A stretch of 64,000 nt of DNA from Corynebacterium rhinophilum (GTDB taxonomy: Bacteria > Actinomycetota > Actinomycetes > Mycobacteriales > Mycobacteriaceae), in assembly GCF_030227225.1 (NCBI RefSeq), contig NZ_JASPHQ010000013.1, positions 13,036-77,035 of the forward strand, in the 5' to 3' direction. The notes under the pieces were generated by a model. It made no database searches. It saw nothing but the letters and a program-made list of their open reading frames with translations, and was not told where the DNA came from. Numbering within the stretch: the first letter of the stretch is position 1; each line of letters begins with the position of its first letter. Below are positions 1 to 64,000 of the stretch, piece after piece. Position numbers and translations under genes: made by a program.

Positions 1-2
1 TG

Positions 3-1004
<1,002 letters not shown>

Positions 1005-1006
1005 TT

Positions 1007-2488
1007 ATGCAGGTACACAACACCGCCATTGAAGGCCTAAGCATCATTGAGCTGGACGTACACGGAGATAACCGTGGCTGGTTCAAGGAAAACTGGCAGC
1101 GCGAAAAGCTTGCTAAGGCCGCACCAGAGCTGGCTTCGTTCCAGCCGGTACAAAATAATATTTCTTATAACCGCACCGGTGCTACGCGCGGGCTGCACGC
1201 TGAGCCTTGGGACAAGCTCATCTCCGTCGCGCACGGCAAGATCTTTGGTGCCTGGTGCGATCTACGGGAAGGTTCCGCAACCTTCGGCGAAATTGTCACC
1301 CATGAGGTGGGGCCGGAGACCGCCGTATTTGTACCACGCGGGGTCGCCAATGGCTTTCAAGCCCTCGAGGAAACTTCCTACTCCTACCTAGTCAACGAGC
1401 ATTGGTCCCCCGAGGCACGCTATACCGGAACCAACCTCGACGCTGTGGAGTGGCCCCTCGAACCACGCGAGGTTTCAGAAAAAGACAAGCAACTGCCGGC
1501 GCTTGCAGATGTAGCCCCCATGCCACCCCGCAAAATCCTCGTTACCGGTGCGAACGGTCAGCTTGGCCGGGCACTGAAGCGGGTCCTCAAGAATGCCGAG
1601 TTCTGTACCCACGCGGAGTTCGACATCACCAATCCCCCGCAGCGCCAGTGGAAACAATACGAAGCCATCATCAACTGCGCCGCCTACAACGACGTCAATG
1701 GCGCTGAGGACGATCGCGCCGCCGTTTGGGCCGTAAACGCCGAAGCACCGGCCAAACTCGCCCGCATCGCTGCCGAAAACCAGCTGACCTTCGTACACGT
1801 ATCCAGCGACTACATCTTCGATGGATTCAAGGAGCTGCACACTGAAGACGAGATCCCCTCGCCCCTATCCGCCTACGGGGCGTCGAAGGCTGCTGGTGAA
1901 ACCGCCGCTCAGACTGCACCGCAGCATTATGTTGTGCGCACCTCGTGGGTGTTTGGCGATGGCCCGAATTTCATCGCCACCATGCGCCGCTTCGCCGAAG
2001 CGGATAAGGAGCCGAAGGTCATTCATGACCAGCGCGGGCGCCCCACCTTCGCTGAGGATTTGGCCAAGGGCATAGCGCATCTCTTGCGCACCCGGCCCGA
2101 GTACGGGATTTATAATATCTCCAATTCCGGCGATACCGTCGGGCGCGATGAAATGGCGATGTCCGTATTCATCGGCCTGGGCCACGACCCCTCAGAGGTC
2201 ACGCCGGTAAGCACCGAGCAGTATCGGGAAATCGTCGGCCCCGAAGCACCGCGCCCCAAAGAGTCGACACTTGCCCTAGATAAAATCGAGGCCACGGGAT
2301 TTTCGCCGCAAAATTGGCGGGCAGCCCTCGCCTTGTATCTCGCACTGTACCCTAGCGAACCCAGCGAGCCCAGCGGACCCAGCGGTGCCGGTGAGCCCAG
2401 CGATACCGGTGATACCGGCGAGCCTGGCGCCGGAGCAACCGCCGGAACCGCCAAAACTAACGAAAACACCGAGGCCAGCGAGGAGTAG
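1007..2488 (+). CDS. rmlCD: Fused dTDP-4-dehydrorhamnose 3,5-epimerase/reductase RmlCD
   Basis: One 493-residue protein carries the last two steps of dTDP-rhamnose synthesis. Residues about 1-165 are the RmlC cupin epimerase ([11 protein letters not shown] with the active-site His, then LREGSATFG). Residues about 175-440 are the RmlD short-chain reductase ([11 protein letters not shown] nucleotide site, [19 protein letters not shown] with Tyr and Lys). This fusion is characteristic of corynebacteria. After the RmlD domain comes a tail of about 45 residues, low in complexity and rich in Pro, Ser, Gly and Glu, made by short DNA repeats; it is not part of either family. Spacing to neighbours is 2 nt on both sides. 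Confidence 0.95.
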
Positions 2489-2490
2489 CG

Positions 2491-3339
2491 ATGAAAGGCA
2501 TAATCCTCGCCGGTGGATCCGGAACGCGGCTTTATCCCATCACTAAGGGCATCTCTAAGCAGCTTATGCCCATCTATGACAAGCCGATGATCTACTACCC
2601 GTTAACCACGCTCATCCAAGCGGGCATTCGGGAGATCCTCATCATCACCACCCCAGAGGACGCTGGGGCGTTTCAAAGGCTCTTCGGGGATGGATCCCAG
2701 CTCGGGCTGATGATCGATTACGCCGTGCAGCACCGGCCCGAAGGGTTGGCGCAGGCTTTTTTGATTGGGGAGGATTTCATTGGTGATGACAGCGTTGCGC
2801 TGGTCCTCGGCGATAATATCTTCCACGGCTTCGGCGGGGAACTAAGCCAGTGCCGCAATCCAGAGGGCGGCATCATCTTTGCCTATGAAGTCTCGGATCC
2901 GCAGCGCTACGGCGTCGTCGAATTCGACCAGGCGGGCCAAGCGCTCAGCATTGAAGAAAAGCCGGCCGAGCCGCGATCTAATCATGCCGTCGTCGGGCTG
3001 TATTTCTACGATAATTCTGTCATCGATATCGCTAAGTCCATCACGCCAAGCGATCGCGGGGAGCTCGAGATTACCTCCATCAACGAGGCCTACCTGCGCC
3101 GCGGCGCGCTAAGTGTGCAGCGCCTCCACCGCGGTAGTGTTTGGCTGGATACCGGCACCGTCGATTCCATGAGCGAGGCCGCCGCCTACGTAGAGGTGAT
3201 GCAGAAAAGAACGGGCATCATCATCGGTTCCCCCGAGGTAGCGGCCTACGAAGCCGGATTCATTTCCCAGGCGGAGCTGGAAGCGCTAGCCCAGCCCCTC
3301 CTCAAATCCGGCTACGGAGAGTACTTGCGCGATTTTTAG
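2491..3339 (+). CDS. rmlA: Glucose-1-phosphate thymidylyltransferase RmlA
   Basis: First enzyme of dTDP-rhamnose synthesis: glucose-1-phosphate + dTTP to dTDP-glucose + PPi. The N-terminal nucleotidyltransferase signature [11 protein letters not shown] is followed by [17 protein letters not shown], which holds the catalytic Lys, and by [10 protein letters not shown] with a metal-binding Asp. At 282 residues it is a typical short RmlA. It is the last gene of the rml operon and overlaps the end of the convergent MBL-hydrolase gene by 4 nt. Confidence 0.96.
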
Positions 3340-3950
3340 TAGCCACGCTCGATGTACTCGTCGATGCGCGCCGCTTCCGCGCCCACCGTCGTGGCATCGC
3401 CGTGGCCCGGCAAGACCTTCGTATCATCCGGCAAATTGAATACGACGTTGCGCAGGGATTCGATGATCACATCGAAGTCCGAGTACTTGCGCCCCGTTGC
3501 GCCAGGGCCGCCGTTAAACAGGGTATCGCCAGACAAAAGCGTGCCATCGACGTAGAGGACAACACAGCCCGGCGAGTGGCCCGGGGTGTGGTAGACAGTG
3601 ATCTTCTCACCGTTGATGTCGAACTGGCCGTTATCGGCTAGGTCGATGTAGTGGGCATCGCCATTGGCCTCTTGCCACAGCATGTCATCGTCCGGGTGCA
3701 TGTAGACATCCGCATCAAAGCGCTTTGCTGCTTCCGGCGCGAGCTCGCAGTGATCGTTGTGGCCGTGGGTCAAGATGATGCCCTCAACCTTGCGATCGCC
3801 CACCAACTCTGCCACGGCATCGAGGTCGTGGGAAGGGTCGACGATGTAGACACTGGAGGCATCGCCAAGCACGTAGACGTTATTGTCCACGTCCCATTCG
3901 CCGCCGTCCAAACGGAACTTTCCGGAAGTTACCGTGCTTTCAATCTGCAT
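3336..3950 (-). CDS. MBL-fold hydrolase of the mycothiol detoxification pair
   Basis: A 204-residue metallo-beta-lactamase-fold hydrolase of the glyoxalase II type. The zinc motif THGHNDHCE (HxHxDH) is followed by HTPGHSPGC and the metal-binding LPGHGDATT. It starts inside the stop codon of the upstream mycothiol dehydrogenase gene (TAATG overlap), so the two are co-translated. The same pairing exists in mycobacteria (Rv2259/Rv2260). A role in hydrolysing the S-formylmycothiol made by the partner, or another mycothiol thioester, is inference from this context. Confidence 0.85.
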
Positions 3951-5035
3951 TAAAATTCCACCACCGAACGTAGTACCTTGCCGTCCTTCATAGTTTGGAA
4001 GGCAGACTCGACATCGTCAAGCGCGATGCGCTCAGAAACAAACTTATCCAGCGGGAAGTTGCCGGCCTTGTGCAGGGCAACGTATGCGGGGAAGTCACGC
4101 TCCGGCAAGCAGTCGCCGTACCAAGCCGGCTTGATGGAACCGCCGCGGCCGTAAAGGTCGATGGCCGGGATGTCCACGTGGTCGGTCAGGTTAGGCACGC
4201 CCACCATCACCATGCGGCCGGCGTGATCGCGGGAGTAGAAGGCCTGGCGCCACGTCGGCTGGATGCCCACCGCGTCGATGGAAACATCCGTGCCGAAGCC
4301 GCCCGTGAGATCGCGCACCGCATCGATAACCTCCTGCTCCGACATGCCCTTCGAGCAAATGGTGTCGGTGGCACCGAACTCGCGCGCCGTCTCCAGCTTG
4401 GACTCATCAATGTCTACGGCGATGATCTTCGCCGCGCCCGCCAGCTTCGCACCAGCAATCGCTGCCACACCGACACCGCCGCAGCCGAAGATGGCTACGG
4501 ACTCGCCCAGCTGGATATCGCCGGTGTTGACGGAAGCGCCCAGGCCAGCCATGATGCCGCAGCCCAACAGGCCAGCAGCGGCAGGATCCATCTCATCAAC
4601 CTTGGTGCACTGGCCCTCGTGGACCAAGGTCTTCTCCGCGAAAGAACCGATGCCCAGCGCAGGGGTGAGCTCGGTGCCGTCCTCCAAGGTCATGGCCTTG
4701 GAAGCGTTGTGGGTATTGAAGCAGTACTTGGGCTCGCCCTTCTTGCAAGCGCGACACTCGCCGCATACTGCGCGCCAGTTCAGGACGACGAAATCGCCCT
4801 CCTCCACGTGGGTGACCGCAGAACCTACGGTCTCCACCACGCCTGCCGCCTCGTGGCCCAGCAGGAAGGGGAAAGCGTCCTCGATGTCACCATCGCGGTA
4901 GGCCAAGTCTGTGTGGCATACACCGCAGGCCTGCACCCGCACGATGACGTCATTGGGGCCGGGCTCGGGAACGACGATATTTACGGTCTCAACTTCCGCG
5001 CCTTTAGAGCGGGCAATAACAGCTTTTACAGTCAT
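3950..5035 (-). CDS. mscR: S-(hydroxymethyl)mycothiol dehydrogenase
   Basis: NAD- and mycothiol-dependent formaldehyde dehydrogenase of the zinc alcohol dehydrogenase family (361 residues). Catalytic zinc ligands lie in [12 protein letters not shown] and GHEAAG; the structural zinc loop is [15 protein letters not shown]; the NAD site is [13 protein letters not shown]. Upstream in-frame codons exist, but the ATG at 5035 gives the family-typical MTVKAVIAR start and lies exactly 7 nt after a TATGGT hexamer, which suggests a leaderless mRNA. It is translationally coupled to the MBL hydrolase downstream. Confidence 0.93.
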
Positions 5036-5042
5036 GTCCACA

Positions 5043-5048
5043 ACCATA
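5043..5048 (-). promoter_or_regulatory. -10 box of leaderless mscR
   Basis: On the minus strand TATGGT is followed by 7 nt and the ATG at 5035. No Shine-Dalgarno sequence lies between. Confidence 0.55.
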
Positions 5049-5087
5049 CCTACATTTTCAATATGGCCGCGGTAATGAAAATGGTTG

Positions 5088-5906
5088 CTAGGAAGCCGCA
5101 ATCACGTTGGCCGCGTGCTCGTGGCCGCGCTGGTTCATGTGGATGGGCAAGTTGCCCGCGCCCGCCGTAAAGTCCACGAGACCTGCCCACATGCGGTCAT
5201 TCGCATTGGCGCACATGCCGTTATTGCGGGTCGATGGCTTCATGTCCAGGAATTGCACGCCCGTGCGGGCCGCCAGATCAACCTGCATCCACTGCGCCTT
5301 GTTTTCGTAGTCCTGAACCATGGGCAGGAAGGTCGAATCCAGCGGCGTCGGGCCAACGTGAACAAGGCAGTAGTGCGGCCCCGAACCGATGGTGGGGTAG
5401 CCCACGATCTGGATGCGGGCATTCGGTGCGGCGTGCTTAATCCGTTCAATCTGCGGGGCGGTGCGGTCCGTAAATTCCCGGCGAATCTGATCCATGTTCA
5501 GTTCGCGGTGGTTATAGGTGTCGTTGAAGCCGGTGGTAATCAGTACGCGCGCGGTATCTGGGGTCAGCGCGCCCGATCCGATGGCGGCATCCACCTGCTG
5601 CCAGATCTGCGGGCCATTGGACATCGACACCGCACCGGAGCAGGAGAAATCGCGCACCGGCAGCCCCATCTTGGCGCCGGCCCGCTTCGCATAGTTGAAG
5701 GAGGTGGGGCAGTTTTCCCCGATTACCCGCGTTGGATTGAAGCGGTCCTTCAAGTATTCCCCGCCGTTCGGATCCGCAATGACCGAGTCACCGAAGGAAA
5801 CGAGATTGCGCTCTGCCGCGCTAGCCTGCGGCGCCGCTACCGCCACGCCCACCACCGCAATCGCGGAAGCGACGACCGAAAATGCCTTGAGTTTTATAGA
5901 TTTCAT
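5088..5906 (-). CDS. Secreted SGNH/GDSL hydrolase
   Basis: Exported esterase or lipase of the SGNH fold (272 residues). It begins with a clear signal peptide (MKSIKLKAF, hydrophobic core, cleavage after ASA about residue 30). Block I is FGDSVIAD with the nucleophile Ser, block [12 protein letters not shown], and the C-terminal catalytic His is in [10 protein letters not shown]. Several Cys residues could form disulfides outside the cell. The start has an AAAAGG ribosome site about 8 nt upstream. The substrate is unknown; lipophilic corynebacteria use such enzymes on lipids, but the sequence does not show this. Confidence 0.88.
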
Positions 5907-6057
5907 TGAGAGACCTTTTCTTCACACCTTGTAACTTAAGTGCATATTAGTCACTCTGGTAACATTTTTCGAGTTAAAAGCAACACTATCTTTTCTTCTG
6001 ACGATATCGTTCGTAGTTATATTTTCGTTATCTTCTCTTTTCGGAGCTTTCTCTTCC

Positions 6058-7680
6058 ATGAAATTGTCTGATGTTCCCTTCCACGCCTCCGCGCTCAGCC
6101 AGTTCTTTCCTGCCCTCTTCAAGTCAGGGCTTATCACCCGGCAAGGCGGGCTTGGCGGGCAGCTCAAGCTCCTGCCCAACCTCGCGCGTTACCGCTTCAC
6201 CACGGCGCGCGAAATCGAGCAGGCCTATTTAACCTGCCCCGATCGCCTCGCGCTTATCGATGACGATGGCACCCTCACCTACCACCAGCTGCGATCCCAC
6301 GCGCAGAATTTCGCCCGCTACCTAGAGTCCTTGGAGCTGCCGGAAATCCGGCTCGGCGTCATGGCCCGCAACGGCCGCGGCATCATCATTCCTTTGGGCG
6401 CCAAGGGCTACGCCGGTGCCGGGATCTACCTACTCAATGTCGGTTCTTCCCCAGAGCAGCTCGCCGGCTGCATCGAAGAAAATGGCATTAACGTCCTCGT
6501 CATCGATGATGAATTCATCGATCGCGTCGATCCCAACCTCGATATTCCGGTCATTATCGCCCACGATACGGGGGCGAGCGATCTACCCACGCTCGATAAG
6601 ATCGTGAAGAATCCCATGGATATCGTGCTGCCCGCCTTTCCCAAGCACGGCCCCATCGTGCTGATGTCCTCCGGCACGACCGGCATCCCCAAGGGCATCG
6701 TGCGCCCCGAGCCGACCTTGCCGGTCGTACTCGCCTCCATCGTGGGCAATATCCCGTGGCGCGCCGATCAGCGCGTGCAGATGACGGCCTCCATCTTCCA
6801 CACCTGGGGCTGGGCCTGCATCAATATCGCCTTGGGGCTGCGCAATACCATCGTCACCCGCCGCGTTTTTGAACCGGAGCAGGTGCTTGATGATGTCCAA
6901 CGCTACCGCCTCGACGGCATGCTCTCCTCCCCCATCTTTTTCAAGCGCTTGGTGGATCACGATCCCGAGGGCGCTTTCGATACCTCGAGCCTGAACTTCA
7001 TAGCCTCTGCCGGCAATGCCCTTACCCCGCAGGTGGTCAAGGACACCAATGCGCGCTTCGGCCCCATCCTCTGCAATGTTTATGGTTCCACGGAGCTGGC
7101 GCTTGCCTCAACGGCCACGATGGAACAGGTCGCAGAAAACCCCGATGTGGTGGGCAAGGTGGCCAATGGCACCAAGCTGCGCATCCTCGATAAGGAGGGC
7201 CACCCCGTTCCCCGCGGCGAGGTGGGCGAAATCTACCTCACCAATTCCACCGCCATGACCGGCTATACCAACCCCAAGCTCAAGCTCAATCGGGTCGATG
7301 GGTTGCTGTCGATCGGCGATCTGGGGTACATCGACAAGCAGGGCTTCCTCCACGTCGTGGGCCGGGCCGATGACATGATCATCGTGGGCGGCGAGAATGT
7401 CCACCCCCAGTCCGTGACCGAGGTGCTCGAAGCCATGCCCGGCATCGATGAGGTGCATGCGTGTGGCGTGGAGGATAGCGAGACCTTCAGCCGCATCGCC
7501 GTCTGGGCGGTGCCTACTGCCGATGCCGCCGGCCGCGATCTGACTGCCGATGCCATCCGCGCCTGGGTGCACGATAAGCTCGCCGAGCACTCCGTGCCCC
7601 GCGACGTGCATTTCCTATCCAAGCTGCCGCGCAATGCCACCGGCAAGGTGGTTCCGCGCCTGCTTAAGCACGGCGACTAA
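6058..7680 (+). CDS. AMP-binding acyl-CoA synthetase
   Basis: ANL-superfamily adenylating enzyme of 540 residues, FadD type: carboxylate + ATP + CoA to acyl-CoA. It has the P-loop SSGTTGIPKG, the A5 motif VYGSTELA, the hinge region IGDLGYID followed by GRADDMIIVGGENVHP, and the C-terminal catalytic Lys in NATGKVVPR. A weak GGAG lies 11 nt before the ATG. The AT-rich upstream region (5907-6057) holds the 10-bp palindrome ACGATATCGT at 6001-6010, a possible repressor operator. Chain-length preference cannot be read from the sequence. Its last 17 nt overlap the convergent gene downstream. Confidence 0.88.
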   Translation: MKLSDVPFHASALSQFFPALFKSGLITRQGGLGGQLKLLPNLARYRFTTAREIEQAYLTCPDRLALIDDDGTLTYHQLRSHAQNFARYLESLELPEIRLGVMARNGRGIIIPLGAKGYAGAGIYLLNVGSSPEQLAGCIEENGINVLVIDDEFIDRVDPNLDIPVIIAHDTGASDLPTLDKIVKNPMDIVLPAFPKHGPIVLMSSGTTGIPKGIVRPEPTLPVVLASIVGNIPWRADQRVQMTASIFHTWGWACINIALGLRNTIVTRRVFEPEQVLDDVQRYRLDGMLSSPIFFKRLVDHDPEGAFDTSSLNFIASAGNALTPQVVKDTNARFGPILCNVYGSTELALASTATMEQVAENPDVVGKVANGTKLRILDKEGHPVPRGEVGEIYLTNSTAMTGYTNPKLKLNRVDGLLSIGDLGYIDKQGFLHVVGRADDMIIVGGENVHPQSVTEVLEAMPGIDEVHACGVEDSETFSRIAVWAVPTADAAGRDLTADAIRAWVHDKLAEHSVPRDVHFLSKLPRNATGKVVPRLLKHGD

Positions 7681-8140
7681 ATTTTTCAATGCCCCACCAC
7701 ATCGGTGGGGTAAAGAGCACGGCAACAAGCCAATAAATCAACCAGAAGCTGCCGTCTAGCCCTACCACCGCGATGCTAACTATAAGGATCGCAGCCGTCA
7801 CCGCACTGGCATATACGGATTTTCTTAAATTATTATCGGACTGATTCCCAGACTCGGTTTTCGACTTCCCGCTGAGTTTCCGATCAACTGCGCGTATGAT
7901 ATCGCCGCCAAAGACCAGCGAAAATGCGATATAAAAAGCTGCGAAACCGTGCATGAATCCCGCTTCGCCATCATTATGCATGGTGAAAAATGAGAAAATT
8001 AACAGGACTATGTCAATAATTGGCGTAGCGATAAAAAATACCAGTCCAATTCTTGGGGCCTTAACGATGTAGCGGAGAACACCACCCAGAATGAGGCACG
8101 CCCAAAAGAGAATTTCTGTTGCGACGGTAGCAATAAGCAA
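7664..8140 (-). CDS. Orphan four-helix membrane protein
   Basis: I do not recognise this protein. It has about four hydrophobic segments: residues 4-22, 30-50, 62-80 and a C-terminal pair from about 112. Between the second and third pair lies a polar loop (KLSGKSKTESGNQSDNN). The likely start is TTG at 8140, with GGGAG about 11 nt upstream; no better in-frame ATG is visible. Codon use is AT-richer than in neighbours (for example an AAATTATTATC run in the loop), so recent acquisition is plausible. It overlaps the end of the acyl-CoA synthetase gene. Confidence 0.6.
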   Translation of the reverse strand: MLIATVATEILFWACLILGGVLRYIVKAPRIGLVFFIATPIIDIVLLIFSFFTMHNDGEAGFMHGFAAFYIAFSLVFGGDIIRAVDRKLSGKSKTESGNQSDNNLRKSVYASAVTAAILIVSIAVVGLDGSFWLIYWLVAVLFTPPMWWGIEKFSRRA

Positions 8141-8231
8141 TGTATCGTCTGCTCCCTCATCAAGGCCATATGGCCTGCTTCTATTGAAGGAGAGTTTACA
8201 TTAAGGAAGAAACCCGCACAGATAAAAATGG

Positions 8232-8304
8232 AGCCGCCTGCGAGAATCGAACTCGCGACCTTTTCATTACGAGTGAAATGCTCTACCGACTGAGCTAAGG
8301 CGGC
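8232..8304 (-). tRNA. tRNA-Thr (CGT)
   Basis: The minus strand folds as a 73-nt cloverleaf: acceptor GCCGCCT/AGGCGGC, D-arm TAGCTCAGTCGGTAGAGCA, anticodon loop CTCGTAA with anticodon CGU, T-arm GCGAG-TTCGATT-CTCGC and discriminator U. CCA is not encoded. A 14-nt palindrome lies 2 nt upstream of its 5' end, and a TAGAAT -10 box lies at about 8327-8332. Confidence 0.95.
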
Positions 8305-8306
8305 GC

Positions 8307-8320
8307 GCTGCTTAAGCAGC
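8307..8320 (-). repeat. Palindrome in the 5' leader of tRNA-Thr
   Basis: GCTGCTTAAGCAGC is a perfect 14-nt palindrome 2 nt before the mature tRNA. The core CTGCTT/AAGCAG recurs directly before tRNA-Pro at 37449-37464. Confidence 0.6.
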
Positions 8321-8444
8321 ACTGGCGATTCTATCGCAGGGGTGGCGCGGAAAAGAAATCGGGGCTCAGGCCTGGTTTTGGCGGGCCGGTGTTAAACTCC
8401 GGCCCGATACTAGCGACGGTCCCGGTACTAGACAGCCCCCAGCG

Positions 8445-9644
8445 CTAAAGGCAGGCCCGCCGCAGCCTGCCCACCAAGCCGTCGAAGGCAATCTGCGTGC
8501 CCACGTTCTGGGTTAGCTGCTCGCGGCAATAAGAAATAGCGGACTGGCATTCCAAGAGGCCCTCCTCGCTCACCCGCTGCGCCAGCTCGCCAGATAGCCC
8601 CGCGAAATCCGGGTGGGTCATCTCCACCTGCGCGCCCACCTTTGTCATCAGCGCGTCGCGGTAAATTCCGGAGAGATCGACGAGCACTAGGTCGAGGTTA
8701 TCGATGACCCGTCGCTTCGCCCGCTTCTTGTGCTGTTCTTGTAGGTCCTTGATGGCGGAGCGGGCATCACGCTGCGCCTTCGCCGCGCCCTTGCCCTTCG
8801 CGCCCACGCCAAAGGTATTTTCCAGCTTGGCCAGCTCCGCTTCTTCTTCCTCCTTGTGCGATTCCTTCGCGTCCGCATCCACCAGCTTGAGAAGCGAGGT
8901 CACCGCCTGAAAGCCCTGGGATTCGTGGAAGATGTCCTCGGCCAGGTTGATGGCCACAGCGCGGCGTTTTTGCACCGTCGGCTCTGCCACCAAGTGGCGC
9001 GCCCTGCCCACGTGGCGCAGGGAAGTGACGGCGGCGAGGCGGGCATCGTGATCCGAGGCACCTTCGCTCACCAGCTGGGCAACGATATTGTCCACCGACG
9101 GCGAGGGGATGTACAGGTGCCGGCAGCGCGAGCGCAGGGTCTGGGAGAAATCCTCGGGGGCATCGGAAGGCGCGCACATGATAATCACGGTGCGCTCCGG
9201 CGGCTCCTCCACCGTCTTGAGCAGCGCGTTGGCACCATTATTGTTGAGGCGATCCGCGTTATTGAAGATCACCACGCGCCACGGGGCGACCGTGGGCAGG
9301 CTCGCGGCACGCCCGATGACCTCGCGCACCGTATCCACCGAGATGATGACCTCCTGCGGGTCCACCAAGACCAGGTCCGTGTGCTGCTTGGTGCCTAGCA
9401 CGGCGCGGCAGGCCTCGCATTTTCCGCAGCCCGGTTCCTCCGGATCCGTGCACATGAGCGCGGCCGCGAAATCGATTGCGGCCAAGGAACGCCCCGAACC
9501 GGGCGGGCCGGTAAAGAGCCAGGAATGGCTCATCGCCCGCGGATCTGCCCCCGGCATCCCCCGCGCCGCCCGCGCGGCACCCAAGATAGTGCGGGCCACA
9601 CCTGGGGTATCTGCCAATCGTTGCGCAACGCTTCCCGTATTCAC
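8445..9644 (-). CDS. holB: DNA polymerase III subunit delta'
   Basis: Clamp-loader subunit (399 residues) with an AAA+ fold. The P-loop GPPGSGRS carries Arg where Lys is usual, and is followed by a zinc-ribbon CGKCEAC and an EEPPERTVIIMC segment like that of DnaX. A charged linker (KEEEEAELAKL) precedes the C-terminal domain. The start is the GTG at 9644 (MNTGSVAQRLADTPG), since it sits 7 nt after a TAGGCT box and fits family length; upstream codons to 9794 would overlap the divergent cyclase gene. Synteny matches Rv3644c-Rv3645. Confidence 0.93.
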   Translation of the reverse strand: MNTGSVAQRLADTPGVARTILGAARAARGMPGADPRAMSHSWLFTGPPGSGRSLAAIDFAAALMCTDPEEPGCGKCEACRAVLGTKQHTDLVLVDPQEVIISVDTVREVIGRAASLPTVAPWRVVIFNNADRLNNNGANALLKTVEEPPERTVIIMCAPSDAPEDFSQTLRSRCRHLYIPSPSVDNIVAQLVSEGASDHDARLAAVTSLRHVGRARHLVAEPTVQKRRAVAINLAEDIFHESQGFQAVTSLLKLVDADAKESHKEEEEAELAKLENTFGVGAKGKGAAKAQRDARSAIKDLQEQHKKRAKRRVIDNLDLVLVDLSGIYRDALMTKVGAQVEMTHPDFAGLSGELAQRVSEEGLLECQSAISYCREQLTQNVGTQIAFDGLVGRLRRACL

Positions 9645-9651
9645 TCGCTCT

Positions 9652-9657
9652 AGCCTA
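9652..9657 (-). promoter_or_regulatory. -10 box of leaderless holB
   Basis: TAGGCT on the minus strand, then AGAGCGA, then GTG at 9644. The divergent cyclase gene has TACAGT (9668-9673) 8 nt before its ATG, so both start points sit in a gap of about 37 bp. Confidence 0.5.
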
Positions 9658-9681
9658 CTGGTCTTACTACAGTAAGTAGTT

Positions 9682-11214
9682 ATGAACAGACTATTGCGTG
9701 GCGCTCGTTGGCTTATGGGAACCCAATGGCCGGTATACGCTGCCTTGGTCTTGGGCGCCAATCTCATCGGCGCCATCGCGATCATGACCTTCATCCTCTA
9801 TTTCCTGCCCATGCCGGAAATCGAGGACTTTGCCGCCGAGCTGCCCAACCTCAAGGGCGTGGCGGCGGTCTACCTCATCTTTGCCGTCATCATCGGCATC
9901 GCCGCTACCCTGCTGCTCTTCCGCCCCGTGCTGGACTGGCAGCGCAATCCCGATGCGCACGATCCAAATATGGTGCGCACCCTCGTGCTGCGCATCCCCG
10001 TGTACCAATCCCTGGTCGCGGCCGCGGTCTGGCTCATCGGCATTATCCTGACGGTGGCTATCTCCAGCGGGCAATCCGGGCGGCTCGGGCTCGTCGTGGG
10101 TGTCTCCACCACCCTGGCGGGCCTAGTGGTCATCATCTTGACCTACCTGCAGGCCGAGCGCCTCGTGCGGCCCGTCGCTGCCCAAGCCGTCGCCCGCCGC
10201 TTTGAAGATTCCACCGTCGAACCACCCATCAAATACCGGCTGTTTTCCACCTGGCTGATGACCTCCGGCGTGCCGCTGCTCGGCATCGTGCTGGTGCTGT
10301 TGGGCCAGCACACCGGGCTCTTCTCCGGCGATGCCAGCGAAATCATCCCGGCCATCGTGGCACTGGCCCTCACCGCCCTGGCCACCGGGTTTATCGGCAC
10401 CAGCTTCGCCATCATGAGCGTGGTCGATCCCATCGTGGAGCTGCAGGATGCGATCAACCGCGTGCGCCGCGGCGAGGCCGATGCCGAGGTCGATATCTAC
10501 GATGGATCCGAGCTCGGCGTCCTGCAGGCGGGATTTAATGAGATGATGCGCGGGCTGCGCGAGCGCCAACGCGTCCGCGATATCTTCGGCCGCTACGTGG
10601 GCACCGAGGTGGCCCAGCGCGCCCTTGATGAGCGCCCCGAATTGGGCGGGGAGGATCGGAAGGTCGCGGTGCTGTTCATCGATGTCATCGGTTCCACCAC
10701 CTTCGCGGTCAACCACTCCCCCGAAGAAGTGGTCACGGAGCTCAATAAATTCTTCGAGCACGTCGTGACGGTGGTGCACCGCAATAAGGGCATCATCAAT
10801 AAGTTCCAAGGCGATGCCGCCCTCGCCGTCTTTGGCGCGCCGCTCAACGTGTACGACTCGACTTCGATGGCGCTGCAGGCCGCCCGCGAGCTGCGCGGCG
10901 AGTTGCGCGGGCTCGAGCTGCAGGCTGGCATCGGAGTCGCCTCCGGCCACGTGGTAGCAGGCCACATCGGCGGCGCGGATCGCTTCGAGTACACCGTCAT
11001 CGGCGATGCCGTCAACGAGGCCGCCCGCCTGACCGAAATGGCCAAGGACACCCCCGGCCAGGTCCTGACCAACGCTGCTACCTTAAAGACCGCCAACGAG
11101 GCCGAGCAGGCCCGCTGGACCGTCATGAAATCCATCGAGCTGCGCGGGCGCCGCCGCATGACCCAGCTGGCGCGCCCCATCCGCGCCAGCCTGGCAGAAA
11201 GGTGCGAAATCTAA
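9682..11214 (+). CDS. cyaB: Membrane adenylate cyclase (class III) with HAMP domain
   Basis: A 510-residue membrane enzyme making cAMP. About six transmembrane segments (residues about 15-240) are followed by a HAMP linker (about 240-295) and a cytoplasmic catalytic domain (about 325-500). All key residues are present: metal-binding Asp334 (FIDVIGST) and Asp378 (FQGDAA), adenine-selecting Lys374 and Asp442, and the transition-state pair Asn445/Arg449 (NEAAR). It therefore should be an active adenylate rather than guanylate cyclase. The ortholog (Rv3645) sits in the same place in mycobacteria. Its product is the ligand of GlxR, encoded at 30735. Confidence 0.93.
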   Translation: MNRLLRGARWLMGTQWPVYAALVLGANLIGAIAIMTFILYFLPMPEIEDFAAELPNLKGVAAVYLIFAVIIGIAATLLLFRPVLDWQRNPDAHDPNMVRTLVLRIPVYQSLVAAAVWLIGIILTVAISSGQSGRLGLVVGVSTTLAGLVVIILTYLQAERLVRPVAAQAVARRFEDSTVEPPIKYRLFSTWLMTSGVPLLGIVLVLLGQHTGLFSGDASEIIPAIVALALTALATGFIGTSFAIMSVVDPIVELQDAINRVRRGEADAEVDIYDGSELGVLQAGFNEMMRGLRERQRVRDIFGRYVGTEVAQRALDERPELGGEDRKVAVLFIDVIGSTTFAVNHSPEEVVTELNKFFEHVVTVVHRNKGIINKFQGDAALAVFGAPLNVYDSTSMALQAARELRGELRGLELQAGIGVASGHVVAGHIGGADRFEYTVIGDAVNEAARLTEMAKDTPGQVLTNAATLKTANEAEQARWTVMKSIELRGRRRMTQLARPIRASLAERCEI

Positions 11215-12422
11215 TGGCCAGCACCCGCCTCATCGTGCCCGACGCGGCGCGCGGAATGGCGCTTTTAGGCATCGCGATAGCGAATATGACCACCGCGTGG
11301 ATCATCACCGAGAATCGCCCGGGCGCGTATTTCGGCGGCATCCTCGATGACAGTGTGCTCGATAAAATCGCCGTCGTCTTCGGTGCTTTCTTCGTGCACA
11401 ACCGCGGCCTGCCCATGTTTTCTACCCTGCTGGGCTTCGGCGTGGGGCTTATTGCGATGAGCCTGTGGCGGCGGGGATTTCCGCTGGGAGAAGCGAGGAG
11501 GGTCATCGCCAAGCGCTATAGCTTCCTCGCGCTTTTAGGCGCGGTGCACATGGTGCTACTGTTTTGGGGCGATATCATGTTTGTCTACGGCGTAGCGGGC
11601 ATAGTCATTGCCCTGCTGCTCACGCTGCATAATTCTACGCTGCGCAAGATTTCTTATATCGCTCTTGGGGTGCTGACGGTGCTCGGCATCGCCGCGTTTA
11701 TTTTCTCCGCGGTTGACGGCGGGCTCGATATCCCTGTCGATGCCATTGGCACGGTAAATTCCTACGGTGACCTGCTGCTCAGCCAGCTTCTCACCCTAGG
11801 CGCGCAGATCATCTCCGCCCCGCTCATCGTGCTGATGTACCTGCCGGTCATGCTGGTGGGCTTTGTGTGGGCGCGCGAGGGCGTGCTTGCCGATGTCCCC
11901 TCTCACCGCCCCCAACTCCTGCGCTGGGTGGCCATCGCCGCGGCCGTAACGCTGGTCATTGGCACGCTATGGTCCTTGGGCACCCTCGGGATCATCGATC
12001 AGCGCTGGGCAAGCGCGGCCAGTAGCGCCAATTCCACCCTCGGCGTGCTAACCGGGCCGGGAATCCTCGCCGGGCTCGCCCTTATCTTGCAGCCCGTGCA
12101 AGAACGTCTAGCCGCCGGCGCCTCCGTGCCCGCGCTCTTGTGGCCCTTCGTCGCGCTGGGCAAACGCTCTATGAGCGGTTATGTGGGCCAGTCGATACTG
12201 TTTTTCCTGCTCGTGCACCCCTTCACGCTGGACTACGGCCACGACTTAGGAGCCTTCGGCCAAGCCGGGCTCGCCTGCGGCGTGTGGCTGGTCACCGTGA
12301 TTGGCGCGTGCGTGCTCGAAGCGCTGGGCCTGCGCGGGCCCTTCGAGGTGGTGCACCGCCGGCTGTCTTATGGCCCGAGCATGCAGCCGGAGCGGAGCTT
12401 GCCTAGGCAGGGCCTTACCTAG
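11214..12422 (+). CDS. DUF418-family membrane protein
   Basis: A 402-residue polytopic inner-membrane protein with the family opening RLIVPDAARGMALLGIAIAN and about eight hydrophobic helices. The C-terminal half holds the usual GKRSMSGYVGQSILF segment. Function of the family (YeiB-like) is not established. The ATG at 11214 overlaps the cyclase stop codon (TAATG), with GAAAGG about 11 nt upstream; a GTG at 11202 has that purine run directly against it and is less likely. Co-expression with the cyclase is expected. Confidence 0.85.
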   Translation: MASTRLIVPDAARGMALLGIAIANMTTAWIITENRPGAYFGGILDDSVLDKIAVVFGAFFVHNRGLPMFSTLLGFGVGLIAMSLWRRGFPLGEARRVIAKRYSFLALLGAVHMVLLFWGDIMFVYGVAGIVIALLLTLHNSTLRKISYIALGVLTVLGIAAFIFSAVDGGLDIPVDAIGTVNSYGDLLLSQLLTLGAQIISAPLIVLMYLPVMLVGFVWAREGVLADVPSHRPQLLRWVAIAAAVTLVIGTLWSLGTLGIIDQRWASAASSANSTLGVLTGPGILAGLALILQPVQERLAAGASVPALLWPFVALGKRSMSGYVGQSILFFLLVHPFTLDYGHDLGAFGQAGLACGVWLVTVIGACVLEALGLRGPFEVVHRRLSYGPSMQPERSLPRQGLT

Positions 12423-13152
12423 ACAGGGCATCGACTAGCAGGAAGTGCCCGAGGGCCAAGGCACCAGCCTCCGCCGCGCCCACTGCTCTGGCCGCCTTCG
12501 AGGGCTTGGCATGTTTCTTGTCCTTCTGAGACCCGGCTGCTGCTATTCGCGCTCGCAGCGCAGTCAGGCCTTCCGCCGCGACCAAGAGATTGGCGCCGTG
12601 GCTCAAGCCCTTCGTCGCATCGGTGCGCAGGCGCGGATCGCCCGCCAGCGCCGAGGTGGTCAGCACCGCCGCGCCGCCCACCGCTACCGCGGTCCGAGTG
12701 GGCTGCTTGCGCGTGGCGACGAGCGCCGCCGCCCACGCCATGGCGCGCAGGCCCCAACCGCGGGCATCGTTGCGCGCGCCGCGCCGATAAAGCACCCACG
12801 AATACGCCGCGTGGCTAGCGGTAACGCCTGCCACCCCAAGGAGGGAGGGGCGGTGCAAGCGGCGCGACTTTTCCACCTGGCCCACCGCGCCGGCCAGCAG
12901 TGCGGGGCTCAGGGTGGGGTTTTGCGCCTCCGCCGCCAAAAGGGGCAAAAGCGGCGCGCTTGTGATGGTGTGGGCCTTCTTCCAGCCAAAGAGGCGGGCC
13001 CATACCGTGGATTCACCAAGCGCCAGGTACGCGAAACGCCGCCAGCCCCGCGGCGTGCGCCGGGCTGGGTCGGTGACATCGGCAAAGGTTTCGGACACCG
13101 CGCGGGTCAAGGCCGCGGCGCCTTCCTCGGTGCGGGCAAGAAAATCATTCAT
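12415..13152 (-). CDS. Membrane protein, possibly YhhN/lysoplasmalogenase-like
   Basis: A 245-residue protein with several hydrophobic stretches in residues about 60-190 and a polar tail (SQKDKKHAKPSKAAR). The order KKAHTITSAPLLPLLAAE, then LLAGAVGQVEKS, then GVAGVTASHAAYSWVL resembles the spacing in YhhN-type lysoplasmalogenases, but the match is weak and I do not assign a function. The ATG at 13152 has AAGG 8 nt upstream. It lies between cyaB/DUF418 and topA and overlaps the convergent DUF418 gene by 8 nt. Confidence 0.6.
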   Translation of the reverse strand: MNDFLARTEEGAAALTRAVSETFADVTDPARRTPRGWRRFAYLALGESTVWARLFGWKKAHTITSAPLLPLLAAEAQNPTLSPALLAGAVGQVEKSRRLHRPSLLGVAGVTASHAAYSWVLYRRGARNDARGWGLRAMAWAAALVATRKQPTRTAVAVGGAAVLTTSALAGDPRLRTDATKGLSHGANLLVAAEGLTALRARIAAAGSQKDKKHAKPSKAARAVGAAEAGALALGHFLLVDALSR

Positions 13153-13178
13153 GCCCGCCACCTTACTAATTTCTTCGC

Positions 13179-16172
13179 TTATTTCTTCCGCGAGCCGGCC
13201 TTCACCACGTTCTTCGTGCCGGGCGAAGGCTTCGAGCTGGATTTCTTAGCCGCCTTCGTCGCGCCCTTCTTAGTGGCCTTCTTGCTGGACTTCTTGGTCG
13301 CCTTCTTCGTCGATTTCTTGGTCGACTTCTTTGTGCTCTTCTTAGAAGACTTCTTCTTCGTCTCCCCAGAGGCCTCTTTGGCGCGGCGCTCGGAAAGGAG
13401 CTCGTTGGCGCGGGCATCGGTAAGCTGCTCCGGATCGTCGCCGCGGCGCAGGGACGCATTGGTGGTGCCGTCCGTAACGTACGGGCCGAAGCGGCCATCC
13501 TTAACGGTCATAGGCTTGCCCGAGACGTCATTATCGCCGAGTTGCTTGAGCGGCGGCTGTGCGGCCGCGCGGCCACGGCGCTTCGGCTCCGCATAAATGC
13601 GGCGGGCCTCATCCAAGGTGATGCTAAAGATCTGCTCTTCCTTAGCCAGCGAGCGCGAATCCGATCCCTTCTTCAGGTAGGGGCCGTAGCGGCCGTTTTG
13701 GGCAGTGATCATCTCCCCGTCGTCCACGCCCACCTCGCGCGGCAGGGACAGCAGCTCAAGGGCCTGTTCCAGCGTGACGGTCAGCGGCTCCATCGAGCTA
13801 AAGAGCGAGGCCGTGCCCGGCTTCAGCTTCTCATCAATGTAGTCATTGATGCGCTTTTCCTTTTGCTTCGCGGCCGTCTTGGTCTCCCAATTCTTGGCGC
13901 GCTTGCCTTCCTCGGCGCGCTGTTTATCCTCTTCTGCGCGCTCCTTCGCGACGATCTCCAAGGCCTCCGCCTCAGCCTTCTCCCGCTCATCATCGCGGAC
14001 GACCTCGGTGACATAGGGGCCAAAGCGGCCTTCCTTCGCCACCACCATGCGCCCGTTTTCGGGATTCTCGCCCAGCTGGCGCCCGCCCTGCGAGGTGGCG
14101 AAGAGCTTTTCCGCCAGCTGTTCATTCAGCCCGTCCGGGGTCACGGTTTCAGAGAGGTTGGCGCGCTGATATTCCACGCTGCCGTCCTCGTTGGTGCCGA
14201 TCGCGCGCTCGATATAGGGCCCGTAGCGGCCGACGCGCACGAAGACCTCGCGGCCCTCCGAATCGGTATAGAGCTTGAGCGAGTTGACCTTGCGGGCATC
14301 GATGGCCTCGAGGTTGACATCGATAAGCGATTTCAGCCCGCCATGCCGCGCGATGGAGGCCGCCTTGTGCTCGTTGGCCTCAGCGTTGCCAAAGTAAAAG
14401 CCGTTCAGCCAGTCCGTGCCATCCTCCGTTCCGGTGGCAATCGAGTCCAGCTCATCTTCCATGGACGAGGTGAAGTCATAATCCACCAGCTCGGTGAAGT
14501 TTTCTTCCAAGAGGCCCACGACGGCGAAGGCTACCCACGAAGGCACTAGGGCGTTGCCGCGCGAGACCACGTAACCGCGGTCTTGGATGGTCTTGATGAT
14601 GGAGGCATACGTCGACGGGCGCCCGATGCCCAAGTCTTCCATCTTTTTCACCAGGCTCGCTTCTGTATAGCGCGCCGGCGGGTTGGTGGAGTGGCCTTCT
14701 GCCGATACCTCTTCGGCCTTCAGATCGCGGCCCTCCTCCAGGTGCGGCAGGCGGTTCTCGCTCTTCTTGCTCGTATCCTCGTCGGCGCCGTAAGCCTTCA
14801 AGAAACCCGGGAAGGTAATGGTGCGGCCGGTTGCGGAGAACTCGACGTCATAGGTGCCGTTATCCGTGGTCGCGGTGCCAGCCACGGCCACCTTCATGGA
14901 GGTGCCCTTAGCATCGGCCATCTGCGAGGCCACGGTGCGCTTCCAAATCAGGTCATAGAGCTTAAATTCCTCCGCATCCAGCTGGCTAGACAGCTGGCCC
15001 GGGGTGGCAAAGGACTCACCGGCGGGGCGGATCGCCTCGTGCGCTTCCTGCGAGTTTTTGACGCGGCGGTCATAAACGCGCGGGGAATCCGAGACGTATT
15101 CTTCGCCATAAATGCTGGTGGCGGAGCTGCGCGCGGCGTTCAAACCTTGCTTAGACAGCGAAGAGGAGTCCGTACGCATATACGTAATGTGGCCGTTTTC
15201 GTAAAGGCGCTGTGCAATGCGCATCGTACGCTCAGAGGTAAAGTGCAGGCGCCGGCCCGCCTCCTGCTGCAGCGTCGAGGTCATAAACGGCGCATAAGGC
15301 TTGCGGGTATAGGGCTTGTGTTCTACCCCGGACACGGTCATGCCCGCGCCCTGCAGGGCCTTTTCCAAGGCCTCCGCCTGCGGCTGGGTGATGACGATGA
15401 CGTCCTTGGTCTTCACGTTTCCGCGATCGTCGAAATCACGGCCCACAGCCACGCGCTTGCCATTAACGGCGGTCAGGCGCGCGTCAAAGGCCGACGGGCC
15501 CTCGCCGCTGCCCGCCCCCGCGTCCAGGGTGGCGAGCAAATCCCAGTAATCGGCGGAGATAAACGCCATGCGCTCGCGCTCGCGCTCGACGATGACCCGC
15601 GTGGCCACCGACTGCACGCGCCCGGCCGAAAGCCGCGGCATGACCTTCTTCCACAGCACGGGCGAGACTTCGTAGCCGTAGAGGCGGTCGAGGATGCGGC
15701 GGGTTTCTTGGGCATCAATAAGGTCATAGTCCAAGTCGCGGGTGTTTTCCGCCGCCTCCAAGATGGCGGACTTTGTGATCTCATTAAAGACCATGCGGCG
15801 CACCGGCACCTTGGGCTTTAAAACCTCCAATAGGTGCCAAGCAATGGCCTCGCCTTCGCGGTCCGGGTCTGTTGCCAGCAAAAGGTTATCGCACTGCTTC
15901 AGCTTGGATTTGAGGTCAGCGACCTTCTTCTTTTTATCCGGGCTGACGACGTAGAGCGGGGCGAAATCATCTTCCGGGTTAACACCCAAGCGGGCCCAAG
16001 ATTCTTTCTTGAACTTCGCCGGCACGTCGGCAGCGCCCCGCGGGAGATCGCGGATATGCCCTACGGAGGCCTCCACGATGTAGTTATCTCCCAGGTACGG
16101 CTGGATCTTCTTCGCCTTAGTTGCCGACTCCACAATCACTAAAGTTTTGCCCGGCTCGGCCGCTTCTGCCAC
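13179..16172 (-). CDS. topA: DNA topoisomerase I
   Basis: Type IA topoisomerase (997 residues) that relaxes negative supercoils. The TOPRIM domain starts with LVIVESATKAKKI and has the metal triad region TDPDREGEA (about 102-110). The catalytic Tyr331 is in HITYMRTDSSSLS. The C-terminal part has repeats of the NGRYGPYLKKG type (at least four GRYGPY or GRFGPYV copies) in place of zinc fingers, and ends in a long lysine tail of repeated KKSTKKATKK units. The start is GTG at 16172 with AAAGG upstream. Confidence 0.96.
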   Translation of the reverse strand: MAEAAEPGKTLVIVESATKAKKIQPYLGDNYIVEASVGHIRDLPRGAADVPAKFKKESWARLGVNPEDDFAPLYVVSPDKKKKVADLKSKLKQCDNLLLATDPDREGEAIAWHLLEVLKPKVPVRRMVFNEITKSAILEAAENTRDLDYDLIDAQETRRILDRLYGYEVSPVLWKKVMPRLSAGRVQSVATRVIVERERERMAFISADYWDLLATLDAGAGSGEGPSAFDARLTAVNGKRVAVGRDFDDRGNVKTKDVIVITQPQAEALEKALQGAGMTVSGVEHKPYTRKPYAPFMTSTLQQEAGRRLHFTSERTMRIAQRLYENGHITYMRTDSSSLSKQGLNAARSSATSIYGEEYVSDSPRVYDRRVKNSQEAHEAIRPAGESFATPGQLSSQLDAEEFKLYDLIWKRTVASQMADAKGTSMKVAVAGTATTDNGTYDVEFSATGRTITFPGFLKAYGADEDTSKKSENRLPHLEEGRDLKAEEVSAEGHSTNPPARYTEASLVKKMEDLGIGRPSTYASIIKTIQDRGYVVSRGNALVPSWVAFAVVGLLEENFTELVDYDFTSSMEDELDSIATGTEDGTDWLNGFYFGNAEANEHKAASIARHGGLKSLIDVNLEAIDARKVNSLKLYTDSEGREVFVRVGRYGPYIERAIGTNEDGSVEYQRANLSETVTPDGLNEQLAEKLFATSQGGRQLGENPENGRMVVAKEGRFGPYVTEVVRDDEREKAEAEALEIVAKERAEEDKQRAEEGKRAKNWETKTAAKQKEKRINDYIDEKLKPGTASLFSSMEPLTVTLEQALELLSLPREVGVDDGEMITAQNGRYGPYLKKGSDSRSLAKEEQIFSITLDEARRIYAEPKRRGRAAAQPPLKQLGDNDVSGKPMTVKDGRFGPYVTDGTTNASLRRGDDPEQLTDARANELLSERRAKEASGETKKKSSKKSTKKSTKKSTKKATKKSSKKATKKGATKAAKKSSSKPSPGTKNVVKAGSRKK

Positions 16173-16300
16173 TTCGACTTCATCCCTTTCGATGATGCGA
16201 ACATTAAAATTTGTGCGCTTTCAGCAATCGCCCTTAGCGTACACAGGTGGTTTATACCGTTCTTCGCACCATATACTCGGTAACACCAAAAGGCTTTGTA

Positions 16301-16319
16301 GGGGGCGCTTCGCACCCCC
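16301..16319. other. Hairpin in the topA/dedA divergent promoter region
   Basis: GGGGG-CGCTTCGCA-CCCCC lies between the divergent topA and dedA genes. The dedA promoter shows TATACT at 16332-16337. No T-run follows on either strand, so this need not be a terminator. Confidence 0.4.
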
Positions 16320-16418
16320 ACCGAACCGGTCTATACTGACCTTTTTAGAAAGTCCAGCAGCTGTGAAAGCATTGTTGGGGACGATAGCACACCCACAACA
16401 CACCCCGTGGAGGATTAG

Positions 16419-17048
16419 ATGGTTGACACAGTAACGATGTGGATTGAAGCCATCATGGGCACGGAGTGGGTTTATCCAATCGTGGGCCTGCTCATTTTCG
16501 GGGACTGTTTCTTTCCAGTACTCCCCTCTGAAATCCCGCTGAATATGGTCGGCGCTTGGGCCGGTTCGCAGGGATTTCCACACCTACCCACCATGTTCTT
16601 TGTGGCGCTGGTAGCAGCCATGTTGGGTGATAACCTGTGTTTCTTACTGGGCACGCGGTTTATGCCATTGCTTAACCGCATTCAAAAAGGAACGAAGGCC
16701 TACGAGGCCCTCACCTGGGTAAAACGCAATGTACGCCGCGGCGGTGGCGCGGCCATTATCATTGCCCGCTTTATCCCCTCGGCCAGGCTCTTTATGACCA
16801 TTTTGCTAGGGTCAATGCGCTTTCCCTGGCCGGTCTTCCTCTTCTTCGACACCATTGGCGTGATGCTCTGGGTATTCCAAGCCTTGGCCATTGGTTATGT
16901 GGGCGGCATGGCGTTCTCCGATACCCCACTGTTTGCGATGGTTATCAGCATTATCGCCGCCGTATTCATCGGCTTCGGACTACAAAAGGCCCAAAACAGC
17001 ATCACGGAGTGGTGGGATACCCGCCGCGGCTACGCCGAAACGCCCTAG
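16419..17048 (+). CDS. DedA-family membrane protein
   Basis: A 209-residue polytopic protein of the DedA/SNARE-associated family, linked elsewhere to lipid carrier flipping and envelope homeostasis. The N-terminal re-entrant motif is seen as GLLIFGDCFFPVLPSEIPL, and the second conserved motif as IIIARFIPSARLFMTILLGS with its Arg residues. Several hydrophobic helices follow. The ATG has a good GGAGG ribosome site (GTGGAGGATTAG) 6 nt upstream. It converges on cspA, with which it shares a terminator. Confidence 0.85.
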   Translation: MVDTVTMWIEAIMGTEWVYPIVGLLIFGDCFFPVLPSEIPLNMVGAWAGSQGFPHLPTMFFVALVAAMLGDNLCFLLGTRFMPLLNRIQKGTKAYEALTWVKRNVRRGGGAAIIIARFIPSARLFMTILLGSMRFPWPVFLFFDTIGVMLWVFQALAIGYVGGMAFSDTPLFAMVISIIAAVFIGFGLQKAQNSITEWWDTRRGYAETP

Positions 17049-17073
17049 GGCGCTTAAAACCCTAGAGGGCGTT
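17039..17073. terminator. Shared terminator of dedA and cspA
   Basis: Inverted repeat AACGCCCT (17039-17046) / AGGGCGTT (17066-17073) with an inner CTAGGG/CCCTAG pair. It overlaps the ends of both convergent genes. Confidence 0.55.
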
Positions 17074-17275
17074 AGAGAATGGAAACGGCCTGCGCCTGGT
17101 CGCCCTTCGGACCGGATCCAACCTCGAAGCTGACCTTCTGGTTTTCTTCCAAGGTGCGGAAACCGCTGCCCTGAATCTCGGAGTAGTGCACGAAGATGTC
17201 TCCGCCGCCGTCCTCGCGCTCGATGAAGCCGTATCCCTTTTCGGAGTTAAACCACTTAACGGTTCCTTGTGTCAT
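17072..17275 (-). CDS. cspA: Cold-shock protein
   Basis: A 67-residue single OB-fold RNA chaperone. Both RNA-binding motifs are present: [10 protein letters not shown] (RNP1) and DIFVHYSEI (RNP2). It starts [10 protein letters not shown] at 17275, with GGA about 12 nt upstream. About 110 nt of upstream untranslated sequence precede it, as is common for cold-shock mRNAs. Its position beside the helicase matches Rv3648c. Confidence 0.94.
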
Positions 17276-17457
17276 GGTGAACTGAGTTCCTTTTCTTAAA
17301 GAGGTAGCGCGCATTGCCGCGCCGGTAGTTATTCGGTAAATGGGTCCTCGAGCAGTACCGTGAAGTATAAAACCGCACCAAGACAACATTGGCCTGTCAA
17401 CAGTGTGACACGTTCCACGCCAAAGCGATAGATTTAACTCACAAGGGGGTAAAAAAA

Positions 17458-19830
17458 TTGTCTCACCCGGCGGGCAACAACCCCATTGGTGAAGAGCTCC
17501 TAGACCTCATTCAACGGCGCCTTTCTGAGTCCACCCTGACGTTTCACACCACGCTCCCGGCAAAGCGGGCGCGCTACGCCGAATGGCCAGAGTGGGTGCT
17601 GCCGGGGTTGAAGGAGCAGGTGGTAGATGGGGGCATCGGCAAGCTCTATGCGCACCAGGCCGAGCTCGCCGAATGCGCGTGGCAGGGCCGTGACGCAGTA
17701 ATTTCCACCGGCACCTCGTCCGGAAAGTCTTTGGGCTACCAGCTGCCCATCCTCACCCGGCTGGCAAAGGATCAGACCGCGTGCGCGCTCTACCTCACCC
17801 CCACCAAGGCCCTCGGATCGGACCAGCTGCAGTCCGCGCTTGAGCTGTGCCGCGGGATTCCGGAGCTCAAGAACGTGGTGCCCGCGCCCTACGACGGCGA
17901 TACGCCCCAGGAGTCGCGGGCGGGCGTGCGCGAGCATTCGCGCCTGGTGTTTTCCAATCCCGATATGGTGCACATGTCCATGCTGGCCGCGCACGCGCGG
18001 TGGGCGCGGGTGCTGCGCCACCTGGAGTTCATCGTCATCGATGAATGCCATTCCTACCGGGGCGTATTCGGCGCCAATGTGGCCCTGGTTCTGCGCCGCT
18101 TGCTCCGCCTGTGCCGGCATTATGGATCGCGTCCCACCATCATTTATGCCTCCGCAACCATGAATGACCCGGCCCGGCATGCCGAACGCCTCACCGGCCG
18201 CCCGGCGCACGCGATTACTGAGGATTCCGCCCCCACCGGCGCGCGCACGGTCGCGCTCTGGGAGCCTGGGTTCTTGGAGGGCGCAGAGGGCGAGCACGGC
18301 GCCCCCGTGCGGCGCGCGGCCACCACGGAGGCCGCCGAGATGATGGCAACCTTCATCGCGGAAGGCGCCCGGACCATGACCTTTGTGCGCTCCCGCCGCT
18401 CCGCCGAGGTCGTGGCGATGGTAGCCGCCGAGACCCTCTCCGGCAGTTTGGGCCGGCCGGATTTCGCGCAGCGCATCGCCGCCTACCGCGCCGGCTACCT
18501 GGCCGAGGACCGCCGCCGGTTGGAGCAGGCGCTTGACGATGCCTCCTTATTAGGCGTCGCCACCACCTCCGCCCTCGAGCTGGGCATCGACGTTGGCGGG
18601 CTCGATGCCGTGGTCACCGCCGGATTTCCTGGCACGGTGGCCAGTTTTTGGCAGCAAGCCGGGCGCGCGGGCCGGCGCGGGCAAGGCTCGCTCGTGGTGC
18701 TCGTCGCCCGCGATGAGCCCATGGATACTTTCCTGGTGCACCACCCCGATGCGCTCTTGGGCAAGCCGGTGGAAGCGAGCGTGTTCAACCCCACGAACCC
18801 CTATATCCTCTTTGGCCATCTCTACTGCGCGGCGGTGGAAAAGCCGCTGAATGATGCCACCATTGCTGAGTGGGGTGCCAGCGATGTCATCCACCAGCTT
18901 GCAGAGCAGGGCCTCGTGCGCCGCCGCGAGCGCGGGTGGTTTGCCGTACCCATTCCCGCCTCCAGCGCGGAAGAGCTCTCCCCGGAGACCGCCCACTCGG
19001 CGGTATCGCTGCGCGGCGGATCAGGCGAGGAGGTCATGATCGTGGATGCCTCCGATGGGCGGCTATTGGGCACCATCGATGCAGCCCGCGCGACCAGCCA
19101 GGTCCACCCCGGCGCGGTCTACCTGCACCAGGGCGAAAGTTTTGTCATCGAGGAACTCCTCCTGGCCGATTATGTGGCGCTTGCCCGCCCGGAGACCCCC
19201 GAGTATTCGACCACCCCGCGCTCTACCACGGATATTCGCATCGTGCGCGAGGCCGATAACCTCATCAATTATTCCCCGGGCCTGTGGGTGGCGGACGTGG
19301 AGGTCGAGGTCACCGACCGCGTCACCGGCTATCAGGTGCGGCTTGCCGATGGCACCATCAGCGACGATATTCCCCTCGATCTCCCCGAACAGCGGCTGAC
19401 CACCCGCGCCGTGGCCTATACCATCGACCCGCTGGCGCTTTCTGCGATGGGCATTACCGCCGCCGATATCCCCGGCACCCTGCATGCGGCAGAACACGCC
19501 GCCATTGGCCTGTTGCCGCTTATCGCCACCTGCGACCGCTGGGATATCGGCGGCGTATCCACCGCCCTGCACGCGGATACGCAGCTTCCCACCGTCTTTG
19601 TCTACGACGGCCACCCCGGCGGTGCCGGGTTTGCCGAAGAGGGATTCCGCCGCTTCCCCGAGTGGATAGCGGCCACCTTTGAGGCGGTGCGCTCCTGCCC
19701 GTGCGAGGCCGGGTGCCCATCGTGCGTGCAATCGCCCAAGTGCGGCAACGGCAATAATCCCCTGAGCAAGGACGGCGCCATCAAGCTGCTCGGTGCGCTC
19801 GTCACTATGACGCAGGAGGCCGCGGTTTAA
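17458..19830 (+). CDS. DEAD/DEAH helicase with DUF1998 domain (Hrq1/MrfA-like)
   Basis: A 790-residue ATP-dependent DNA helicase. Motif I is STGTSSGKS, motif II is DECH (IVIDECHSY), and motif [14 protein letters not shown]. The C-terminal DUF1998 region ends in a four-Cys cluster, [20 protein letters not shown], which binds metal in the MrfA/Hrq1 family. In other bacteria such helicases act in repair of mitomycin-type lesions. The start is TTG at 17458: a strong AAGGGGG lies 8 nt upstream, while the open frame back to 17389 has none. It converges (4-nt overlap) on the Tad genes, the conserved helicase/secretion neighbourhood. Confidence 0.9.
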
Positions 19831-20150
19831 ACTGGGCCCGCTTTGGCCGTGGCGCTCTGGCCGCGCACCGCGGCAACGGCGATGATATCGGATGCATTTT
19901 CGGTGCATTCCTCGAGGCTCGCGCCGTTTTCCCGCGCGGTGCTTTCTGCGGCCGCACACGCGTCCTTGCCGGTGGCTAAGGCCCACGCGCCAGCCACGGC
20001 GGCAAGGTCCGCGGCCACTTGCGCTTCATGGCGCGCGGTCACGCGTGATCCTACCGCCGCGATGACCAGTAACAGGCTGATAATGGCGACGATGATTCCG
20101 GTGGCGGCAATGGTGGCGTATCCGTCCTCGCCGCGGAGCCTGCTAGTCAT
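19827..20150 (-). CDS. TadE-like pseudopilin of the helicase/secretion neighbourhood
   Basis: A 107-residue protein with one N-terminal helix (ATIAATGIIVAIISLLLVI), matching the Rv3654c-type protein found with this helicase. The prepilin-like site is G10/Y11, but position +5 is Ala rather than the Glu normal in type IV pilins. Two Cys residues (KDACAAAE and LEECTE) could form a disulfide outside the membrane. It starts inside the 3' end of the TadE gene and is the last gene of the Tad operon. Confidence 0.82.
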   Translation of the reverse strand: MTSRLRGEDGYATIAATGIIVAIISLLLVIAAVGSRVTARHEAQVAADLAAVAGAWALATGKDACAAAESTARENGASLEECTENASDIIAVAAVRGQSATAKAGPV

Positions 20151-20457
20151 TGCCGGCCACCTCCGCGGGAAAGACCGCTTCCGCGCTCATGGTGCCAATG
20201 GGAGCATCGACGCTTACCGATGCCCTGAAAAGCCCCGCGCTTTCCTGCACGCTCACCCGGGCATCCTCGCGCGCTGGTTGGTACTCGACGCCGATGGCGT
20301 GCGACCTCGCCGCCGCGCCCGCCATGTCCACCGCCGCGATATAGGACGCCATCGTCGCGATCGCACCGATGATGCCCGCCGCCACGAGGACGAGGGAGCT
20401 TAATGCCAGGGCGGCTTCGATGGTCACCGAACCATCGTCATCGACTACCGTGCGCAT
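20143..20457 (-). CDS. tadE: TadE-family pseudopilin
   Basis: A 104-residue minor pilin. The prepilin motif is DDDG/SVTIEAALALS with cleavage after Gly9 and Glu at +5, followed by a hydrophobic helix. It has an excellent ribosome site, AAAGGAGG, before the ATG at 20457. Corresponds in place to Rv3655c. Confidence 0.85.
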   Translation of the reverse strand: MRTVVDDDGSVTIEAALALSSLVLVAAGIIGAIATMASYIAAVDMAGAAARSHAIGVEYQPAREDARVSVQESAGLFRASVSVDAPIGTMSAEAVFPAEVAGND

Positions 20458-20490
20458 GATTCCTCCTTTCTGTTTCTCTAGTGCGCCCGG

Positions 20491-20694
20491 CTAGCTCGGG
20501 GTATTCGATAGCGCATCGGTGATAATTCCCTCGATGGCATCGACCACGCTGCCGCCGTTGATGACCATGTACAGCACGCCGGCAAGTGCTGCGGCCGCAA
20601 GCGATCCCATGGCGTATTCAATCGTGCTCATCCCCTCATCGTTACGGACGAGGGCGCGGGTGAGCTGGGAGTACTTAATAAATAGTGCAGACAT
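20491..20694 (-). CDS. Flp pilin-like DUF4244 protein
   Basis: A 67-residue probable major pilin. The type IVb prepilin site is NDEG/MSTIEYAMG (cleavage after Gly21, Glu at +5), followed by one hydrophobic helix AAAALAGVLYMVI and a short tail. The leader of 21 residues is positively charged. The small size and place between TadC and TadE agree with Rv3656c. No prepilin peptidase gene is in this window. Confidence 0.85.
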   Translation of the reverse strand: MSALFIKYSQLTRALVRNDEGMSTIEYAMGSLAAAALAGVLYMVINGGSVVDAIEGIITDALSNTPS

Positions 20695-20751
20695 TTTAGG
20701 AGTCCTTTCTTAAAAGGTGTGGTGGTTGAGTAGAAGTGAAAAGTGGTGCAT

Positions 20752-21375
20752 CTAGAAAAGCTGCGCGCCCAAGCTGATCACTACGGGCGCGAGGCCTAGA
20801 ACGATGAATGCTGGCAGGAAGCACACCGCCAGCGGGAGGGCAATGAATACTCCTGCGCGCTCTGCTTTTCCCGTAGCGTGAGCAGATGCTTCGGCGCGCA
20901 AAGAAGTACAGATTCGCGTGCATCCGGCGGCTATGGTGGCCCCGGACTGGCCCGATAAGATGACAAGCCCCGCCACGTCCTCTAGTCCCGCATGGCCCTT
21001 CATGTGGTCCCATGCAGATTCCGTGGGCACGCCAACTCCCAGGAGCGCGGATACCGTCTCCCACAGGTGCTGGGTATCGGTCTCTGCCGTGCGCGCGACC
21101 GCCGTAGCAGCGGCGTGCACCGTCAGGCCCGCACTCAGGCAAGCTGCGAAGAGTTCGATATCCCCGGCCACAAGGAGTGGATCCACGGTGGTAGAGGGCT
21201 GGAGTTTGCTCATCAATCCCCCGCGCACTGTTGCGCCGTCGCGCTTCGTCGGGCCGGCGCGCGGGGTCTTCGCCGTGTGCTGCGCTGCGTTCTGTACCGT
21301 AGCCGGTCCCAACCGCCCCTTGGTGGCCGGCAGCCCAACCAGCACGGCCAGTGCTAGACAGATAAAGGCCATCAT
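20752..21375 (-). CDS. tadC: TadC-like pilus assembly membrane protein
   Basis: A 207-residue type II secretion F-domain protein. The F-domain core (ELFAACLSAGLTVHAAATAVA) follows a first membrane helix, and two more helices end the protein (GVFIALPLAVCFLPAFIVLG). It starts within the stop codon of tadB (ATGA). It is part of the inner-membrane platform that works with TadA. Confidence 0.85.
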   Translation of the reverse strand: MMAFICLALAVLVGLPATKGRLGPATVQNAAQHTAKTPRAGPTKRDGATVRGGLMSKLQPSTTVDPLLVAGDIELFAACLSAGLTVHAAATAVARTAETDTQHLWETVSALLGVGVPTESAWDHMKGHAGLEDVAGLVILSGQSGATIAAGCTRICTSLRAEASAHATGKAERAGVFIALPLAVCFLPAFIVLGLAPVVISLGAQLF

Positions 21376-22151
21376 GGTGCCGCCTTTCTGATGATGACGC
21401 GGGACCAGGCAAAGCCGCCGCAGGCAAGCCCCACCCCGATGACCAGCAGGATTCCGCCCAATCCGCCGCCGAGCAAGAAGCCCAGCGAATTAGCCCCCAT
21501 CGCCCCGCCCATGGCGATGCCCGCGATGGGAAGGCAGGCCAAGACCGTGGCCGTAGCTTGGGGTCCTTGCAGCCCGGCCGCGGTGGATTGGTGGTGGCGG
21601 CGCAGCGCATCCATTCGGCTTTGGGCCTGCTCAAAGAGGCTTGCCACCGCGATGCCGTGCTGTGTGGATAATTCGAGCAGGTGGCCCAGCCGGGTCAGTT
21701 CTGCATCCGCATGGGCGCCAGAAAGCGCCACGTGTGGGGGCGCACCGCGCGCCGCCGCCGTAGCGGTGGATTCTAAGGCCGCGCTCATATCCCGCGGCGT
21801 CGTCGAGGGAAGGGACTCAGCCCCGCGCGATAGCGCACTTGCCAGGGTTGCCCCGGCGCGCAGGTCAGCGGTGACGACCCCGAAGTATCCGGCTAGGGCT
21901 TCGCGGCTGCGCCGGCGCGTGCGGGCGGCCATGATGTCCTTGATATACCACGACACGCACCAGGCAATTATCGATGCCGCGACCGCAATACTTATCCGCC
22001 CGACCGAGAAGAAGACCAAGCTGCCGCAGAATACGGCACCCAAAATGACCAAGGAGCTGGCCTTTATCCGGCTGTCCTTGCCAGCAATGCGGGATGCGCT
22101 CGAGGGCGCAGACAGCAAGAGGGCTGCGGCGAGCAATAAGAAGCTAAGCAT
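21372..22151 (-). CDS. tadB: TadB-like pilus assembly membrane protein
   Basis: A 259-residue type II secretion F-domain protein with N-terminal helices (LSFLLLAAALLLSAP) and two C-terminal ones. The ATG at 22151 lies inside the end of tadA (GCGGATGCTTAG); the open frame further upstream is only a shadow of tadA. TadB and TadC form the platform in the membrane. Confidence 0.85.
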   Translation of the reverse strand: MLSFLLLAAALLLSAPSSASRIAGKDSRIKASSLVILGAVFCGSLVFFSVGRISIAVAASIIAWCVSWYIKDIMAARTRRRSREALAGYFGVVTADLRAGATLASALSRGAESLPSTTPRDMSAALESTATAAARGAPPHVALSGAHADAELTRLGHLLELSTQHGIAVASLFEQAQSRMDALRRHHQSTAAGLQGPQATATVLACLPIAGIAMGGAMGANSLGFLLGGGLGGILLVIGVGLACGGFAWSRVIIRKAAP

Positions 22152-23346
22152 CCGCCTGACCTCCTGCTTCTTCGCGCTGTTCCTCCAACAGCGCGGCCGA
22201 GAATCCCGCAAAGCCAGGCGCGGGCCCCTTGGTTGCACTCCAGACAATGCGCGGGGTGACCGGATTGCCCTCTAAGACGCCGATATGAGCCAGGCGCCGG
22301 CCATGTGGCGTGCGCTCCATGGTGAGCACCACGTTGACGGCAGCCGCCAATTGCGAGTGCAGGGCGCTGCGGTCCAGGCCGCCGAGTGCGCCGAGGGCCT
22401 CCATGCGGGCGGGTACCTCAAAGAGGGAATTGGCGTGCAAGGTACCCGCACCGCCATCGTGGCCCGTATTCAGCGCGGCGAGGAGATCGACTACCTCTGG
22501 GCCGCGAATCTCACCGACGACGATGCGGTCTGGGCGCATGCGCAGCGCTTGCCGCAGCAATTGCGCCATGGTGATTTCCCCGCTGCCTTCAGCGTTTGCC
22601 CGGCGCGAGACGATGCTCACGCAATGCGGGTGGTGGGGTGATAGCTCCGCCGTATCTTCGATGACCACGATGCGCTCGCGCTCGGATACGGTTCCCAATA
22701 GCGCCGAGAGCAGCGTCGTCTTGCCAGAACCGGTACCTCCGATAACGAGGAAGGACAATCGCTTGTCCACCATCGCGGCAAGCAGCTGGCCGATGTCCTC
22801 CGGCACGGTGCCATTGGCCACCAACTGCGGCAGGGTGGTCTGCGCCTGCCGCAATACGCGCAGGCTAATGCACGTTCCGCCCACTGCGGGTGGGCTTAAA
22901 AGGGCATGCACGCGGAGCACGACGCCATCGGGGCGCGTGACGCGGCCATCGGCAAAAGGCTGGGCATCATCAAGCCGCGTGCCCGATGCCGCGGCCAACC
23001 GAGAGGCAAGCTGGCGCACCTCCCCATCGTTGCGAAAGGTGATATCGCTGCGCTCTAGCCCCTCTCCTCGGTCCATAAAGACGTGTTCAGGCCCGTTGAC
23101 CACGACATCGGTCACGCCCTGCCGGGCCAATAAGGCATCCAGTGGCCCCATGCCGGTGGCATCTTGGCGCAAGCGCCGGAGCAGATCCACCACGGCGACA
23201 TCACTGATAACCCCTGCTTCCTCGCGGATCCGCCGGGCCAAGCTAGGGGCGTCGTGCACCAGATCCGGCTCGGCGGCAATGACCCGCTGCATCTTCTCCA
23301 TGGTCTTTTCCATGGTCTCGGCCGAGCTATCCATCGCTGCGCTCAT
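22144..23346 (-). CDS. tadA: TadA/CpaF secretion ATPase
   Basis: A 400-residue cytoplasmic hexameric ATPase that powers Flp pilus assembly. Walker A is GGTGSGKTT (about 203-211), the Asp box is VVIEDTAEL, Walker B RIVVGEIRGPE, and the His box TGHDGGAGTLHANS. The ATG at 23346 overlaps the stop of ssd (ATGA), which rules out the longer open frame to 23517. Confidence 0.92.
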   Translation of the reverse strand: MSAAMDSSAETMEKTMEKMQRVIAAEPDLVHDAPSLARRIREEAGVISDVAVVDLLRRLRQDATGMGPLDALLARQGVTDVVVNGPEHVFMDRGEGLERSDITFRNDGEVRQLASRLAAASGTRLDDAQPFADGRVTRPDGVVLRVHALLSPPAVGGTCISLRVLRQAQTTLPQLVANGTVPEDIGQLLAAMVDKRLSFLVIGGTGSGKTTLLSALLGTVSERERIVVIEDTAELSPHHPHCVSIVSRRANAEGSGEITMAQLLRQALRMRPDRIVVGEIRGPEVVDLLAALNTGHDGGAGTLHANSLFEVPARMEALGALGGLDRSALHSQLAAAVNVVLTMERTPHGRRLAHIGVLEGNPVTPRIVWSATKGPAPGFAGFSAALLEEQREEAGGQADA

Positions 23347-24413
23347 ACCCCTACCTCCTCGCGCACCGCACGGACGGTTTTGGCGAGCGCCGCGGGAAGC
23401 CGGGCTGGGAGTCCACCGATCTCTATGCTGCGGGTGAGCCCGCGCACGCTGGGCAATTGGGCACTGACTCGGTGGTGGATAATGTCTTCTACCTCGGGTG
23501 CGCTGAGAGCCGCCCACTGCCGTTGGCGCAGCACCACCACGATGTCGCGCCGCGCCTCATCCAGTCGCAGGATAAGTTGTGCGGCCGCCGCGGCCGATCG
23601 CACTTCCGCGGCCACCACCAGCACCACGTGCGTGCAGGCAGCCGGGATATTTTCGGCCGTGCAATCCACCACGCACAGGCCCTCGCCCGCGTGCGCCGCA
23701 GACGTCACCGCCGCCAAGAGCGTGGCATCTAGCGTGAAGGTATCTTTGACCGTACTGCGCGCTGCGGATAGCACCGCTATGCCATCGGAAGTAGAGGGCA
23801 AGGCGCGGTAGAGATCGGCGGCATCGATGCTGCCATCGCCAATATTGAGCTCTGGCCAGCGAGCACCTGGCAAAGTTTCCACGCCGAGCAGGAGATCGAG
23901 GCCGCCGGAGTGCGCGGTGGCATCGATAAGCAGCGCCCGCGCCTGCTCTCCCGCCATGCAGTGGGATCGCGCCAGGGCCGCTGCAAAGGTGGAGGTACCT
24001 ACCCCACCGCTGGCGCCCACCACCGCGATGGTGGCGGTACCGGGGCGATCTTCTGGCGGGTGCGCGGCCTGGGCGATTGCCGCCAGCAAGTCTTTAATCT
24101 CCGCGGGGATAATAAAGGCGCGGTCCGCATGGCAGGCAAGTGCTGCCTCATAATCGATGGGCCCCGGATCCGCGGCGAGAAAAAGCACCGGGACGGGCGT
24201 GGTCTGTGCGGCTTGGGCAGAGGCGATAACGCGCGCCATGAGCGCGTCGACCAAGACCGTATAGGCCCCGGCGAGGCTGCGCGGAATATCGCGGGGATCG
24301 GTCACCGTAATGACCTCGTGGCTGGTCGCGGCGGCGGCATGGACCGCCTCGGCGCGCAAGGCTTCCTCGCCTATGGCAACGACGATGGTGGAACGAGAGT
24401 GTGCTGTATTCAT
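23343..24413 (-). CDS. CpaE/Ssd-like septum-site and pilus-localisation protein
   Basis: A 356-residue MinD/ParA-fold protein matching Rv3660c (Ssd). The deviant Walker A reads GASGGVGTST, with Thr in place of the usual signature Lys, as is typical of CpaE/Ssd. A receiver-like N-terminal part (about 1-120) precedes the NTPase part. The ATG at 24413 (MNTAHSRSTIVVAIG) is the first reasonable start. First gene of the Tad operon, downstream of the 6C RNA on the same strand. Confidence 0.83.
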   Translation of the reverse strand: MNTAHSRSTIVVAIGEEALRAEAVHAAAATSHEVITVTDPRDIPRSLAGAYTVLVDALMARVIASAQAAQTTPVPVLFLAADPGPIDYEAALACHADRAFIIPAEIKDLLAAIAQAAHPPEDRPGTATIAVVGASGGVGTSTFAAALARSHCMAGEQARALLIDATAHSGGLDLLLGVETLPGARWPELNIGDGSIDAADLYRALPSTSDGIAVLSAARSTVKDTFTLDATLLAAVTSAAHAGEGLCVVDCTAENIPAACTHVVLVVAAEVRSAAAAAQLILRLDEARRDIVVVLRQRQWAALSAPEVEDIIHHRVSAQLPSVRGLTRSIEIGGLPARLPAALAKTVRAVREEVGV

Positions 24414-24544
24414 GCCCCTAGCCTGAAGCACCTGTGCCACCTGCACTAGAGGCGTGACTTCCCGCCTGTGGATAAATGCGCGAAAGTTACCACTTAGTAC
24501 CCGGTTAGTTGCATTTTCAACAAAGTCTTGTGGATAACCGTAGA
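24414..24544. other. Gap between ssd and the 6C RNA
   Basis: AT-richer leader of ssd without an ORF. It contains two partial DnaA-box-like sequences, CTGTGGATAAAT near 24468 and TTGTGGATAACC near 24530. No perfect TTATCCACA is present. Confidence 0.4.
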
Positions 24545-24645
24545 TATAGGTGACGGCCCGCGCATCGGGGGGTGCGCGCGGACCGTCAGTAACCCGGCCT
24601 CGGGGGGCGAGCCGGGGCAGGCCGCACAGTACATCGGGGCCTTGC
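24545..24645 (-). ncRNA. 6C small RNA
   Basis: The minus strand forms two adjacent hairpins, each with a run of six C residues in its loop. Hairpin 1 (24616-24593) has CCCGGC/GCCGGG arms plus CTCG/CGAG. Hairpin 2 (24587-24552) has GACGGTCCGCGC paired with GCGCGGGCCGTC around ACCCCCCGAT. Two C-rich-loop hairpins upstream of the ssd/Tad operon are the signature and location of the actinobacterial 6C RNA (between Rv3660c and Rv3661; linked to the SOS response in C. glutamicum). A CATAAT box near 24653 fits its promoter. Both ends are approximate. Confidence 0.85.
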
Positions 24646-24762
24646 ACCGATTATTATGACACGTTCATTACCCGATCACAACAGCTAAGAAAAACTATCT
24701 ACCTGCACGGCCCTGACCTGCACCGAATGGATGTTCACTGCCTACCGGGGACGGGCGTACGG
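24646..24762. other. Upstream region of the 6C RNA
   Basis: No gene seen. It holds the presumed promoter of the 6C RNA and the 3' end region of the Rv3662c-like gene. The phosphatase gene found here in mycobacteria (Rv3661) is absent. Confidence 0.4.
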
Positions 24763-25473
24763 TTAAGCGGCGCGGGCGATGGCATCGGCTTCTTTGCCAC
24801 CTACCTCCCAGGCGGAAAGGTGAAAAAGCACCACCTCACCAGGCTTGTCGCGGTAGTTCGCGCGGCACTCGCGGTAGGCCTTGGATTGGCGGTGGAAATA
24901 CACCTCCGGCACGGCAAACCCGCGGGGATCGAAGCCGGTATGTATGGCGGCAAGGCGGGCCGCAACCCGCGCCACCACGCCGCTGCGCGGGCCAAAGAAT
25001 TCGCCTGCCGCGATTTCTGCGTGCACGACGCTCGGCAAGAGATCGCGGAATGCGAGGCCGCTGCCCTGCGCAATCAGGCGCGCGAGGCCCTGCAAGCGCG
25101 CGCTATCGCCGCTGGGGATCCCGTTTCCGCCGGCGGCGACGTCGATGCGCGCGAGCACTTGCAGCGGCGCGCGGGCAAAGGAGCGGACGGTGGAATCTAC
25201 CACCTCAGGTGCTGCCACGGAATACGCGCTGACCGCGCCGGCGAGCGGCCCGCTTTCCACATCGCCTGGGCCAGGATGCGGGGGGATGGCGTGCCCATCC
25301 AAGGCCACGCTGGCGCGCGCCCCGCGCATCAAGGACTCCGCGGAGATGACCTCATACCTGCGCAGCCCGGCGGGCCTGCGGTGGGCGCGCGCGATGGCAG
25401 CCGCGGCCTTTTCCGCACCTTCTTTCACCCCCGGGAGGCGAAATAGCGGGGATAACGGGTCATTTTCTGGCAT
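24763..25473 (-). CDS. Rv3662c-like protein with degenerate Fic-like motif
   Basis: A 236-residue actinobacterial protein, often mislabelled oxidoreductase. The conserved block EVISAESLMRGARASVALDG is near residue 42. About residues 155-185 the segment HAEIAAGEFFGPRSGVVARVA lines up by eye with the Fic core (HPFxDGNGRxxR): Phe, Gly and the last Arg are kept, and the catalytic His is not. A Fic-like fold without AMPylation activity is inference. The start at 25473 is chosen over the ATG at 25479 because it lies exactly 7 nt after TATCCT. Confidence 0.7.
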   Translation of the reverse strand: MPENDPLSPLFRLPGVKEGAEKAAAAIARAHRRPAGLRRYEVISAESLMRGARASVALDGHAIPPHPGPGDVESGPLAGAVSAYSVAAPEVVDSTVRSFARAPLQVLARIDVAAGGNGIPSGDSARLQGLARLIAQGSGLAFRDLLPSVVHAEIAAGEFFGPRSGVVARVAARLAAIHTGFDPRGFAVPEVYFHRQSKAYRECRANYRDKPGEVVLFHLSAWEVGGKEADAIARAA

Positions 25474-25480
25474 ATACATT

Positions 25481-25486
25481 AGGATA
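25481..25486 (-). promoter_or_regulatory. -10 box of the Rv3662c-like gene
   Basis: TATCCT, then AATGTAT, then ATG at 25473 on the minus strand. Confidence 0.5.
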
Positions 25487-25606
25487 GCCCTAGACGCCCC
25501 GAGCCCCGAAGGCCCCTACCTTTTGGCGTGGCACCGTAAAACCGCGCTGTATCTATTATCATTGGGGCCGTTACAAGGTTTAGATGAAAAACGAGGAGAA
25601 TTAATC

Positions 25607-26110
25607 GTGAGCAACGATGGATTATTTACTGACGGCACCGATCAATTCGCACCAAAGGTTAATTCGATTCCTTTGAGCGATGTTGATGCATCGTCCTCCG
25701 AAACCTCCATCGGCAAGTTGGTCTCCAATGCCACCGAGCAGATGTCCCAGCTCGTGCGCTCTGAGGTAGAGCTGGCAAAGACGGAGCTGGCGCAGTCCGC
25801 CAAGAAGGGCGGCATCGGCGCCGGCTTCTTCGGTGCAGCCGGTACCATCGCGCTGTACAGCTCTTTCTTCTTTTTCTTCTTCCTCGCTGAGCTCCTCGCC
25901 CTCTGGCTGGAGCGCTGGGCAGCCTTCTTGATCGTCTTCCTCGTGATGATCGTGGCGGCCGGTGTCCTCGCTCTGCTCGGCGTTAAGAATGTCAAAAAGG
26001 TTAAGGCCCCGCAGAAGACCATAGATTCCACCAAGGAACTCAAGAACCTTATTCCGGGTAAGGCGCAGAAGTCGCTGGACCGGAAGGACACTCACGGCCT
26101 GTATACCTAA
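25607..26110 (+). CDS. Holin-superfamily (DUF1469-type) membrane protein
   Basis: A 167-residue protein with an amphipathic N-terminal region (SQLVRSEVELAKTELAQSAKKG, about residues 45-65) and two membrane helices (ALYSSFFFFFFLAELLALWL and AAFLIVFLVMIVAAGVLALL), ending in a Lys-rich cytoplasmic tail. This is the layout of chromosomal actinobacterial holin-superfamily proteins and fits the place of Rv3669. It is not evidence for a prophage. GTG start at 25607 with GAGGAG 8 nt upstream; a terminator follows. Confidence 0.82.
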   Translation: MSNDGLFTDGTDQFAPKVNSIPLSDVDASSSETSIGKLVSNATEQMSQLVRSEVELAKTELAQSAKKGGIGAGFFGAAGTIALYSSFFFFFFLAELLALWLERWAAFLIVFLVMIVAAGVLALLGVKNVKKVKAPQKTIDSTKELKNLIPGKAQKSLDRKDTHGLYT

Positions 26111-26127
26111 ACCGCACGCACTATTAG

Positions 26128-26160
26128 ATCCGCCTCAGCCTTTCCTGGGGCGGATTTTCT
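26128..26160 (+). terminator. Intrinsic terminator after the holin-like gene
   Basis: ATCCGCC (26128-26134) pairs with GGCGGAT (26149-26155) and is followed by TTTTCT. Confidence 0.8.
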
Positions 26161-26188
26161 GTACACATAGAAAGGCGCCTTGCCCTCC

Positions 26189-27097
26189 ATGGCCTTTGCA
26201 CCACTTCCCCCCTCCACGGTTGAGCTGGAAGGACCCTTTGCGCACGAGTTTGTCCACACCCGGGGCATCCGCCTGCACGTGGCCATAGCGGGCGATAGCG
26301 CCGATCCCCTCGTTGTTTTTATTCACGGCGCATTCGGCGGCTGGTTCGATTTTCAGGAGGTCATTGGGCCCCTCGCCCAGAGCGGGTACCACGTTGCCGC
26401 GGTGGATATGCGCGGCTTTGGCATGTCCGATAAGCCGCCCATCGATCCAGGCCAGGATATCCGCACCTTGGTCGGGGATCTGGATGGCCTCATCCAGGCA
26501 TTGGGCCACGATGATGCCTATATCGTCGGCGCCGATACCGGTGGCGCGGTGGCGTGGTGCCTGGCTGCCGAGCGCCCCAATCGCGTCCGCGGCTTGGTCT
26601 CCGTCTCGGCCGCGCACCCCGTGGATATCCGCCGCGCCATCGCCGCACGCCCCTGGGATTTTGGGTGGATGATCCTGCGTTCCCTCCTCTGCCACCTGCC
26701 AAAGGTCACCCGCGCGAATACCCTGCTGCTCAGCCCCCGGGCCTACCGCAAGGAGCTCAGCCTGGATACGGGGCCCGCGCTTGCCGATGCCACCCTAGAG
26801 TCCATCCTTGCCCTGCGCCTGCGCGCCTCTCAGATTGGCAAAGTGCGCCGCGGGATCCTGTGGAATCACCGGATGCGCACCGCCGTGGTGCCGCTGAACT
26901 GGTCAGAATTAAGCGTCAAGCGCCCCGTCCTTTTCATCCACGCCCAACAGCGCTTGTGGAACCCCGTCATCCAGCGGGCAGCCCTGCGCGCCCGCGCGGG
27001 GTTTAGCGCCACCTCGATTCCAGGTGCCAAGAACCTGCCTTTCCTCGAGGCCCCTGAAAAGTTCGTCGACGAGCTGCGCCGCTGGCTCGACGCGTAG
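26189..27097 (+). CDS. Alpha/beta hydrolase (EphE-like), catalytic residues degraded
   Basis: A 302-residue alpha/beta hydrolase in the place of Rv3670 (epoxide hydrolase EphE). The oxyanion motif HGAFGGWFDF and the nucleophile elbow GADTGG, with Asp as in epoxide hydrolases, are present. The C-terminal block that normally reads GHxxxxExPE is GAKNLPFLEAPE, so the catalytic His is Asn, and the usual acid segment after the FIHA strand is AQQRLW without Asp. It may be inactive or changed in function. ATG at 26189 chosen; a TTG at 26180 is possible, with AAAGG only 4 nt before it. Confidence 0.8.
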   Translation: MAFAPLPPSTVELEGPFAHEFVHTRGIRLHVAIAGDSADPLVVFIHGAFGGWFDFQEVIGPLAQSGYHVAAVDMRGFGMSDKPPIDPGQDIRTLVGDLDGLIQALGHDDAYIVGADTGGAVAWCLAAERPNRVRGLVSVSAAHPVDIRRAIAARPWDFGWMILRSLLCHLPKVTRANTLLLSPRAYRKELSLDTGPALADATLESILALRLRASQIGKVRRGILWNHRMRTAVVPLNWSELSVKRPVLFIHAQQRLWNPVIQRAALRARAGFSATSIPGAKNLPFLEAPEKFVDELRRWLDA

Positions 27098-27142
27098 GGC
27101 GCGTGGGGCGCGTAGGGCGCATAGGGCGCGTGGGGCGCGTAG
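27098..27142. repeat. Five 9-nt tandem repeats after the hydrolase stop
   Basis: GGCGCGTGG / GGCGCGTAG / GGCGCATAG / GGCGCGTGG / GGCGCGTAG starting directly after the TAG stop; the stop codon itself ends an incomplete unit. Slippage-type repeat. Confidence 0.85.
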
Positions 27143-27148
27143 GACGGC

Positions 27149-27171
27149 GCGTGGGGAGACATACCCCACGC
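27149..27171. terminator. Hairpin between the convergent hydrolase and marP
   Basis: GCGTGGGG-AGACATA-CCCCACGC, 8-bp perfect stem with a 7-nt loop. No T-run on either side. Confidence 0.5.
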
Positions 27172-27187
27172 GGATCTAATACGAAGG

Positions 27188-28384
27188 CTAGTGCGCCACG
27201 CACTCGCCCGTTTCTACCGGGCGTTTCAACTGGGTGACATCCCCAATGTGGCCGATGACCTCATCTGCGGTCAGCGCATATCCGGTCTCAGAATCATCCA
27301 CTGAGGCGCCGAAGATAACGCCCAAGACCTCGCCCGCGGTATTGACCAGGGGGCCGCCAGAATTGCCCTGTTGGATATTGCCGCGCACCGTATAGGAATC
27401 GCGCTCTACCCTGCCTTGGGAGTAGATATCCGGGCCGGCGATGGTGATGCGATCGCGCACCCGGGCCATTTCAGCGTTAAAGGGCCCGGAGTGTGGAAAG
27501 CCCATGACCATGGCATCATCGCCGGTCTGGGTCGGCTGCTGCGCCCACGGCAAGGGCTGGATGCCCAAATCCGGCGCGTGCAAGACGGCGATATCGACCT
27601 CTGGGTTGTAGTAGACCACCGTGGCGTCTTTCAACCCCAGCTTCGTATCCAGCCTCACTGTTTGGGTGCCGGCCACCACGTGGGCATTGGTGACCACATA
27701 GTCATTGTCCACCACGAAACCGGAACCCATGAGGCGGCGGGAGCACTCTTCGGCATCGCCAAGCACATGAATGATAGACGGGCGGATGCTGCGCACCAGC
27801 TCCGGATCCTGCACATCTGGGGCGGGGTCCTCGACGTCCTTGCCGCTGATGGAGGTTTCCCACGGCGAGACCAAGGGCGGAAGCCCCGATTCATTGAGCA
27901 TCGCCGCCACGCCATTGGGAAGGGAAGCCAGGCGCGTCGGGGCGGCCGCGTTGAGGTTGCTCAGGATGCGGGAATCGCGCAGCCCCTGCCCCGCAGATCC
28001 GCCCAAATTGGTTGCCACGGGAATGGAAATCATCCAGATGACGATGAGCGCGATGAAGGACTGAAAGACCGCGCCGAATAGCGAATCTATCCGCTGGGTG
28101 CTGCGCGCCTTCATGCGGTCGCGCACGCTGGTACCCAAGGAGGAACCAATGATCTGCCCAATACCCACCAGCAAAACTAGGATTCCCACGAGCAGGAGCA
28201 GGCGCAGCGAAGGCTCCTCCACTGTGCGCAATACGCTGGGCGCTACAGCGATGCCCACCACGAGGCCCGCGCCCACGCCGATGGCGGAGAGCACCGCGGC
28301 AAGCGCACCATTGCGCCAACCACTTAGCAATGCTGCTAATACGGCAAGCACAATCAGGCCGTCAACAACGAGCGCAGCAGTCAT
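27188..28384 (-). CDS. marP: MarP-like membrane serine protease
   Basis: A 398-residue periplasmic trypsin-like protease anchored by an N-terminal CvpA-type domain of four helices (residues about 5-150). The triad is His (VVTNAHVVAG), Asp (NPEVDIAVLHA) and Ser (QGNSGGPLVN). Cys in DAEECSRR and the C-terminal GECVAH match the disulfide that activates mycobacterial MarP (Rv3671c), needed for acid and oxidative stress survival. The upstream gap of 62 nt to the Nudix gene suggests possible read-through. Confidence 0.92.
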   Translation of the reverse strand: MTAALVVDGLIVLAVLAALLSGWRNGALAAVLSAIGVGAGLVVGIAVAPSVLRTVEEPSLRLLLLVGILVLLVGIGQIIGSSLGTSVRDRMKARSTQRIDSLFGAVFQSFIALIVIWMISIPVATNLGGSAGQGLRDSRILSNLNAAAPTRLASLPNGVAAMLNESGLPPLVSPWETSISGKDVEDPAPDVQDPELVRSIRPSIIHVLGDAEECSRRLMGSGFVVDNDYVVTNAHVVAGTQTVRLDTKLGLKDATVVYYNPEVDIAVLHAPDLGIQPLPWAQQPTQTGDDAMVMGFPHSGPFNAEMARVRDRITIAGPDIYSQGRVERDSYTVRGNIQQGNSGGPLVNTAGEVLGVIFGASVDDSETGYALTADEVIGHIGDVTQLKRPVETGECVAH

Positions 28385-28446
28385 AGCTTTGGTTCTTTCT
28401 CGATCGAAATCTCGTGCGTCCTCCGGCGCCTTAAGCGCACGGGCAA

Positions 28447-29148
28447 TTAGGACATCTTCTCATTATTGCGGGACTTTTTGAGGGTGTCACGCAGGTCTAT
28501 GACCGAATTGTTATCCCACGGTACGCTCCACCCAGAATGATCCAATAATGCTGCCAGCACCCCGGCAGTAAAGCCCCAAATCACGTAGTCATTGGCATAA
28601 AACGCCGGGCCTTGCCACTGCTTGAATCCCACCAGCAGGCGGTTGCGGGGGTCAATGAGCTCCCTGATCGGGACGAAGAACACATCATCGGTCTCCGCCG
28701 GGCTAGCGGGATAGACCTCGCCCGGCTCCGCCCAGTGGGCCAAAATTGGGCTTACCGGATTCCCCGTGGCGCGAATGTGCAGCTGTTCCCACTGCTCTAA
28801 GGGCGTGACCGTGTGGCGCTGCAGATCGGTTTCCTCCCACGCCTCCCGCAGGGCGGTATCTACCAGCGAGGTATCGCCCGGATCCCGCCGGCCGCCGGGA
28901 AAGGCAATCTGCCCGGAATGCGAGCGCAGGGACGGCGAGCGGTGCGTAAGCAAAATTTCGCCATCCTCCACACTGTTCCCGCTAAGCAGCATCAGCACCG
29001 CGGCTTCCCGCTTGATTGGCACCTCTTCCTCCGAGCCATTGAGCTGCGAGGCCTGCCGCTTACCAATGAGCTCTTGCACCTGACTCGTATCGACGCCCAG
29101 CGCGGGTTTTATCCACTCGGGCGTGTATTCGGGCCACACTTTACTCAT
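28447..29148 (-). CDS. Nudix hydrolase, CoA pyrophosphatase type
   Basis: A 233-residue Nudix enzyme matching Rv3672c. The Nudix box runs from FPGGRRDPGD to LREAWEETDL with the metal-binding REXXEE core, and the preceding EEVPIKREAAVLMLL fits the CoA/NUDT7 subgroup. Substrate is inferred, likely CoA or another nucleotide diphosphate. Its ATG overlaps the stop of the thioredoxin-like gene (ATGA). Confidence 0.82.
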   Translation of the reverse strand: MSKVWPEYTPEWIKPALGVDTSQVQELIGKRQASQLNGSEEEVPIKREAAVLMLLSGNSVEDGEILLTHRSPSLRSHSGQIAFPGGRRDPGDTSLVDTALREAWEETDLQRHTVTPLEQWEQLHIRATGNPVSPILAHWAEPGEVYPASPAETDDVFFVPIRELIDPRNRLLVGFKQWQGPAFYANDYVIWGFTAGVLAALLDHSGWSVPWDNNSVIDLRDTLKKSRNNEKMS

Positions 29149-29735
29149 CCGGCAAGCGCCTCCTTGACCGTCTTTTCAATCTCGTCCGCAGAGGTAAACG
29201 GCTGGGCCGCCTGTTTGATCACTTCGCCATCGCGGAGAATGACGGTCACGGGAACCACGCCTGGCAGGCCCAGCGTGCCCGCGAAGCTATTATCCGGATC
29301 CTGGAAGCTCGGCAGGTCTACCCCCACGTCATTGAGGAACGCGGCCCCGTTGGCGGCGTTTTTATCCGCGTGCACCCCAATGACCTTCCAGTCAGGGTGG
29401 GATTCTGCTACCTCGTCCAGGTGGGGCAATTCCGCGCGGCACGGCTCGCACCACCACGCCCACACGTTGGCGATGGTAATGCCCTCATCCGCCTTGTCTC
29501 CTTCGCCTGCGTCATCGCCGCCCAGGCATTCCAGATCCACCCCGGCGATGGGCCCCGCGGGGCAATCTGGGCGCTCGGCTACGTCCTGGTCACCCGCCGC
29601 GCCCGATTCCATGCCAGGGGCCTGCGCCGATTCACCCGCGCCGGTGTCATCCCCACGCAGCTGCATGACCCCCACTACCACGAGGACAGCGATGACAATG
29701 GCCGCAATGACGGTGCCGAAGACGTATTTTTTCAT
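29145..29735 (-). CDS. Membrane-anchored thioredoxin-like protein (TlpA/ResA type)
   Basis: A 196-residue extracytoplasmic redox protein. An N-terminal membrane anchor (residues 5-24) is followed by an acidic, Gly-rich spacer with a separate Cys pair (Cys58, Cys70) and a thioredoxin domain with the active site WWCEPC (Cys96, Cys99) and the cis-Pro in VVPVTV. The same protein (Rv3673c) sits between Nth and the Nudix enzyme in mycobacteria. It may reduce or form disulfides of envelope proteins, possibly including MarP (inference). Confidence 0.87.
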   Translation of the reverse strand: MKKYVFGTVIAAIVIAVLVVVGVMQLRGDDTGAGESAQAPGMESGAAGDQDVAERPDCPAGPIAGVDLECLGGDDAGEGDKADEGITIANVWAWWCEPCRAELPHLDEVAESHPDWKVIGVHADKNAANGAAFLNDVGVDLPSFQDPDNSFAGTLGLPGVVPVTVILRDGEVIKQAAQPFTSADEIEKTVKEALAG

Positions 29736-29739
29736 ACCG

Positions 29740-30393
29740 CTAGCTTAATGCAGCCGGGCACAGATCCCGCACCACGCAATCCCCACACTCCGGGTTCCGG
29801 GCGTGGCAGACCCGCCGGCCGTGAAAAATGACGCGATGGGAAAACATCGTCCACTGTTCCTCTGCAATGAGCTTGGCGATGTCCCTTTCTATCTTCACCG
29901 GCGTCTTCTCTCCCGTCAGCTCCAGGCGCTGCATCAGCCGGCTAAAGTGCGTATCCACGGTAAGGCCGGGCACCCCGAAGGCATCGCCCAGCACCACCAG
30001 CGCCGTCTTGCGGCCCACCCCAGGCAGGGAGGTCAGTTCCTTTACGGTCTGTGGCACCTCGCCGTCGAATTCAGAAACGAGGCGCTCGCCGATGCCCATA
30101 AGATGCCCCGCCTTCGCCCGCTGAAACCCCAGCGGTCGCAGGATTGCCTCAAGGTCCTCCCGCCTGGCCGCCGCATAATCGGCCGCCGTGGGATAGGTGC
30201 GGAAAAGCTCAGGAGTCACCGAGTTCACGCGCGCATCCGTGCACTGCGCGGAGAGCACCGTGGCCACCAAGAGCTGGAGGGGAGAGTCAAAATCGAGCTC
30301 GCATCTGGCATCAGGATATTCGCGTGCCAATCGCTCATTAATGACGGGCGCTCTCTTGCTCGGGGCCGCGGTGCTTGGCAATGCTGAACTCAT
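29740..30393 (-). CDS. nth: Endonuclease III
   Basis: DNA glycosylase/AP lyase for oxidised pyrimidines (217 residues). The helix-hairpin-helix LPGVGRKTALVV carries the catalytic Lys, VDTHFSRL the catalytic Asp, and the C-terminal 4Fe-4S cluster is CHARNPECGDCVVRDLC. The start is ATG 30393 (MSSALPST), which lies 7 nt after TAAGCT. It heads the operon with the thioredoxin-like and Nudix genes. Confidence 0.94.
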   Translation of the reverse strand: MSSALPSTAAPSKRAPVINERLAREYPDARCELDFDSPLQLLVATVLSAQCTDARVNSVTPELFRTYPTAADYAAARREDLEAILRPLGFQRAKAGHLMGIGERLVSEFDGEVPQTVKELTSLPGVGRKTALVVLGDAFGVPGLTVDTHFSRLMQRLELTGEKTPVKIERDIAKLIAEEQWTMFSHRVIFHGRRVCHARNPECGDCVVRDLCPAALS

Positions 30394-30400
30394 GCCGCCA

Positions 30401-30406
30401 AGCTTA
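30401..30406 (-). promoter_or_regulatory. -10 box of leaderless nth
   Basis: TAAGCT, then TGGCGGC, then ATG at 30393 on the minus strand. Confidence 0.5.
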
Positions 30407-30421
30407 GTAGGATAGGAATAC

Positions 30422-30511
30422 ATGATTTCACTTGTTATTTTCGTTCCGCTTGGCATCGCCCTTTTTGCGCTCCTCATGGAAAAACTGGAAGCGATTGTCT
30501 TCGCGGATTAG
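30422..30511 (+). CDS. 29-residue single-helix membrane protein (candidate)
   Basis: An ATG at 30422 opens a 29-codon frame ending TAG at 30511. The peptide starts MISLVIFVPLGIALFALLM, one complete membrane helix, and ends EKLEAIVFAD, with charge layout like KdpF-type microproteins. An AGGA/GGA run lies before the ATG, and TAGGAT is 8 nt upstream. It is divergent from nth and precedes glxR on the same strand. Function unknown; too short for standard ORF calls, so annotation pipelines may miss it. Confidence 0.5.
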   Translation: MISLVIFVPLGIALFALLMEKLEAIVFAD

Positions 30512-30592
30512 CAGGAAATCCGCTGGCTGTAAAGCTAGGGGCGTAAGTGATCCCATTTCTGTTATGTAAACGAAACTAGGGCAGTACCCAAA

Positions 30593-30608
30593 AGTGACGA
30601 ACTGCACT
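30593..30608. promoter_or_regulatory. Possible GlxR operator before glxR
   Basis: AGTGA-CGAACT-GCACT has the spacing of the cAMP-GlxR site (TGTGA-N6-TCACA) but only 7 of 10 matching bases. It sits inside a wider dyad, GTACCC (30583-30588) / GGGTAC (30617-30622). Confidence 0.3.
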
Positions 30609-30734
30609 GTAAAATGGGGTACGCTAAAAATTGACCCCGCTTGTTCCGCATTAGCGTGCCTCCCTGGAGCCCGCAAAAGGATGTGGCCCAAGCACTTTAG
30701 TGACTTATCGCAGTCGACATCCAAGGAGTAAAAC

Positions 30735-31418
30735 GTGGAAGGCGTACAGGACACCCTCTCCCGCGCCGGAATCTTCCAAGGCGTTGATCCCGTAGCAGTG
30801 CAGAATCTTCTCGAGCAGATGGAGACAGTGCGCTTCCCGCGCGGTACCACCATCTTCGATGAAGGCGAGCCCGGTGACCGTTTGTATATCATCACCTCCG
30901 GCAAGATTAAGCTCGCCCGCCACGCCCCGGATGGCCGCGAAAACCTCCTGACCGTGATGGGCCCGTCCGATATGTTCGGCGAGCTCTCCATCTTCGATCC
31001 GGGCCCGCGCACCTCGTCCGCCGTCTGCGTGACTGAGGTCCAGGCCGCCACCATGAACTCCGAGCTGCTGGATAAGTGGGTGAGCGATCACCCCGCCATC
31101 GCCCAGCAGCTGCTGCGCGTGCTGGCCCGCCGCCTGCGCCGCACCAACGCCAACCTGGCGGACCTCATCTTCACCGATGTGCCCGGCCGCGTTGCCAAGA
31201 CCCTGCTACAGCTGGCTAACCGCTTCGGCGTTCAGGAAGGCAGCGCGCTGCGCGTCAACCACGATCTCACCCAGGAAGAGATTGCCCAGCTGGTCGGCGC
31301 TTCCCGCGAGACCGTCAACAAGGCCCTGGCTACCTTCGCTCACCGCGGCTGGATTCGCCTTGAGGGCAAGTCCGTGCTCATCGTCGATACCGAGCACCTC
31401 GCCCGCCGCGCGCGCTAA
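30735..31418 (+). CDS. glxR: cAMP-responsive global regulator GlxR (CRP/FNR family)
   Basis: A 227-residue CRP-type regulator controlling carbon and energy metabolism in corynebacteria. Residues about 10-120 form the cyclic-nucleotide domain with the phosphate-binding cassette [15 protein letters not shown]; the helix-turn-helix is near residues 175-200 ([20 protein letters not shown]). The GTG start at 30735 has AAGGAG 7 nt upstream. Near-identical family features and the neighbours (nth, MBL gene, whcA, ponA) fix the identity. Confidence 0.97.
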
Positions 31419-31427
31419 AACCAAAAA

Positions 31428-31470
31428 ATTCCCTCCATCCTCCGTGCATAGCACCGAAGGTGGAGGGAAT
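31428..31470. terminator. Bidirectional terminator between glxR and the MBL gene
   Basis: ATTCCCTCCA (31428-31437) pairs with TGGAGGGAAT (31461-31470). AAAAAA directly to the left gives a T-run for the minus-strand transcript. Confidence 0.8.
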
Positions 31471-31505
31471 AAGCGTTTTAAGCCGACGGCCTGACACGCA
31501 GCGCG

Positions 31506-32333
31506 TTAGCTATCCGTACCGGTGCCGGTACCGTCGAGGTACTTCAACGCGGTGCGCGTGGACTGCTCTGCGGCATGGCGCAGCACCGGATCCACATCGT
31601 CATACATTTCATTGACCAAGGTGGTCAGATCCACGTCATTACCCAGCCGGGAGCGGATTTCCCGGATCTGATCCAAGCGGTAGTGGCGGCGGTCAATATA
31701 CTTGCGCGCCACCTGCGAGGTATCCTCCAAATCCGGCCCGTGGCCCGGGAAGAGCGGAACATCCTTGCCGCGAGATTCCAGCACGTCCAAGGCGTGCAGG
31801 TAATCGGCCAAATCGCCGTCCGTTTCTGAAAGCAATACGGTGTGGCGCCCCGCGATGGTATCGCCGGTGATAATGCCCTCTAGCCGGGAATTTTCTACCT
31901 CCCCGCTCCACACGAAAAAGGACGTTGAGTCCGCCGTATGGCCCGGCGTGTGCAGGACTTCCAGCTGCGGGGTGATGCCTTCCAGGGTCAGGATTTCACC
32001 CTTCTGCAACGCCTCCGCGCCATTGCAATAGCTGGGATCGAAGGCGCGGATGGGCGCGCCAGTCATCTGCCGGAGCCGTTGCGCGCCAGAGGCGTGGTCA
32101 TCGTGGCGGTGGGTAAGCAGAATTAAAGCCACCTCACCAGCATGACGATGCACAACGTTGAGGTGGCCTTCATCCTCCGGCCCCGGGTCCACGACGATCG
32201 ACCGAGAGTCTTCAGCGGCACTGATAATCCAGGTATTCGTGCCCTCGAGGGCGGTATAGCTGGGATTATCACAAAGAACTACGCCAACGGATTGGCTTAC
32301 GGGACGCAATTGACTGTATGCGGGGTGCTCCAT
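31506..32333 (-). CDS. MBL-fold hydrolase (Rv3677c-like)
   Basis: A 275-residue metallo-beta-lactamase-fold protein of the LACTB2/glyoxalase II-like type. The zinc motif is THRHDDHASG, then HTPGHTADS and LFPGHGPD. C-terminal helices resemble the RNA-processing LACTB2 group, but the substrate is unknown. The ATG at 32333 lies 7 nt after TAGGCT. It follows the ridA gene by only 18 nt. Confidence 0.85.
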   Translation of the reverse strand: MEHPAYSQLRPVSQSVGVVLCDNPSYTALEGTNTWIISAAEDSRSIVVDPGPEDEGHLNVVHRHAGEVALILLTHRHDDHASGAQRLRQMTGAPIRAFDPSYCNGAEALQKGEILTLEGITPQLEVLHTPGHTADSTSFFVWSGEVENSRLEGIITGDTIAGRHTVLLSETDGDLADYLHALDVLESRGKDVPLFPGHGPDLEDTSQVARKYIDRRHYRLDQIREIRSRLGNDVDLTTLVNEMYDDVDPVLRHAAEQSTRTALKYLDGTGTGTDS

Positions 32334-32340
32334 GCCTACC

Positions 32341-32346
32341 AGCCTA
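32341..32346 (-). promoter_or_regulatory. -10 box of the Rv3677c-like MBL gene
   Basis: TAGGCT, then GGTAGGC, then ATG at 32333 on the minus strand; a separate promoter inside the ridA-MBL spacer. Confidence 0.45.
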
Positions 32347-32351
32347 TCCGA

Positions 32352-32810
32352 TCACTCAGCGATCTCTACGATCAATTCGATCTCCACCGGGGCATTCTTG
32401 GGCAAGGCGGCAACGCCGACTGCAGAACGCGCGTGCGTGCCAGCCTCGCCGAATACTTCCCCGATGAAATCCGATGCCCCGTTAACCACCGCGGGCTGTT
32501 CTTCGTAGCTGGGATCCGAGGCCACGAAGCCAACGATCTTGATCACGCGGGAGATATTGTCCAGCCCGATCTCTGCATCAACGGCCGCCAGGGCGTTGAG
32601 GACGGCGGTGCGGGCCTGTTCTTGGGCCTGCTCCGTGGTGACTTCAGCGCCGACCTTGCCGGTCACCGGCAGGGAGCCATCCACCAAGGGAAGCTGGCCA
32701 GAGGTCCATACCTGGTTGCCCACGCGCAGTGCGGGCACATAGGAAGCCAGAGGCTTAGCGACGCCCGGCAGCTCCACCCCTAGCTCTTTCAAGCGAGCGG
32801 AAAAGCTCAT
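32352..32810 (-). CDS. RidA-family protein
   Basis: A 152-residue YjgF/YER057c/UK114-family protein, deaminating reactive enamines/imines from PLP enzymes in known members. The family core includes VWTSGQLPLVDG and a C-terminal GVAALPKNAPVEIELIVE segment. The usual Arg before the C-terminal strand is replaced in the SAVGVAAL stretch, so it may be an atypical RidA. It follows the DUF4177 gene directly (RidA ATG adjoins the DUF4177 stop codon). Confidence 0.85.
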   Translation of the reverse strand: MSFSARLKELGVELPGVAKPLASYVPALRVGNQVWTSGQLPLVDGSLPVTGKVGAEVTTEQAQEQARTAVLNALAAVDAEIGLDNISRVIKIVGFVASDPSYEEQPAVVNGASDFIGEVFGEAGTHARSAVGVAALPKNAPVEIELIVEIAE

Positions 32811-32969
32811 TTACTCTGCCACCTCGCGCTTGAAGTAGGCCACCACGTTCTCCGGGTTGGGGCCAGGGGTGATGGAGACCAATTCCCATCCGTCTTCGCC
32901 CCAAGAGTCAAGGATCTGCTTGGTGGCGTGGGTCAGTACTGGTGCGGTTGCGTATTCCCATTTAGTCAT
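32811..32969 (-). CDS. DUF4177 small protein
   Basis: A 52-residue protein, MTKWEYATAPVLTHA at the N-terminus and WGEDGWELVSITPG in the middle, typical of DUF4177; it matches Rv3678A in position. Its stop abuts the ridA ATG. A TAGAAT box exactly 7 nt before its ATG, with no ribosome site, indicates a leaderless mRNA that starts the DUF4177-ridA transcription unit. Function unknown. Confidence 0.85.
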   Translation of the reverse strand: MTKWEYATAPVLTHATKQILDSWGEDGWELVSITPGPNPENVVAYFKREVAE

Positions 32970-32976
32970 GGGGTTT

Positions 32977-32982
32977 ATTCTA
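32977..32982 (-). promoter_or_regulatory. -10 box of leaderless DUF4177-ridA mRNA
   Basis: TAGAAT, then AAACCCC, then ATG at 32969: a near-consensus -10 hexamer. Confidence 0.65.
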
Positions 32983-33060
32983 GCGATTTAATACGACTTA
33001 TGCCGCCCCTATTCCGCAGCGCTGTCGCCGCTGCGAGGACAGTCACACCCCCTGACCGCC

Positions 33061-33384
33061 TTAAATGCCGACGAGTTCGCCACCCTTAGCCAGGTAATTG
33101 GCCCAGTCCGTGATGTGGGGGTTCTTGCGCAGGAGCGCGCGGCGCTGACGCTCGGTCAACCCGCCCCACACGCCAAATTCCACGCGGTTATCAAGGGCGT
33201 CTGCGCGGCATTCCGTTAAAACGGGGCAGTGGCGGCAAATGACGGCGGCTTTGCGCTGTTCAGCGCCGCGCACGAATAATGCGTCTGGGTCCTCATTGCG
33301 GCACTTTGCTTGAGTGACCCACTCACCACGCTCGGGATTTCGGGCTGTATTGGACATCCCCGCAGTCTTCACTCGAACGGTCAT
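33061..33384 (-). CDS. whcA: WhiB-family iron-sulfur regulator (WhcA/WhiB4 type)
   Basis: A 107-residue redox-sensing regulator. Four cluster Cys residues are present (Cys28, Cys50, Cys53, Cys59; C-x21-C-x2-C-x5-C), then the GVWGG turn and a basic C-terminal segment (RQRRALLRK) for DNA binding. Neighbour ponA is as in C. glutamicum (whcA) and M. tuberculosis (whiB4), regulators of oxidative stress response. AGGAG lies 11 nt before the ATG. Confidence 0.88.
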   Translation of the reverse strand: MTVRVKTAGMSNTARNPERGEWVTQAKCRNEDPDALFVRGAEQRKAAVICRHCPVLTECRADALDNRVEFGVWGGLTERQRRALLRKNPHITDWANYLAKGGELVGI

Positions 33385-33516
33385 GGGTGAGTGTTCTCCT
33401 TCCCAGACGGAATACTATGTACCGAGGCCTGAGTCTATTCACTAGAACGCGAGATTGTCTACGAGGTCACACTTTAGGGGGTGCAGGTCACCTTCCCCAT
33501 TGCTAGGCAGACCACG

Positions 33517-33522
33517 TAGGGT
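33517..33522 (+). promoter_or_regulatory. -10 box of leaderless ponA
   Basis: TAGGGT, then ATTGGGC, then GTG at 33530. Confidence 0.5.
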
Positions 33523-33529
33523 ATTGGGC

Positions 33530-36001
33530 GTGACTGTCTTCAAATCTTTGTCCAAGATAGCCCTGTCCACGGTCTTGGAAGCCGCGCTCATCGCGCTCGC
33601 GCTTGCCCCCTTCGCGGGCATTTCCGGCGTAGCGATCGCCCGCACCAACCAGACCATGCAATCGGACCTGCAAGACCTAACAGCGGGCAATATCCCTGGT
33701 GTTACCACGGTGCAGGATGCCTCAGGCAAAGATATGGCCTATGTCTATAGCCAACGCCGCCACCCCGTAGATGCTGACGAGATTTCGGACGCGATGAAAA
33801 ACGCCATCGTCTCCATTGAAGACGAACGCTTTTACGAGCACGGCGGCGTTGATCTCCAAGGCAATTTCCGCGCCCTGTGGACCAACCTCACCTCCGGCGG
33901 GGTATCCCAGGGCGCGTCCACCATTGACCAGCAGTACGTCAAGAACTACCTCCTGCTCGTCTCCGCACAAAACGATGAAGAACGGGCCGCGGCGACCGAG
34001 CAATCCGTCACCCGCAAGTTGCGCGAAATGCGCATGGCAACGCAGATGAATGAGGAATTGGATAAGAAGGAAATCCTTACCAATTACCTCAACTTGGTCT
34101 CTTTTGGCAATTATGCCTACGGCGTGGAGGCCGCCGCGCGGACCTACTTTGATAGCCACGCCGCGGACCTCACGGTGCCGCAGGCGGCGATGCTCGCGGG
34201 CATGGTGCAGTCCTCAGAGCGCCTCAACCCCTATACCAATGAGGAAGAGGTGCTTGACCGCCGCAACGTCGTGCTGCAGTCCATGGTGGATAACGGCTAT
34301 CTGGAGCAGGCGGATGCGGATGAGTATAAGGGGGAAGAATTGGGTGTCGGCAAGCGGCCCAATACCCTGGACAATGGCTGCATCGGCGCAGATGATCGCG
34401 GCTTTTTCTGCGATTTTGTGCTGCAGTACCTTGAGGAAAAGGGTATGGACCAAGATCAGCTTGCCAACGGTGGATATACCGTAAAGACCACGTTGGACCC
34501 GCAGGTGCAGGATACGGCGCTATCTGCGGTGCAGTCGCGCACCAACCCGAATGCTCAGGGCGTCGCCGAGGTGATGGACGTTATCGAACCGGGCACGTCA
34601 GACCGCAAGGTCTTGGCCATGGTCTCTTCCCGTGCGTACGGGCTGGACCAAGATAATAATGAAACCCTGCTGCCGCAGCCCAACTCCTTGGTGGGCAATG
34701 GCGCCGGCTCGGTTTTTAAGGCCTTTACCGCCGCGGCCGCCCTCGAGGCTGGCTACGGCATTAAGAATACGGTGGATGTGCCCACCCGCTATGAGGCCGA
34801 AGGCCTTGGCCACGGCGGCGCCGATAACTGCCCCGCCAACCGCTACTGTGTGGAAAACGCGGGCAACTATAAGGCCACGATGACGCTGCAAGAGGCCTTG
34901 GCCCACTCGCCCAATACGCCATTTGTCAAGCTCACCGAGCAGGTTGGCGTGGCACCCATCGTGGATATGGCGGTACGCCTCGGCCTGCGCTCCTACGACG
35001 AAAAGGGCACCTTTGATAAGGACACCTCCATCGCGCAGCGCACAAAGGACGCCAATTCCGGTTCCTTTACCTTGGGCCCCAACCCGGTAAATCCGCTGGA
35101 ACTATCCAATGTCGGCGCAACGATTGCCTCCAATGGCCGGTGGTGCGAGCCCAATCCCATTGACGAGGTCCTGGACAAGAACGGCAACGAGGTCTACCTC
35201 AAGGAAACCCCGTGCGAGCAGGCGGTAGACCAGGATGTAGCCCACGCCTTGGCCAATGCGCTGTCTGAAGATGCCACGCAGGGAACCGCCAAGGATGCCG
35301 CCCAAGCTGCTGGCTTTAGCTCCCCCATCGCCGCCAAGACCGGTACCACCGAGTCCAACCAGTCCTCAGCATTTTTGGGATTCAACGACGGGCTCGCCGC
35401 CGCTCCTTATATTTATAACGACGGCACCGATACCCAGCCGCTGTGTACCTCACCCGTGCGCCAGTGCACCGGCTCCGGCAACCTCTTTGGTGGCTTGGAG
35501 CCCGCGCAGACATTTTTCACCATGGCATCGCAGCTACCGCAGGCTACCCAGGGCGGGCTGCCCAACTACAACAAGAAATACGATGACGGCACCACCGGGG
35601 ATAAGTTGCTCGATAGCTTGCGCGGGAAAAACGAGTCACAGGCCCGCAGCACCCTTGAGGCCAAGGGCTATGTGGTAAAAACCTCCCGCGTTGTCGGCGG
35701 GGATGTTCCCTACGGCCGAGTGGTGCGCGCGATTACCGGCAAGGATGGCAAGAAGGACGGCGCCGAGATTACCCTGCAGCTTTCCGATGGCACCTCTGCC
35801 ACCCAATCCCCCTCCAGCGGCGTGGGCAGTGCGAATACGACCGGCGCACAAAATAACACCGGCAGCGGGAACACTACCGGCGTGAGCAACTGGGGAGGAA
35901 ATAACGGCGGCGGATTGAACCTCAGCCCAGAGGACTTTGGAATCCGCCAGGAAGATATCGATAACTTCCGCAACGATATCCGCAATCTCCTCGGCCGCTA
36001 A
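33530..36001 (+). CDS. ponA: Class A penicillin-binding protein with PASTA domain
   Basis: Bifunctional peptidoglycan synthase (823 residues), PonA2 type. After one membrane anchor comes the transglycosylase domain (SIEDERFYEHGGVDLQG, then GASTIDQQYVKN) and the transpeptidase domain with GSVFK (nucleophile Ser), SPN and KTGTTE. Residues about 700-765 form a PASTA domain (ESQARSTLEAKGYVV), and the end is a Gly/Asn/Thr-rich linker plus a short acidic helix. GTG at 33530 is chosen because the earlier open frame lacks a ribosome site and is not hydrophobic. Divergent from whcA. Confidence 0.94.
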   Translation: MTVFKSLSKIALSTVLEAALIALALAPFAGISGVAIARTNQTMQSDLQDLTAGNIPGVTTVQDASGKDMAYVYSQRRHPVDADEISDAMKNAIVSIEDERFYEHGGVDLQGNFRALWTNLTSGGVSQGASTIDQQYVKNYLLLVSAQNDEERAAATEQSVTRKLREMRMATQMNEELDKKEILTNYLNLVSFGNYAYGVEAAARTYFDSHAADLTVPQAAMLAGMVQSSERLNPYTNEEEVLDRRNVVLQSMVDNGYLEQADADEYKGEELGVGKRPNTLDNGCIGADDRGFFCDFVLQYLEEKGMDQDQLANGGYTVKTTLDPQVQDTALSAVQSRTNPNAQGVAEVMDVIEPGTSDRKVLAMVSSRAYGLDQDNNETLLPQPNSLVGNGAGSVFKAFTAAAALEAGYGIKNTVDVPTRYEAEGLGHGGADNCPANRYCVENAGNYKATMTLQEALAHSPNTPFVKLTEQVGVAPIVDMAVRLGLRSYDEKGTFDKDTSIAQRTKDANSGSFTLGPNPVNPLELSNVGATIASNGRWCEPNPIDEVLDKNGNEVYLKETPCEQAVDQDVAHALANALSEDATQGTAKDAAQAAGFSSPIAAKTGTTESNQSSAFLGFNDGLAAAPYIYNDGTDTQPLCTSPVRQCTGSGNLFGGLEPAQTFFTMASQLPQATQGGLPNYNKKYDDGTTGDKLLDSLRGKNESQARSTLEAKGYVVKTSRVVGGDVPYGRVVRAITGKDGKKDGAEITLQLSDGTSATQSPSSGVGSANTTGAQNNTGSGNTTGVSNWGGNNGGGLNLSPEDFGIRQEDIDNFRNDIRNLLGR

Positions 36002-36004
36002 AGA

Positions 36005-36469
36005 TTAGTTAAGCTGGCCTTTTACCTCCGCGGAAAGGCGCTTGCCGTCGGCTTGGCCGGCGGCTTTTGCATTGGCAACCTTCATGACCGCACCCATCTG
36101 CTTCATAGTGGGTGCTTCGCCTTTTTCTTTTTCTACCTCAGCAATTGCTTCTTCTACCAAAGCCTTAAGCTCCGCATCATCGAGCTGGCGCGGCTGGTAG
36201 GCCTCGAAGAAGGGGACATCGACAAGCTCGGCCTCTGCCAATTCCGGGCGGCCATTTTCTTCATAGACCTCTGCGGACTCGCGGCGCTTTTTAATCTCGC
36301 GCGCGATGACCTTGAGGATGTCTTCATCCTCCAGCTCGTGGCGGGAGCCAGTGGTTTCTTCGGCCTGGATTGCCGCGAGCAACGCGCGAATGGCGCTGGT
36401 GCGCTGCTTTTCCTTGGCCTTCATCGACGTTTTCAGATCTGCTCGGATAGTATCTTTTAGCTCGCTCAT
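36005..36469 (-). CDS. GatB/YqeY-domain protein
   Basis: A 154-residue YqeY-type protein, related to the tail of GatB (tRNA-dependent amidotransferase) and of uncertain role. It begins MSELKDTIRADLKTSMKAKEK and keeps the GAVMKVANAKAAGQADGK segment. ATG at 36469 is 7 nt after TATATT; the GAAAGG before it is too close to serve as a normal ribosome site. Confidence 0.87.
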   Translation of the reverse strand: MSELKDTIRADLKTSMKAKEKQRTSAIRALLAAIQAEETTGSRHELEDEDILKVIAREIKKRRESAEVYEENGRPELAEAELVDVPFFEAYQPRQLDDAELKALVEEAIAEVEKEKGEAPTMKQMGAVMKVANAKAAGQADGKRLSAEVKGQLN

Positions 36470-36476
36470 GCCTTTC

Positions 36477-36482
36477 AATATA
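36477..36482 (-). promoter_or_regulatory. -10 box of leaderless yqeY
   Basis: TATATT, then GAAAGGC, then ATG at 36469 on the minus strand. Confidence 0.6.
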
Positions 36483-36499
36483 CGTCCATTTAAGGCAGG

Positions 36500-36505
36500 T
36501 AGTGT
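36500..36505 (+). promoter_or_regulatory. -10 box of the leaderless metallophosphoesterase gene
   Basis: TAGTGT, then AGAAGCT, then GTG at 36513. It lies only 18 bp from the divergent yqeY -10 box, so the two -10/-35 regions overlap. Confidence 0.55.
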
Positions 36506-36512
36506 AGAAGCT

Positions 36513-37400
36513 GTGAAACTTCAACGGATTCTTGGCGGCGTCGCCGCAGGCCTAGGTGTTGCTGCTTGGGGCTTTAGCGAGCTCACGAAATTCGAGCTCA
36601 AGGAATTTACCCTTCCGCTCCTTCCCAAGGGCACCCTGCGCGGCGAAGAAGAGTTCCGCCTGCTGCACATTTCTGACCTGCACATGATCCCGGGACAGCA
36701 GACCAAGATCGACTGGGTCTCCGCCCTCGATGCGCTGGAGCCAGACCTCGTGGTCAATACCGGCGACAACCTCTCCGATAAGCAGGCCGTGCCCGATACC
36801 CTGCGCGCGCTCGGCCCGCTGCTCGCCCGGCCTGGCGTCTTCGTGTTCGGCACCAATGATTATTGGGCGCCGCGCCCGGTCAACCCCTTCAAATACCTGC
36901 TAGGGAAAAAGCGCGAGCCCTCCTACGTTGACCTTCCTTGGCGCGGCATGCGCGCGGCCTTCGTGGAGCACGGTTGGTACGACGGCAACCAGGCCCGTCA
37001 CGAGTTCAAGGTGGGCAATGTTCGCCTTGCCGTGGCCGGAGTGGACGATCCGCACCACGACTTGGACGATTATTCCGAAATCGCCGGCCCGCCCCACGAG
37101 GATGCCGATCTATCGCTTGCCCTGCTCCACGCCCCCGAGCCGCGCGTGCTCGAAAAGTTCGCCGCCGATGGTTACCAGCTCTCCCTTTCTGGCCATACCC
37201 ACGGTGGACAGGTGTGCCTTCCTGGGTCGCGCGCCATCGTGACCAATTGCGGCATCGACCGCCCGCGCGCACAGGGCCTGCATGATTTCGGCCCTATGAA
37301 GATGCACGTCTCCAATGGCTTGGGCACGTCCAAATTCGCCCCGGTGCGTTTATTCTGCCGCCCCTCGGCCACCCTGCTGAGGATCACTGAGGTGGACTAG
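36513..37400 (+). CDS. Calcineurin-like metallophosphoesterase
   Basis: A 295-residue metallophosphoesterase (Rv3683 position) with an N-terminal hydrophobic anchor (ILGGVAAGLGVAAWGF). Metal motifs: HISDLH, NTGDN, GTND (in place of GNHD) and GHTHGGQ. Homologs act on UDP-diacylglucosamine or other phosphoesters; the substrate here is unknown. GTG at 36513 is used since the frame upstream to 36306 runs antisense to yqeY. Confidence 0.87.
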   Translation: MKLQRILGGVAAGLGVAAWGFSELTKFELKEFTLPLLPKGTLRGEEEFRLLHISDLHMIPGQQTKIDWVSALDALEPDLVVNTGDNLSDKQAVPDTLRALGPLLARPGVFVFGTNDYWAPRPVNPFKYLLGKKREPSYVDLPWRGMRAAFVEHGWYDGNQARHEFKVGNVRLAVAGVDDPHHDLDDYSEIAGPPHEDADLSLALLHAPEPRVLEKFAADGYQLSLSGHTHGGQVCLPGSRAIVTNCGIDRPRAQGLHDFGPMKMHVSNGLGTSKFAPVRLFCRPSATLLRITEVD

Positions 37401-37448
37401 ACCTGCCGTTTTGTCGATCTCATTCACCATGCGTTAAGGTATTTCAGT

Positions 37449-37464
37449 ACTGCTTTTAAGCAGT
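37449..37464 (+). repeat. Palindrome in the 5' leader of tRNA-Pro
   Basis: ACTGCTTTTAAGCAGT, a perfect 16-nt palindrome ending 3 nt before the mature tRNA. It shares CTGCTT/AAGCAG with the tRNA-Thr leader. Confidence 0.6.
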
Positions 37465-37467
37465 GAC

Positions 37468-37541
<74 letters not shown>

Positions 37542-37546
37542 CAGTA

Positions 37547-37572
37547 GCCCGCAGGAAACTGCGGGCTTTTTC
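37547..37572 (+). terminator. Terminator of tRNA-Pro
   Basis: AGCCCGCAG-GAAA-CTGCGGGCT followed by TTTTCC; GNRA tetraloop. Confidence 0.9.
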
Positions 37573-37584
37573 CATGCCTACAGA

Positions 37585-37601
37585 GCCCTGGATTCCAGGG
37601 C
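37585..37601 (-). terminator. Hairpin after the citrate transporter gene
   Basis: GCCCTGGA-T-TCCAGGGC, 4 nt past the stop of the minus-strand transporter gene. No T-run follows. Confidence 0.45.
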
Positions 37602-37605
37602 CCGC

Positions 37606-38970
37606 TTAAGCCAGCATGCCGGTAAAGAATGCGATGGCGACGAGAATGATGGAAAATACCCATGCAATGGGGAAAGCTATCTTGAGGTACTTGCCCATCT
37701 GGCCGTCCGCCAGTCCCAGCGCCAGCCACAGTGCTGGCGAAAATGGGGAGACGAAGGTTCCCACCACGTTGCCGATAATGAGGGCGCTCGCAGCGCCCAT
37801 ACCGCTGACGCCGAAGGATTCCACCGTGCCCTGCACGATGGGCAGTACTGAGAAGTAATACGCATCCGTGGAGGTCAACAGATCTAGCGGAACCCCAAAG
37901 AATCCCACGATGACGTGCAGATACGGCGCCACTCCTTCCGGGAGAATATTCACCAGGCTCAGCGCGATTTCTTCTAGCATCTTGGTCTCATTGAGCACGC
38001 CCAAAAACATCGCGGCTGCAATGATCACTCCGGCCATGGACAAGGCGTTGGGGGCGTGACGCCGCAAGGCATCGCCCTGCTCCATCGCGCCGTCGAAGTT
38101 CACTACCAAGGCAATGGTGGTAGCAATAAGGAACGCGGGTGCCGGTGGCAGCAAGCCCGAAAGCAGGGCGGCGAGCACGGCGAAGGCAACGACGATATTC
38201 GCGATAGTAACCCACCGGGATTTCCGGTACCTGAACCCGAGTTTTTGTTGTTCCTCAGCCTGCTTGGCGGAAAAATCATCCGCCAAGGAATTCACGTCCA
38301 CTGAGATGGTGCCCTTAATCTCGCCGCTTTCCTGCAGCTTGGCTAAGCGGCTCTTTTCGCGCCATCCCAACAGGGCGGCAATGGCGAAGATCAGGACCAC
38401 TGCCACACCTTGGATGGGCAATAAGTGCAGCCAGATATCGTTCGGGTCTTGCTCAACCACCGCACCGGCACGCCCCAGTGGTCCGCCCCACGGGACCATA
38501 TTCATCACCGAAGCGGCTAGGGCCACGATGGTAATCAGCACATAACGCGACATGTGCAGCGCCCGGTACAGCGGCAGCAATGCGGGAATCGTAATAAGGA
38601 AGGTCGTGGAACCCGATCCATCGAGGTGCGCCACGATGCCGATGGCGGCCGTGCCTATAGTCACGGCCATGACATTGCCACGGGTCGCCTTGATGAGGCT
38701 GCGGATCACCGGGGTAAAAAGCCCCACATCCTGCAAAATGCCGAAGAAAATGATGGCGAAGATGAACATCACCACGACGTTGATGACAGAACTTAAGCCT
38801 TCGCCAAAGAAATCCGCGATATCTTCTACCCCAAAACCGGCTATCACAGCGCCGATGACGGGCACCAAGGTCATGGGAATAATGGGATTAACGCGGCCAC
38901 GGATGAGGATTCCCACCGTCACAAAGATGATGGCCAGTCCCATCAGGGTCAGCCCTAGGGAGGTCTGCAT
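37606..38970 (-). CDS. CitMHS-family citrate/proton or metal-citrate symporter
   Basis: A 454-residue inner-membrane transporter with about 12 helices. Family features are GLSSVINVVVMFIFAIIFFG, VAHLDGSGSTTFLITIPALLP and a C-terminal LLTSTDAYYFSVLPIV block. It matches CitH/CitM of corynebacteria. A strong ribosome site, AAAGGAG, precedes the ATG at 38970. Upstream lie a GlxR-type site (39050-39065) and an 8-bp dyad (39012-39038), so carbon-source control by cAMP-GlxR plus a second regulator is likely. Confidence 0.9.
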   Translation of the reverse strand: MQTSLGLTLMGLAIIFVTVGILIRGRVNPIIPMTLVPVIGAVIAGFGVEDIADFFGEGLSSVINVVVMFIFAIIFFGILQDVGLFTPVIRSLIKATRGNVMAVTIGTAAIGIVAHLDGSGSTTFLITIPALLPLYRALHMSRYVLITIVALAASVMNMVPWGGPLGRAGAVVEQDPNDIWLHLLPIQGVAVVLIFAIAALLGWREKSRLAKLQESGEIKGTISVDVNSLADDFSAKQAEEQQKLGFRYRKSRWVTIANIVVAFAVLAALLSGLLPPAPAFLIATTIALVVNFDGAMEQGDALRRHAPNALSMAGVIIAAAMFLGVLNETKMLEEIALSLVNILPEGVAPYLHVIVGFFGVPLDLLTSTDAYYFSVLPIVQGTVESFGVSGMGAASALIIGNVVGTFVSPFSPALWLALGLADGQMGKYLKIAFPIAWVFSIILVAIAFFTGMLA

Positions 38971-39011
38971 TGCGCTCCTTTAAAAGTCACTGGCGCCCGC
39001 ATGGCGCACGC

Positions 39012-39038
39012 CATTAGCCAAAAGACGTATGGCTAATG
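39012..39038. promoter_or_regulatory. Dyad operator candidate before the citrate transporter
   Basis: CATTAGCC-N11-GGCTAATG, perfect 8-bp arms, between the transporter start and the GlxR site. The regulator is unknown; a CitB-type response regulator or a local repressor could bind here. Confidence 0.45.
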
Positions 39039-39049
39039 CTAAACATTGC

Positions 39050-39065
39050 TGTGTGGTAGCGCACA
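39050..39065. promoter_or_regulatory. GlxR binding site candidate
   Basis: TGTGT-GGTAGC-GCACA keeps the full TGTG-N8-CACA core of the GlxR consensus, about 80 bp before the citrate transporter start. Confidence 0.55.
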
Positions 39066-39104
39066 TTCCTGCCGTGGGCCGCATTTATCAACCCTGGCCC
39101 GCCG

Positions 39105-39292
39105 TGAATATATACCTTTGGGTAAAAACGGGAAACGACGCGGCGCCCCTACAGCACCGCGTCGCCCCTATTCCCTATCACTCACAACGGCGCAAGCCGT
39201 TCGCCTACCCCCTAAGTAGGCGGTGTGAGCACTAGTAAGAATAACACTCCTCGTATTCCAGCCATAGCGCTGGCAAACCATTGCCAGCTTTA
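39105..39292 (+). ncRNA. Candidate structured RNA
   Basis: The gap of about 350 bp between the citrate transporter and the next gene has no ORF but three strong structures on one strand. They are CGACGCGG/CCGCGTCG (39136-39164), a three-way junction (39181-39229) and the hairpin GCTGGCAA-ACCA-TTGCCAGC (39269-39288) followed by TTTAT. The junction is closed by CTCACA/TGTGAG and holds ACGGC/GCCGT and CGCCTAC/GTAGGCG. A TATATACC box lies near 39109. Ends and strand are inferred. Confidence 0.3.
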
Positions 39293-39323
39293 TACAAGCT
39301 TTTGGCCATTTAAGTATTAAATT

Positions 39324-40787
39324 TCAGACTTTAGCGGCTGTTTTTGGGTTCTCCCTGGCAGGCACGAGCCATTTCACTGCACTCAGACCTACAAGAGTGA
39401 TAGCGCCCAAAACGGCAAGGCCGGTCCACAGCACCACTGCCTCACCATCGTTGCCCGCCACGGTGACGGCGGCCGTTGTCCAGTTGAGCGGCAAAAGGTT
39501 AGCTACTACCTGCCATACCTTATCCACCCCGGCGATGGCCGCGGATTTCCACAGCCACCCCACCAACGCGGTCTGCCCAATGCCAAAGATCGCGGCGAGG
39601 ATCGATCCCACGGTCATGCCACACAGTTCGAGCAAGCCACGCACGATAAGCGCGGAGGACAGGGCACCCAAGAACAGGGCTCCTCCGGCGGCCACGGCGG
39701 CGATGGGGGTAAGGCCGATGGACAAGACGAAGAGCAGGATCTCCCCGATGGCCACCGCTGCCAGCGATCCGCCGAGAACCATCAGCCACGGGCGGAATCC
39801 CAATTTCCACGCCACCCCGGCCGCGGATCCAGCCAAGAGGACGAGCGCGGAAATGAGCATGGCGATGACCGGGCTCAGCTGGCGCGCATCTTCCTCTGCA
39901 GCCACGTGCGCGGGAGGCAGGGCGCGCTGCACCTCCCCCAGGTTCGATTGGTTTTGTTCGGCCATGCCGGTGAGCTTGCCGGCGCCATCGTCAAGCTGGC
40001 CCACCCCATCGAGCGCCTCATCCACGCGGCTATTGAGCTCCGCGATGGACTGGTTGAGCTGCTGCGCGCCTGCCACAGCCTGGTTGATGCCATCGTGATA
40101 GGCATAACCGCTTACCGCCAGCTGATTGGAGAGATCGCGCGAGCCATCCTTCAGCTTTTTCAACTCCCCGGTCAGGGATTCATCGAGGCGGAAGTTTTCC
40201 ACCTGCTTGCGCAGATCTCCCAGCTGGGAGCGGACTTGTTTCGCTTCCTTGGAATCATTTCCCTCCAGGTCGCGCACCGTACCATCGATGGCTTCCAAGA
40301 TTTGGCCTTGGACGGCCCCCAGGCCCACGACCTGGTCGACGGCCCCGCCGACGGTATTTGCCAGCTCCGTCGCCCCTCCGCCGAGGGTATTGGTCCCGGA
40401 CTGCAGCTGGTTAAGGCCCGAGACCAGCTCTTGCGAGCCGCCGGCGAGCTTTTCGACGCCCTCGCCTAATTCCCCGGCACCCTTATCCAGCTCGCTTGTG
40501 CCCTTGTTCAGGCGATCCGCGCCGGATTTCAGGATGCTGGCCTGCGCTTGGGCGCGGCTGGCGGCCTCGGCGGCTTCCTTGAGCTCCGGCGATGCCGAAT
40601 TCGCCTGCGGTGCGCCATAAGGCTGCGCGGCGCTCGACCACGCATGCGCCGGTTCCCACTGCGCCCAGGCCGCCACTGCGGTACCAACGATAAGCGGTAC
40701 GGCGAGCAATACGAGCAGGAAGAAGGTGCGCCACCGCGAAGAGCTCGCGGACGCGGTGGGCGCGGTCGAGGCAAGGCGTTTGGTCAT
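39324..40787 (-). CDS. YhgE/Pip-like membrane protein with xxxLxxG heptads
   Basis: A 487-residue envelope protein. One helix at residues 20-45 is followed by an extracytoplasmic coiled region (about 85-290) of leucine/glycine heptads (ADRLNKGTSELDKGAGELGEG), typical of the YhgE/Pip family, then five or six helices (about 305-475). Related proteins associate with RND or ABC-2 type exporters; its role here is not known. A TAGGTT box lies 6 nt before the ATG. Confidence 0.82.
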   Translation of the reverse strand: MTKRLASTAPTASASSSRWRTFFLLVLLAVPLIVGTAVAAWAQWEPAHAWSSAAQPYGAPQANSASPELKEAAEAASRAQAQASILKSGADRLNKGTSELDKGAGELGEGVEKLAGGSQELVSGLNQLQSGTNTLGGGATELANTVGGAVDQVVGLGAVQGQILEAIDGTVRDLEGNDSKEAKQVRSQLGDLRKQVENFRLDESLTGELKKLKDGSRDLSNQLAVSGYAYHDGINQAVAGAQQLNQSIAELNSRVDEALDGVGQLDDGAGKLTGMAEQNQSNLGEVQRALPPAHVAAEEDARQLSPVIAMLISALVLLAGSAAGVAWKLGFRPWLMVLGGSLAAVAIGEILLFVLSIGLTPIAAVAAGGALFLGALSSALIVRGLLELCGMTVGSILAAIFGIGQTALVGWLWKSAAIAGVDKVWQVVANLLPLNWTTAAVTVAGNDGEAVVLWTGLAVLGAITLVGLSAVKWLVPARENPKTAAKV

Positions 40788-40871
40788 GCTAGTAACCTAT
40801 CGCTGCAGGTCATTCCCTTTCCGCAGGCGCGCCGATCCCCACGCATAACAAAGAGAATCTACTATTAAGAC

Positions 40872-41426
40872 ATGCCTATCCCCCTGAAATCCCCGTTCTC
40901 CCGCACGCTAGCGTGCGCGGCCGCGTTTCCGCTGTGCATGGCATTGGTGTCCTGCGCCGATGATGCCGATACCTCCGCCCACCCCAGTGAGCCCCAGTTT
41001 TCTGATGCCGTGGCGCAATCCAGTTCCGGATCTGCAAGCTCCGCGGAAGACACGGCAGCCACTACAACCGATGCCCCTGCGACCTCACCCAAAAAGACGC
41101 AGGCACAACAACCCACTCCAAAGGAAGTCACGGTCACCACAACCACCACGCAGGCCAAGGGCGATTGCTCCCCCGCGTCCTTTGCTCCCATTGTTCCCAA
41201 AATGGACAACATTGTGGTGATAGATTGTGACGGTGCCTGGGCTCACTTTGGCAAAGACCAAACAGATTGGACCGTATGGGCGCGTTATAGCGATGGCGAG
41301 TGGACGGCCATCCGCGCGATCGGTCAAGCCACCTCAGGGATGAGCGAGCCATGCTATGACGTGGACAAATGGATCAAGCAGGGCGCTCCTAGCTTTGTCT
41401 CAGACAATATGCGCCGCTGCGATTAA
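40872..41426 (+). CDS. Putative lipoprotein
   Basis: A 184-residue secreted lipoprotein: signal peptide with lipobox LVSC (Cys28), then a Ser/Thr/Ala-rich linker to about residue 90 and a small globular domain with three Cys (GDCSPASF, IDCDGAW, EPCYDV) plus a C-terminal RRCD. The four domain Cys could form two disulfides. No known family recognised. A TACTAT box lies 6 nt before the ATG. Confidence 0.72.
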   Translation: MPIPLKSPFSRTLACAAAFPLCMALVSCADDADTSAHPSEPQFSDAVAQSSSGSASSAEDTAATTTDAPATSPKKTQAQQPTPKEVTVTTTTTQAKGDCSPASFAPIVPKMDNIVVIDCDGAWAHFGKDQTDWTVWARYSDGEWTAIRAIGQATSGMSEPCYDVDKWIKQGAPSFVSDNMRRCD

Positions 41427-41439
41427 TACCGCCTAACGT

Positions 41440-41531
41440 ACAGGCCGCCTTCGACCAACTGTCTCCGCTGCACCCAACTCACAGCAACTCGCTGTGGGTT
41501 GAGGACGCGGGGTTGGTCGAAGGCGGCCTGT
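41440..41531. terminator. Large nested inverted repeat between convergent genes
   Basis: 20-bp perfect arms (41440-41459 / 41512-41531, ACAGGCCGCC...GGCGGCCTGT) enclose a second 11-bp hairpin (CAACTCACAGC/GCTGTGGGTTG). TGTTTTA follows on the plus strand. It may act as a bidirectional terminator of the lipoprotein gene and katA, or be a small mobile repeat. Confidence 0.65.
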
Positions 41532-41571
41532 GTTTTATGCCTCTAAGAAGCAGTACAACCGCAGTGGCGGG

Positions 41572-43122
41572 CTACTTCTTTTCGGCAAAGACCTCGCGCA
41601 CGCGCTGGCCCAGATCCGGGTGGACGTTGGTCCAGTACTGGTAAACGCGCTCTTCGGTTTCCTCGGACACGCCGGCCATCGCGTTGGTGATATTGGTGAC
41701 CAAGCGCTCCTTGGCGCCGTCGTCGTAGACGTTTTCGTACAGGTCGCGCGCTTGGACGAAGTCATCGTCTTCCGCATGGCGTACGTACGGCGCGCGGACC
41801 AAGTCCTGACCGTGGGAATCCGGGTTCACGTAGAGGTCCGCCGCAGTGGTGGTCTCTAGGTCCTCGCGGTTGTTGACGGAGGCATCATCAAGCACGCCCG
41901 TGCCCTTCGCATGGCGGTTGGGCGAGTACACCGGATCCTCTGGTGCATTGTAGAAGTACTGCATTGGACCCTCGTGCTCGTAGGTATTGACCTTCTCCGC
42001 ATTACGAGGCTGGTTGACCGGCAAGTGCTTGTAGTTCGGCCCGATGCGATAGCGCTGCTGATCTGCATAGGCAAAGACGCGGGCCTGAAGCATCTTATCC
42101 GGAGATAGGCCAACACCCGGCACGATATTGGAGGGATCGAGTGCAACCTGCTCGATCTGGGCAAAGAAGTTGCGCGGGTTGCGGTTGAGCTCGAAGTAGC
42201 CCACATCGTGCAGCGGGTAGTCCTTCTTGGACCAGACCTTGGTCAGATCGAAGGGGTTGAAGCGGTAATCTTCAGCCTCAGCAAGCGGCATGATCTGCAC
42301 CTTGACATCCCAGATGGGGTAGTTGCCCTCTTCGATGGCGTTGTAGAGATCCGCGCGGTGGCTATCCGGGTTCTGGCCGGCTTCTACGGTGGCCTCTTCA
42401 TCGGTGAAATTCTCTACGCCCTGGCGGGAGATGAAGTGGTATTTCACCCAGAATGCCTCGCCGTCTTCGTTGACCCACTGGAAGGTGTGGGAACCGTAGC
42501 CATTTTGGTGGCGGGTGGTCTTCGGGGTGCCGCGGTCACCCATCAGGTAGGTCACCTGGTGGGCGGATTCCGGGTTGCGGGTCCAGAAATCCCACTGCAT
42601 ATCGGCATCGCGCAGGCCATTGGAACCCAGGCGCTTTTGGGAGTGGATGAAGTCCGGGAACTTCATGCCATCGCGCAGGAAGAATACCGGGGTGTTATTG
42701 CCCACGATGTCGAAGTTGCCGTCTTCGGTGTAGAAGCGGAGGGCAAAGCCGTGCACATCGCGCCAGGTATCCGGGGAGCCCTGCTCGCCGGCAACGGTGG
42801 AAAAACGGCCCATCATCGGGGTGACGGTGCCCTTCTGGAAGACCTTAGCCTTGGTGTAGGCGGACACATCTTCGGTGATGTGCAGCTCACCGTAGGCGCC
42901 GTGGCCCTTGGCGTGCGGGGTACGCTCGGGCACGCGCTCGCGGTTGAAGTGGGCGAGCTTTTCAATGAGGTGAATATCGTTAAGCGCGACCGGACCCTGG
43001 GGTCCGGCGGTCACGGACGTATTCTCAGAAGGAACGGGCTGGCCGGAAGGGCGGGTCGTGGTGCCCTTGCCTGCGGGACGCTGTCCCTTGTTCAAGATGT
43101 CATCAGCGGTGGAATCAGTCAT
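41572..43122 (-). CDS. katA: Monofunctional heme catalase
   Basis: Hydrogen peroxide dismutase of 516 residues. The distal His is in ERTPHAKGHGAYG, the distal Asn in YTEDGNFDIVGNN, and the heme-ligand Tyr in RVFAYADQQRYRIG. ATG at 43122 is preceded by AGGAGG 12 nt upstream; the frame open to 43167 is rejected. Next to sigC as in C. glutamicum. A 7-7-7 dyad upstream suggests OxyR control. Confidence 0.96.
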   Translation of the reverse strand: MTDSTADDILNKGQRPAGKGTTTRPSGQPVPSENTSVTAGPQGPVALNDIHLIEKLAHFNRERVPERTPHAKGHGAYGELHITEDVSAYTKAKVFQKGTVTPMMGRFSTVAGEQGSPDTWRDVHGFALRFYTEDGNFDIVGNNTPVFFLRDGMKFPDFIHSQKRLGSNGLRDADMQWDFWTRNPESAHQVTYLMGDRGTPKTTRHQNGYGSHTFQWVNEDGEAFWVKYHFISRQGVENFTDEEATVEAGQNPDSHRADLYNAIEEGNYPIWDVKVQIMPLAEAEDYRFNPFDLTKVWSKKDYPLHDVGYFELNRNPRNFFAQIEQVALDPSNIVPGVGLSPDKMLQARVFAYADQQRYRIGPNYKHLPVNQPRNAEKVNTYEHEGPMQYFYNAPEDPVYSPNRHAKGTGVLDDASVNNREDLETTTAADLYVNPDSHGQDLVRAPYVRHAEDDDFVQARDLYENVYDDGAKERLVTNITNAMAGVSEETEERVYQYWTNVHPDLGQRVREVFAEKK

Positions 43123-43151
43123 GGTATGTCTTTGCCTCCTGGCAATCAGTC

Positions 43152-43172
43152 GATAATTTGGGGTCAATTATC
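43152..43172. promoter_or_regulatory. Dyad (OxyR-like) in the katA promoter
   Basis: GATAATT-TGGGGTC-AATTATC, perfect 7-bp arms with a 7-nt spacer, about 30 bp before the katA start. The geometry fits LysR-type sites. Confidence 0.4.
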
Positions 43173-43292
43173 AATCACGGACAACCCATAGCTTACTACG
43201 TATAACGGCGCTGCGCTACCTTTTCCGCGCATAAGCCGCTTGCTTTTGCCCCAGCCACCGCAACCTTGGATAAGAAATGCAGGAGCTACTGG

Positions 43293-43298
43293 TAGATT
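43293..43298 (+). promoter_or_regulatory. -10 box of leaderless sigC
   Basis: TAGATT, then CATTCAG, then GTG at 43306. Confidence 0.6.
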
Positions 43299-43305
43299 CA
43301 TTCAG

Positions 43306-43848
43306 GTGACACACCACTCCGCAGCAGACGACGCCCGCGTCACCGAGCTCGCCCTCCGGGCTGGGCGCGGCGACCGAGCAGCGCTTACGGAGTTCATCAA
43401 GGCCACCCAGGATGATGTCTGGCGCCTCCTCGCCCACCTGGGTGGCCCCGAAATCGCCGACGACCTCACCCAGGAGACCTACCTGCGCGTCATCAGCGCC
43501 CTGCCACGCTTTGCCGCCCGCTCTTCCGCGCGCACCTGGCTGCTCTCGCTGGCCCGGCGCGTGTGGGTGGATAATATCCGCCACGATATGGCCCGGCCCC
43601 GCAAATCCGCCACGCAATACGAGGACGCCATGAGCTCCGCCGCGGAAAACTCCGGTTCCTGGAGCGATTGGATCGATGCCCGTGCGCTTATCGATGCCCT
43701 GCCAGCCGACCGCCGCGAAGCCCTCATCCTCACCCAGGTACTGGGCTATACCTATGAGGAAGCGGCCAAGATCGCCGGGGTGCGCGTTGGCACCATCCGC
43801 TCCCGCGTGGCGCGCGCCCGCAAGGACCTCATCGAGGGCGCAAATTAA
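43306..43848 (+). CDS. sigC: ECF sigma factor SigC
   Basis: A 180-residue group 4 sigma factor. Region 2 is seen in DDLTQETYLRVISALPRF and WLLSLARRVWVDNIRHD, region 4 in DRREALILTQVLGYTYEEAA followed by GTIRSRVARARKDL. In C. glutamicum SigC, also next to katA, controls the cytochrome bd branch. No anti-sigma gene is adjacent. GTG at 43306 is fixed by the -10 geometry. Confidence 0.9.
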   Translation: MTHHSAADDARVTELALRAGRGDRAALTEFIKATQDDVWRLLAHLGGPEIADDLTQETYLRVISALPRFAARSSARTWLLSLARRVWVDNIRHDMARPRKSATQYEDAMSSAAENSGSWSDWIDARALIDALPADRREALILTQVLGYTYEEAAKIAGVRVGTIRSRVARARKDLIEGAN

Positions 43849-44108
43849 TACCCCCGAATGTTCGAGCGCTTGGACGCATACTTTCGCCCTAATACTTAAC
43901 AACGTGCAGGTACTTAGGGCAGTGCAGCGGGATCCTGCGGGCCTAGGGCGGGGTAGAAAAATACTAAAGTGACACGATTTCAGCTGTGAAGTCACGGGTG
44001 AAATGTGATTCTATTAGATACACACACGTGATAAATCGACCGTCGATCCGGGCCCGCGCGTTCCCAAAGCCGGGCCCGGCGAGTGTGAGTAAGAGAGTTT
44101 CTCCCCTC

Positions 44109-45467
44109 ATGATTAAACGCGCAATCGGAATCTCCATGGCGTTTATTGGCGTCGTGGTGGGCGCAGGCTTTGCCTCGGGCCAAGAAGCCATGCAGTACTT
44201 CGTAGCTTTCGGTGAATGGGGCCTGTGGGGCATCGCCCTCGCCGCCGCCCTCATGATGGTCACCGGCGTGTCCATCCTGCAGCTGGGCTCCTATTTCCAG
44301 GCGGTGGAGCACACCGCTGTCTACAACAAGATCGCTTCACCAGTCACCGCCAAGATCTTGGACTGGTCCACGCTGATTACGCTGTTTTCCATCGGCTTCG
44401 TCATGTTCGCCGGTGGTGGCTCCAATATCAACCAGCAATTCCCCAGCATCCCCGTGTGGGTCGGCGGCACCGTCATGCTGATCCTCGTGCTGCTGGTGGG
44501 CCTTATGGACGTGGACCGCGTTACCCGCGTCATCGGTACCATCACCCCGTTCATCATCATCTTCGTGGTGCTGGCCACCGGCTACACCATCCTTACGGCC
44601 GATGTGGACTTCGCGTCCCTGAATACCTGGGCCATCGATAACGTCAATACCTCGCTGCCTAACTGGTGGCTTTCTGCGCTGAACTACACCGGCCTGAACG
44701 TCATGACGGCCGTATCCATGTCCATCGTCATCGGCGGCAACTTCCTGGATAACCGCGCCGTGGGCATCGGCGGCCTCATCGGTGGTTTCCTTTACCTCAT
44801 CTTGCTGGCCCTGCTCGTCTTCGCCCTCTTCTTCGAGGCTAAGGACGTCAACGGCGAGGACATGCCGGTACTGAAGCTGATTACGGGCATCCACCCGGTT
44901 CTCGGCATCTTGATGACCTTCGTTATCTACGGCATGGTCTTTAACACTGCCATCGGTATGTTCTACGCCCTGGGCAAGCGCCTGACCCGCAATAACCCAC
45001 AGCGCTTCTACCCCGTATACGCCGCATCCTGCATCATCGGCTTCATCCTGTCCTTCATCGGCTTCCAGTCCTTGGTCAGCAACGTCTACCCCATCCTGGG
45101 TTACCTCGGCCTGCTGATGATTGTCGTGATGGTTTATAACCGCATTAAAAACCGCGGCATGCTTGCCGATGAATCCGATCGCCGCATGCGCGCCCACGAT
45201 CTCGTCGCCCGCAAGCTGGACCCGCGCGAGCGCTTTACCAAGAAGAACGAGCGCGAGCTGCGCATGCTAGCCGCGGCCTCCAATATGCACACGCAAGAAT
45301 TCATCGATCACCTCGCCGAGGATATCCACGAGGAGCTCGAAGAGGACGATGAACTCGACTACGACCGTTCAGAGCCCGCGCCTTCCGTCACCTACGTCCA
45401 GCACACGAAGCCGGAAGTACCTTCCGTTGATAGTGACTTGGACTTTGGCAAGAAAGACGAAGACTAA
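44109..45467 (+). CDS. YkvI-family membrane transporter
   Basis: A 452-residue APC-superfamily membrane protein: about ten helices from residues 5 to 350, opening IKRAIGISMAFIGVVVGAGFASGQEAM (split here as the family signature GAGFASGQE), then a long charged tail (about 350-452) rich in Arg, Glu and Asp, unusual in length. Substrate unknown. ATG at 44109; the 260-bp upstream gap has a paired CGGGCCCG (44049-44056 / 44071-44078) close to the start, which could form a leader hairpin. Confidence 0.8.
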   Translation: MIKRAIGISMAFIGVVVGAGFASGQEAMQYFVAFGEWGLWGIALAAALMMVTGVSILQLGSYFQAVEHTAVYNKIASPVTAKILDWSTLITLFSIGFVMFAGGGSNINQQFPSIPVWVGGTVMLILVLLVGLMDVDRVTRVIGTITPFIIIFVVLATGYTILTADVDFASLNTWAIDNVNTSLPNWWLSALNYTGLNVMTAVSMSIVIGGNFLDNRAVGIGGLIGGFLYLILLALLVFALFFEAKDVNGEDMPVLKLITGIHPVLGILMTFVIYGMVFNTAIGMFYALGKRLTRNNPQRFYPVYAASCIIGFILSFIGFQSLVSNVYPILGYLGLLMIVVMVYNRIKNRGMLADESDRRMRAHDLVARKLDPRERFTKKNERELRMLAAASNMHTQEFIDHLAEDIHEELEEDDELDYDRSEPAPSVTYVQHTKPEVPSVDSDLDFGKKDED

Positions 45468-45492
45468 GGCTTAAGCTTTAGAAGCCAAACGC

Positions 45493-45539
45493 AATTCGGC
45501 TCCTCTCTTCCCATTACAGGAAGGAGGAGCCGAATTTTT
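45493..45539. terminator. Terminator after the YkvI gene
   Basis: AATTCGGCTCCT...AGGAGCCGAATT with inner CTTCC/GGAAG, followed by TTTT. A second inverted repeat, GCGCCGGGC/GCCCGGCGC (45542-45575), serves the asd side. Confidence 0.9.
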
Positions 45540-45590
45540 ATGCGCCGGGCACGGCTTCGCAGCTCTGCCCGGCGCGGTGGTGCCTTGCGG

Positions 45591-47922
<2,332 letters not shown>

Positions 47923-48150
47923 GGTGTGGTTGCCACCTTTCGTTTTTAAAGGCACCCCTGGGCGCGGACGCGCCACAGAAATACCTGTCGGACACTAGTC
48001 AAATTCCTATGCTACCTCGCAAGGCGCTACACCTCATCATAATTCCGAAACAATACTTTTATTTTATTCATACTCACCCCCGTGCGCGTGCCATGCGGCG
48101 GGGGCGGGGGCGACATCGATAAGCAAAATGCATCTCCGTCACTTTTTTAC
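47923..48150. other. Gap between lysC and the DMT gene
   Basis: About 230 bp without a gene. It carries the lysC promoter and an AT-rich stretch around 48040-48080, followed by the G-run GCGGGGGCGGGGGC near 48105. No repeat or RNA seen. Confidence 0.4.
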
Positions 48151-48156
48151 TAGCGT
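48151..48156 (+). promoter_or_regulatory. -10 box of the leaderless DMT transporter gene
   Basis: TAGCGT, then TGAGCGG, then GTG at 48164. This shortens the gene by 12 codons compared with the ATG at 48128. Confidence 0.5.
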
Positions 48157-48163
48157 TGAGCGG

Positions 48164-49006
48164 GTGTTAAGCAACCTCCTCGCCGTATTCTTCGCGCTCG
48201 CCTCCGCGCTTACGGTTGCTTGGGGCACGGTCGTTCGCCACCGCATCGCCCTTGAAGCAGACGATTCAGTCATGCGCTCCGCTATGACCAATCCACTGTG
48301 GTGGGTCGGCACTGGCGCAGCCATCCTCGCCTATGGCCTCCAGGTCGTTGCCCTGGGCTTTGGTACCTTGCTGGTGGTCCAGCCCATTTTGGTGCTCTCT
48401 CTCATGTTTACCTTGCCACTTTCAGCCTGGTACGCCAAGCGCCCCATGCCCGTGCACGAGACCTTCTGGTCCATTGCGCTCACGGTGGCGGTCGGGGTGA
48501 TGGTGGTCTACGGCCGCCCCGTTGCCGGCAATCCCCGGCCCGAGTGGAGCCAGTGGTGGCCCGCGCTGCTATTGGGCCTGGCCACCCTGGTCGCGTTGGG
48601 CGTGGCCGGCCATAAATTCCGCGAGCAGCGCCCGCTCGCCCTGGGCACGGCCTGCGGCGTCATCTACGGTTTCGTCGCCCTGCTTTCTAAGGCCGTGGTG
48701 GACATCTTCACCCACGAGGGTTTGAGCGTCTTGGTAGGCAGCTGGCAGTTCTACGGCCTCATCGGCCTCGCCCTGACCGGCACCGTGGTGCAGCAATACT
48801 CCTTTAACGCCGGCCCCCTGGCGCAGTCGCTGCCGGCCATGACCATCTTCGAGCCCATCGTTGCCTTTGGCCTGGGCTATATGGTCTTGGGCGAAAAATT
48901 CCTCATCGATTCCACCGCCGGCTGGCTCGTCATGGTGGCCGCGCTCGGCGTCATGATTGCCGCGACCATCATTTTGTCCCGCAACCCGGTCAGCCAGCGC
49001 AGCTAG
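48164..49006 (+). CDS. DMT/EamA-like membrane transporter
   Basis: A 280-residue inner-membrane protein with about nine or ten helices, drug/metabolite transporter superfamily: GTLLVVQPILVLSLMFTLP in the first half and SLPAMTIFEPIVAFGLGYMVLGE in the second. Substrate unknown. Starting at GTG 48164 puts the first helix (LSNLLAVFFALASAL) directly at the N-terminus. Overlaps the convergent gene by 4 nt. Confidence 0.82.
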   Translation: MLSNLLAVFFALASALTVAWGTVVRHRIALEADDSVMRSAMTNPLWWVGTGAAILAYGLQVVALGFGTLLVVQPILVLSLMFTLPLSAWYAKRPMPVHETFWSIALTVAVGVMVVYGRPVAGNPRPEWSQWWPALLLGLATLVALGVAGHKFREQRPLALGTACGVIYGFVALLSKAVVDIFTHEGLSVLVGSWQFYGLIGLALTGTVVQQYSFNAGPLAQSLPAMTIFEPIVAFGLGYMVLGEKFLIDSTAGWLVMVAALGVMIAATIILSRNPVSQRS

Positions 49007-50094
49007 ATGGCCCACTCGAATACGGTCAGCATATAGGCCGAAAACCAGGCTCCGAAGAGCACCCAGGCACCCACGCTTGCCGATGCCCCCTTCTTGCCCA
49101 CCCACGGCACCAATACCACCGCTGCGGGCAGTAAGAGGCGGGGGCGGGAGTGCATGATGCCATCGGAAAGCAGCACATTGGCCATCAGCACCGCGGCAAA
49201 CAACCAGGCCGGCAGCGGCAGGCGCCCCCAGGCCAGCAGCAGGCAGATGGGAGCGGCGATGATCACAGCGGCGCTGAGCAAATACCCACCGTTCGTAGCG
49301 CTAGACAGCGTTTCCGTCACCCAGGACACCGTCGCCCGGCCGCCGTCGAAACCGGAATTCCAGTGCTTTTCCTGCAGGCCAAAGTACCCGCCGGCGCGAG
49401 ATAACTGGCGATTCGCCCACCAGATATAGCCAGCCAGAGGCAGCGCCGATACCACCACGCTCAGCCAAGCCCACCACGTGCGCCGCGCCTTGAAAAGCAC
49501 CATGAGCGCGAAGACCACGATGAGATCTACCGCGGTGAGGCGGACGAAAGATGCAAGAAAAATCAGCACCCCGGCCGCGATCCAGCGCTGATCATGCAAC
49601 ATCACCACAGCCCAGATCGCGAGCGCGCCGAAGAGCGCCTCCGTATAGGGCATGGCAAAAACGATGCTCATGGGCGCGCTGGTGACCACCGTCGCGCCGA
49701 GCACCTGGCCACGCACCCCCAGCCCCATCTGCCTAGCCAGCGCCATAACGCCCGCCGCCAGGGCGATGGTGAAAAAGAGGTTGAGGACCATCGCCGTGCC
49801 CGCAATATCCGTGCCCAGCAGGTTACTGACCGCCCGCACCGCCAGCGGGAAGCCGGGAAAGAACGCAAGGGTCGTTTCATCCGCCGGGGCATAGCCCGCG
49901 CGGGCGATATCCACGTAGTAGCTGGCGTCCCATTTATTCAGAAGCCCCCACAGGGAATCGCCCTGCGCCGCGGCCATCGCCGCGAGCACGCTGAGGCGAA
50001 TCGCCGTTCCCGCAACCGCCACCAGTGCAGCATAAAACCAGCAGCGCAGCGCGGGCGCGGCTGCGGGGCGGCGGGTGGTAGGAACAGTAGGCAC
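49003..50094 (-). CDS. PIG-V-like membrane mannosyltransferase
   Basis: A 363-residue polytopic protein of the GT-C fold. Early loop motifs WDASYYVDIARAGY and FFPGFPLAVR are typical of PIG-V-type mannosyltransferases, which use a polyprenyl-phosphate sugar outside the membrane. About ten helices follow. GTG at 50094 gives a short basic N-terminus (PTVPTTRRP). It likely takes part in envelope glycan or protein glycosylation (inference). Confidence 0.8.
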   Translation of the reverse strand: MPTVPTTRRPAAAPALRCWFYAALVAVAGTAIRLSVLAAMAAAQGDSLWGLLNKWDASYYVDIARAGYAPADETTLAFFPGFPLAVRAVSNLLGTDIAGTAMVLNLFFTIALAAGVMALARQMGLGVRGQVLGATVVTSAPMSIVFAMPYTEALFGALAIWAVVMLHDQRWIAAGVLIFLASFVRLTAVDLIVVFALMVLFKARRTWWAWLSVVVSALPLAGYIWWANRQLSRAGGYFGLQEKHWNSGFDGGRATVSWVTETLSSATNGGYLLSAAVIIAAPICLLLAWGRLPLPAWLFAAVLMANVLLSDGIMHSRPRLLLPAAVVLVPWVGKKGASASVGAWVLFGAWFSAYMLTVFEWAI

Positions 50095-50165
50095 ATCAGC
50101 ATGGTACGCCACGCGCCCAGGCGTCCCGCTGAATGAAATATGTTGCCACACCGTGAGATCCTCTG

Positions 50166-50171
50166 TAGTGT
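50166..50171 (+). promoter_or_regulatory. -10 box of the leuL-leuA mRNA
   Basis: TAGTGT, then GACCGGT, then ATG at 50179. The sequence TGTGA-CCGGTA-TGACA (50169-50184) overlapping the start point resembles a GlxR site (9 of 10). Confidence 0.55.
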
Positions 50172-50178
50172 GACCGGT

Positions 50179-50232
50179 ATGACATTGCGGAACGACCTAC
50201 TCCTTATCTGCCGCGGCGGGATTTCGGCCTAA
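50179..50232 (+). CDS. leuL: leuA leader peptide
   Basis: A 17-residue frame, MTLRNDLLLICRGGISA, with three consecutive Leu codons (CTA CTC CTT, 50197-50205) and a fourth before them. It ends 97 nt before leuA and is followed by alternative stems, the form of a leucine-sensing attenuator. The ATG is also the likely first base of the mRNA. Confidence 0.8.
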   Translation: MTLRNDLLLICRGGISA

Positions 50233-50286
50233 ACCTACGGCCAGCGCCCCGTCGCGGAGTCTGGCAATCCTTAGCCCAGCTGGCCG
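50211..50286 (+). promoter_or_regulatory. leuA attenuator
   Basis: Two stems that exclude each other: CCGCGGCGGG (50211-50220) with CCCGTCGCGG (50248-50257), and CGGCCAGC (50238-50245) with GCTGGCCG (50279-50286). A ribosome held at the Leu codons would cover the first arm and favour the second stem. No T-run follows, so the mechanism may be Rho- or translation-based. Confidence 0.6.
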
Positions 50287-50314
50287 TCGCACTTCCCGAC
50301 ACCAAACACATTAA

Positions 50315-52147
<1,833 letters not shown>

Positions 52148-52181
52148 CGCGGGCGCGGGCCGACATGGTAGAAGATCGACT

Positions 52182-52964
52182 ATGCCTTCTTCTACCTACC
52201 TCATCCCCCACCGCGGCCTCGGCGCGGTGCAGGCCTTGCCCATTCACGGCGCATCGGTGAAGGGCACGGAGGATTTTACCGTCACCCTGGCTCCCAGCCA
52301 GGAGGGCGGTTTAAGCGTGGAAGCACAGGGCCAGATCGGCACCATCAGCGCCGCGGACCGCACGGAATACCCCGAGATCGACCTCCTTTTCCGCGCCGGT
52401 CTCACCCCAGCCGCCACAGCCCAGCCGCATGCCGATGGCCACGTCGCCCTCCTGCTTCCCCGCCCCGGGCTCTGCCTGCCGGCGAATAATCCGCCCGGCG
52501 GGCCCTATACGATGCTCGGCTATGCCCCGCCCATCGATATCACCGATCTCCCCGCAGATCTCGATATCCCGGCCCAGGCCCGGATGCACGTGCTAGTCAA
52601 CCTGGTGCCTTCCACCGACGCCGTCGATGTCTTCTTCGGCCCTAAATTCCTCACCACCCTGTCCCCGGGTCCCTCGCTGCCCCCGCTTGCCGATGCCCCC
52701 ATCCTCGCCCACGCCTACCACGCCCCGCGCGGCAACGATCGCGTGCTGAGCATCTACGCCGGCGATCCGCTGCCCGCTTCCAACGAAGACTCCGTGGCCG
52801 TTGCCACCCCGACCACGCAGGCGGCGACCGAGACCTTCGAAACCAGCAGCTTTCGCGCCGTCACCGCCACCCCGGAGCCCACGCGCCGCACTGGGTGGTG
52901 GGTCACGGCCATTGCCGTGGTCGCCGTCGTGGCGCTGGTGACCGTATTCATCGTCGCGGTTTAG
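52182..52964 (+). CDS. Tail-anchored protein of unknown function
   Basis: A 260-residue protein not recognised as a known family. A soluble domain of about 200 residues, rich in Pro and Ala, with strand-like segments (HVALLLPRPGLCL, MHVLVNLVPS, VDVFFGPKF), is followed by a Thr-rich linker and a C-terminal membrane helix (WWVTAIAVVAVVALVTVFIV). TAGAAG sits 7 nt before the ATG. Between leuA and the pseudo-exonuclease gene. Confidence 0.65.
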   Translation: MPSSTYLIPHRGLGAVQALPIHGASVKGTEDFTVTLAPSQEGGLSVEAQGQIGTISAADRTEYPEIDLLFRAGLTPAATAQPHADGHVALLLPRPGLCLPANNPPGGPYTMLGYAPPIDITDLPADLDIPAQARMHVLVNLVPSTDAVDVFFGPKFLTTLSPGPSLPPLADAPILAHAYHAPRGNDRVLSIYAGDPLPASNEDSVAVATPTTQAATETFETSSFRAVTATPEPTRRTGWWVTAIAVVAVVALVTVFIVAV

Positions 52965-53035
52965 TGTCCACTAAACCGGATTAGGCAACGAAAAGGTCCG
53001 GCGCGCCCTGTCCCGCCACAGGAATTCCGGGATAC

Positions 53036-53041
53036 TAGACT
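53036..53041 (+). promoter_or_regulatory. -10 box of the pseudo-exonuclease gene
   Basis: TAGACT, then AAGGCTG, then ATG at 53049. Confidence 0.55.
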
Positions 53042-53048
53042 AAGGCTG

Positions 53049-54563
53049 ATGAATAACACACCTGGCCCCTCCCCACAGTCGCCGCAGGCTCCCTCGCCGA
53101 CGACTATGGCGTCCCAGCATGCGGCTAGGACCCACGCCCAGGCGTCCCCTCACTCCGCAGCCAACTCCGCCGCCCAACCGGAGACCAAGGCTGCGGCACA
53201 GCAGCGCAAGCCGGGCCCCAACTCCCAAAGCGAATCCAGCACCAGCGTCCCCAACAGCACAGGTATGGCCAAACCAGGCCCGCGCCGGCCTCGGCCCCGT
53301 CCACGCCGCGCCGTCCGCCCCTCCGGCGGGCCGGCGACACCGAAAACCCCAGCCGACCCCGCTGCTTCAGCTGCTCCGTCCGCATCCAGCGCGGACAGCG
53401 CACCGCAAAAACAGCCGGACAAGGCCGAGACCGTCACCAAGCACCCCTACGTAGCCCTCACGCTGCAGACCACGGGCATCCACCCCTCGACCGGCCGCAT
53501 CGTCACCATCGATGCGGTGGCCTTTGATAACGCCGGCGATATTGGCCAGCGCTTCCACGCCGTGCTCAAGCCGGATATCGATGCCGGCCCACACCACCTC
53601 CACGGGCTGACCATCGCGGATATCGAGCAGGCGCCCGCCTTTAGCAGAGTCCTCAAATCGCTGGATAAGCTTATCGATGGCCGCACCCTCGTCGTTCACG
53701 ATATCCCCTATACCTGGGGCTTTATCGTCGCCGAGGCCCGCCGCGCCATGATGACCGCCGCACGTCAAAACCGCGCGCGCAACCGCGGTCGCAATAAAGG
53801 CAAGCGCCGCCGCCAAAAGGTGGGACACATGCCCGCGCCCGTGCGCATCATCGATACCTTGGCCACCTCGTATGCGCAGGGCGTGCGGTCGAATGATGTG
53901 CGGCTGAGGGGCGTCGCTAAGCAGAATGGCCTGGCTGCCGATCCGAAGGCAACGGTGGAACGCGCCCGCCGCCCGGAGCAGGAGACCTCGCGCGAGCAGA
54001 CGGAGCTGCTCATCCAGCTCTACCAGCACCAACAACGCGGCCCGGTGCGCAGCTATGCCCCAGACGATGTCCGCGCCGACCGCTTTGGCCTGCAGCGCTC
54101 GCACGTGCGCGTCGATGCCGCCGAAGCCCCCGTGCAGCACCACAACCCCGGCAAGTACGAGCCCGGCAAGGAGCTGCGCCGCGGCATGGAAATCGTCGTG
54201 GCCCCCGAAATTCTGGAGGACCCGGATACGATTATCTCCGCCCTCATGCGCGAGGAGCTGAACTATTCAGAGAAGCTCACCCGCGAGGCATCGCTTGTCG
54301 TGTGCAATGTCACCACGGATCTCGTGGGCAAGGCCATGCACGCCCAGCGCAAGGGCATCCCGCTGATGTCTGATGCCGCGTTTCTCGATGCCCTCACCCG
54401 CATCGAAGACCCCACCACAGCCCAGCCGCCGGCGCGGCGCCAGCCCCCGCAAAAAAGCGGCGGGAATAACCAGAGCAAGAGCCAGAAACGGCGGCGCAGG
54501 CGCGGCGGGCGCGGCCGGGGGCGGCGAAATTCTGGCGGCTCGGCACCCAAGAACAACGCCTAA
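53049..54563 (+). CDS. DnaQ-like exonuclease-fold protein lacking catalytic acids, with BRCT domain
   Basis: A 504-residue protein: disordered Pro/Ala/Arg-rich head (1-130), a DnaQ/DEDDh exonuclease fold (about 132-330), a BRCT-like domain (about 375-452) and an RG-rich basic tail (480-497). The ExoI motif that should read DxExT is VALTLQTTG (Asp to Thr, Glu to Gln), ExoII HNxxFD is HDIPYTW, and ExoIII shows no HxxxxD. A basic insert (RQNRARNRGRNKGKRRRQK, 239-257) lies within the fold. Probably a nucleic acid-binding scaffold without nuclease activity. Confidence 0.78.
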   Translation: MNNTPGPSPQSPQAPSPTTMASQHAARTHAQASPHSAANSAAQPETKAAAQQRKPGPNSQSESSTSVPNSTGMAKPGPRRPRPRPRRAVRPSGGPATPKTPADPAASAAPSASSADSAPQKQPDKAETVTKHPYVALTLQTTGIHPSTGRIVTIDAVAFDNAGDIGQRFHAVLKPDIDAGPHHLHGLTIADIEQAPAFSRVLKSLDKLIDGRTLVVHDIPYTWGFIVAEARRAMMTAARQNRARNRGRNKGKRRRQKVGHMPAPVRIIDTLATSYAQGVRSNDVRLRGVAKQNGLAADPKATVERARRPEQETSREQTELLIQLYQHQQRGPVRSYAPDDVRADRFGLQRSHVRVDAAEAPVQHHNPGKYEPGKELRRGMEIVVAPEILEDPDTIISALMREELNYSEKLTREASLVVCNVTTDLVGKAMHAQRKGIPLMSDAAFLDALTRIEDPTTAQPPARRQPPQKSGGNNQSKSQKRRRRRGGRGRGRRNSGGSAPKNNA

Positions 54564-54577
54564 CCCACTTCCCCGGC

Positions 54578-54583
54578 TACCCT
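54578..54583 (+). promoter_or_regulatory. -10 box of murT
   Basis: TACCCT, then AGAGGGC, then ATG at 54591. AGAGGG could also act as a ribosome site, but it is too close to the ATG for that. Confidence 0.45.
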
Positions 54584-54590
54584 AGAGGGC

Positions 54591-55868
54591 ATGAGTTTTT
54601 CAGTCCCGGGTGCCTTGAAGAAGTTGCGCACCACCGCCGCGACATCCGCCGCGAAGCTGGCCACCACCGCTTCCCGCGCCACCGGCCGGGGCGCCGGCGG
54701 AATGATCGGCGGCCTTATCGCCAATGCCATTGACCCCTCCATCATGACCAACCTGGGCGGTGGGCGCCCGGCCGTGCTGGTCACCGGCACCAACGGCAAG
54801 TCCACCACCACCCGCATGCTCGCCGCCGCGGTCCGCGCCGAACACCAGGTCGCCACCAATGACGGCGGCGATAACATGGACGCCGGCATCATCTCCGCGC
54901 TCATGGCGGGCAAGGACGCCTCACACCTCGTCCTCGAGGTCGACGAGCTGCACGTGCCGCACGTCGCCGATAACCTCAACCCGCAGGCGCTTGTGCTGCT
55001 CAACCTCACCCGCGATCAGCTCGACCGCGTCGGCGAGATCAACAAGATCGAGCGCGCTCTCCGCGGCGCCGTGGAGGCCCACCCGGACATGTTGGTCATC
55101 GCCAATTGCGATGACGTGCTCATGACCTCAGTGGCCTATGACGCCAAGAACGTCATTTGGGTCTCCGCCGGCGCCGGCTGGCTCGGCGATTCCGTCACCT
55201 GCCCGCGCACCGGCGGCCACGTCGTGCGCACCGAGGATGACTGGTACGCAGTAAAGCCGCTTGCCGATGGCCGCGAGTTCCGCCGCCCGCAGCCGACGTG
55301 GGGCATCGACAAGCATGGCGTTATTACCCCCACCGCAAAGCGCCCGCTGAACCTGGCGCTGCCGGGCCGCGCCAATCGAGGTAATGCGGCACAGGCCATC
55401 GCCGCGGCTGTCGAGGGCTTCGGCGTGGACTTGGATCGCGCTATTGCCGCGGCAGAAAGCATCGATGACGTCGCCGGCCGGTATTCCACCATCCACTGGA
55501 AGGGCCGCGAGATTCGCCTGCTGCTGGCCAAGAATCCCGCCGGCTGGCAAGAGGCCCTGTCCATGGTGGACCGCAGCGCCGATGGGCTGGTCATCGCCAC
55601 GAACGGGCAGGTTGCCGATGGCATCGACATGTCCTGGCTCTGGGACGTGAAATTTGAGGGCTTTAATGGGCTCAGCGTCAAGGCCGCCGGCGAGCGCGGC
55701 ACTGACCTTGCCGTCCGCCTCGTCTACGCGGATATCACCCACGAGCTCATCCCGGATCCCATGGATGCGCTCGCCACCTGTCCCGAGGGCCGCATCGAGG
55801 TCCTTGCCAATTACACCGCCTTCCGCGATCTGAAAAAGGCCCTGTCCAAGGAGGCTAATAATGCTTAA
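54591..55868 (+). CDS. murT: Lipid II isoglutaminyl synthase, ATPase subunit MurT
   Basis: Mur-ligase-like subunit (425 residues) that activates D-Glu of lipid II for amidation. The P-loop is TGTNGKSTTTRML, with LEVDELHVPH as the Mur-type acid motif, and a C-terminal DUF1727 domain. The internal zinc-ribbon of MurT (four Cys) is reduced here to a single Cys in TCPRTGGHVV. Overlaps gatD by 8 nt. Confidence 0.94.
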   Translation: MSFSVPGALKKLRTTAATSAAKLATTASRATGRGAGGMIGGLIANAIDPSIMTNLGGGRPAVLVTGTNGKSTTTRMLAAAVRAEHQVATNDGGDNMDAGIISALMAGKDASHLVLEVDELHVPHVADNLNPQALVLLNLTRDQLDRVGEINKIERALRGAVEAHPDMLVIANCDDVLMTSVAYDAKNVIWVSAGAGWLGDSVTCPRTGGHVVRTEDDWYAVKPLADGREFRRPQPTWGIDKHGVITPTAKRPLNLALPGRANRGNAAQAIAAAVEGFGVDLDRAIAAAESIDDVAGRYSTIHWKGREIRLLLAKNPAGWQEALSMVDRSADGLVIATNGQVADGIDMSWLWDVKFEGFNGLSVKAAGERGTDLAVRLVYADITHELIPDPMDALATCPEGRIEVLANYTAFRDLKKALSKEANNA

Positions 55869-56634
55869 TATCGGCCTAGTGCTTCCCGATGTCCTCGGTA
55901 CCTACGGCGATGACGGCAACGCCCTCGTCCTGCGCCAACGCGCCCGCATGCGCGGCCTCGACGCCGAGATTCACCCCATCCGGCTTGGCGAACCCGTGCC
56001 CGAGACGCTGGATATTTATACCATCGGCGGCGGCGAAGACACCGCGCAGATTCTTGCCGCAGAACACCTCATTGCCGATGGCGGGCTAACCCGCGCCGCC
56101 ACGTCCGGCCGCCCCATCTTGGCCATTTGCGCCGGCCTGCAGGTCCTGGGCGAGTCCTTCCGCGCTTCCGGCCGGGTTATCGATGGCGTCGGGCTTATCG
56201 ATGCCACCACCGCCGGCATGCAAGACCGCGCCATCGGCGAGGTATCCTCCACTCCTACCGGCGCCGGCGTGACCGCAGATCTCACCGAGCCGCTCACCGG
56301 CTTCGAAAACCACTTGGGCGCGACCATCCTCGGCCCGTCCGCCCAACCGCTGGGAACCCTCACCCGCGGCAATGGCAATGCCGACCAGGCCGCCACCGCA
56401 GACCTCGCCGACGGCTCCACCCAACGCACCTACGAAGGCGCCGTGCAGGGCAGCGTCATCGCCACCTATATGCACGGCCCCGCCCTGGCCCGCAACCCGC
56501 AGCTCGCGGATCTGCTCCTCGCCCAAGCCATGGGTGTCCCGCTCGCCGATCTCGATCCGCTGGATATCCCCGCCGTCGACCGCCTGCGCACCGAGCGCTT
56601 CAACGCCGCCGAGCCACCGCGCTCCCAGCGCTAA
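55861..56634 (+). CDS. gatD: Lipid II isoglutaminyl synthase, glutaminase subunit GatD
   Basis: Class I glutamine amidotransferase-like subunit (257 residues) that supplies ammonia to MurT. Nucleophile Cys in ILAICAGLQVLG, catalytic His in ATYMHGPALARNP. Translationally coupled to murT. Confidence 0.95.
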   Translation: MLNIGLVLPDVLGTYGDDGNALVLRQRARMRGLDAEIHPIRLGEPVPETLDIYTIGGGEDTAQILAAEHLIADGGLTRAATSGRPILAICAGLQVLGESFRASGRVIDGVGLIDATTAGMQDRAIGEVSSTPTGAGVTADLTEPLTGFENHLGATILGPSAQPLGTLTRGNGNADQAATADLADGSTQRTYEGAVQGSVIATYMHGPALARNPQLADLLLAQAMGVPLADLDPLDIPAVDRLRTERFNAAEPPRSQR

Positions 56635-56708
56635 GCCTGTGGATAACTTCGCCAATTCTCGGCCCTCACGACCCAAAAGGGCCGATTTGAGCCAAGTTAT
56701 CCACAGGC
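56635..56708. repeat. Inverted pair of perfect DnaA boxes in a nested hairpin
   Basis: 15-bp perfect arms (56635-56649 / 56694-56708), each containing the DnaA consensus TTATCCACA (56697-56705, and its complement at 56638-56646). Inside is a second stem, CGGCCCT/AGGGCCG (56660-56666 / 56678-56684). It begins at the gatD stop codon and may also end that transcript. Confidence 0.85.
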
Positions 56709-56745
56709 CGGGCGCGGCCGCCTTGTAGCTCCCAGGCCCCAACCC

Positions 56746-56751
56746 TAGGCT
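56746..56751 (+). promoter_or_regulatory. -10 box of the HNH gene
   Basis: TAGGCT, then GCGGAGC, then ATG at 56759. Confidence 0.5.
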
Positions 56752-56758
56752 GCGGAGC

Positions 56759-57898
56759 ATGACGTTATTGGAGCAGCTGGGGGACATCGCCAAGCGCGGC
56801 GTAGACCTGATTGAAGAAGCCTACGCCGCCGCTGACCTGCCCCTGCCTGCGGACCACGCGCGCGAGCTGCGCCGCACTGCCGAGGCTTTCCTCGCGCCCA
56901 CCAGCCACTCGCGCTATCAACGCCGCACCCTTGCCGCCGCGCGCCGCAACCAGCACAGCCTGGCCACGCTCGCGCTCATCGCCCGCCGTTCCCAGCGAGT
57001 GAAAAATCCCACCGAGCGCTGGCGCTTCCGCGAAACCCTGTGCGCTACCGCCGGGACCACCGCCGAAGTGTCCCGCGCCGCCACACGCCTGCTGCGCGAA
57101 ATCGCCCCACCGCCCGAGCGCGAAGACGGCGGGCGCCGCATCCTGCACGGCGAGAAAACCACGCTGAGCTTTACCGGCCCCGCCGCCGAAATGGCCGATA
57201 TCTGGGCCACCGCGAAGGATAATCCCCTCGCCTGGCTCACCGGCTCCCGTGCCGTCGCGCCGGCCAGCGTGACCACCAATGTCATCATCGAGCTGCCGGA
57301 TTACCTGAAAATCCTGCGCGGCGAGGGCTCAGAAGTCCGCCTCGCCATGACCAACGGTGCCACCATCACCGGCGCTGATCTCCTCCGTCGCACGCTCGCC
57401 GGCGCCGGGCTTTTTACCCTCATCCACCCCGCGGAAGGCCCCGTCAACCTCTACCGTGCCCGCCACGCCTCCGCCAAGCAGCGCCGCATGCTCGAGGCCG
57501 AAGGCGCGCGCTGCGCCTGGCCCGCTTGCAGGCGCCCCGCCGCTGAATGCCAAGCCCACCACATCTTCGAATACGCCCGCGGTGGCCACACCCACCCGGC
57601 GAATATGTGCCTTTTGTGCCCGTACCACAATTCCATCAACGGCCTTCCGGGGCGGGGGCGGATGGCGCGCATCAACGGGCGCATCGCCTGGCTGCCGCCG
57701 CATCCGCGCCACGCGGGCCCACCGCCCCGTCATCAGACCCTCCGGGTTCCGCTGCACGGCCGCACTCGGCCTCGCCACCGGAGCCGAATGCGCCTCCCCC
57801 AGTCTTTACTGGCCGCGCGCCACGCGGGCCCACCGCCAACGTGCCCTAAACCCCAAGAAACCAAAAGTCCCGGGCCGGTGCTGCGGACACCTAGATAG
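56759..57898 (+). CDS. HNH endonuclease-domain protein (DUF222/13E12-like)
   Basis: A 379-residue protein: N-terminal alpha-helical part (DUF222-like, about 1-230), then an HNH domain at about 245-300 with [19 protein letters not shown] and [12 protein letters not shown], giving His-His-Asn-His and the structural Cys pairs. The last 80 residues are Pro/Arg/His-rich and low in complexity. Such genes occur in several copies in corynebacteria and mycobacteria (13E12 repeats) and have no known role. Ends inside recR. Confidence 0.82.
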
Positions 57899-58547
57899 TC
57901 AAGCGCCCCGAAAGCGCACGGGACAAGGTGAGCTCGTCCACGAACTCCAAATCGCCTCCGAGCGGCATGCCGGAGGCCAATCTAGTGATCTTTAAATCGG
58001 GAAAATCCCGCAATAACCGCACCAGGTATGCCGCGGTGGCCTCGCCCTCCGTATTCGGATCTGTGGCGAGGATGACCTCGCGGATGGTGGGGGTGTCGTC
58101 GTAAAGCGGGGCCTCTGGCGTGGAATCCGCCAACTCCCTATCCGGCAGCACCCCGCCCAGCCGCTGGAGGAGCGTGGAAATATTCAAATCCTTCGGCCCA
58201 ACATTGGCCAGCGGGTCCAACGCACCGCCGAGGACGTGGTAGCGGCCCTCGTACTCACCCGTACGCTCGATAACCTGGATGTCCTTCGGCTCCTCCACGA
58301 CGCAAATGGTGGAGGCGTCGCGCTGCGAATTGATGCAAATCCGGCAGACATCCTCGCGCGAAATATTGCAACAAATGCGGCAGAAAGTAACGCCGTCGCG
58401 CACGCCGCCTAAGGCATTTTGCAGGCGCTCAATATCCTCCGGTTCCATGTGCAACACATGAAACGCGATACGCTGCGCCGACTTCGGGCCGATGCCCGGC
58501 AGGCGCGAAAACTCATCGATGAGGTCCTGCAGAGGTCCTTCAAACAC
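57891..58547 (-). CDS. recR: Recombination mediator protein RecR
   Basis: Part of RecFOR gap repair (218 residues). Helix-hairpin-helix [15 protein letters not shown], zinc motif [22 protein letters not shown] with [12 protein letters not shown] and [15 protein letters not shown] at 58547 (MFEGPLQ) has GGGAG 5 nt upstream. Downstream of ybaB. Confidence 0.96.
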
Positions 58548-58568
58548 CACAACTCCCAAAATTACGTC

Positions 58569-58602
58569 AAGGCCGCGACCCCATCATCGGGGCAACGGCC
58601 TT
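58569..58602 (-). terminator. Hairpin between ybaB and recR
   Basis: AAGGCCG (58569-58575) / CGGCCTT (58596-58602) with an inner CCCC/GGGG pair. A weak T-run (AATTTT) follows on the minus strand; it may lower recR expression. Confidence 0.5.
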
Positions 58603-58619
58603 TGTAGAATATCGCGCAG

Positions 58620-58985
58620 CTAGAAGCCGCCGAACATGTCATCCATCGACGGTCCACCCTGGCCGCCCATGCCCTGCGACAGGGGACCAATCTTTTCCTG
58701 TGCCAACTTGCCCGCAGCGGCGTGGGCATCCTTAAACGCGCCCATCACCAGGTCCTGCAGCGTATCGATGTCCTCAGGGTCAACCACGGACTTATCAATC
58801 TGCAGGTCTACCAGCTCGGCGCCACCGGTCATGGTCACCTTAACCAGGCCATTGCCCGCGCTTCCCTCAACATTGGTGGCCAGGATTTCTTCCTGCGCCT
58901 TCTGCAGCTCGGCCTGCACCTGCGCTGCCTGCGCGATGAGGTCGTTCATGTCGTTGGGTTGTGGGGTGGAATCTTGTTCAGCCAT
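58620..58985 (-). CDS. YbaB/EbfC nucleoid-associated protein
   Basis: A 121-residue dimeric DNA-binding protein: N-terminal coiled helix (DLIAQAAQVQAELQKAQEEI), then KVTMTGGAELVDLQIDKSVV and a Gly/Met-rich tail (GQGGPSMDDMFGG). Between dnaX and recR as in most bacteria. AAAGGA ribosome site upstream. Confidence 0.94.
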   Translation of the reverse strand: MAEQDSTPQPNDMNDLIAQAAQVQAELQKAQEEILATNVEGSAGNGLVKVTMTGGAELVDLQIDKSVVDPEDIDTLQDLVMGAFKDAHAAAGKLAQEKIGPLSQGMGGQGGPSMDDMFGGF

Positions 58986-59041
58986 AGCTTTCGTCCTTTC
59001 TCAATAGCTTTGCTACCGCCCGAGTCTACCGTGCCACAGTC

Positions 59042-61618
59042 CTAAACACGGCGTGCGCCTAGTTCCTTTTCCACGAGCTCCATCGCCACCTCGGTGGCGC
59101 TGCGGTGGTCCATTTCGCCTGCGGACTGCGCGGCTTCGACCATGTCGCGTTCTTCGTCATCGCGGGTATAGGCCGGCGGTTCTTCCGGCGGCGGTTCGTC
59201 CGCGGGGCCCTCCGGCTCGGGCGGCAGCGGCACCCCGTTGCTAAATTGCGGCGTGCGCGCAATTTCGTCATCGCGTTGCTTCGCCGCCTCGGTTGCCTTG
59301 GCGATGCGCGAGCGCCACCCGGGCTTACTCTCTGCCTCCTTGTCGTCGCTCGGCTCGCGTTCGGGCGCGTTGGGGTTCCATTCGGGTTTGCTTTGCGGCG
59401 CCCGCGGCGCATCGAACCCGGCGGTCTTTGGGTCCGTGCCCACCACGCAGTTGACCTGAATATCGCGTTGGAATTCTTCCCGTAGCACGTCCACGATGAC
59501 GGAATTATTCGCCGGCGCATTGATGCGTTCTGCCAGCGCACCTGTGGTATGCCCCAGCGTCAGCGTGTTATCGCGGAATCCGAGCACGCGGGCTTCGGCA
59601 AGCATGATTTCAGCGACCTTATTCCGCTTGCCGACGCTCCCCCTCAGCTCCACCCATTTCCTCTTCACTGCCTCCACGAAGTCACCGTCATCGCCGCTTG
59701 CCGATGCCCCTTGCTGTTGCGGTTGTTCTGCCTGGGCTTGTTGCTGCCCCTCCGACTGCTCTGTCGCCGCCGGCACCGGTTTCTCCAGTGGTTCCGCCTG
59801 GCCGTTGCCGCGGGCTGGCGCATTCTGCGGAACCTGGCGCTCCTGGCCCCATGGATCCGCGCCGACGTCAGTTTTTACGTCGCCGCTTCCCTCGGTAGCC
59901 GAAGCGTCCTTTTCAGGCACATCGCTAGACTGCGAATCCGCGGACTGCTGCCCCGGCTGCATATATTCTGCGCTCGGTTGCGCAAGCCGTGAGACAGATC
60001 GCTCCTCATTCCCATCCCCTGCCGGCTGCGCCGATTGCTCAGCCGGGGTGGCCTGCGCAGACTGCGCTGCGTCCTCATGTCCGGCCCGCGAATGCTGCGC
60101 CGTTGCCTCCGGTTGCTCAGGTGTCTGCTCAGGCTGAGACGGCGATGACAGTGCTGACGGTGATGTCGATTCCGGTGCCGGAGCCGGTGCCCCGGTGCCC
60201 GCGGCGGTCTGGTTTTGTTGTTGCTGCGGTGCCGACGGTGCATCGGAGCTCGACCCGGCCTGGTTTTGCGGCGCCTGGGACTTTGCACGGCGCCGCGCGA
60301 TGATGGCAGCCGCTGCCGACTGCGGATCTTGGGCGCCCGAAAAGGCTGGCCCGTTTCCCGCAGAAGGTGCCGCCTGACCCGATTGTGCAGACTGTGCGCC
60401 TTGGCCAGCATGGTTGGGCTGGCCGGCTTGTGCGGATTGCGGGGCGCCGCTGGGTTGGGCAGGCTGGGCTGCGGATGCCGCACCAAGGGCGGCACTCGGC
60501 GCCGCGCTCGGTGCCACGCTGGACGAGGTACCAATGAGCAAGTGGGCGCACATGATCTCGAGCAACAGGCGCGGCGAGGTGGCCCCGGTCAGATCGCTGA
60601 TGCGGTCATTGACCGTCGAGGCAAGATAGGTCAGCTGGGGGCCGGAAAAACGCTGTGCTTGGGAGGTGAGCACCTCGGCGCGGTCGGTGGGCGCGGAAAC
60701 CAGGCCGGCATCGATAGCCCCCGGCACGGCCTGCAGGATCATCAGGTCGCGCAAACGGTCGAGCAGATCCACCGCAAACCGGCGCGGGTCGTGGCCGGCC
60801 TCGATGACGTTGTCGATCTGTGCGAAAAGGCCGGCCTTGTCGTTCTCGGCGAGGGTGGCGATGGTGTCATCGAGAAGCGTGACGTCCGTAACGCCCAGCA
60901 GCGGGCGCGCGAGGTCATAGGTCAGGCCATCGGGCCCCGCACCAGCCAAAAGCTGGTCCAGTAGCGACAAGGTATCGCGCGGGGAACCGCCGCCTGCCTC
61001 AATGACCATGGGATAGACGGCGTCTTCAACCTGCACGCCCTCGGAAGCCACGGTCTTTTGCAGCAGCCCCTTCATCGCGGGCGGGGTAAGCAGGCGGAAG
61101 GGATAGTGGTGCGTACGGGAGCGAATGGTGCCGATGATCTTTTCCGGCTCCGTCGTCGCAAAGATGAAAATCACGTGCTCGGGCGGCTCTTCAACCACCT
61201 TGAGCAGCGCATTGGCGCCGGACGGGGAAATCATATGCGCCTCGTCGATAATGAAGATGCGGTAGCGCGATTCCGCCGGCGCATAGTAGGCGCGGTCGCG
61301 CAGCTCGCGCATGTCCTCCACGCCATTGTGCGAGGCAGCGTCGAGCTCCGTCACGTCCAGGTTGCCCGGGCCGCCGGGCGCGAGCGACACACACGAATCG
61401 CACTTGCCGCACGGCGTCGAGGTGGGCCCGTGCTCGCAGTTGAGCGAGCGGGCCATAATCCGCGCCGAAGACGTCTTACCGCAGCCGCGCGGGCCGGAAA
61501 AGAGGTAGGCGTGGTTGATGCGCCCCGCGTCGAGGGCGGCAGATAGCGGCGTGGTGACCTGCTCTTGCCCCACGACCTCGGCAAACGTTGCTGGACGGTA
61601 TTTCCGGTATAAAGCCAC
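59042..61618 (-). CDS. dnaX: DNA polymerase III subunits gamma/tau
   Basis: Clamp-loader ATPase (858 residues). AAA+ domain with Walker A GPRGCGKTS, zinc module (CEHGPTSTPCGKCDSC) and Walker B FIIDEAHM; domain III to about 370. A linker of about 300 residues rich in Ala, Gln, Ser and Pro precedes the tau C-terminal polymerase-binding domain (about 640-760). The linker is repetitive and probably disordered. GTG start at 61618, 8 nt after TAAACT. Confidence 0.96.
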   Translation of the reverse strand: MALYRKYRPATFAEVVGQEQVTTPLSAALDAGRINHAYLFSGPRGCGKTSSARIMARSLNCEHGPTSTPCGKCDSCVSLAPGGPGNLDVTELDAASHNGVEDMRELRDRAYYAPAESRYRIFIIDEAHMISPSGANALLKVVEEPPEHVIFIFATTEPEKIIGTIRSRTHHYPFRLLTPPAMKGLLQKTVASEGVQVEDAVYPMVIEAGGGSPRDTLSLLDQLLAGAGPDGLTYDLARPLLGVTDVTLLDDTIATLAENDKAGLFAQIDNVIEAGHDPRRFAVDLLDRLRDLMILQAVPGAIDAGLVSAPTDRAEVLTSQAQRFSGPQLTYLASTVNDRISDLTGATSPRLLLEIMCAHLLIGTSSSVAPSAAPSAALGAASAAQPAQPSGAPQSAQAGQPNHAGQGAQSAQSGQAAPSAGNGPAFSGAQDPQSAAAAIIARRRAKSQAPQNQAGSSSDAPSAPQQQQNQTAAGTGAPAPAPESTSPSALSSPSQPEQTPEQPEATAQHSRAGHEDAAQSAQATPAEQSAQPAGDGNEERSVSRLAQPSAEYMQPGQQSADSQSSDVPEKDASATEGSGDVKTDVGADPWGQERQVPQNAPARGNGQAEPLEKPVPAATEQSEGQQQAQAEQPQQQGASASGDDGDFVEAVKRKWVELRGSVGKRNKVAEIMLAEARVLGFRDNTLTLGHTTGALAERINAPANNSVIVDVLREEFQRDIQVNCVVGTDPKTAGFDAPRAPQSKPEWNPNAPEREPSDDKEAESKPGWRSRIAKATEAAKQRDDEIARTPQFSNGVPLPPEPEGPADEPPPEEPPAYTRDDEERDMVEAAQSAGEMDHRSATEVAMELVEKELGARRV

Positions 61619-61636
61619 GGTTAGCCAGTTTACCGG

Positions 61637-62161
61637 CTAACCCTCGCGCGACCAGTCCAGCAGGTCAATGCCCTGCTCGGCCACGGCTTCCTGCAGCTTG
61701 CCGACGCCCTCTTCCACCCCAAACGCATATTCCGCATCCATCAGCATGACCAGCTGCAGCACGAGCGTCAGGCGGTTCTCCTCGCGGTATTGCGGCGTCT
61801 GCCCGCCCCAGAGGTACGGGGCGATGAGCAGCCCGTGGTGCACGGTCTGCTCGCCGGGGAGATCCAAAAGTGACGGCAGCAAGACACCGGGTTGCGCGGG
61901 CAAGAGGCCGCCCGCCTTCTCCAACTTCGCGGCCGCAGCCCCCACGGCGGCGGCGACTTCGGGCTGGCCCACGCGCGCCACAGTGACGAGTTCGCAGCGC
62001 ACATCTAGGCCTTCGGCATCGCTGCGCAGGCCGGTATCGACGTCGTTGAAGGTGGTGGTGAGGGCGAGGGATTGGGCATCGGCAAGCGTGGCTAAACCCA
62101 GCCTGCGCCCGTCGACGTACCGGAACTCCAGCGGGGCCGGGATGACCTCGCTGAGCCACAC
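61637..62161 (-). CDS. Conserved protein of unknown function next to dnaX
   Basis: A 174-residue soluble protein: it opens WLSEVIPAPLEFRYVDGRRLG and closes MLMDAEYAFGVEEGVGKLQ...GIDLLDW. I cannot name the family; it recalls Suppressor-of-fused-type proteins only loosely. The GTG at 62161 is the first usable start downstream of aspT (22-nt gap); the longer open frame upstream runs inside aspT and is a shadow. Confidence 0.65.
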   Translation of the reverse strand: MWLSEVIPAPLEFRYVDGRRLGLATLADAQSLALTTTFNDVDTGLRSDAEGLDVRCELVTVARVGQPEVAAAVGAAAAKLEKAGGLLPAQPGVLLPSLLDLPGEQTVHHGLLIAPYLWGGQTPQYREENRLTLVLQLVMLMDAEYAFGVEEGVGKLQEAVAEQGIDLLDWSREG

Positions 62162-62183
62162 GGCGGATTCATCGGCGTTGATT

Positions 62184-63455
62184 TTAGCCCTCCGCCTTTT
62201 CGATGGCCGCCAGGAGCACGCAGGTGGCAACGCCGTCGATGGCTTCCTCGATTTCCTCCTGCGGCGGCAGCGACACCGCAAGGCGGATATTGCGGTCATT
62301 CTCATCGCGTCCGTGCGGGTAGGCCGCGCCCGCCTTGGTGAGCACGATGCCGGCGTCCTTGGCCAGCTCCCACACGCGGGTGGCGGTGCCGTCGACGACG
62401 TCCATGGAGATGAAGTAGCCGCCCTCCGGGTCGGTCCATTCCGCGACGCCGTACTCACCTAGGCGCTCATCCAGGATGCGGCGCGCGGCAGCGAACTTCG
62501 GCGCCAGCAGCTCGGCGTGGCTGCGCATCAGCTCGCGCACGCCGTCTGCGGAGCCGAAGAACTCGGCGTGGGCGAACTGGTTAATCTTATTCGGCCCAAT
62601 GCCGCGGATGCCCGCGTGCTCCAGGTACCAGTCGAGGTTCTCCGCCGAGGAGCCGAAGAAGCTCACGCCGGAACCCGCGAAGGTGACCTTGGAGCTCGAG
62701 GACATGGCCCAGAAGCGGTTGGGATGCCCGCTCTGCTTGGCGATGTCCAGCACCGGCAAGACTTCCGGAAACTCGTCTGTCAGCGTGTGCACGGCATAGG
62801 CGTTATCCCACACGATGCGGAAATCCGGCGCCGCGGTATCCATTTCCGCCAGGCGGCGGGTCTTTTCCTCCGAGATGAGTACGCCGGTGGGGTTGGAGAA
62901 CATGGGGATGAGCCACATGCCCTTGACCTGTGGGTCCTGGGCGAGCTTAGCGATGGCCTCGACATCTGGGCCGTCGTCTTCCATCGGCACCGTCACCAAC
63001 TCGAAGCCGAAGAGTTCCGTGATGGCGAAGTGGCGGTCATAGCCAGGCACGGGGCAGATCCACTTGACGTTTTCTTCCTCGCTCCACGGACGCGGCGAAT
63101 CGTTGGTACCGAAGGTATAGGCCCAAGAAATGAGGTCGAACATGATGTTGAGCGAGGAGCTATCGCCGGCCAGCAAGAGCTCCGGGTCAATATTGGTAAG
63201 CTCGCCCCACAGCTCGCGCAGCTTCTTTACGCCCTTCAGGTTGCCGTAGTTGCGCAGGTCAGCGCCTTCAGAATCAGTGTAGTTTCCCTCACCTGGCAGC
63301 GACAACAGCGCATTGGAGAGATCGAGCTGCGCCTTCGACGGCTTGCCACGGGTCAGATCCAGCTTGAGACCCTTTGCTTTCAGGTCCGCGTATTCTTCGC
63401 GGACTTTCGCGGCAAGTTCTGCCAAGGCGGACGATTCCAGAGTAAGAAGCGACAT
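62184..63455 (-). CDS. aspT: Aspartate aminotransferase
   Basis: PLP enzyme exchanging amino groups between aspartate and 2-oxoglutarate (423 residues, class I/II fold, corynebacterial AspT type). PLP Lys in SSSSKVTFAGSG, NPTG motif as MFSNPTGVL, and substrate Arg in NIRLAVSLPP. ATG at 63455 with GGAAGG 11 nt upstream. Supplies aspartate to LysC. Confidence 0.93.
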   Translation of the reverse strand: MSLLTLESSALAELAAKVREEYADLKAKGLKLDLTRGKPSKAQLDLSNALLSLPGEGNYTDSEGADLRNYGNLKGVKKLRELWGELTNIDPELLLAGDSSSLNIMFDLISWAYTFGTNDSPRPWSEEENVKWICPVPGYDRHFAITELFGFELVTVPMEDDGPDVEAIAKLAQDPQVKGMWLIPMFSNPTGVLISEEKTRRLAEMDTAAPDFRIVWDNAYAVHTLTDEFPEVLPVLDIAKQSGHPNRFWAMSSSSKVTFAGSGVSFFGSSAENLDWYLEHAGIRGIGPNKINQFAHAEFFGSADGVRELMRSHAELLAPKFAAARRILDERLGEYGVAEWTDPEGGYFISMDVVDGTATRVWELAKDAGIVLTKAGAAYPHGRDENDRNIRLAVSLPPQEEIEEAIDGVATCVLLAAIEKAEG

Positions 63456-63524
63456 TAGTATGTCTACCTTCCGTAGTGTGGTGCGACGTTTAGCCACCAA
63501 TACTAACGCACCCTGCATAAAAAA

Positions 63525-63611
63525 GGGACCCCGCGCACCCGTCAGAGCCTCCTGACCCTTGCTGCATTCCTGCCCTGGGGGAGTTCAGAGGATGGACGCC
63601 ACGCGGAATCC
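63525..63611 (-). ncRNA. ffs: Small signal recognition particle RNA (4.5S type)
   Basis: On the minus strand the SRP domain IV signature is present: CCCAGGGCAGGAATGCAGCA followed by AGGGTCAGGAGG. The ends pair as GGATTCCGCGTGGCGTC with GACGGGTGCGCGGGGTCC, and TTTTTT follows at 63519-63524. Same place as in other corynebacteria, between aspT and tRNA-Ser. Confidence 0.9.
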
Positions 63612-63813
63612 TGCCTTTACTCTAACGCCCGCGGGCCACATTAGCCAAATACGCGTCTCTCGGAGCGAGACGGAGGCTGCGGGCGGCATCGGTAAGCGGC
63701 AGCAGTACGGTAAGCGCGCCACCCTGCCCCACCGAAGCCCAATAATTGCCCAGAAATTACGTCTGACCAGGCGATTGGCATTCTAATTGCCACGGCTGCT
63801 AATGTTTCTTCTC
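63612..63813. other. Gap between SRP RNA and tRNA-Ser
   Basis: No gene seen. It holds the promoter region of the SRP RNA (TAGAGT near 63622 on the minus strand) and one small hairpin, CGTCTC/GAGACG, at about 63653-63671. Confidence 0.4.
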
Positions 63814-63902
63814 GGAGGATTCGACTAGCGGCCTATGTCACACGCCTGGAACGCGTGCGGGGTTCACGCCCCTCGTGGGTTCAAATCCCACATCCTCCGC
63901 CA
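63814..63902 (+). tRNA. tRNA-Ser (GGA)
   Basis: Class II tRNA, 86 nt plus encoded CCA: acceptor GGAGGAT/ATCCTCC, anticodon stem CACGC/GCGTG around CTGGAAC (anticodon GGA), variable arm CGGGGTTCACGCCCCTC-type, T-arm GTGGG-TTCAAAT-CCCAC, discriminator G. Confidence 0.95.
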
Positions 63903-63910
63903 TTGTCATG

Positions 63911-63952
63911 AGTCGCGACATGTTTGACAGGTCAGTCGCGACATCGTTGACA
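63911..63952. repeat. Tandem 19-bp boxes, probable insertion-sequence end
   Basis: AGTCGCGACATGTTTGACA (63911-63929) and AGTCGCGACATCGTTGACA (63934-63952), spaced by 23 bp, 9 nt after tRNA-Ser. Such paired boxes occur at ends of IS481-like elements in actinobacteria; the transposase would lie beyond the window. Confidence 0.5.
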
Positions 63953-63991
63953 AACCGGCATCTCAGTCGTTTTTGTTCTGGGGTGCCGGTT
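63953..63991 (+). terminator. Hairpin and T-run at the window end
   Basis: AACCGGCA (63953-63960) pairs with TGCCGGTT (63984-63991), then TTTC. It could end the tRNA-Ser transcript or belong to the inserted element. Confidence 0.5.
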
Positions 63992-64000
63992 TTTCGTGTT

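Follow-up and report, generated by a model that had tools for sequence, protein, structure and literature searches.

Fifteen start codons in a 64,000-nt stretch of Corynebacterium rhinophilum DNA (the window) are preceded at one and the same distance by a TANNNT hexamer, raising the question of whether these genes are read from leaderless mRNAs that begin on the start codon itself. TANNNT accompanies ~97% of the mapped start sites of C. glutamicum, with a 3–11 nt spacer (PMC3890552). Mycobacterial leaderless promoters are described with SRN just before TANNNT. In mycobacteria, a 5′-terminal ATG or GTG is necessary and sufficient, and CTG and TTG are ineffective (PMC4633059).

All 15 starts of the original prediction (Table 1) are ATG or GTG codons preceded by T-A-N-N-N-T at a distance of exactly 7 bases, and none of them carries a Shine-Dalgarno core (AGGA, GGAG or GAGG) at 4–16 nt upstream; the sites are borne out, as is the lack of ribosome sites asserted for most of them. 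The description as fifteen genes holds for 14 protein genes, the fifteenth start (50179) being that of a 17-codon leader ORF that encodes the leuA leader peptide. To obtain a count free of any choice of start, we scored every in-frame ATG, GTG or TTG candidate near the 5′ ends of the 54 genes called in the window (199 candidates). At distance 7 there are 13 TANNNT matches, and at 6 and 8 three each, against a mean of ~1.5 (range 0–4) at each of the other distances from 0 to 30. The 13 candidates comprise 12 of the listed 15 and one probable chance match (55879, inside a gatD-like gene); 9644, 53049 and 50179 lie outside the automatic candidate range. Across 863 kb of this genome, window included, with 697 called genes, TANNNT precedes 31 ATG or GTG starts at distance 6, 113 at 7 and 51 at 8; each other distance from 0 to 40 has 14.8 on average (s.d. 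5.7). The excess at 6–8 amounts to ~150 starts (195 minus 44), or 22% of the called genes. TTG starts show no peak: in the 863 kb there are 6 at distance 7, where the background is ~5, and the profile is flat in the window too. Genome-wide, the pattern TANNNT-N7-ATGA has 202 matches versus 67 for a reversed control. As anticipated, the counts peak only at 6–8, in the window and in the 863 kb; the 7-nt geometry is thus exact at the 15 sites but not as a rule, since the genome-wide peak spans three distances. The chance expectation given originally, 1 in 64 per start, is conservative, as TANNNT occurs at 1 in 212 window positions.

Table 1. Predicted promoter boxes and associated features (window positions; the last column gives relatives with a box at 6–8 nt or another basis).
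Feature	Position	Strand	Basis
-10 TATGGT, 7 nt before ATG 5035 (mycothiol-dependent formaldehyde dehydrogenase, TIGR03451)	5043..5048	-	13/24 relatives
-10 TAGGCT, 7 nt before GTG 9644 (DNA polymerase III delta', holB)	9652..9657	-	28/34 relatives
Intergenic region with both -10 boxes, divergent pair holB/cyaB (9644/9682); 37 bp, 10 bp between boxes	9645..9681	.	both boxes in 29/29 relatives
-10 TACAGT, 8 nt before ATG 9682 (adenylate cyclase, cyaB-like); outside the listed 15	9668..9673	+	25/25 relatives
-10 TATCCT, 7 nt before ATG 25473 (236 aa, no NCBIfam/Pfam match)	25481..25486	-	20/24 relatives
-10 TAAGCT, 7 nt before ATG 30393 (endonuclease III, nth)	30401..30406	-	8/8 relatives
-10 TAGGCT, 7 nt before ATG 32333 (metallo-beta-lactamase-fold hydrolase, models below cutoff)	32341..32346	-	25/25 relatives
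-10 TAGAAT, 7 nt before ATG 32969 (52-aa Sp36/DUF4177 small protein)	32977..32982	-	19/19 relatives
-10 TAGGGT, 7 nt before GTG 33530 (PBP1A-like penicillin-binding protein)	33517..33522	+	window geometry alone
Intergenic region with both -10 boxes, divergent pair yqeY/metallophosphoesterase (36469/36513); 43 bp, 17 bp between boxes	36470..36512	.	both boxes in 27/28 scored relatives
-10 TATATT, 7 nt before ATG 36469 (YqeY-like)	36477..36482	-	23/25 relatives
-10 TAGTGT, 7 nt before GTG 36513 (metallophosphoesterase)	36500..36505	+	17/23 relatives at nearest start
-10 TAGATT, 7 nt before GTG 43306 (ECF sigma factor, best model PRK12535)	43293..43298	+	27/32 relatives
-10 TAGCGT, 7 nt before GTG 48164 (DMT transporter)	48151..48156	+	38/46 relatives
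-10 TAGTGT, 7 nt before ATG 50179 (leuA leader peptide)	50166..50171	+	leader loci of relatives
17-codon leader peptide MTLRNDLLLICRGGISA upstream of leuA (50330-52147)	50179..50232	+	ORF; relatives' loci
-10 TAGACT, 7 nt before ATG 53049 (DnaQ-like exonuclease)	53036..53041	+	6/6 relatives
-10 TACCCT, 7 nt before ATG 54591 (MurT-like)	54578..54583	+	46/60 relatives
-10 TAGGCT, 7 nt before ATG 56759 (379 aa, no NCBIfam/Pfam match)	56746..56751	+	5/6 relatives
-10 TAAACT, 8 nt before GTG 61618 (DNA polymerase III gamma/tau, dnaX-like); outside the listed 15	61627..61632	-	49/49 relatives

The spacing is conserved in relatives. For each ortholog the nearest start was taken regardless of any box, after removal of relatives with ≥90% identity, alignments beginning after residue 20, coverage below 40% (50% in a first round) and nearest starts more than 45 nt off (30 in the first round). 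Among the remaining relatives, TANNNT lies at 6–8 of the nearest start in 275 of 332 orthologous starts, covering 13 of the genes (no locus covered 33530), and is missing there from 57; for 12 comparison genes the figure is 8/398, or 82/472 if 9682 and 61618 are retained among them. These two belonged to an initial comparison list of 20 and were moved to a group of their own, since their box at 8 is found in relatives as well as in the window. Six further comparison genes were dropped for having 0–3 relatives (none for 5906, 29735 and 40787, two for 38970, three each for 46676 and 63518), and 50022 and 58559 were kept despite a window box at 6 or 8. The box is at 6–8 in 181/191 cases in which the nearest start aligned exactly and in 94/141 in which it had moved. 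Where relatives have the box at 7, its three central positions differ between them, as does the spacer; T, A and T are constant owing to the way these cases were selected. A Shine-Dalgarno core accompanies the box in 21 of 349 box-bearing relatives, claimed and extra genes taken together. Geometry, enrichment, limitation to ATG and GTG, and conservation are direct observations.

We consider it highly probable (roughly 93%) that the 15 sites are ordinary leaderless sigma-A promoters of Corynebacterium, a mechanism already well known in the genus. RNA polymerase with the housekeeping sigma factor would recognise TANNNT as the −10 box, the RNA would begin ~7 bases (6–8) past it, with the A or G of the start codon as first base, and ribosomes would begin on the 5′-terminal AUG or GUG. 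Such an mRNA begins at its start codon and hence has neither a 5′ untranslated region nor a Shine-Dalgarno site. Where the RNAs begin at the 15 sites, which sigma factor is used and how ribosomes start are inferred from published work on related species. At the level of sequence, the peak at 6–8 only, the preference for ATG and GTG over TTG, the lack of Shine-Dalgarno cores and a spacing mostly kept even where starts have moved all favour the leaderless reading.

The published systems agree with it closely. C. glutamicum and C. diphtheriae have the same TANNNT −10 element with +1 on ATG or GTG and no TTG in the data drawn on here, and their leaderless starts likewise served to correct annotated ones (PMC3890552, PMC5784534). 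The leaderless share, ~22% of sampled genes here (by excess), compares with 33% of mRNAs in C. glutamicum (707 of 2,147, all AUG or GUG; PMC3890552) and 20% of genes in C. diphtheriae (PMC5784534). No clear difference emerged; GTG starts make up 5/15 here, a small sample, versus ~21% there. TA-led genes predicted across Actinobacteria (PMC3160421) and mycobacterial leaderless mRNAs (PMC3898074, PMC4633059) follow the same motif, position and ATG/GTG rule.

Real −10 boxes could instead yield ultra-short leaders of 1–5 nt, or starts inside the codon, with translation following another ribosome rule. The peak here spans 6–8 rather than 7 alone, and in C. glutamicum, besides the range of spacers, 80 5′-UTRs are 1–10 nt long (PMC3890552); yet the box-to-start distance survives in most moved starts and TTG takes no part in the peak, as a +1 on the first codon base would predict, which makes this reading very unlikely. 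Improbable to the same degree is a box that marks the start of a non-coding or antisense transcript, or a control site, with the genes read mainly from longer, leadered transcripts that begin further upstream. Several genes lie close behind same-strand neighbours (e.g. 53049, 54591, 56759), where read-through is possible, and relatives of 5035 can use Shine-Dalgarno starts, but no Shine-Dalgarno core is found at any of the 15 sites and two divergent pairs, whose start codons lie just 37 and 43 bp apart, keep both boxes. Least credible is chance combined with selective reading: starts were indeed picked by the motif at 7 and chance-like matches are present (55879 at 7; 50022/50094 and 58559, with its box at 58550, at 6 or 8), but the choice-free counts, the negative TTG result and the relatives refute it as a general explanation, although it could still hold for 33530.

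The leaderless reading has consequences for individual genes. Two disputed starts, 25473 over 25479 and 48164 over 48128, are upheld by boxes at 6–8 of the nearest start in relatives (Table 1), with exact alignment at 48164 in 42/46. Five more genes had been assigned a 6–8 nt spacing; five with a box at 6 or 8 do exist, of which 9682 and 61618 are fully conserved and the gene with starts 50022/50094 (0/19 relatives) and 58559 (0/52) are not, and the boxes of the latter two look like chance matches; the fifth, 29735, was covered by no locus. Trusting every box at 6 or 8 was accordingly rejected, as two of four such tested genes are not conserved. The result gives better start codons for the species, along with a simple rule (ATG or GTG 6–8 nt after TANNNT, checked in relatives) by which chance matches, 50022 and 58550 among them, are rejected too. 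The C. glutamicum relative of 9682, cyaB, has a single mapped start and presumably a leaderless mRNA (PMC7026483); the two products begin MNRLLR (9682) and MSRLLR (C. glutamicum CyaB).

The start mode turns over at 5035, because only 13/24 relatives keep the box and 9 others have a Shine-Dalgarno core without it. An additional upstream promoter could also yield leadered forms at the 15 sites. The 3–11 nt spacers mapped in C. glutamicum leave room for some scatter, so that part of the transcripts may be longer by a few bases. Of two genes said to keep ribosome sites, glxR has a Shine-Dalgarno core in 10/10 relatives and TANNNT at 6–8 in 0/10, and for katA, with a core in 8/25 relatives, the claim is weak. 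The proposed lean of leaderless genes to housekeeping and regulatory roles finds no clear support, and published genome-wide data on functional preference are mutually at odds: none is reported in C. glutamicum (PMC3890552), active-growth functions are depleted among leaderless genes in M. tuberculosis (PMC3898074), and information storage is raised in a multi-genome survey (PMC3160421).

At 50179 the leaderless mechanism would start the leuA leader peptide. A leader ORF with a Leu run precedes leuA in 62 of 65 loci, and each of the 62 has TANNNT at 6–8. A short Leu-run ORF ahead of leuA is a feature shared with the described leuA leader peptide or LEU element (PMC1262725), with the leader peptide before C. 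glutamicum leuA (PMC4046766) and with the C. diphtheriae leu leader (PMC5784534). The C. diphtheriae leu leader peptide MNRANLLLLRRGGSQA resembles MTLRNDLLLICRGGISA; no TSS is given for it in C. diphtheriae (PMC5784534), whereas the leaderless geometry is present here at all leader ORFs found. Pairing of at least 6 nt between the Leu codons and the leuA ribosome site is not in excess (21/62 versus 22/62 in a control). At gathering threshold, Rfam yields three matches in the window, namely two tRNAs and the SRP RNA.

The two divergent pairs (9644/9682 and 36469/36513) suggest what the leaderless mode may permit: two promoters and two starts would fit into 37 and 43 bp, and a polymerase on either side probably blocks access for one on the other. 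Pair counts in relatives exclude the window's own copy, and for 36469/36513 one further locus had no partner. The start pair was chosen to fit in this scoring, which favours finding both boxes; rsmI/pmt has a box on one side only in 20/27 loci, so a positive is not forced. Elsewhere the favoured arrangement is two boxes that share one TA, with predicted TSSs 24–26 bp apart, in 10 of 43 start pairs. Of the 43, a few differ in the start taken for the same gene pair, and at least one orthologous pair enters twice, from two genomes. A genome of 74% GC (G039) was left out of the pair counts; the geometry is found in 8/232 of its genes and no pair is listed up to 160 bp. A murB/DUF2505-like pair has the shared-TA arrangement in 29/30 loci. 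The rsmI/pmt pair, seen with a shared TA in one genome (G029), was rejected as a generally conserved case, both boxes being present in 7/27 scored loci and the TA shared in 2 of these 7.

We regard it as evenly balanced whether Corynebacterium has a class of head-to-head leaderless pairs that share one TA (CAY-N7-ANNNTANNNT-N7-RTG), their genes coupled by polymerase competition for one site. About 30 bp would then hold both promoters and both start codons, and the window pairs would be looser versions of this plan. Alternatively, the TA may be shared simply because this is cheap in sequence, without coupling of expression. Since the middle of TANNNT is degenerate, two promoters with a common TA need just four fixed bases in all. 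If the proposal is true, murB, holB and cyaB would each be coupled to a neighbour via one shared polymerase site, without a leader on either side; in C. glutamicum, cyaB supplies the cAMP that acts as effector of GlxR (PMC7026483). No description of a shared-TA divergent leaderless arrangement turned up in the literature searched. Bidirectional promoters of E. coli and Salmonella likewise transcribe divergently from overlapping or adjacent −10 boxes, with a commonest TSS spacing of 18 bp, a near-symmetric TATAAT and a second RNA that is often non-coding (PMC10268837, PMC12825309). Here, in contrast, each RNA of a pair would be coding and would lack a leader, and overlap through the shared TA is favoured, a shift away from the E. 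coli arrangement that the low cost of sharing would bring about. The two window pairs, with predicted TSSs 38 and 44 bp apart and boxes 10 and 17 bp apart, fall outside the E. coli type (divergent TSSs 7–25 bp apart with overlapping −10 boxes), and the shared-TA pairs found elsewhere straddle its 25-bp upper limit.

A TANNNT −10 hexamer (the box), seven intervening bases and a start codon form a real geometry at all 15 sites of the original prediction; 14 of these open protein genes and one (50179) opens a 17-codon ORF before leuA. No Shine-Dalgarno core (AGGA, GGAG, GAGG) lies within 4–16 bases upstream of any of the 15 starts. Because these starts had been picked using the motif, we counted TANNNT before all candidate starts: each ATG, GTG or TTG lying in frame close to the 5′ end of a gene, with genes called from codon usage only. 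In the window (64 kb, 62% G+C), the hexamer lies at distance 7 before 13/199 candidate starts, versus ~1.5, and at most 4, at each distance outside 6–8. Across 863 kb of the same genome (2.47 Mb in 92 contigs; the window included, 697 called genes), ATG and GTG starts gave 31, 113, and 51 at distances 6, 7, and 8 and a mean of 14.8 elsewhere; TTG starts in these 863 kb are flat, with no TANNNT peak. In both samples the peak is confined to 6–8 nt. The excess over background is ~150 starts, or 22% of the 697 called genes, and in a whole-genome count the box-spacer-start pattern occurs 202 times versus 67 for its reversal.

The closest named records listed for the MurT-like gene (Corynebacterium sp. 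ACRPS, 99%; C. tuberculostearicum SK141, C. yonathiae, and others, 96–97%) indicate that the organism is a corynebacterium of that group, so the genus assumed in the original prediction is correct. The same peak is present in samples of two other genomes of the genus, G014 and G029 (48 and 50 at distance 7 versus means of 5.0 and 4.3). In a third, G039 (74% G+C; 400-kb sample, L341–L360), the peak is weak: six starts have the box at distance 6, two at 7, and one at 8, versus 0.2; here the geometry is rare (8/232 genes) and distance 6, rather than 7, is strongest.

We then scored orthologs, using in each the start codon closest to where the first residue aligns, chosen blind to the promoter, and excluding relatives with at least 90% protein identity. 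This covers 13 of the 14 claimed protein genes, 33530 being without a covering locus. The box lies at 6–8 nt before 275/332 ortholog starts of the 13 genes versus 8/398 for 12 comparison genes of the window, a set from which 9682 and 61618 were moved out when found to have a box (82/472 with both left in). It is present in 181/191 orthologs with an exactly aligned start and in 94/141 with a moved start, so box and codon tend to shift together. The least conserved claimed gene is 5035, in whose orthologs (L276–L300) a Shine-Dalgarno core replaces the box in 9/24 relatives; these sequences point to turnover between leaderless and Shine-Dalgarno modes within one genus.

Relatives also support the corrected starts 25473 and 48164. 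In five further window genes the box lies at 6 or 8 nt, and here the relatives test distinguishes real from chance boxes: 9682 and 61618 stand, 50022/50094 and 58559 look like chance matches, and 29735 has no covering locus. The dnaX-like gene 61618, which starts with GTG, has its box in all 49 relatives, down to 44% identity, and ranks with the most constant genes here.

Features of the window and shared-TA pairs (box counts are relatives with TANNNT before the start)
Feature	Coordinates	Box in relatives	Remark
Mycothiol-dependent formaldehyde dehydrogenase	5035	13/24	claimed
holB / cyaB	9644 / 9682	29/29 (both)	37 bp between start codons, 10 bp between boxes
cyaB	9682	25/25	box at 6 or 8
Corrected start	25473	20/24	claimed
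Weaker candidate	29735		box at 6 or 8
Claimed start	32333	25/25	
Sp36/DUF4177 small protein	32811–32969	19/19	52 aa; box at 6–8
yqeY / metallophosphoesterase	36469 / 36513	27/28 (both)	43 bp between starts, 17 bp between boxes
Corrected start	48164	38/46	claimed
Rejected candidate	50022/50094	0/19	box at 6 or 8
leuA leader peptide	50179–50232		three consecutive Leu codons
Rejected candidate	58559	0/52	box at its start 58550
dnaX-like	61618	49/49	box at 6–8
Shared-TA pair, own genome	C11 163158/163182		gap −2
Shared-TA pair, own genome	C11 238145/238170		gap −2
Shared-TA pair, own genome	C11 245539/245565		gap −2
Shared-TA pair, own genome	C7 6043/6068		gap −2
Shared-TA pair, own genome	C8 33061/33087		gap −2
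murB/DUF2505-like	L316:17946–17971		shared TA

In C. glutamicum, ~97% of mapped start sites are reported to have TANNNT with a spacer of 3–11 nt, and 707 of 2,147 mRNAs to be leaderless, all with AUG or GUG (PMC3890552). Leaderless genes make up 20% in C. diphtheriae, where UUG is used only together with a ribosome site (PMC5784534); in mycobacteria it is both necessary and sufficient that an ATG or GTG stand at the 5′ terminus, and neither CTG nor TTG is effective (PMC4633059). A survey places TANNNT ~12 bp upstream of bacterial starts and finds leaderless genes in 86/89 genomes of one phylum-level group, which we read as Actinobacteria (PMC3160421). C. glutamicum cyaB has a single RNA-seq start and presumably a leaderless mRNA, and encodes a 508-aa protein beginning MSRLLR (PMC7026483); the product of 9682 has 510 aa and begins MNRLLR, and for this gene the leaderless prediction thus already has backing in a relative. 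Together, the C. glutamicum, C. diphtheriae, and mycobacterial data and the mapped cyaB start make it well supported that the sites represent leaderless transcription and translation of a kind already known in the genus. The original interpretation holds at its core. The proposed lean toward housekeeping and regulatory roles is unproven; the functional preference in C. glutamicum is reported as not significant (PMC3890552).

The ORF at 50179 encodes a leader peptide before leuA, the gene for 2-isopropylmalate synthase. A leader ORF containing a run of three or more Leu codons precedes leuA in 62/65 loci holding the region, spanning Corynebacterium (close relatives included), Rhodococcus, and Hoyosella, and all 62 have TANNNT at 6–8 nt before the start, the box-bearing ORF being preferred where several qualified. 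Leu codons pairing with the leuA ribosome site show no excess in these loci (21/62 versus 22 in the control). Most of the 62 peptides (L001–L080) carry R-G-G or R-D-G shortly past the Leu run, from Corynebacterium to Rhodococcus (LLLICRGG, LLLLRRGG, LLLGCRDG). Leu leaders upstream of leuA are known in the group, and its ilvB leader is reported leaderless or without a ribosome site (PMC1262725, PMC4046766, PMC5784534); in C. diphtheriae the leu leader had no mapped start (PMC5784534).

One testable lead lies outside the finding itself, namely head-to-head pairs. The window holds two divergent pairs predicted to be leaderless on both sides, holB/cyaB (holB named from NCBIfam, the cyclase from Pfam, cyaB from likeness to the C. 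glutamicum gene) and yqeY/metallophosphoesterase. With the own copy counted and the best-fitting start pair taken, both boxes are present in 30/30 and 28/29 scored loci, respectively, one further locus of the second pair being partnerless. Gaps between the boxes are often 7–10 bp (range 1–90).

A pair scan without gene calling over 1.66 Mb (own genome, G014, and G029; both ORFs at least 80 codons, boxes at 6–8 nt, gaps −6 to 60) yielded 43 start pairs, 10 of them at gap −2, where the boxes share one TA, and none at −4, −3, or −1 to 3. Five of the ten lie in the 863 kb of the own genome. Control box distances of 2–4, 11–13, and 16–18 gave 4, 0, and 4 pairs in total and 1, 0, and 2 at gap −2. 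The peak at gap −2 was recognized post hoc, so its statistics carry less weight, and murB/DUF2505 is counted in both own genome and G014, so that at most nine pairs are distinct. With gene calling and G039 included, 7/47 pairs share a TA; where divergent genes have candidate starts 24 bp apart, both boxes occur in 6/9 start pairs.

The names murB, DUF2505, rsmI, and pmt are tentative, judged by the appearance of the sequences. In a test made after the peak was noticed, the murB/DUF2505-like pair (L391–L420) kept the shared TA, with two predicted leaderless starts 23–24 bp apart, in 29/30 loci, counting those of G014 (the source genome) and of the own genome. The rsmI/pmt pair, which shares a TA in G029, was rejected as a conserved case, with both boxes in 7/27 scored loci and two of the seven sharing the TA.

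Among the matches listed in the literature on leaderless, divergent, or bidirectional transcription, no description of this arrangement came up, and we do not claim its absence from print. Divergent promoters in E. coli and Salmonella are most commonly spaced 18 bp between starts (PMC10268837); a study of M. tuberculosis describes 'closely juxtaposed divergent promoters' as common there, with one divergent pair leaderless on both sides (PMC3898074). Two boxes sharing a TA take four fixed bases, versus six otherwise.
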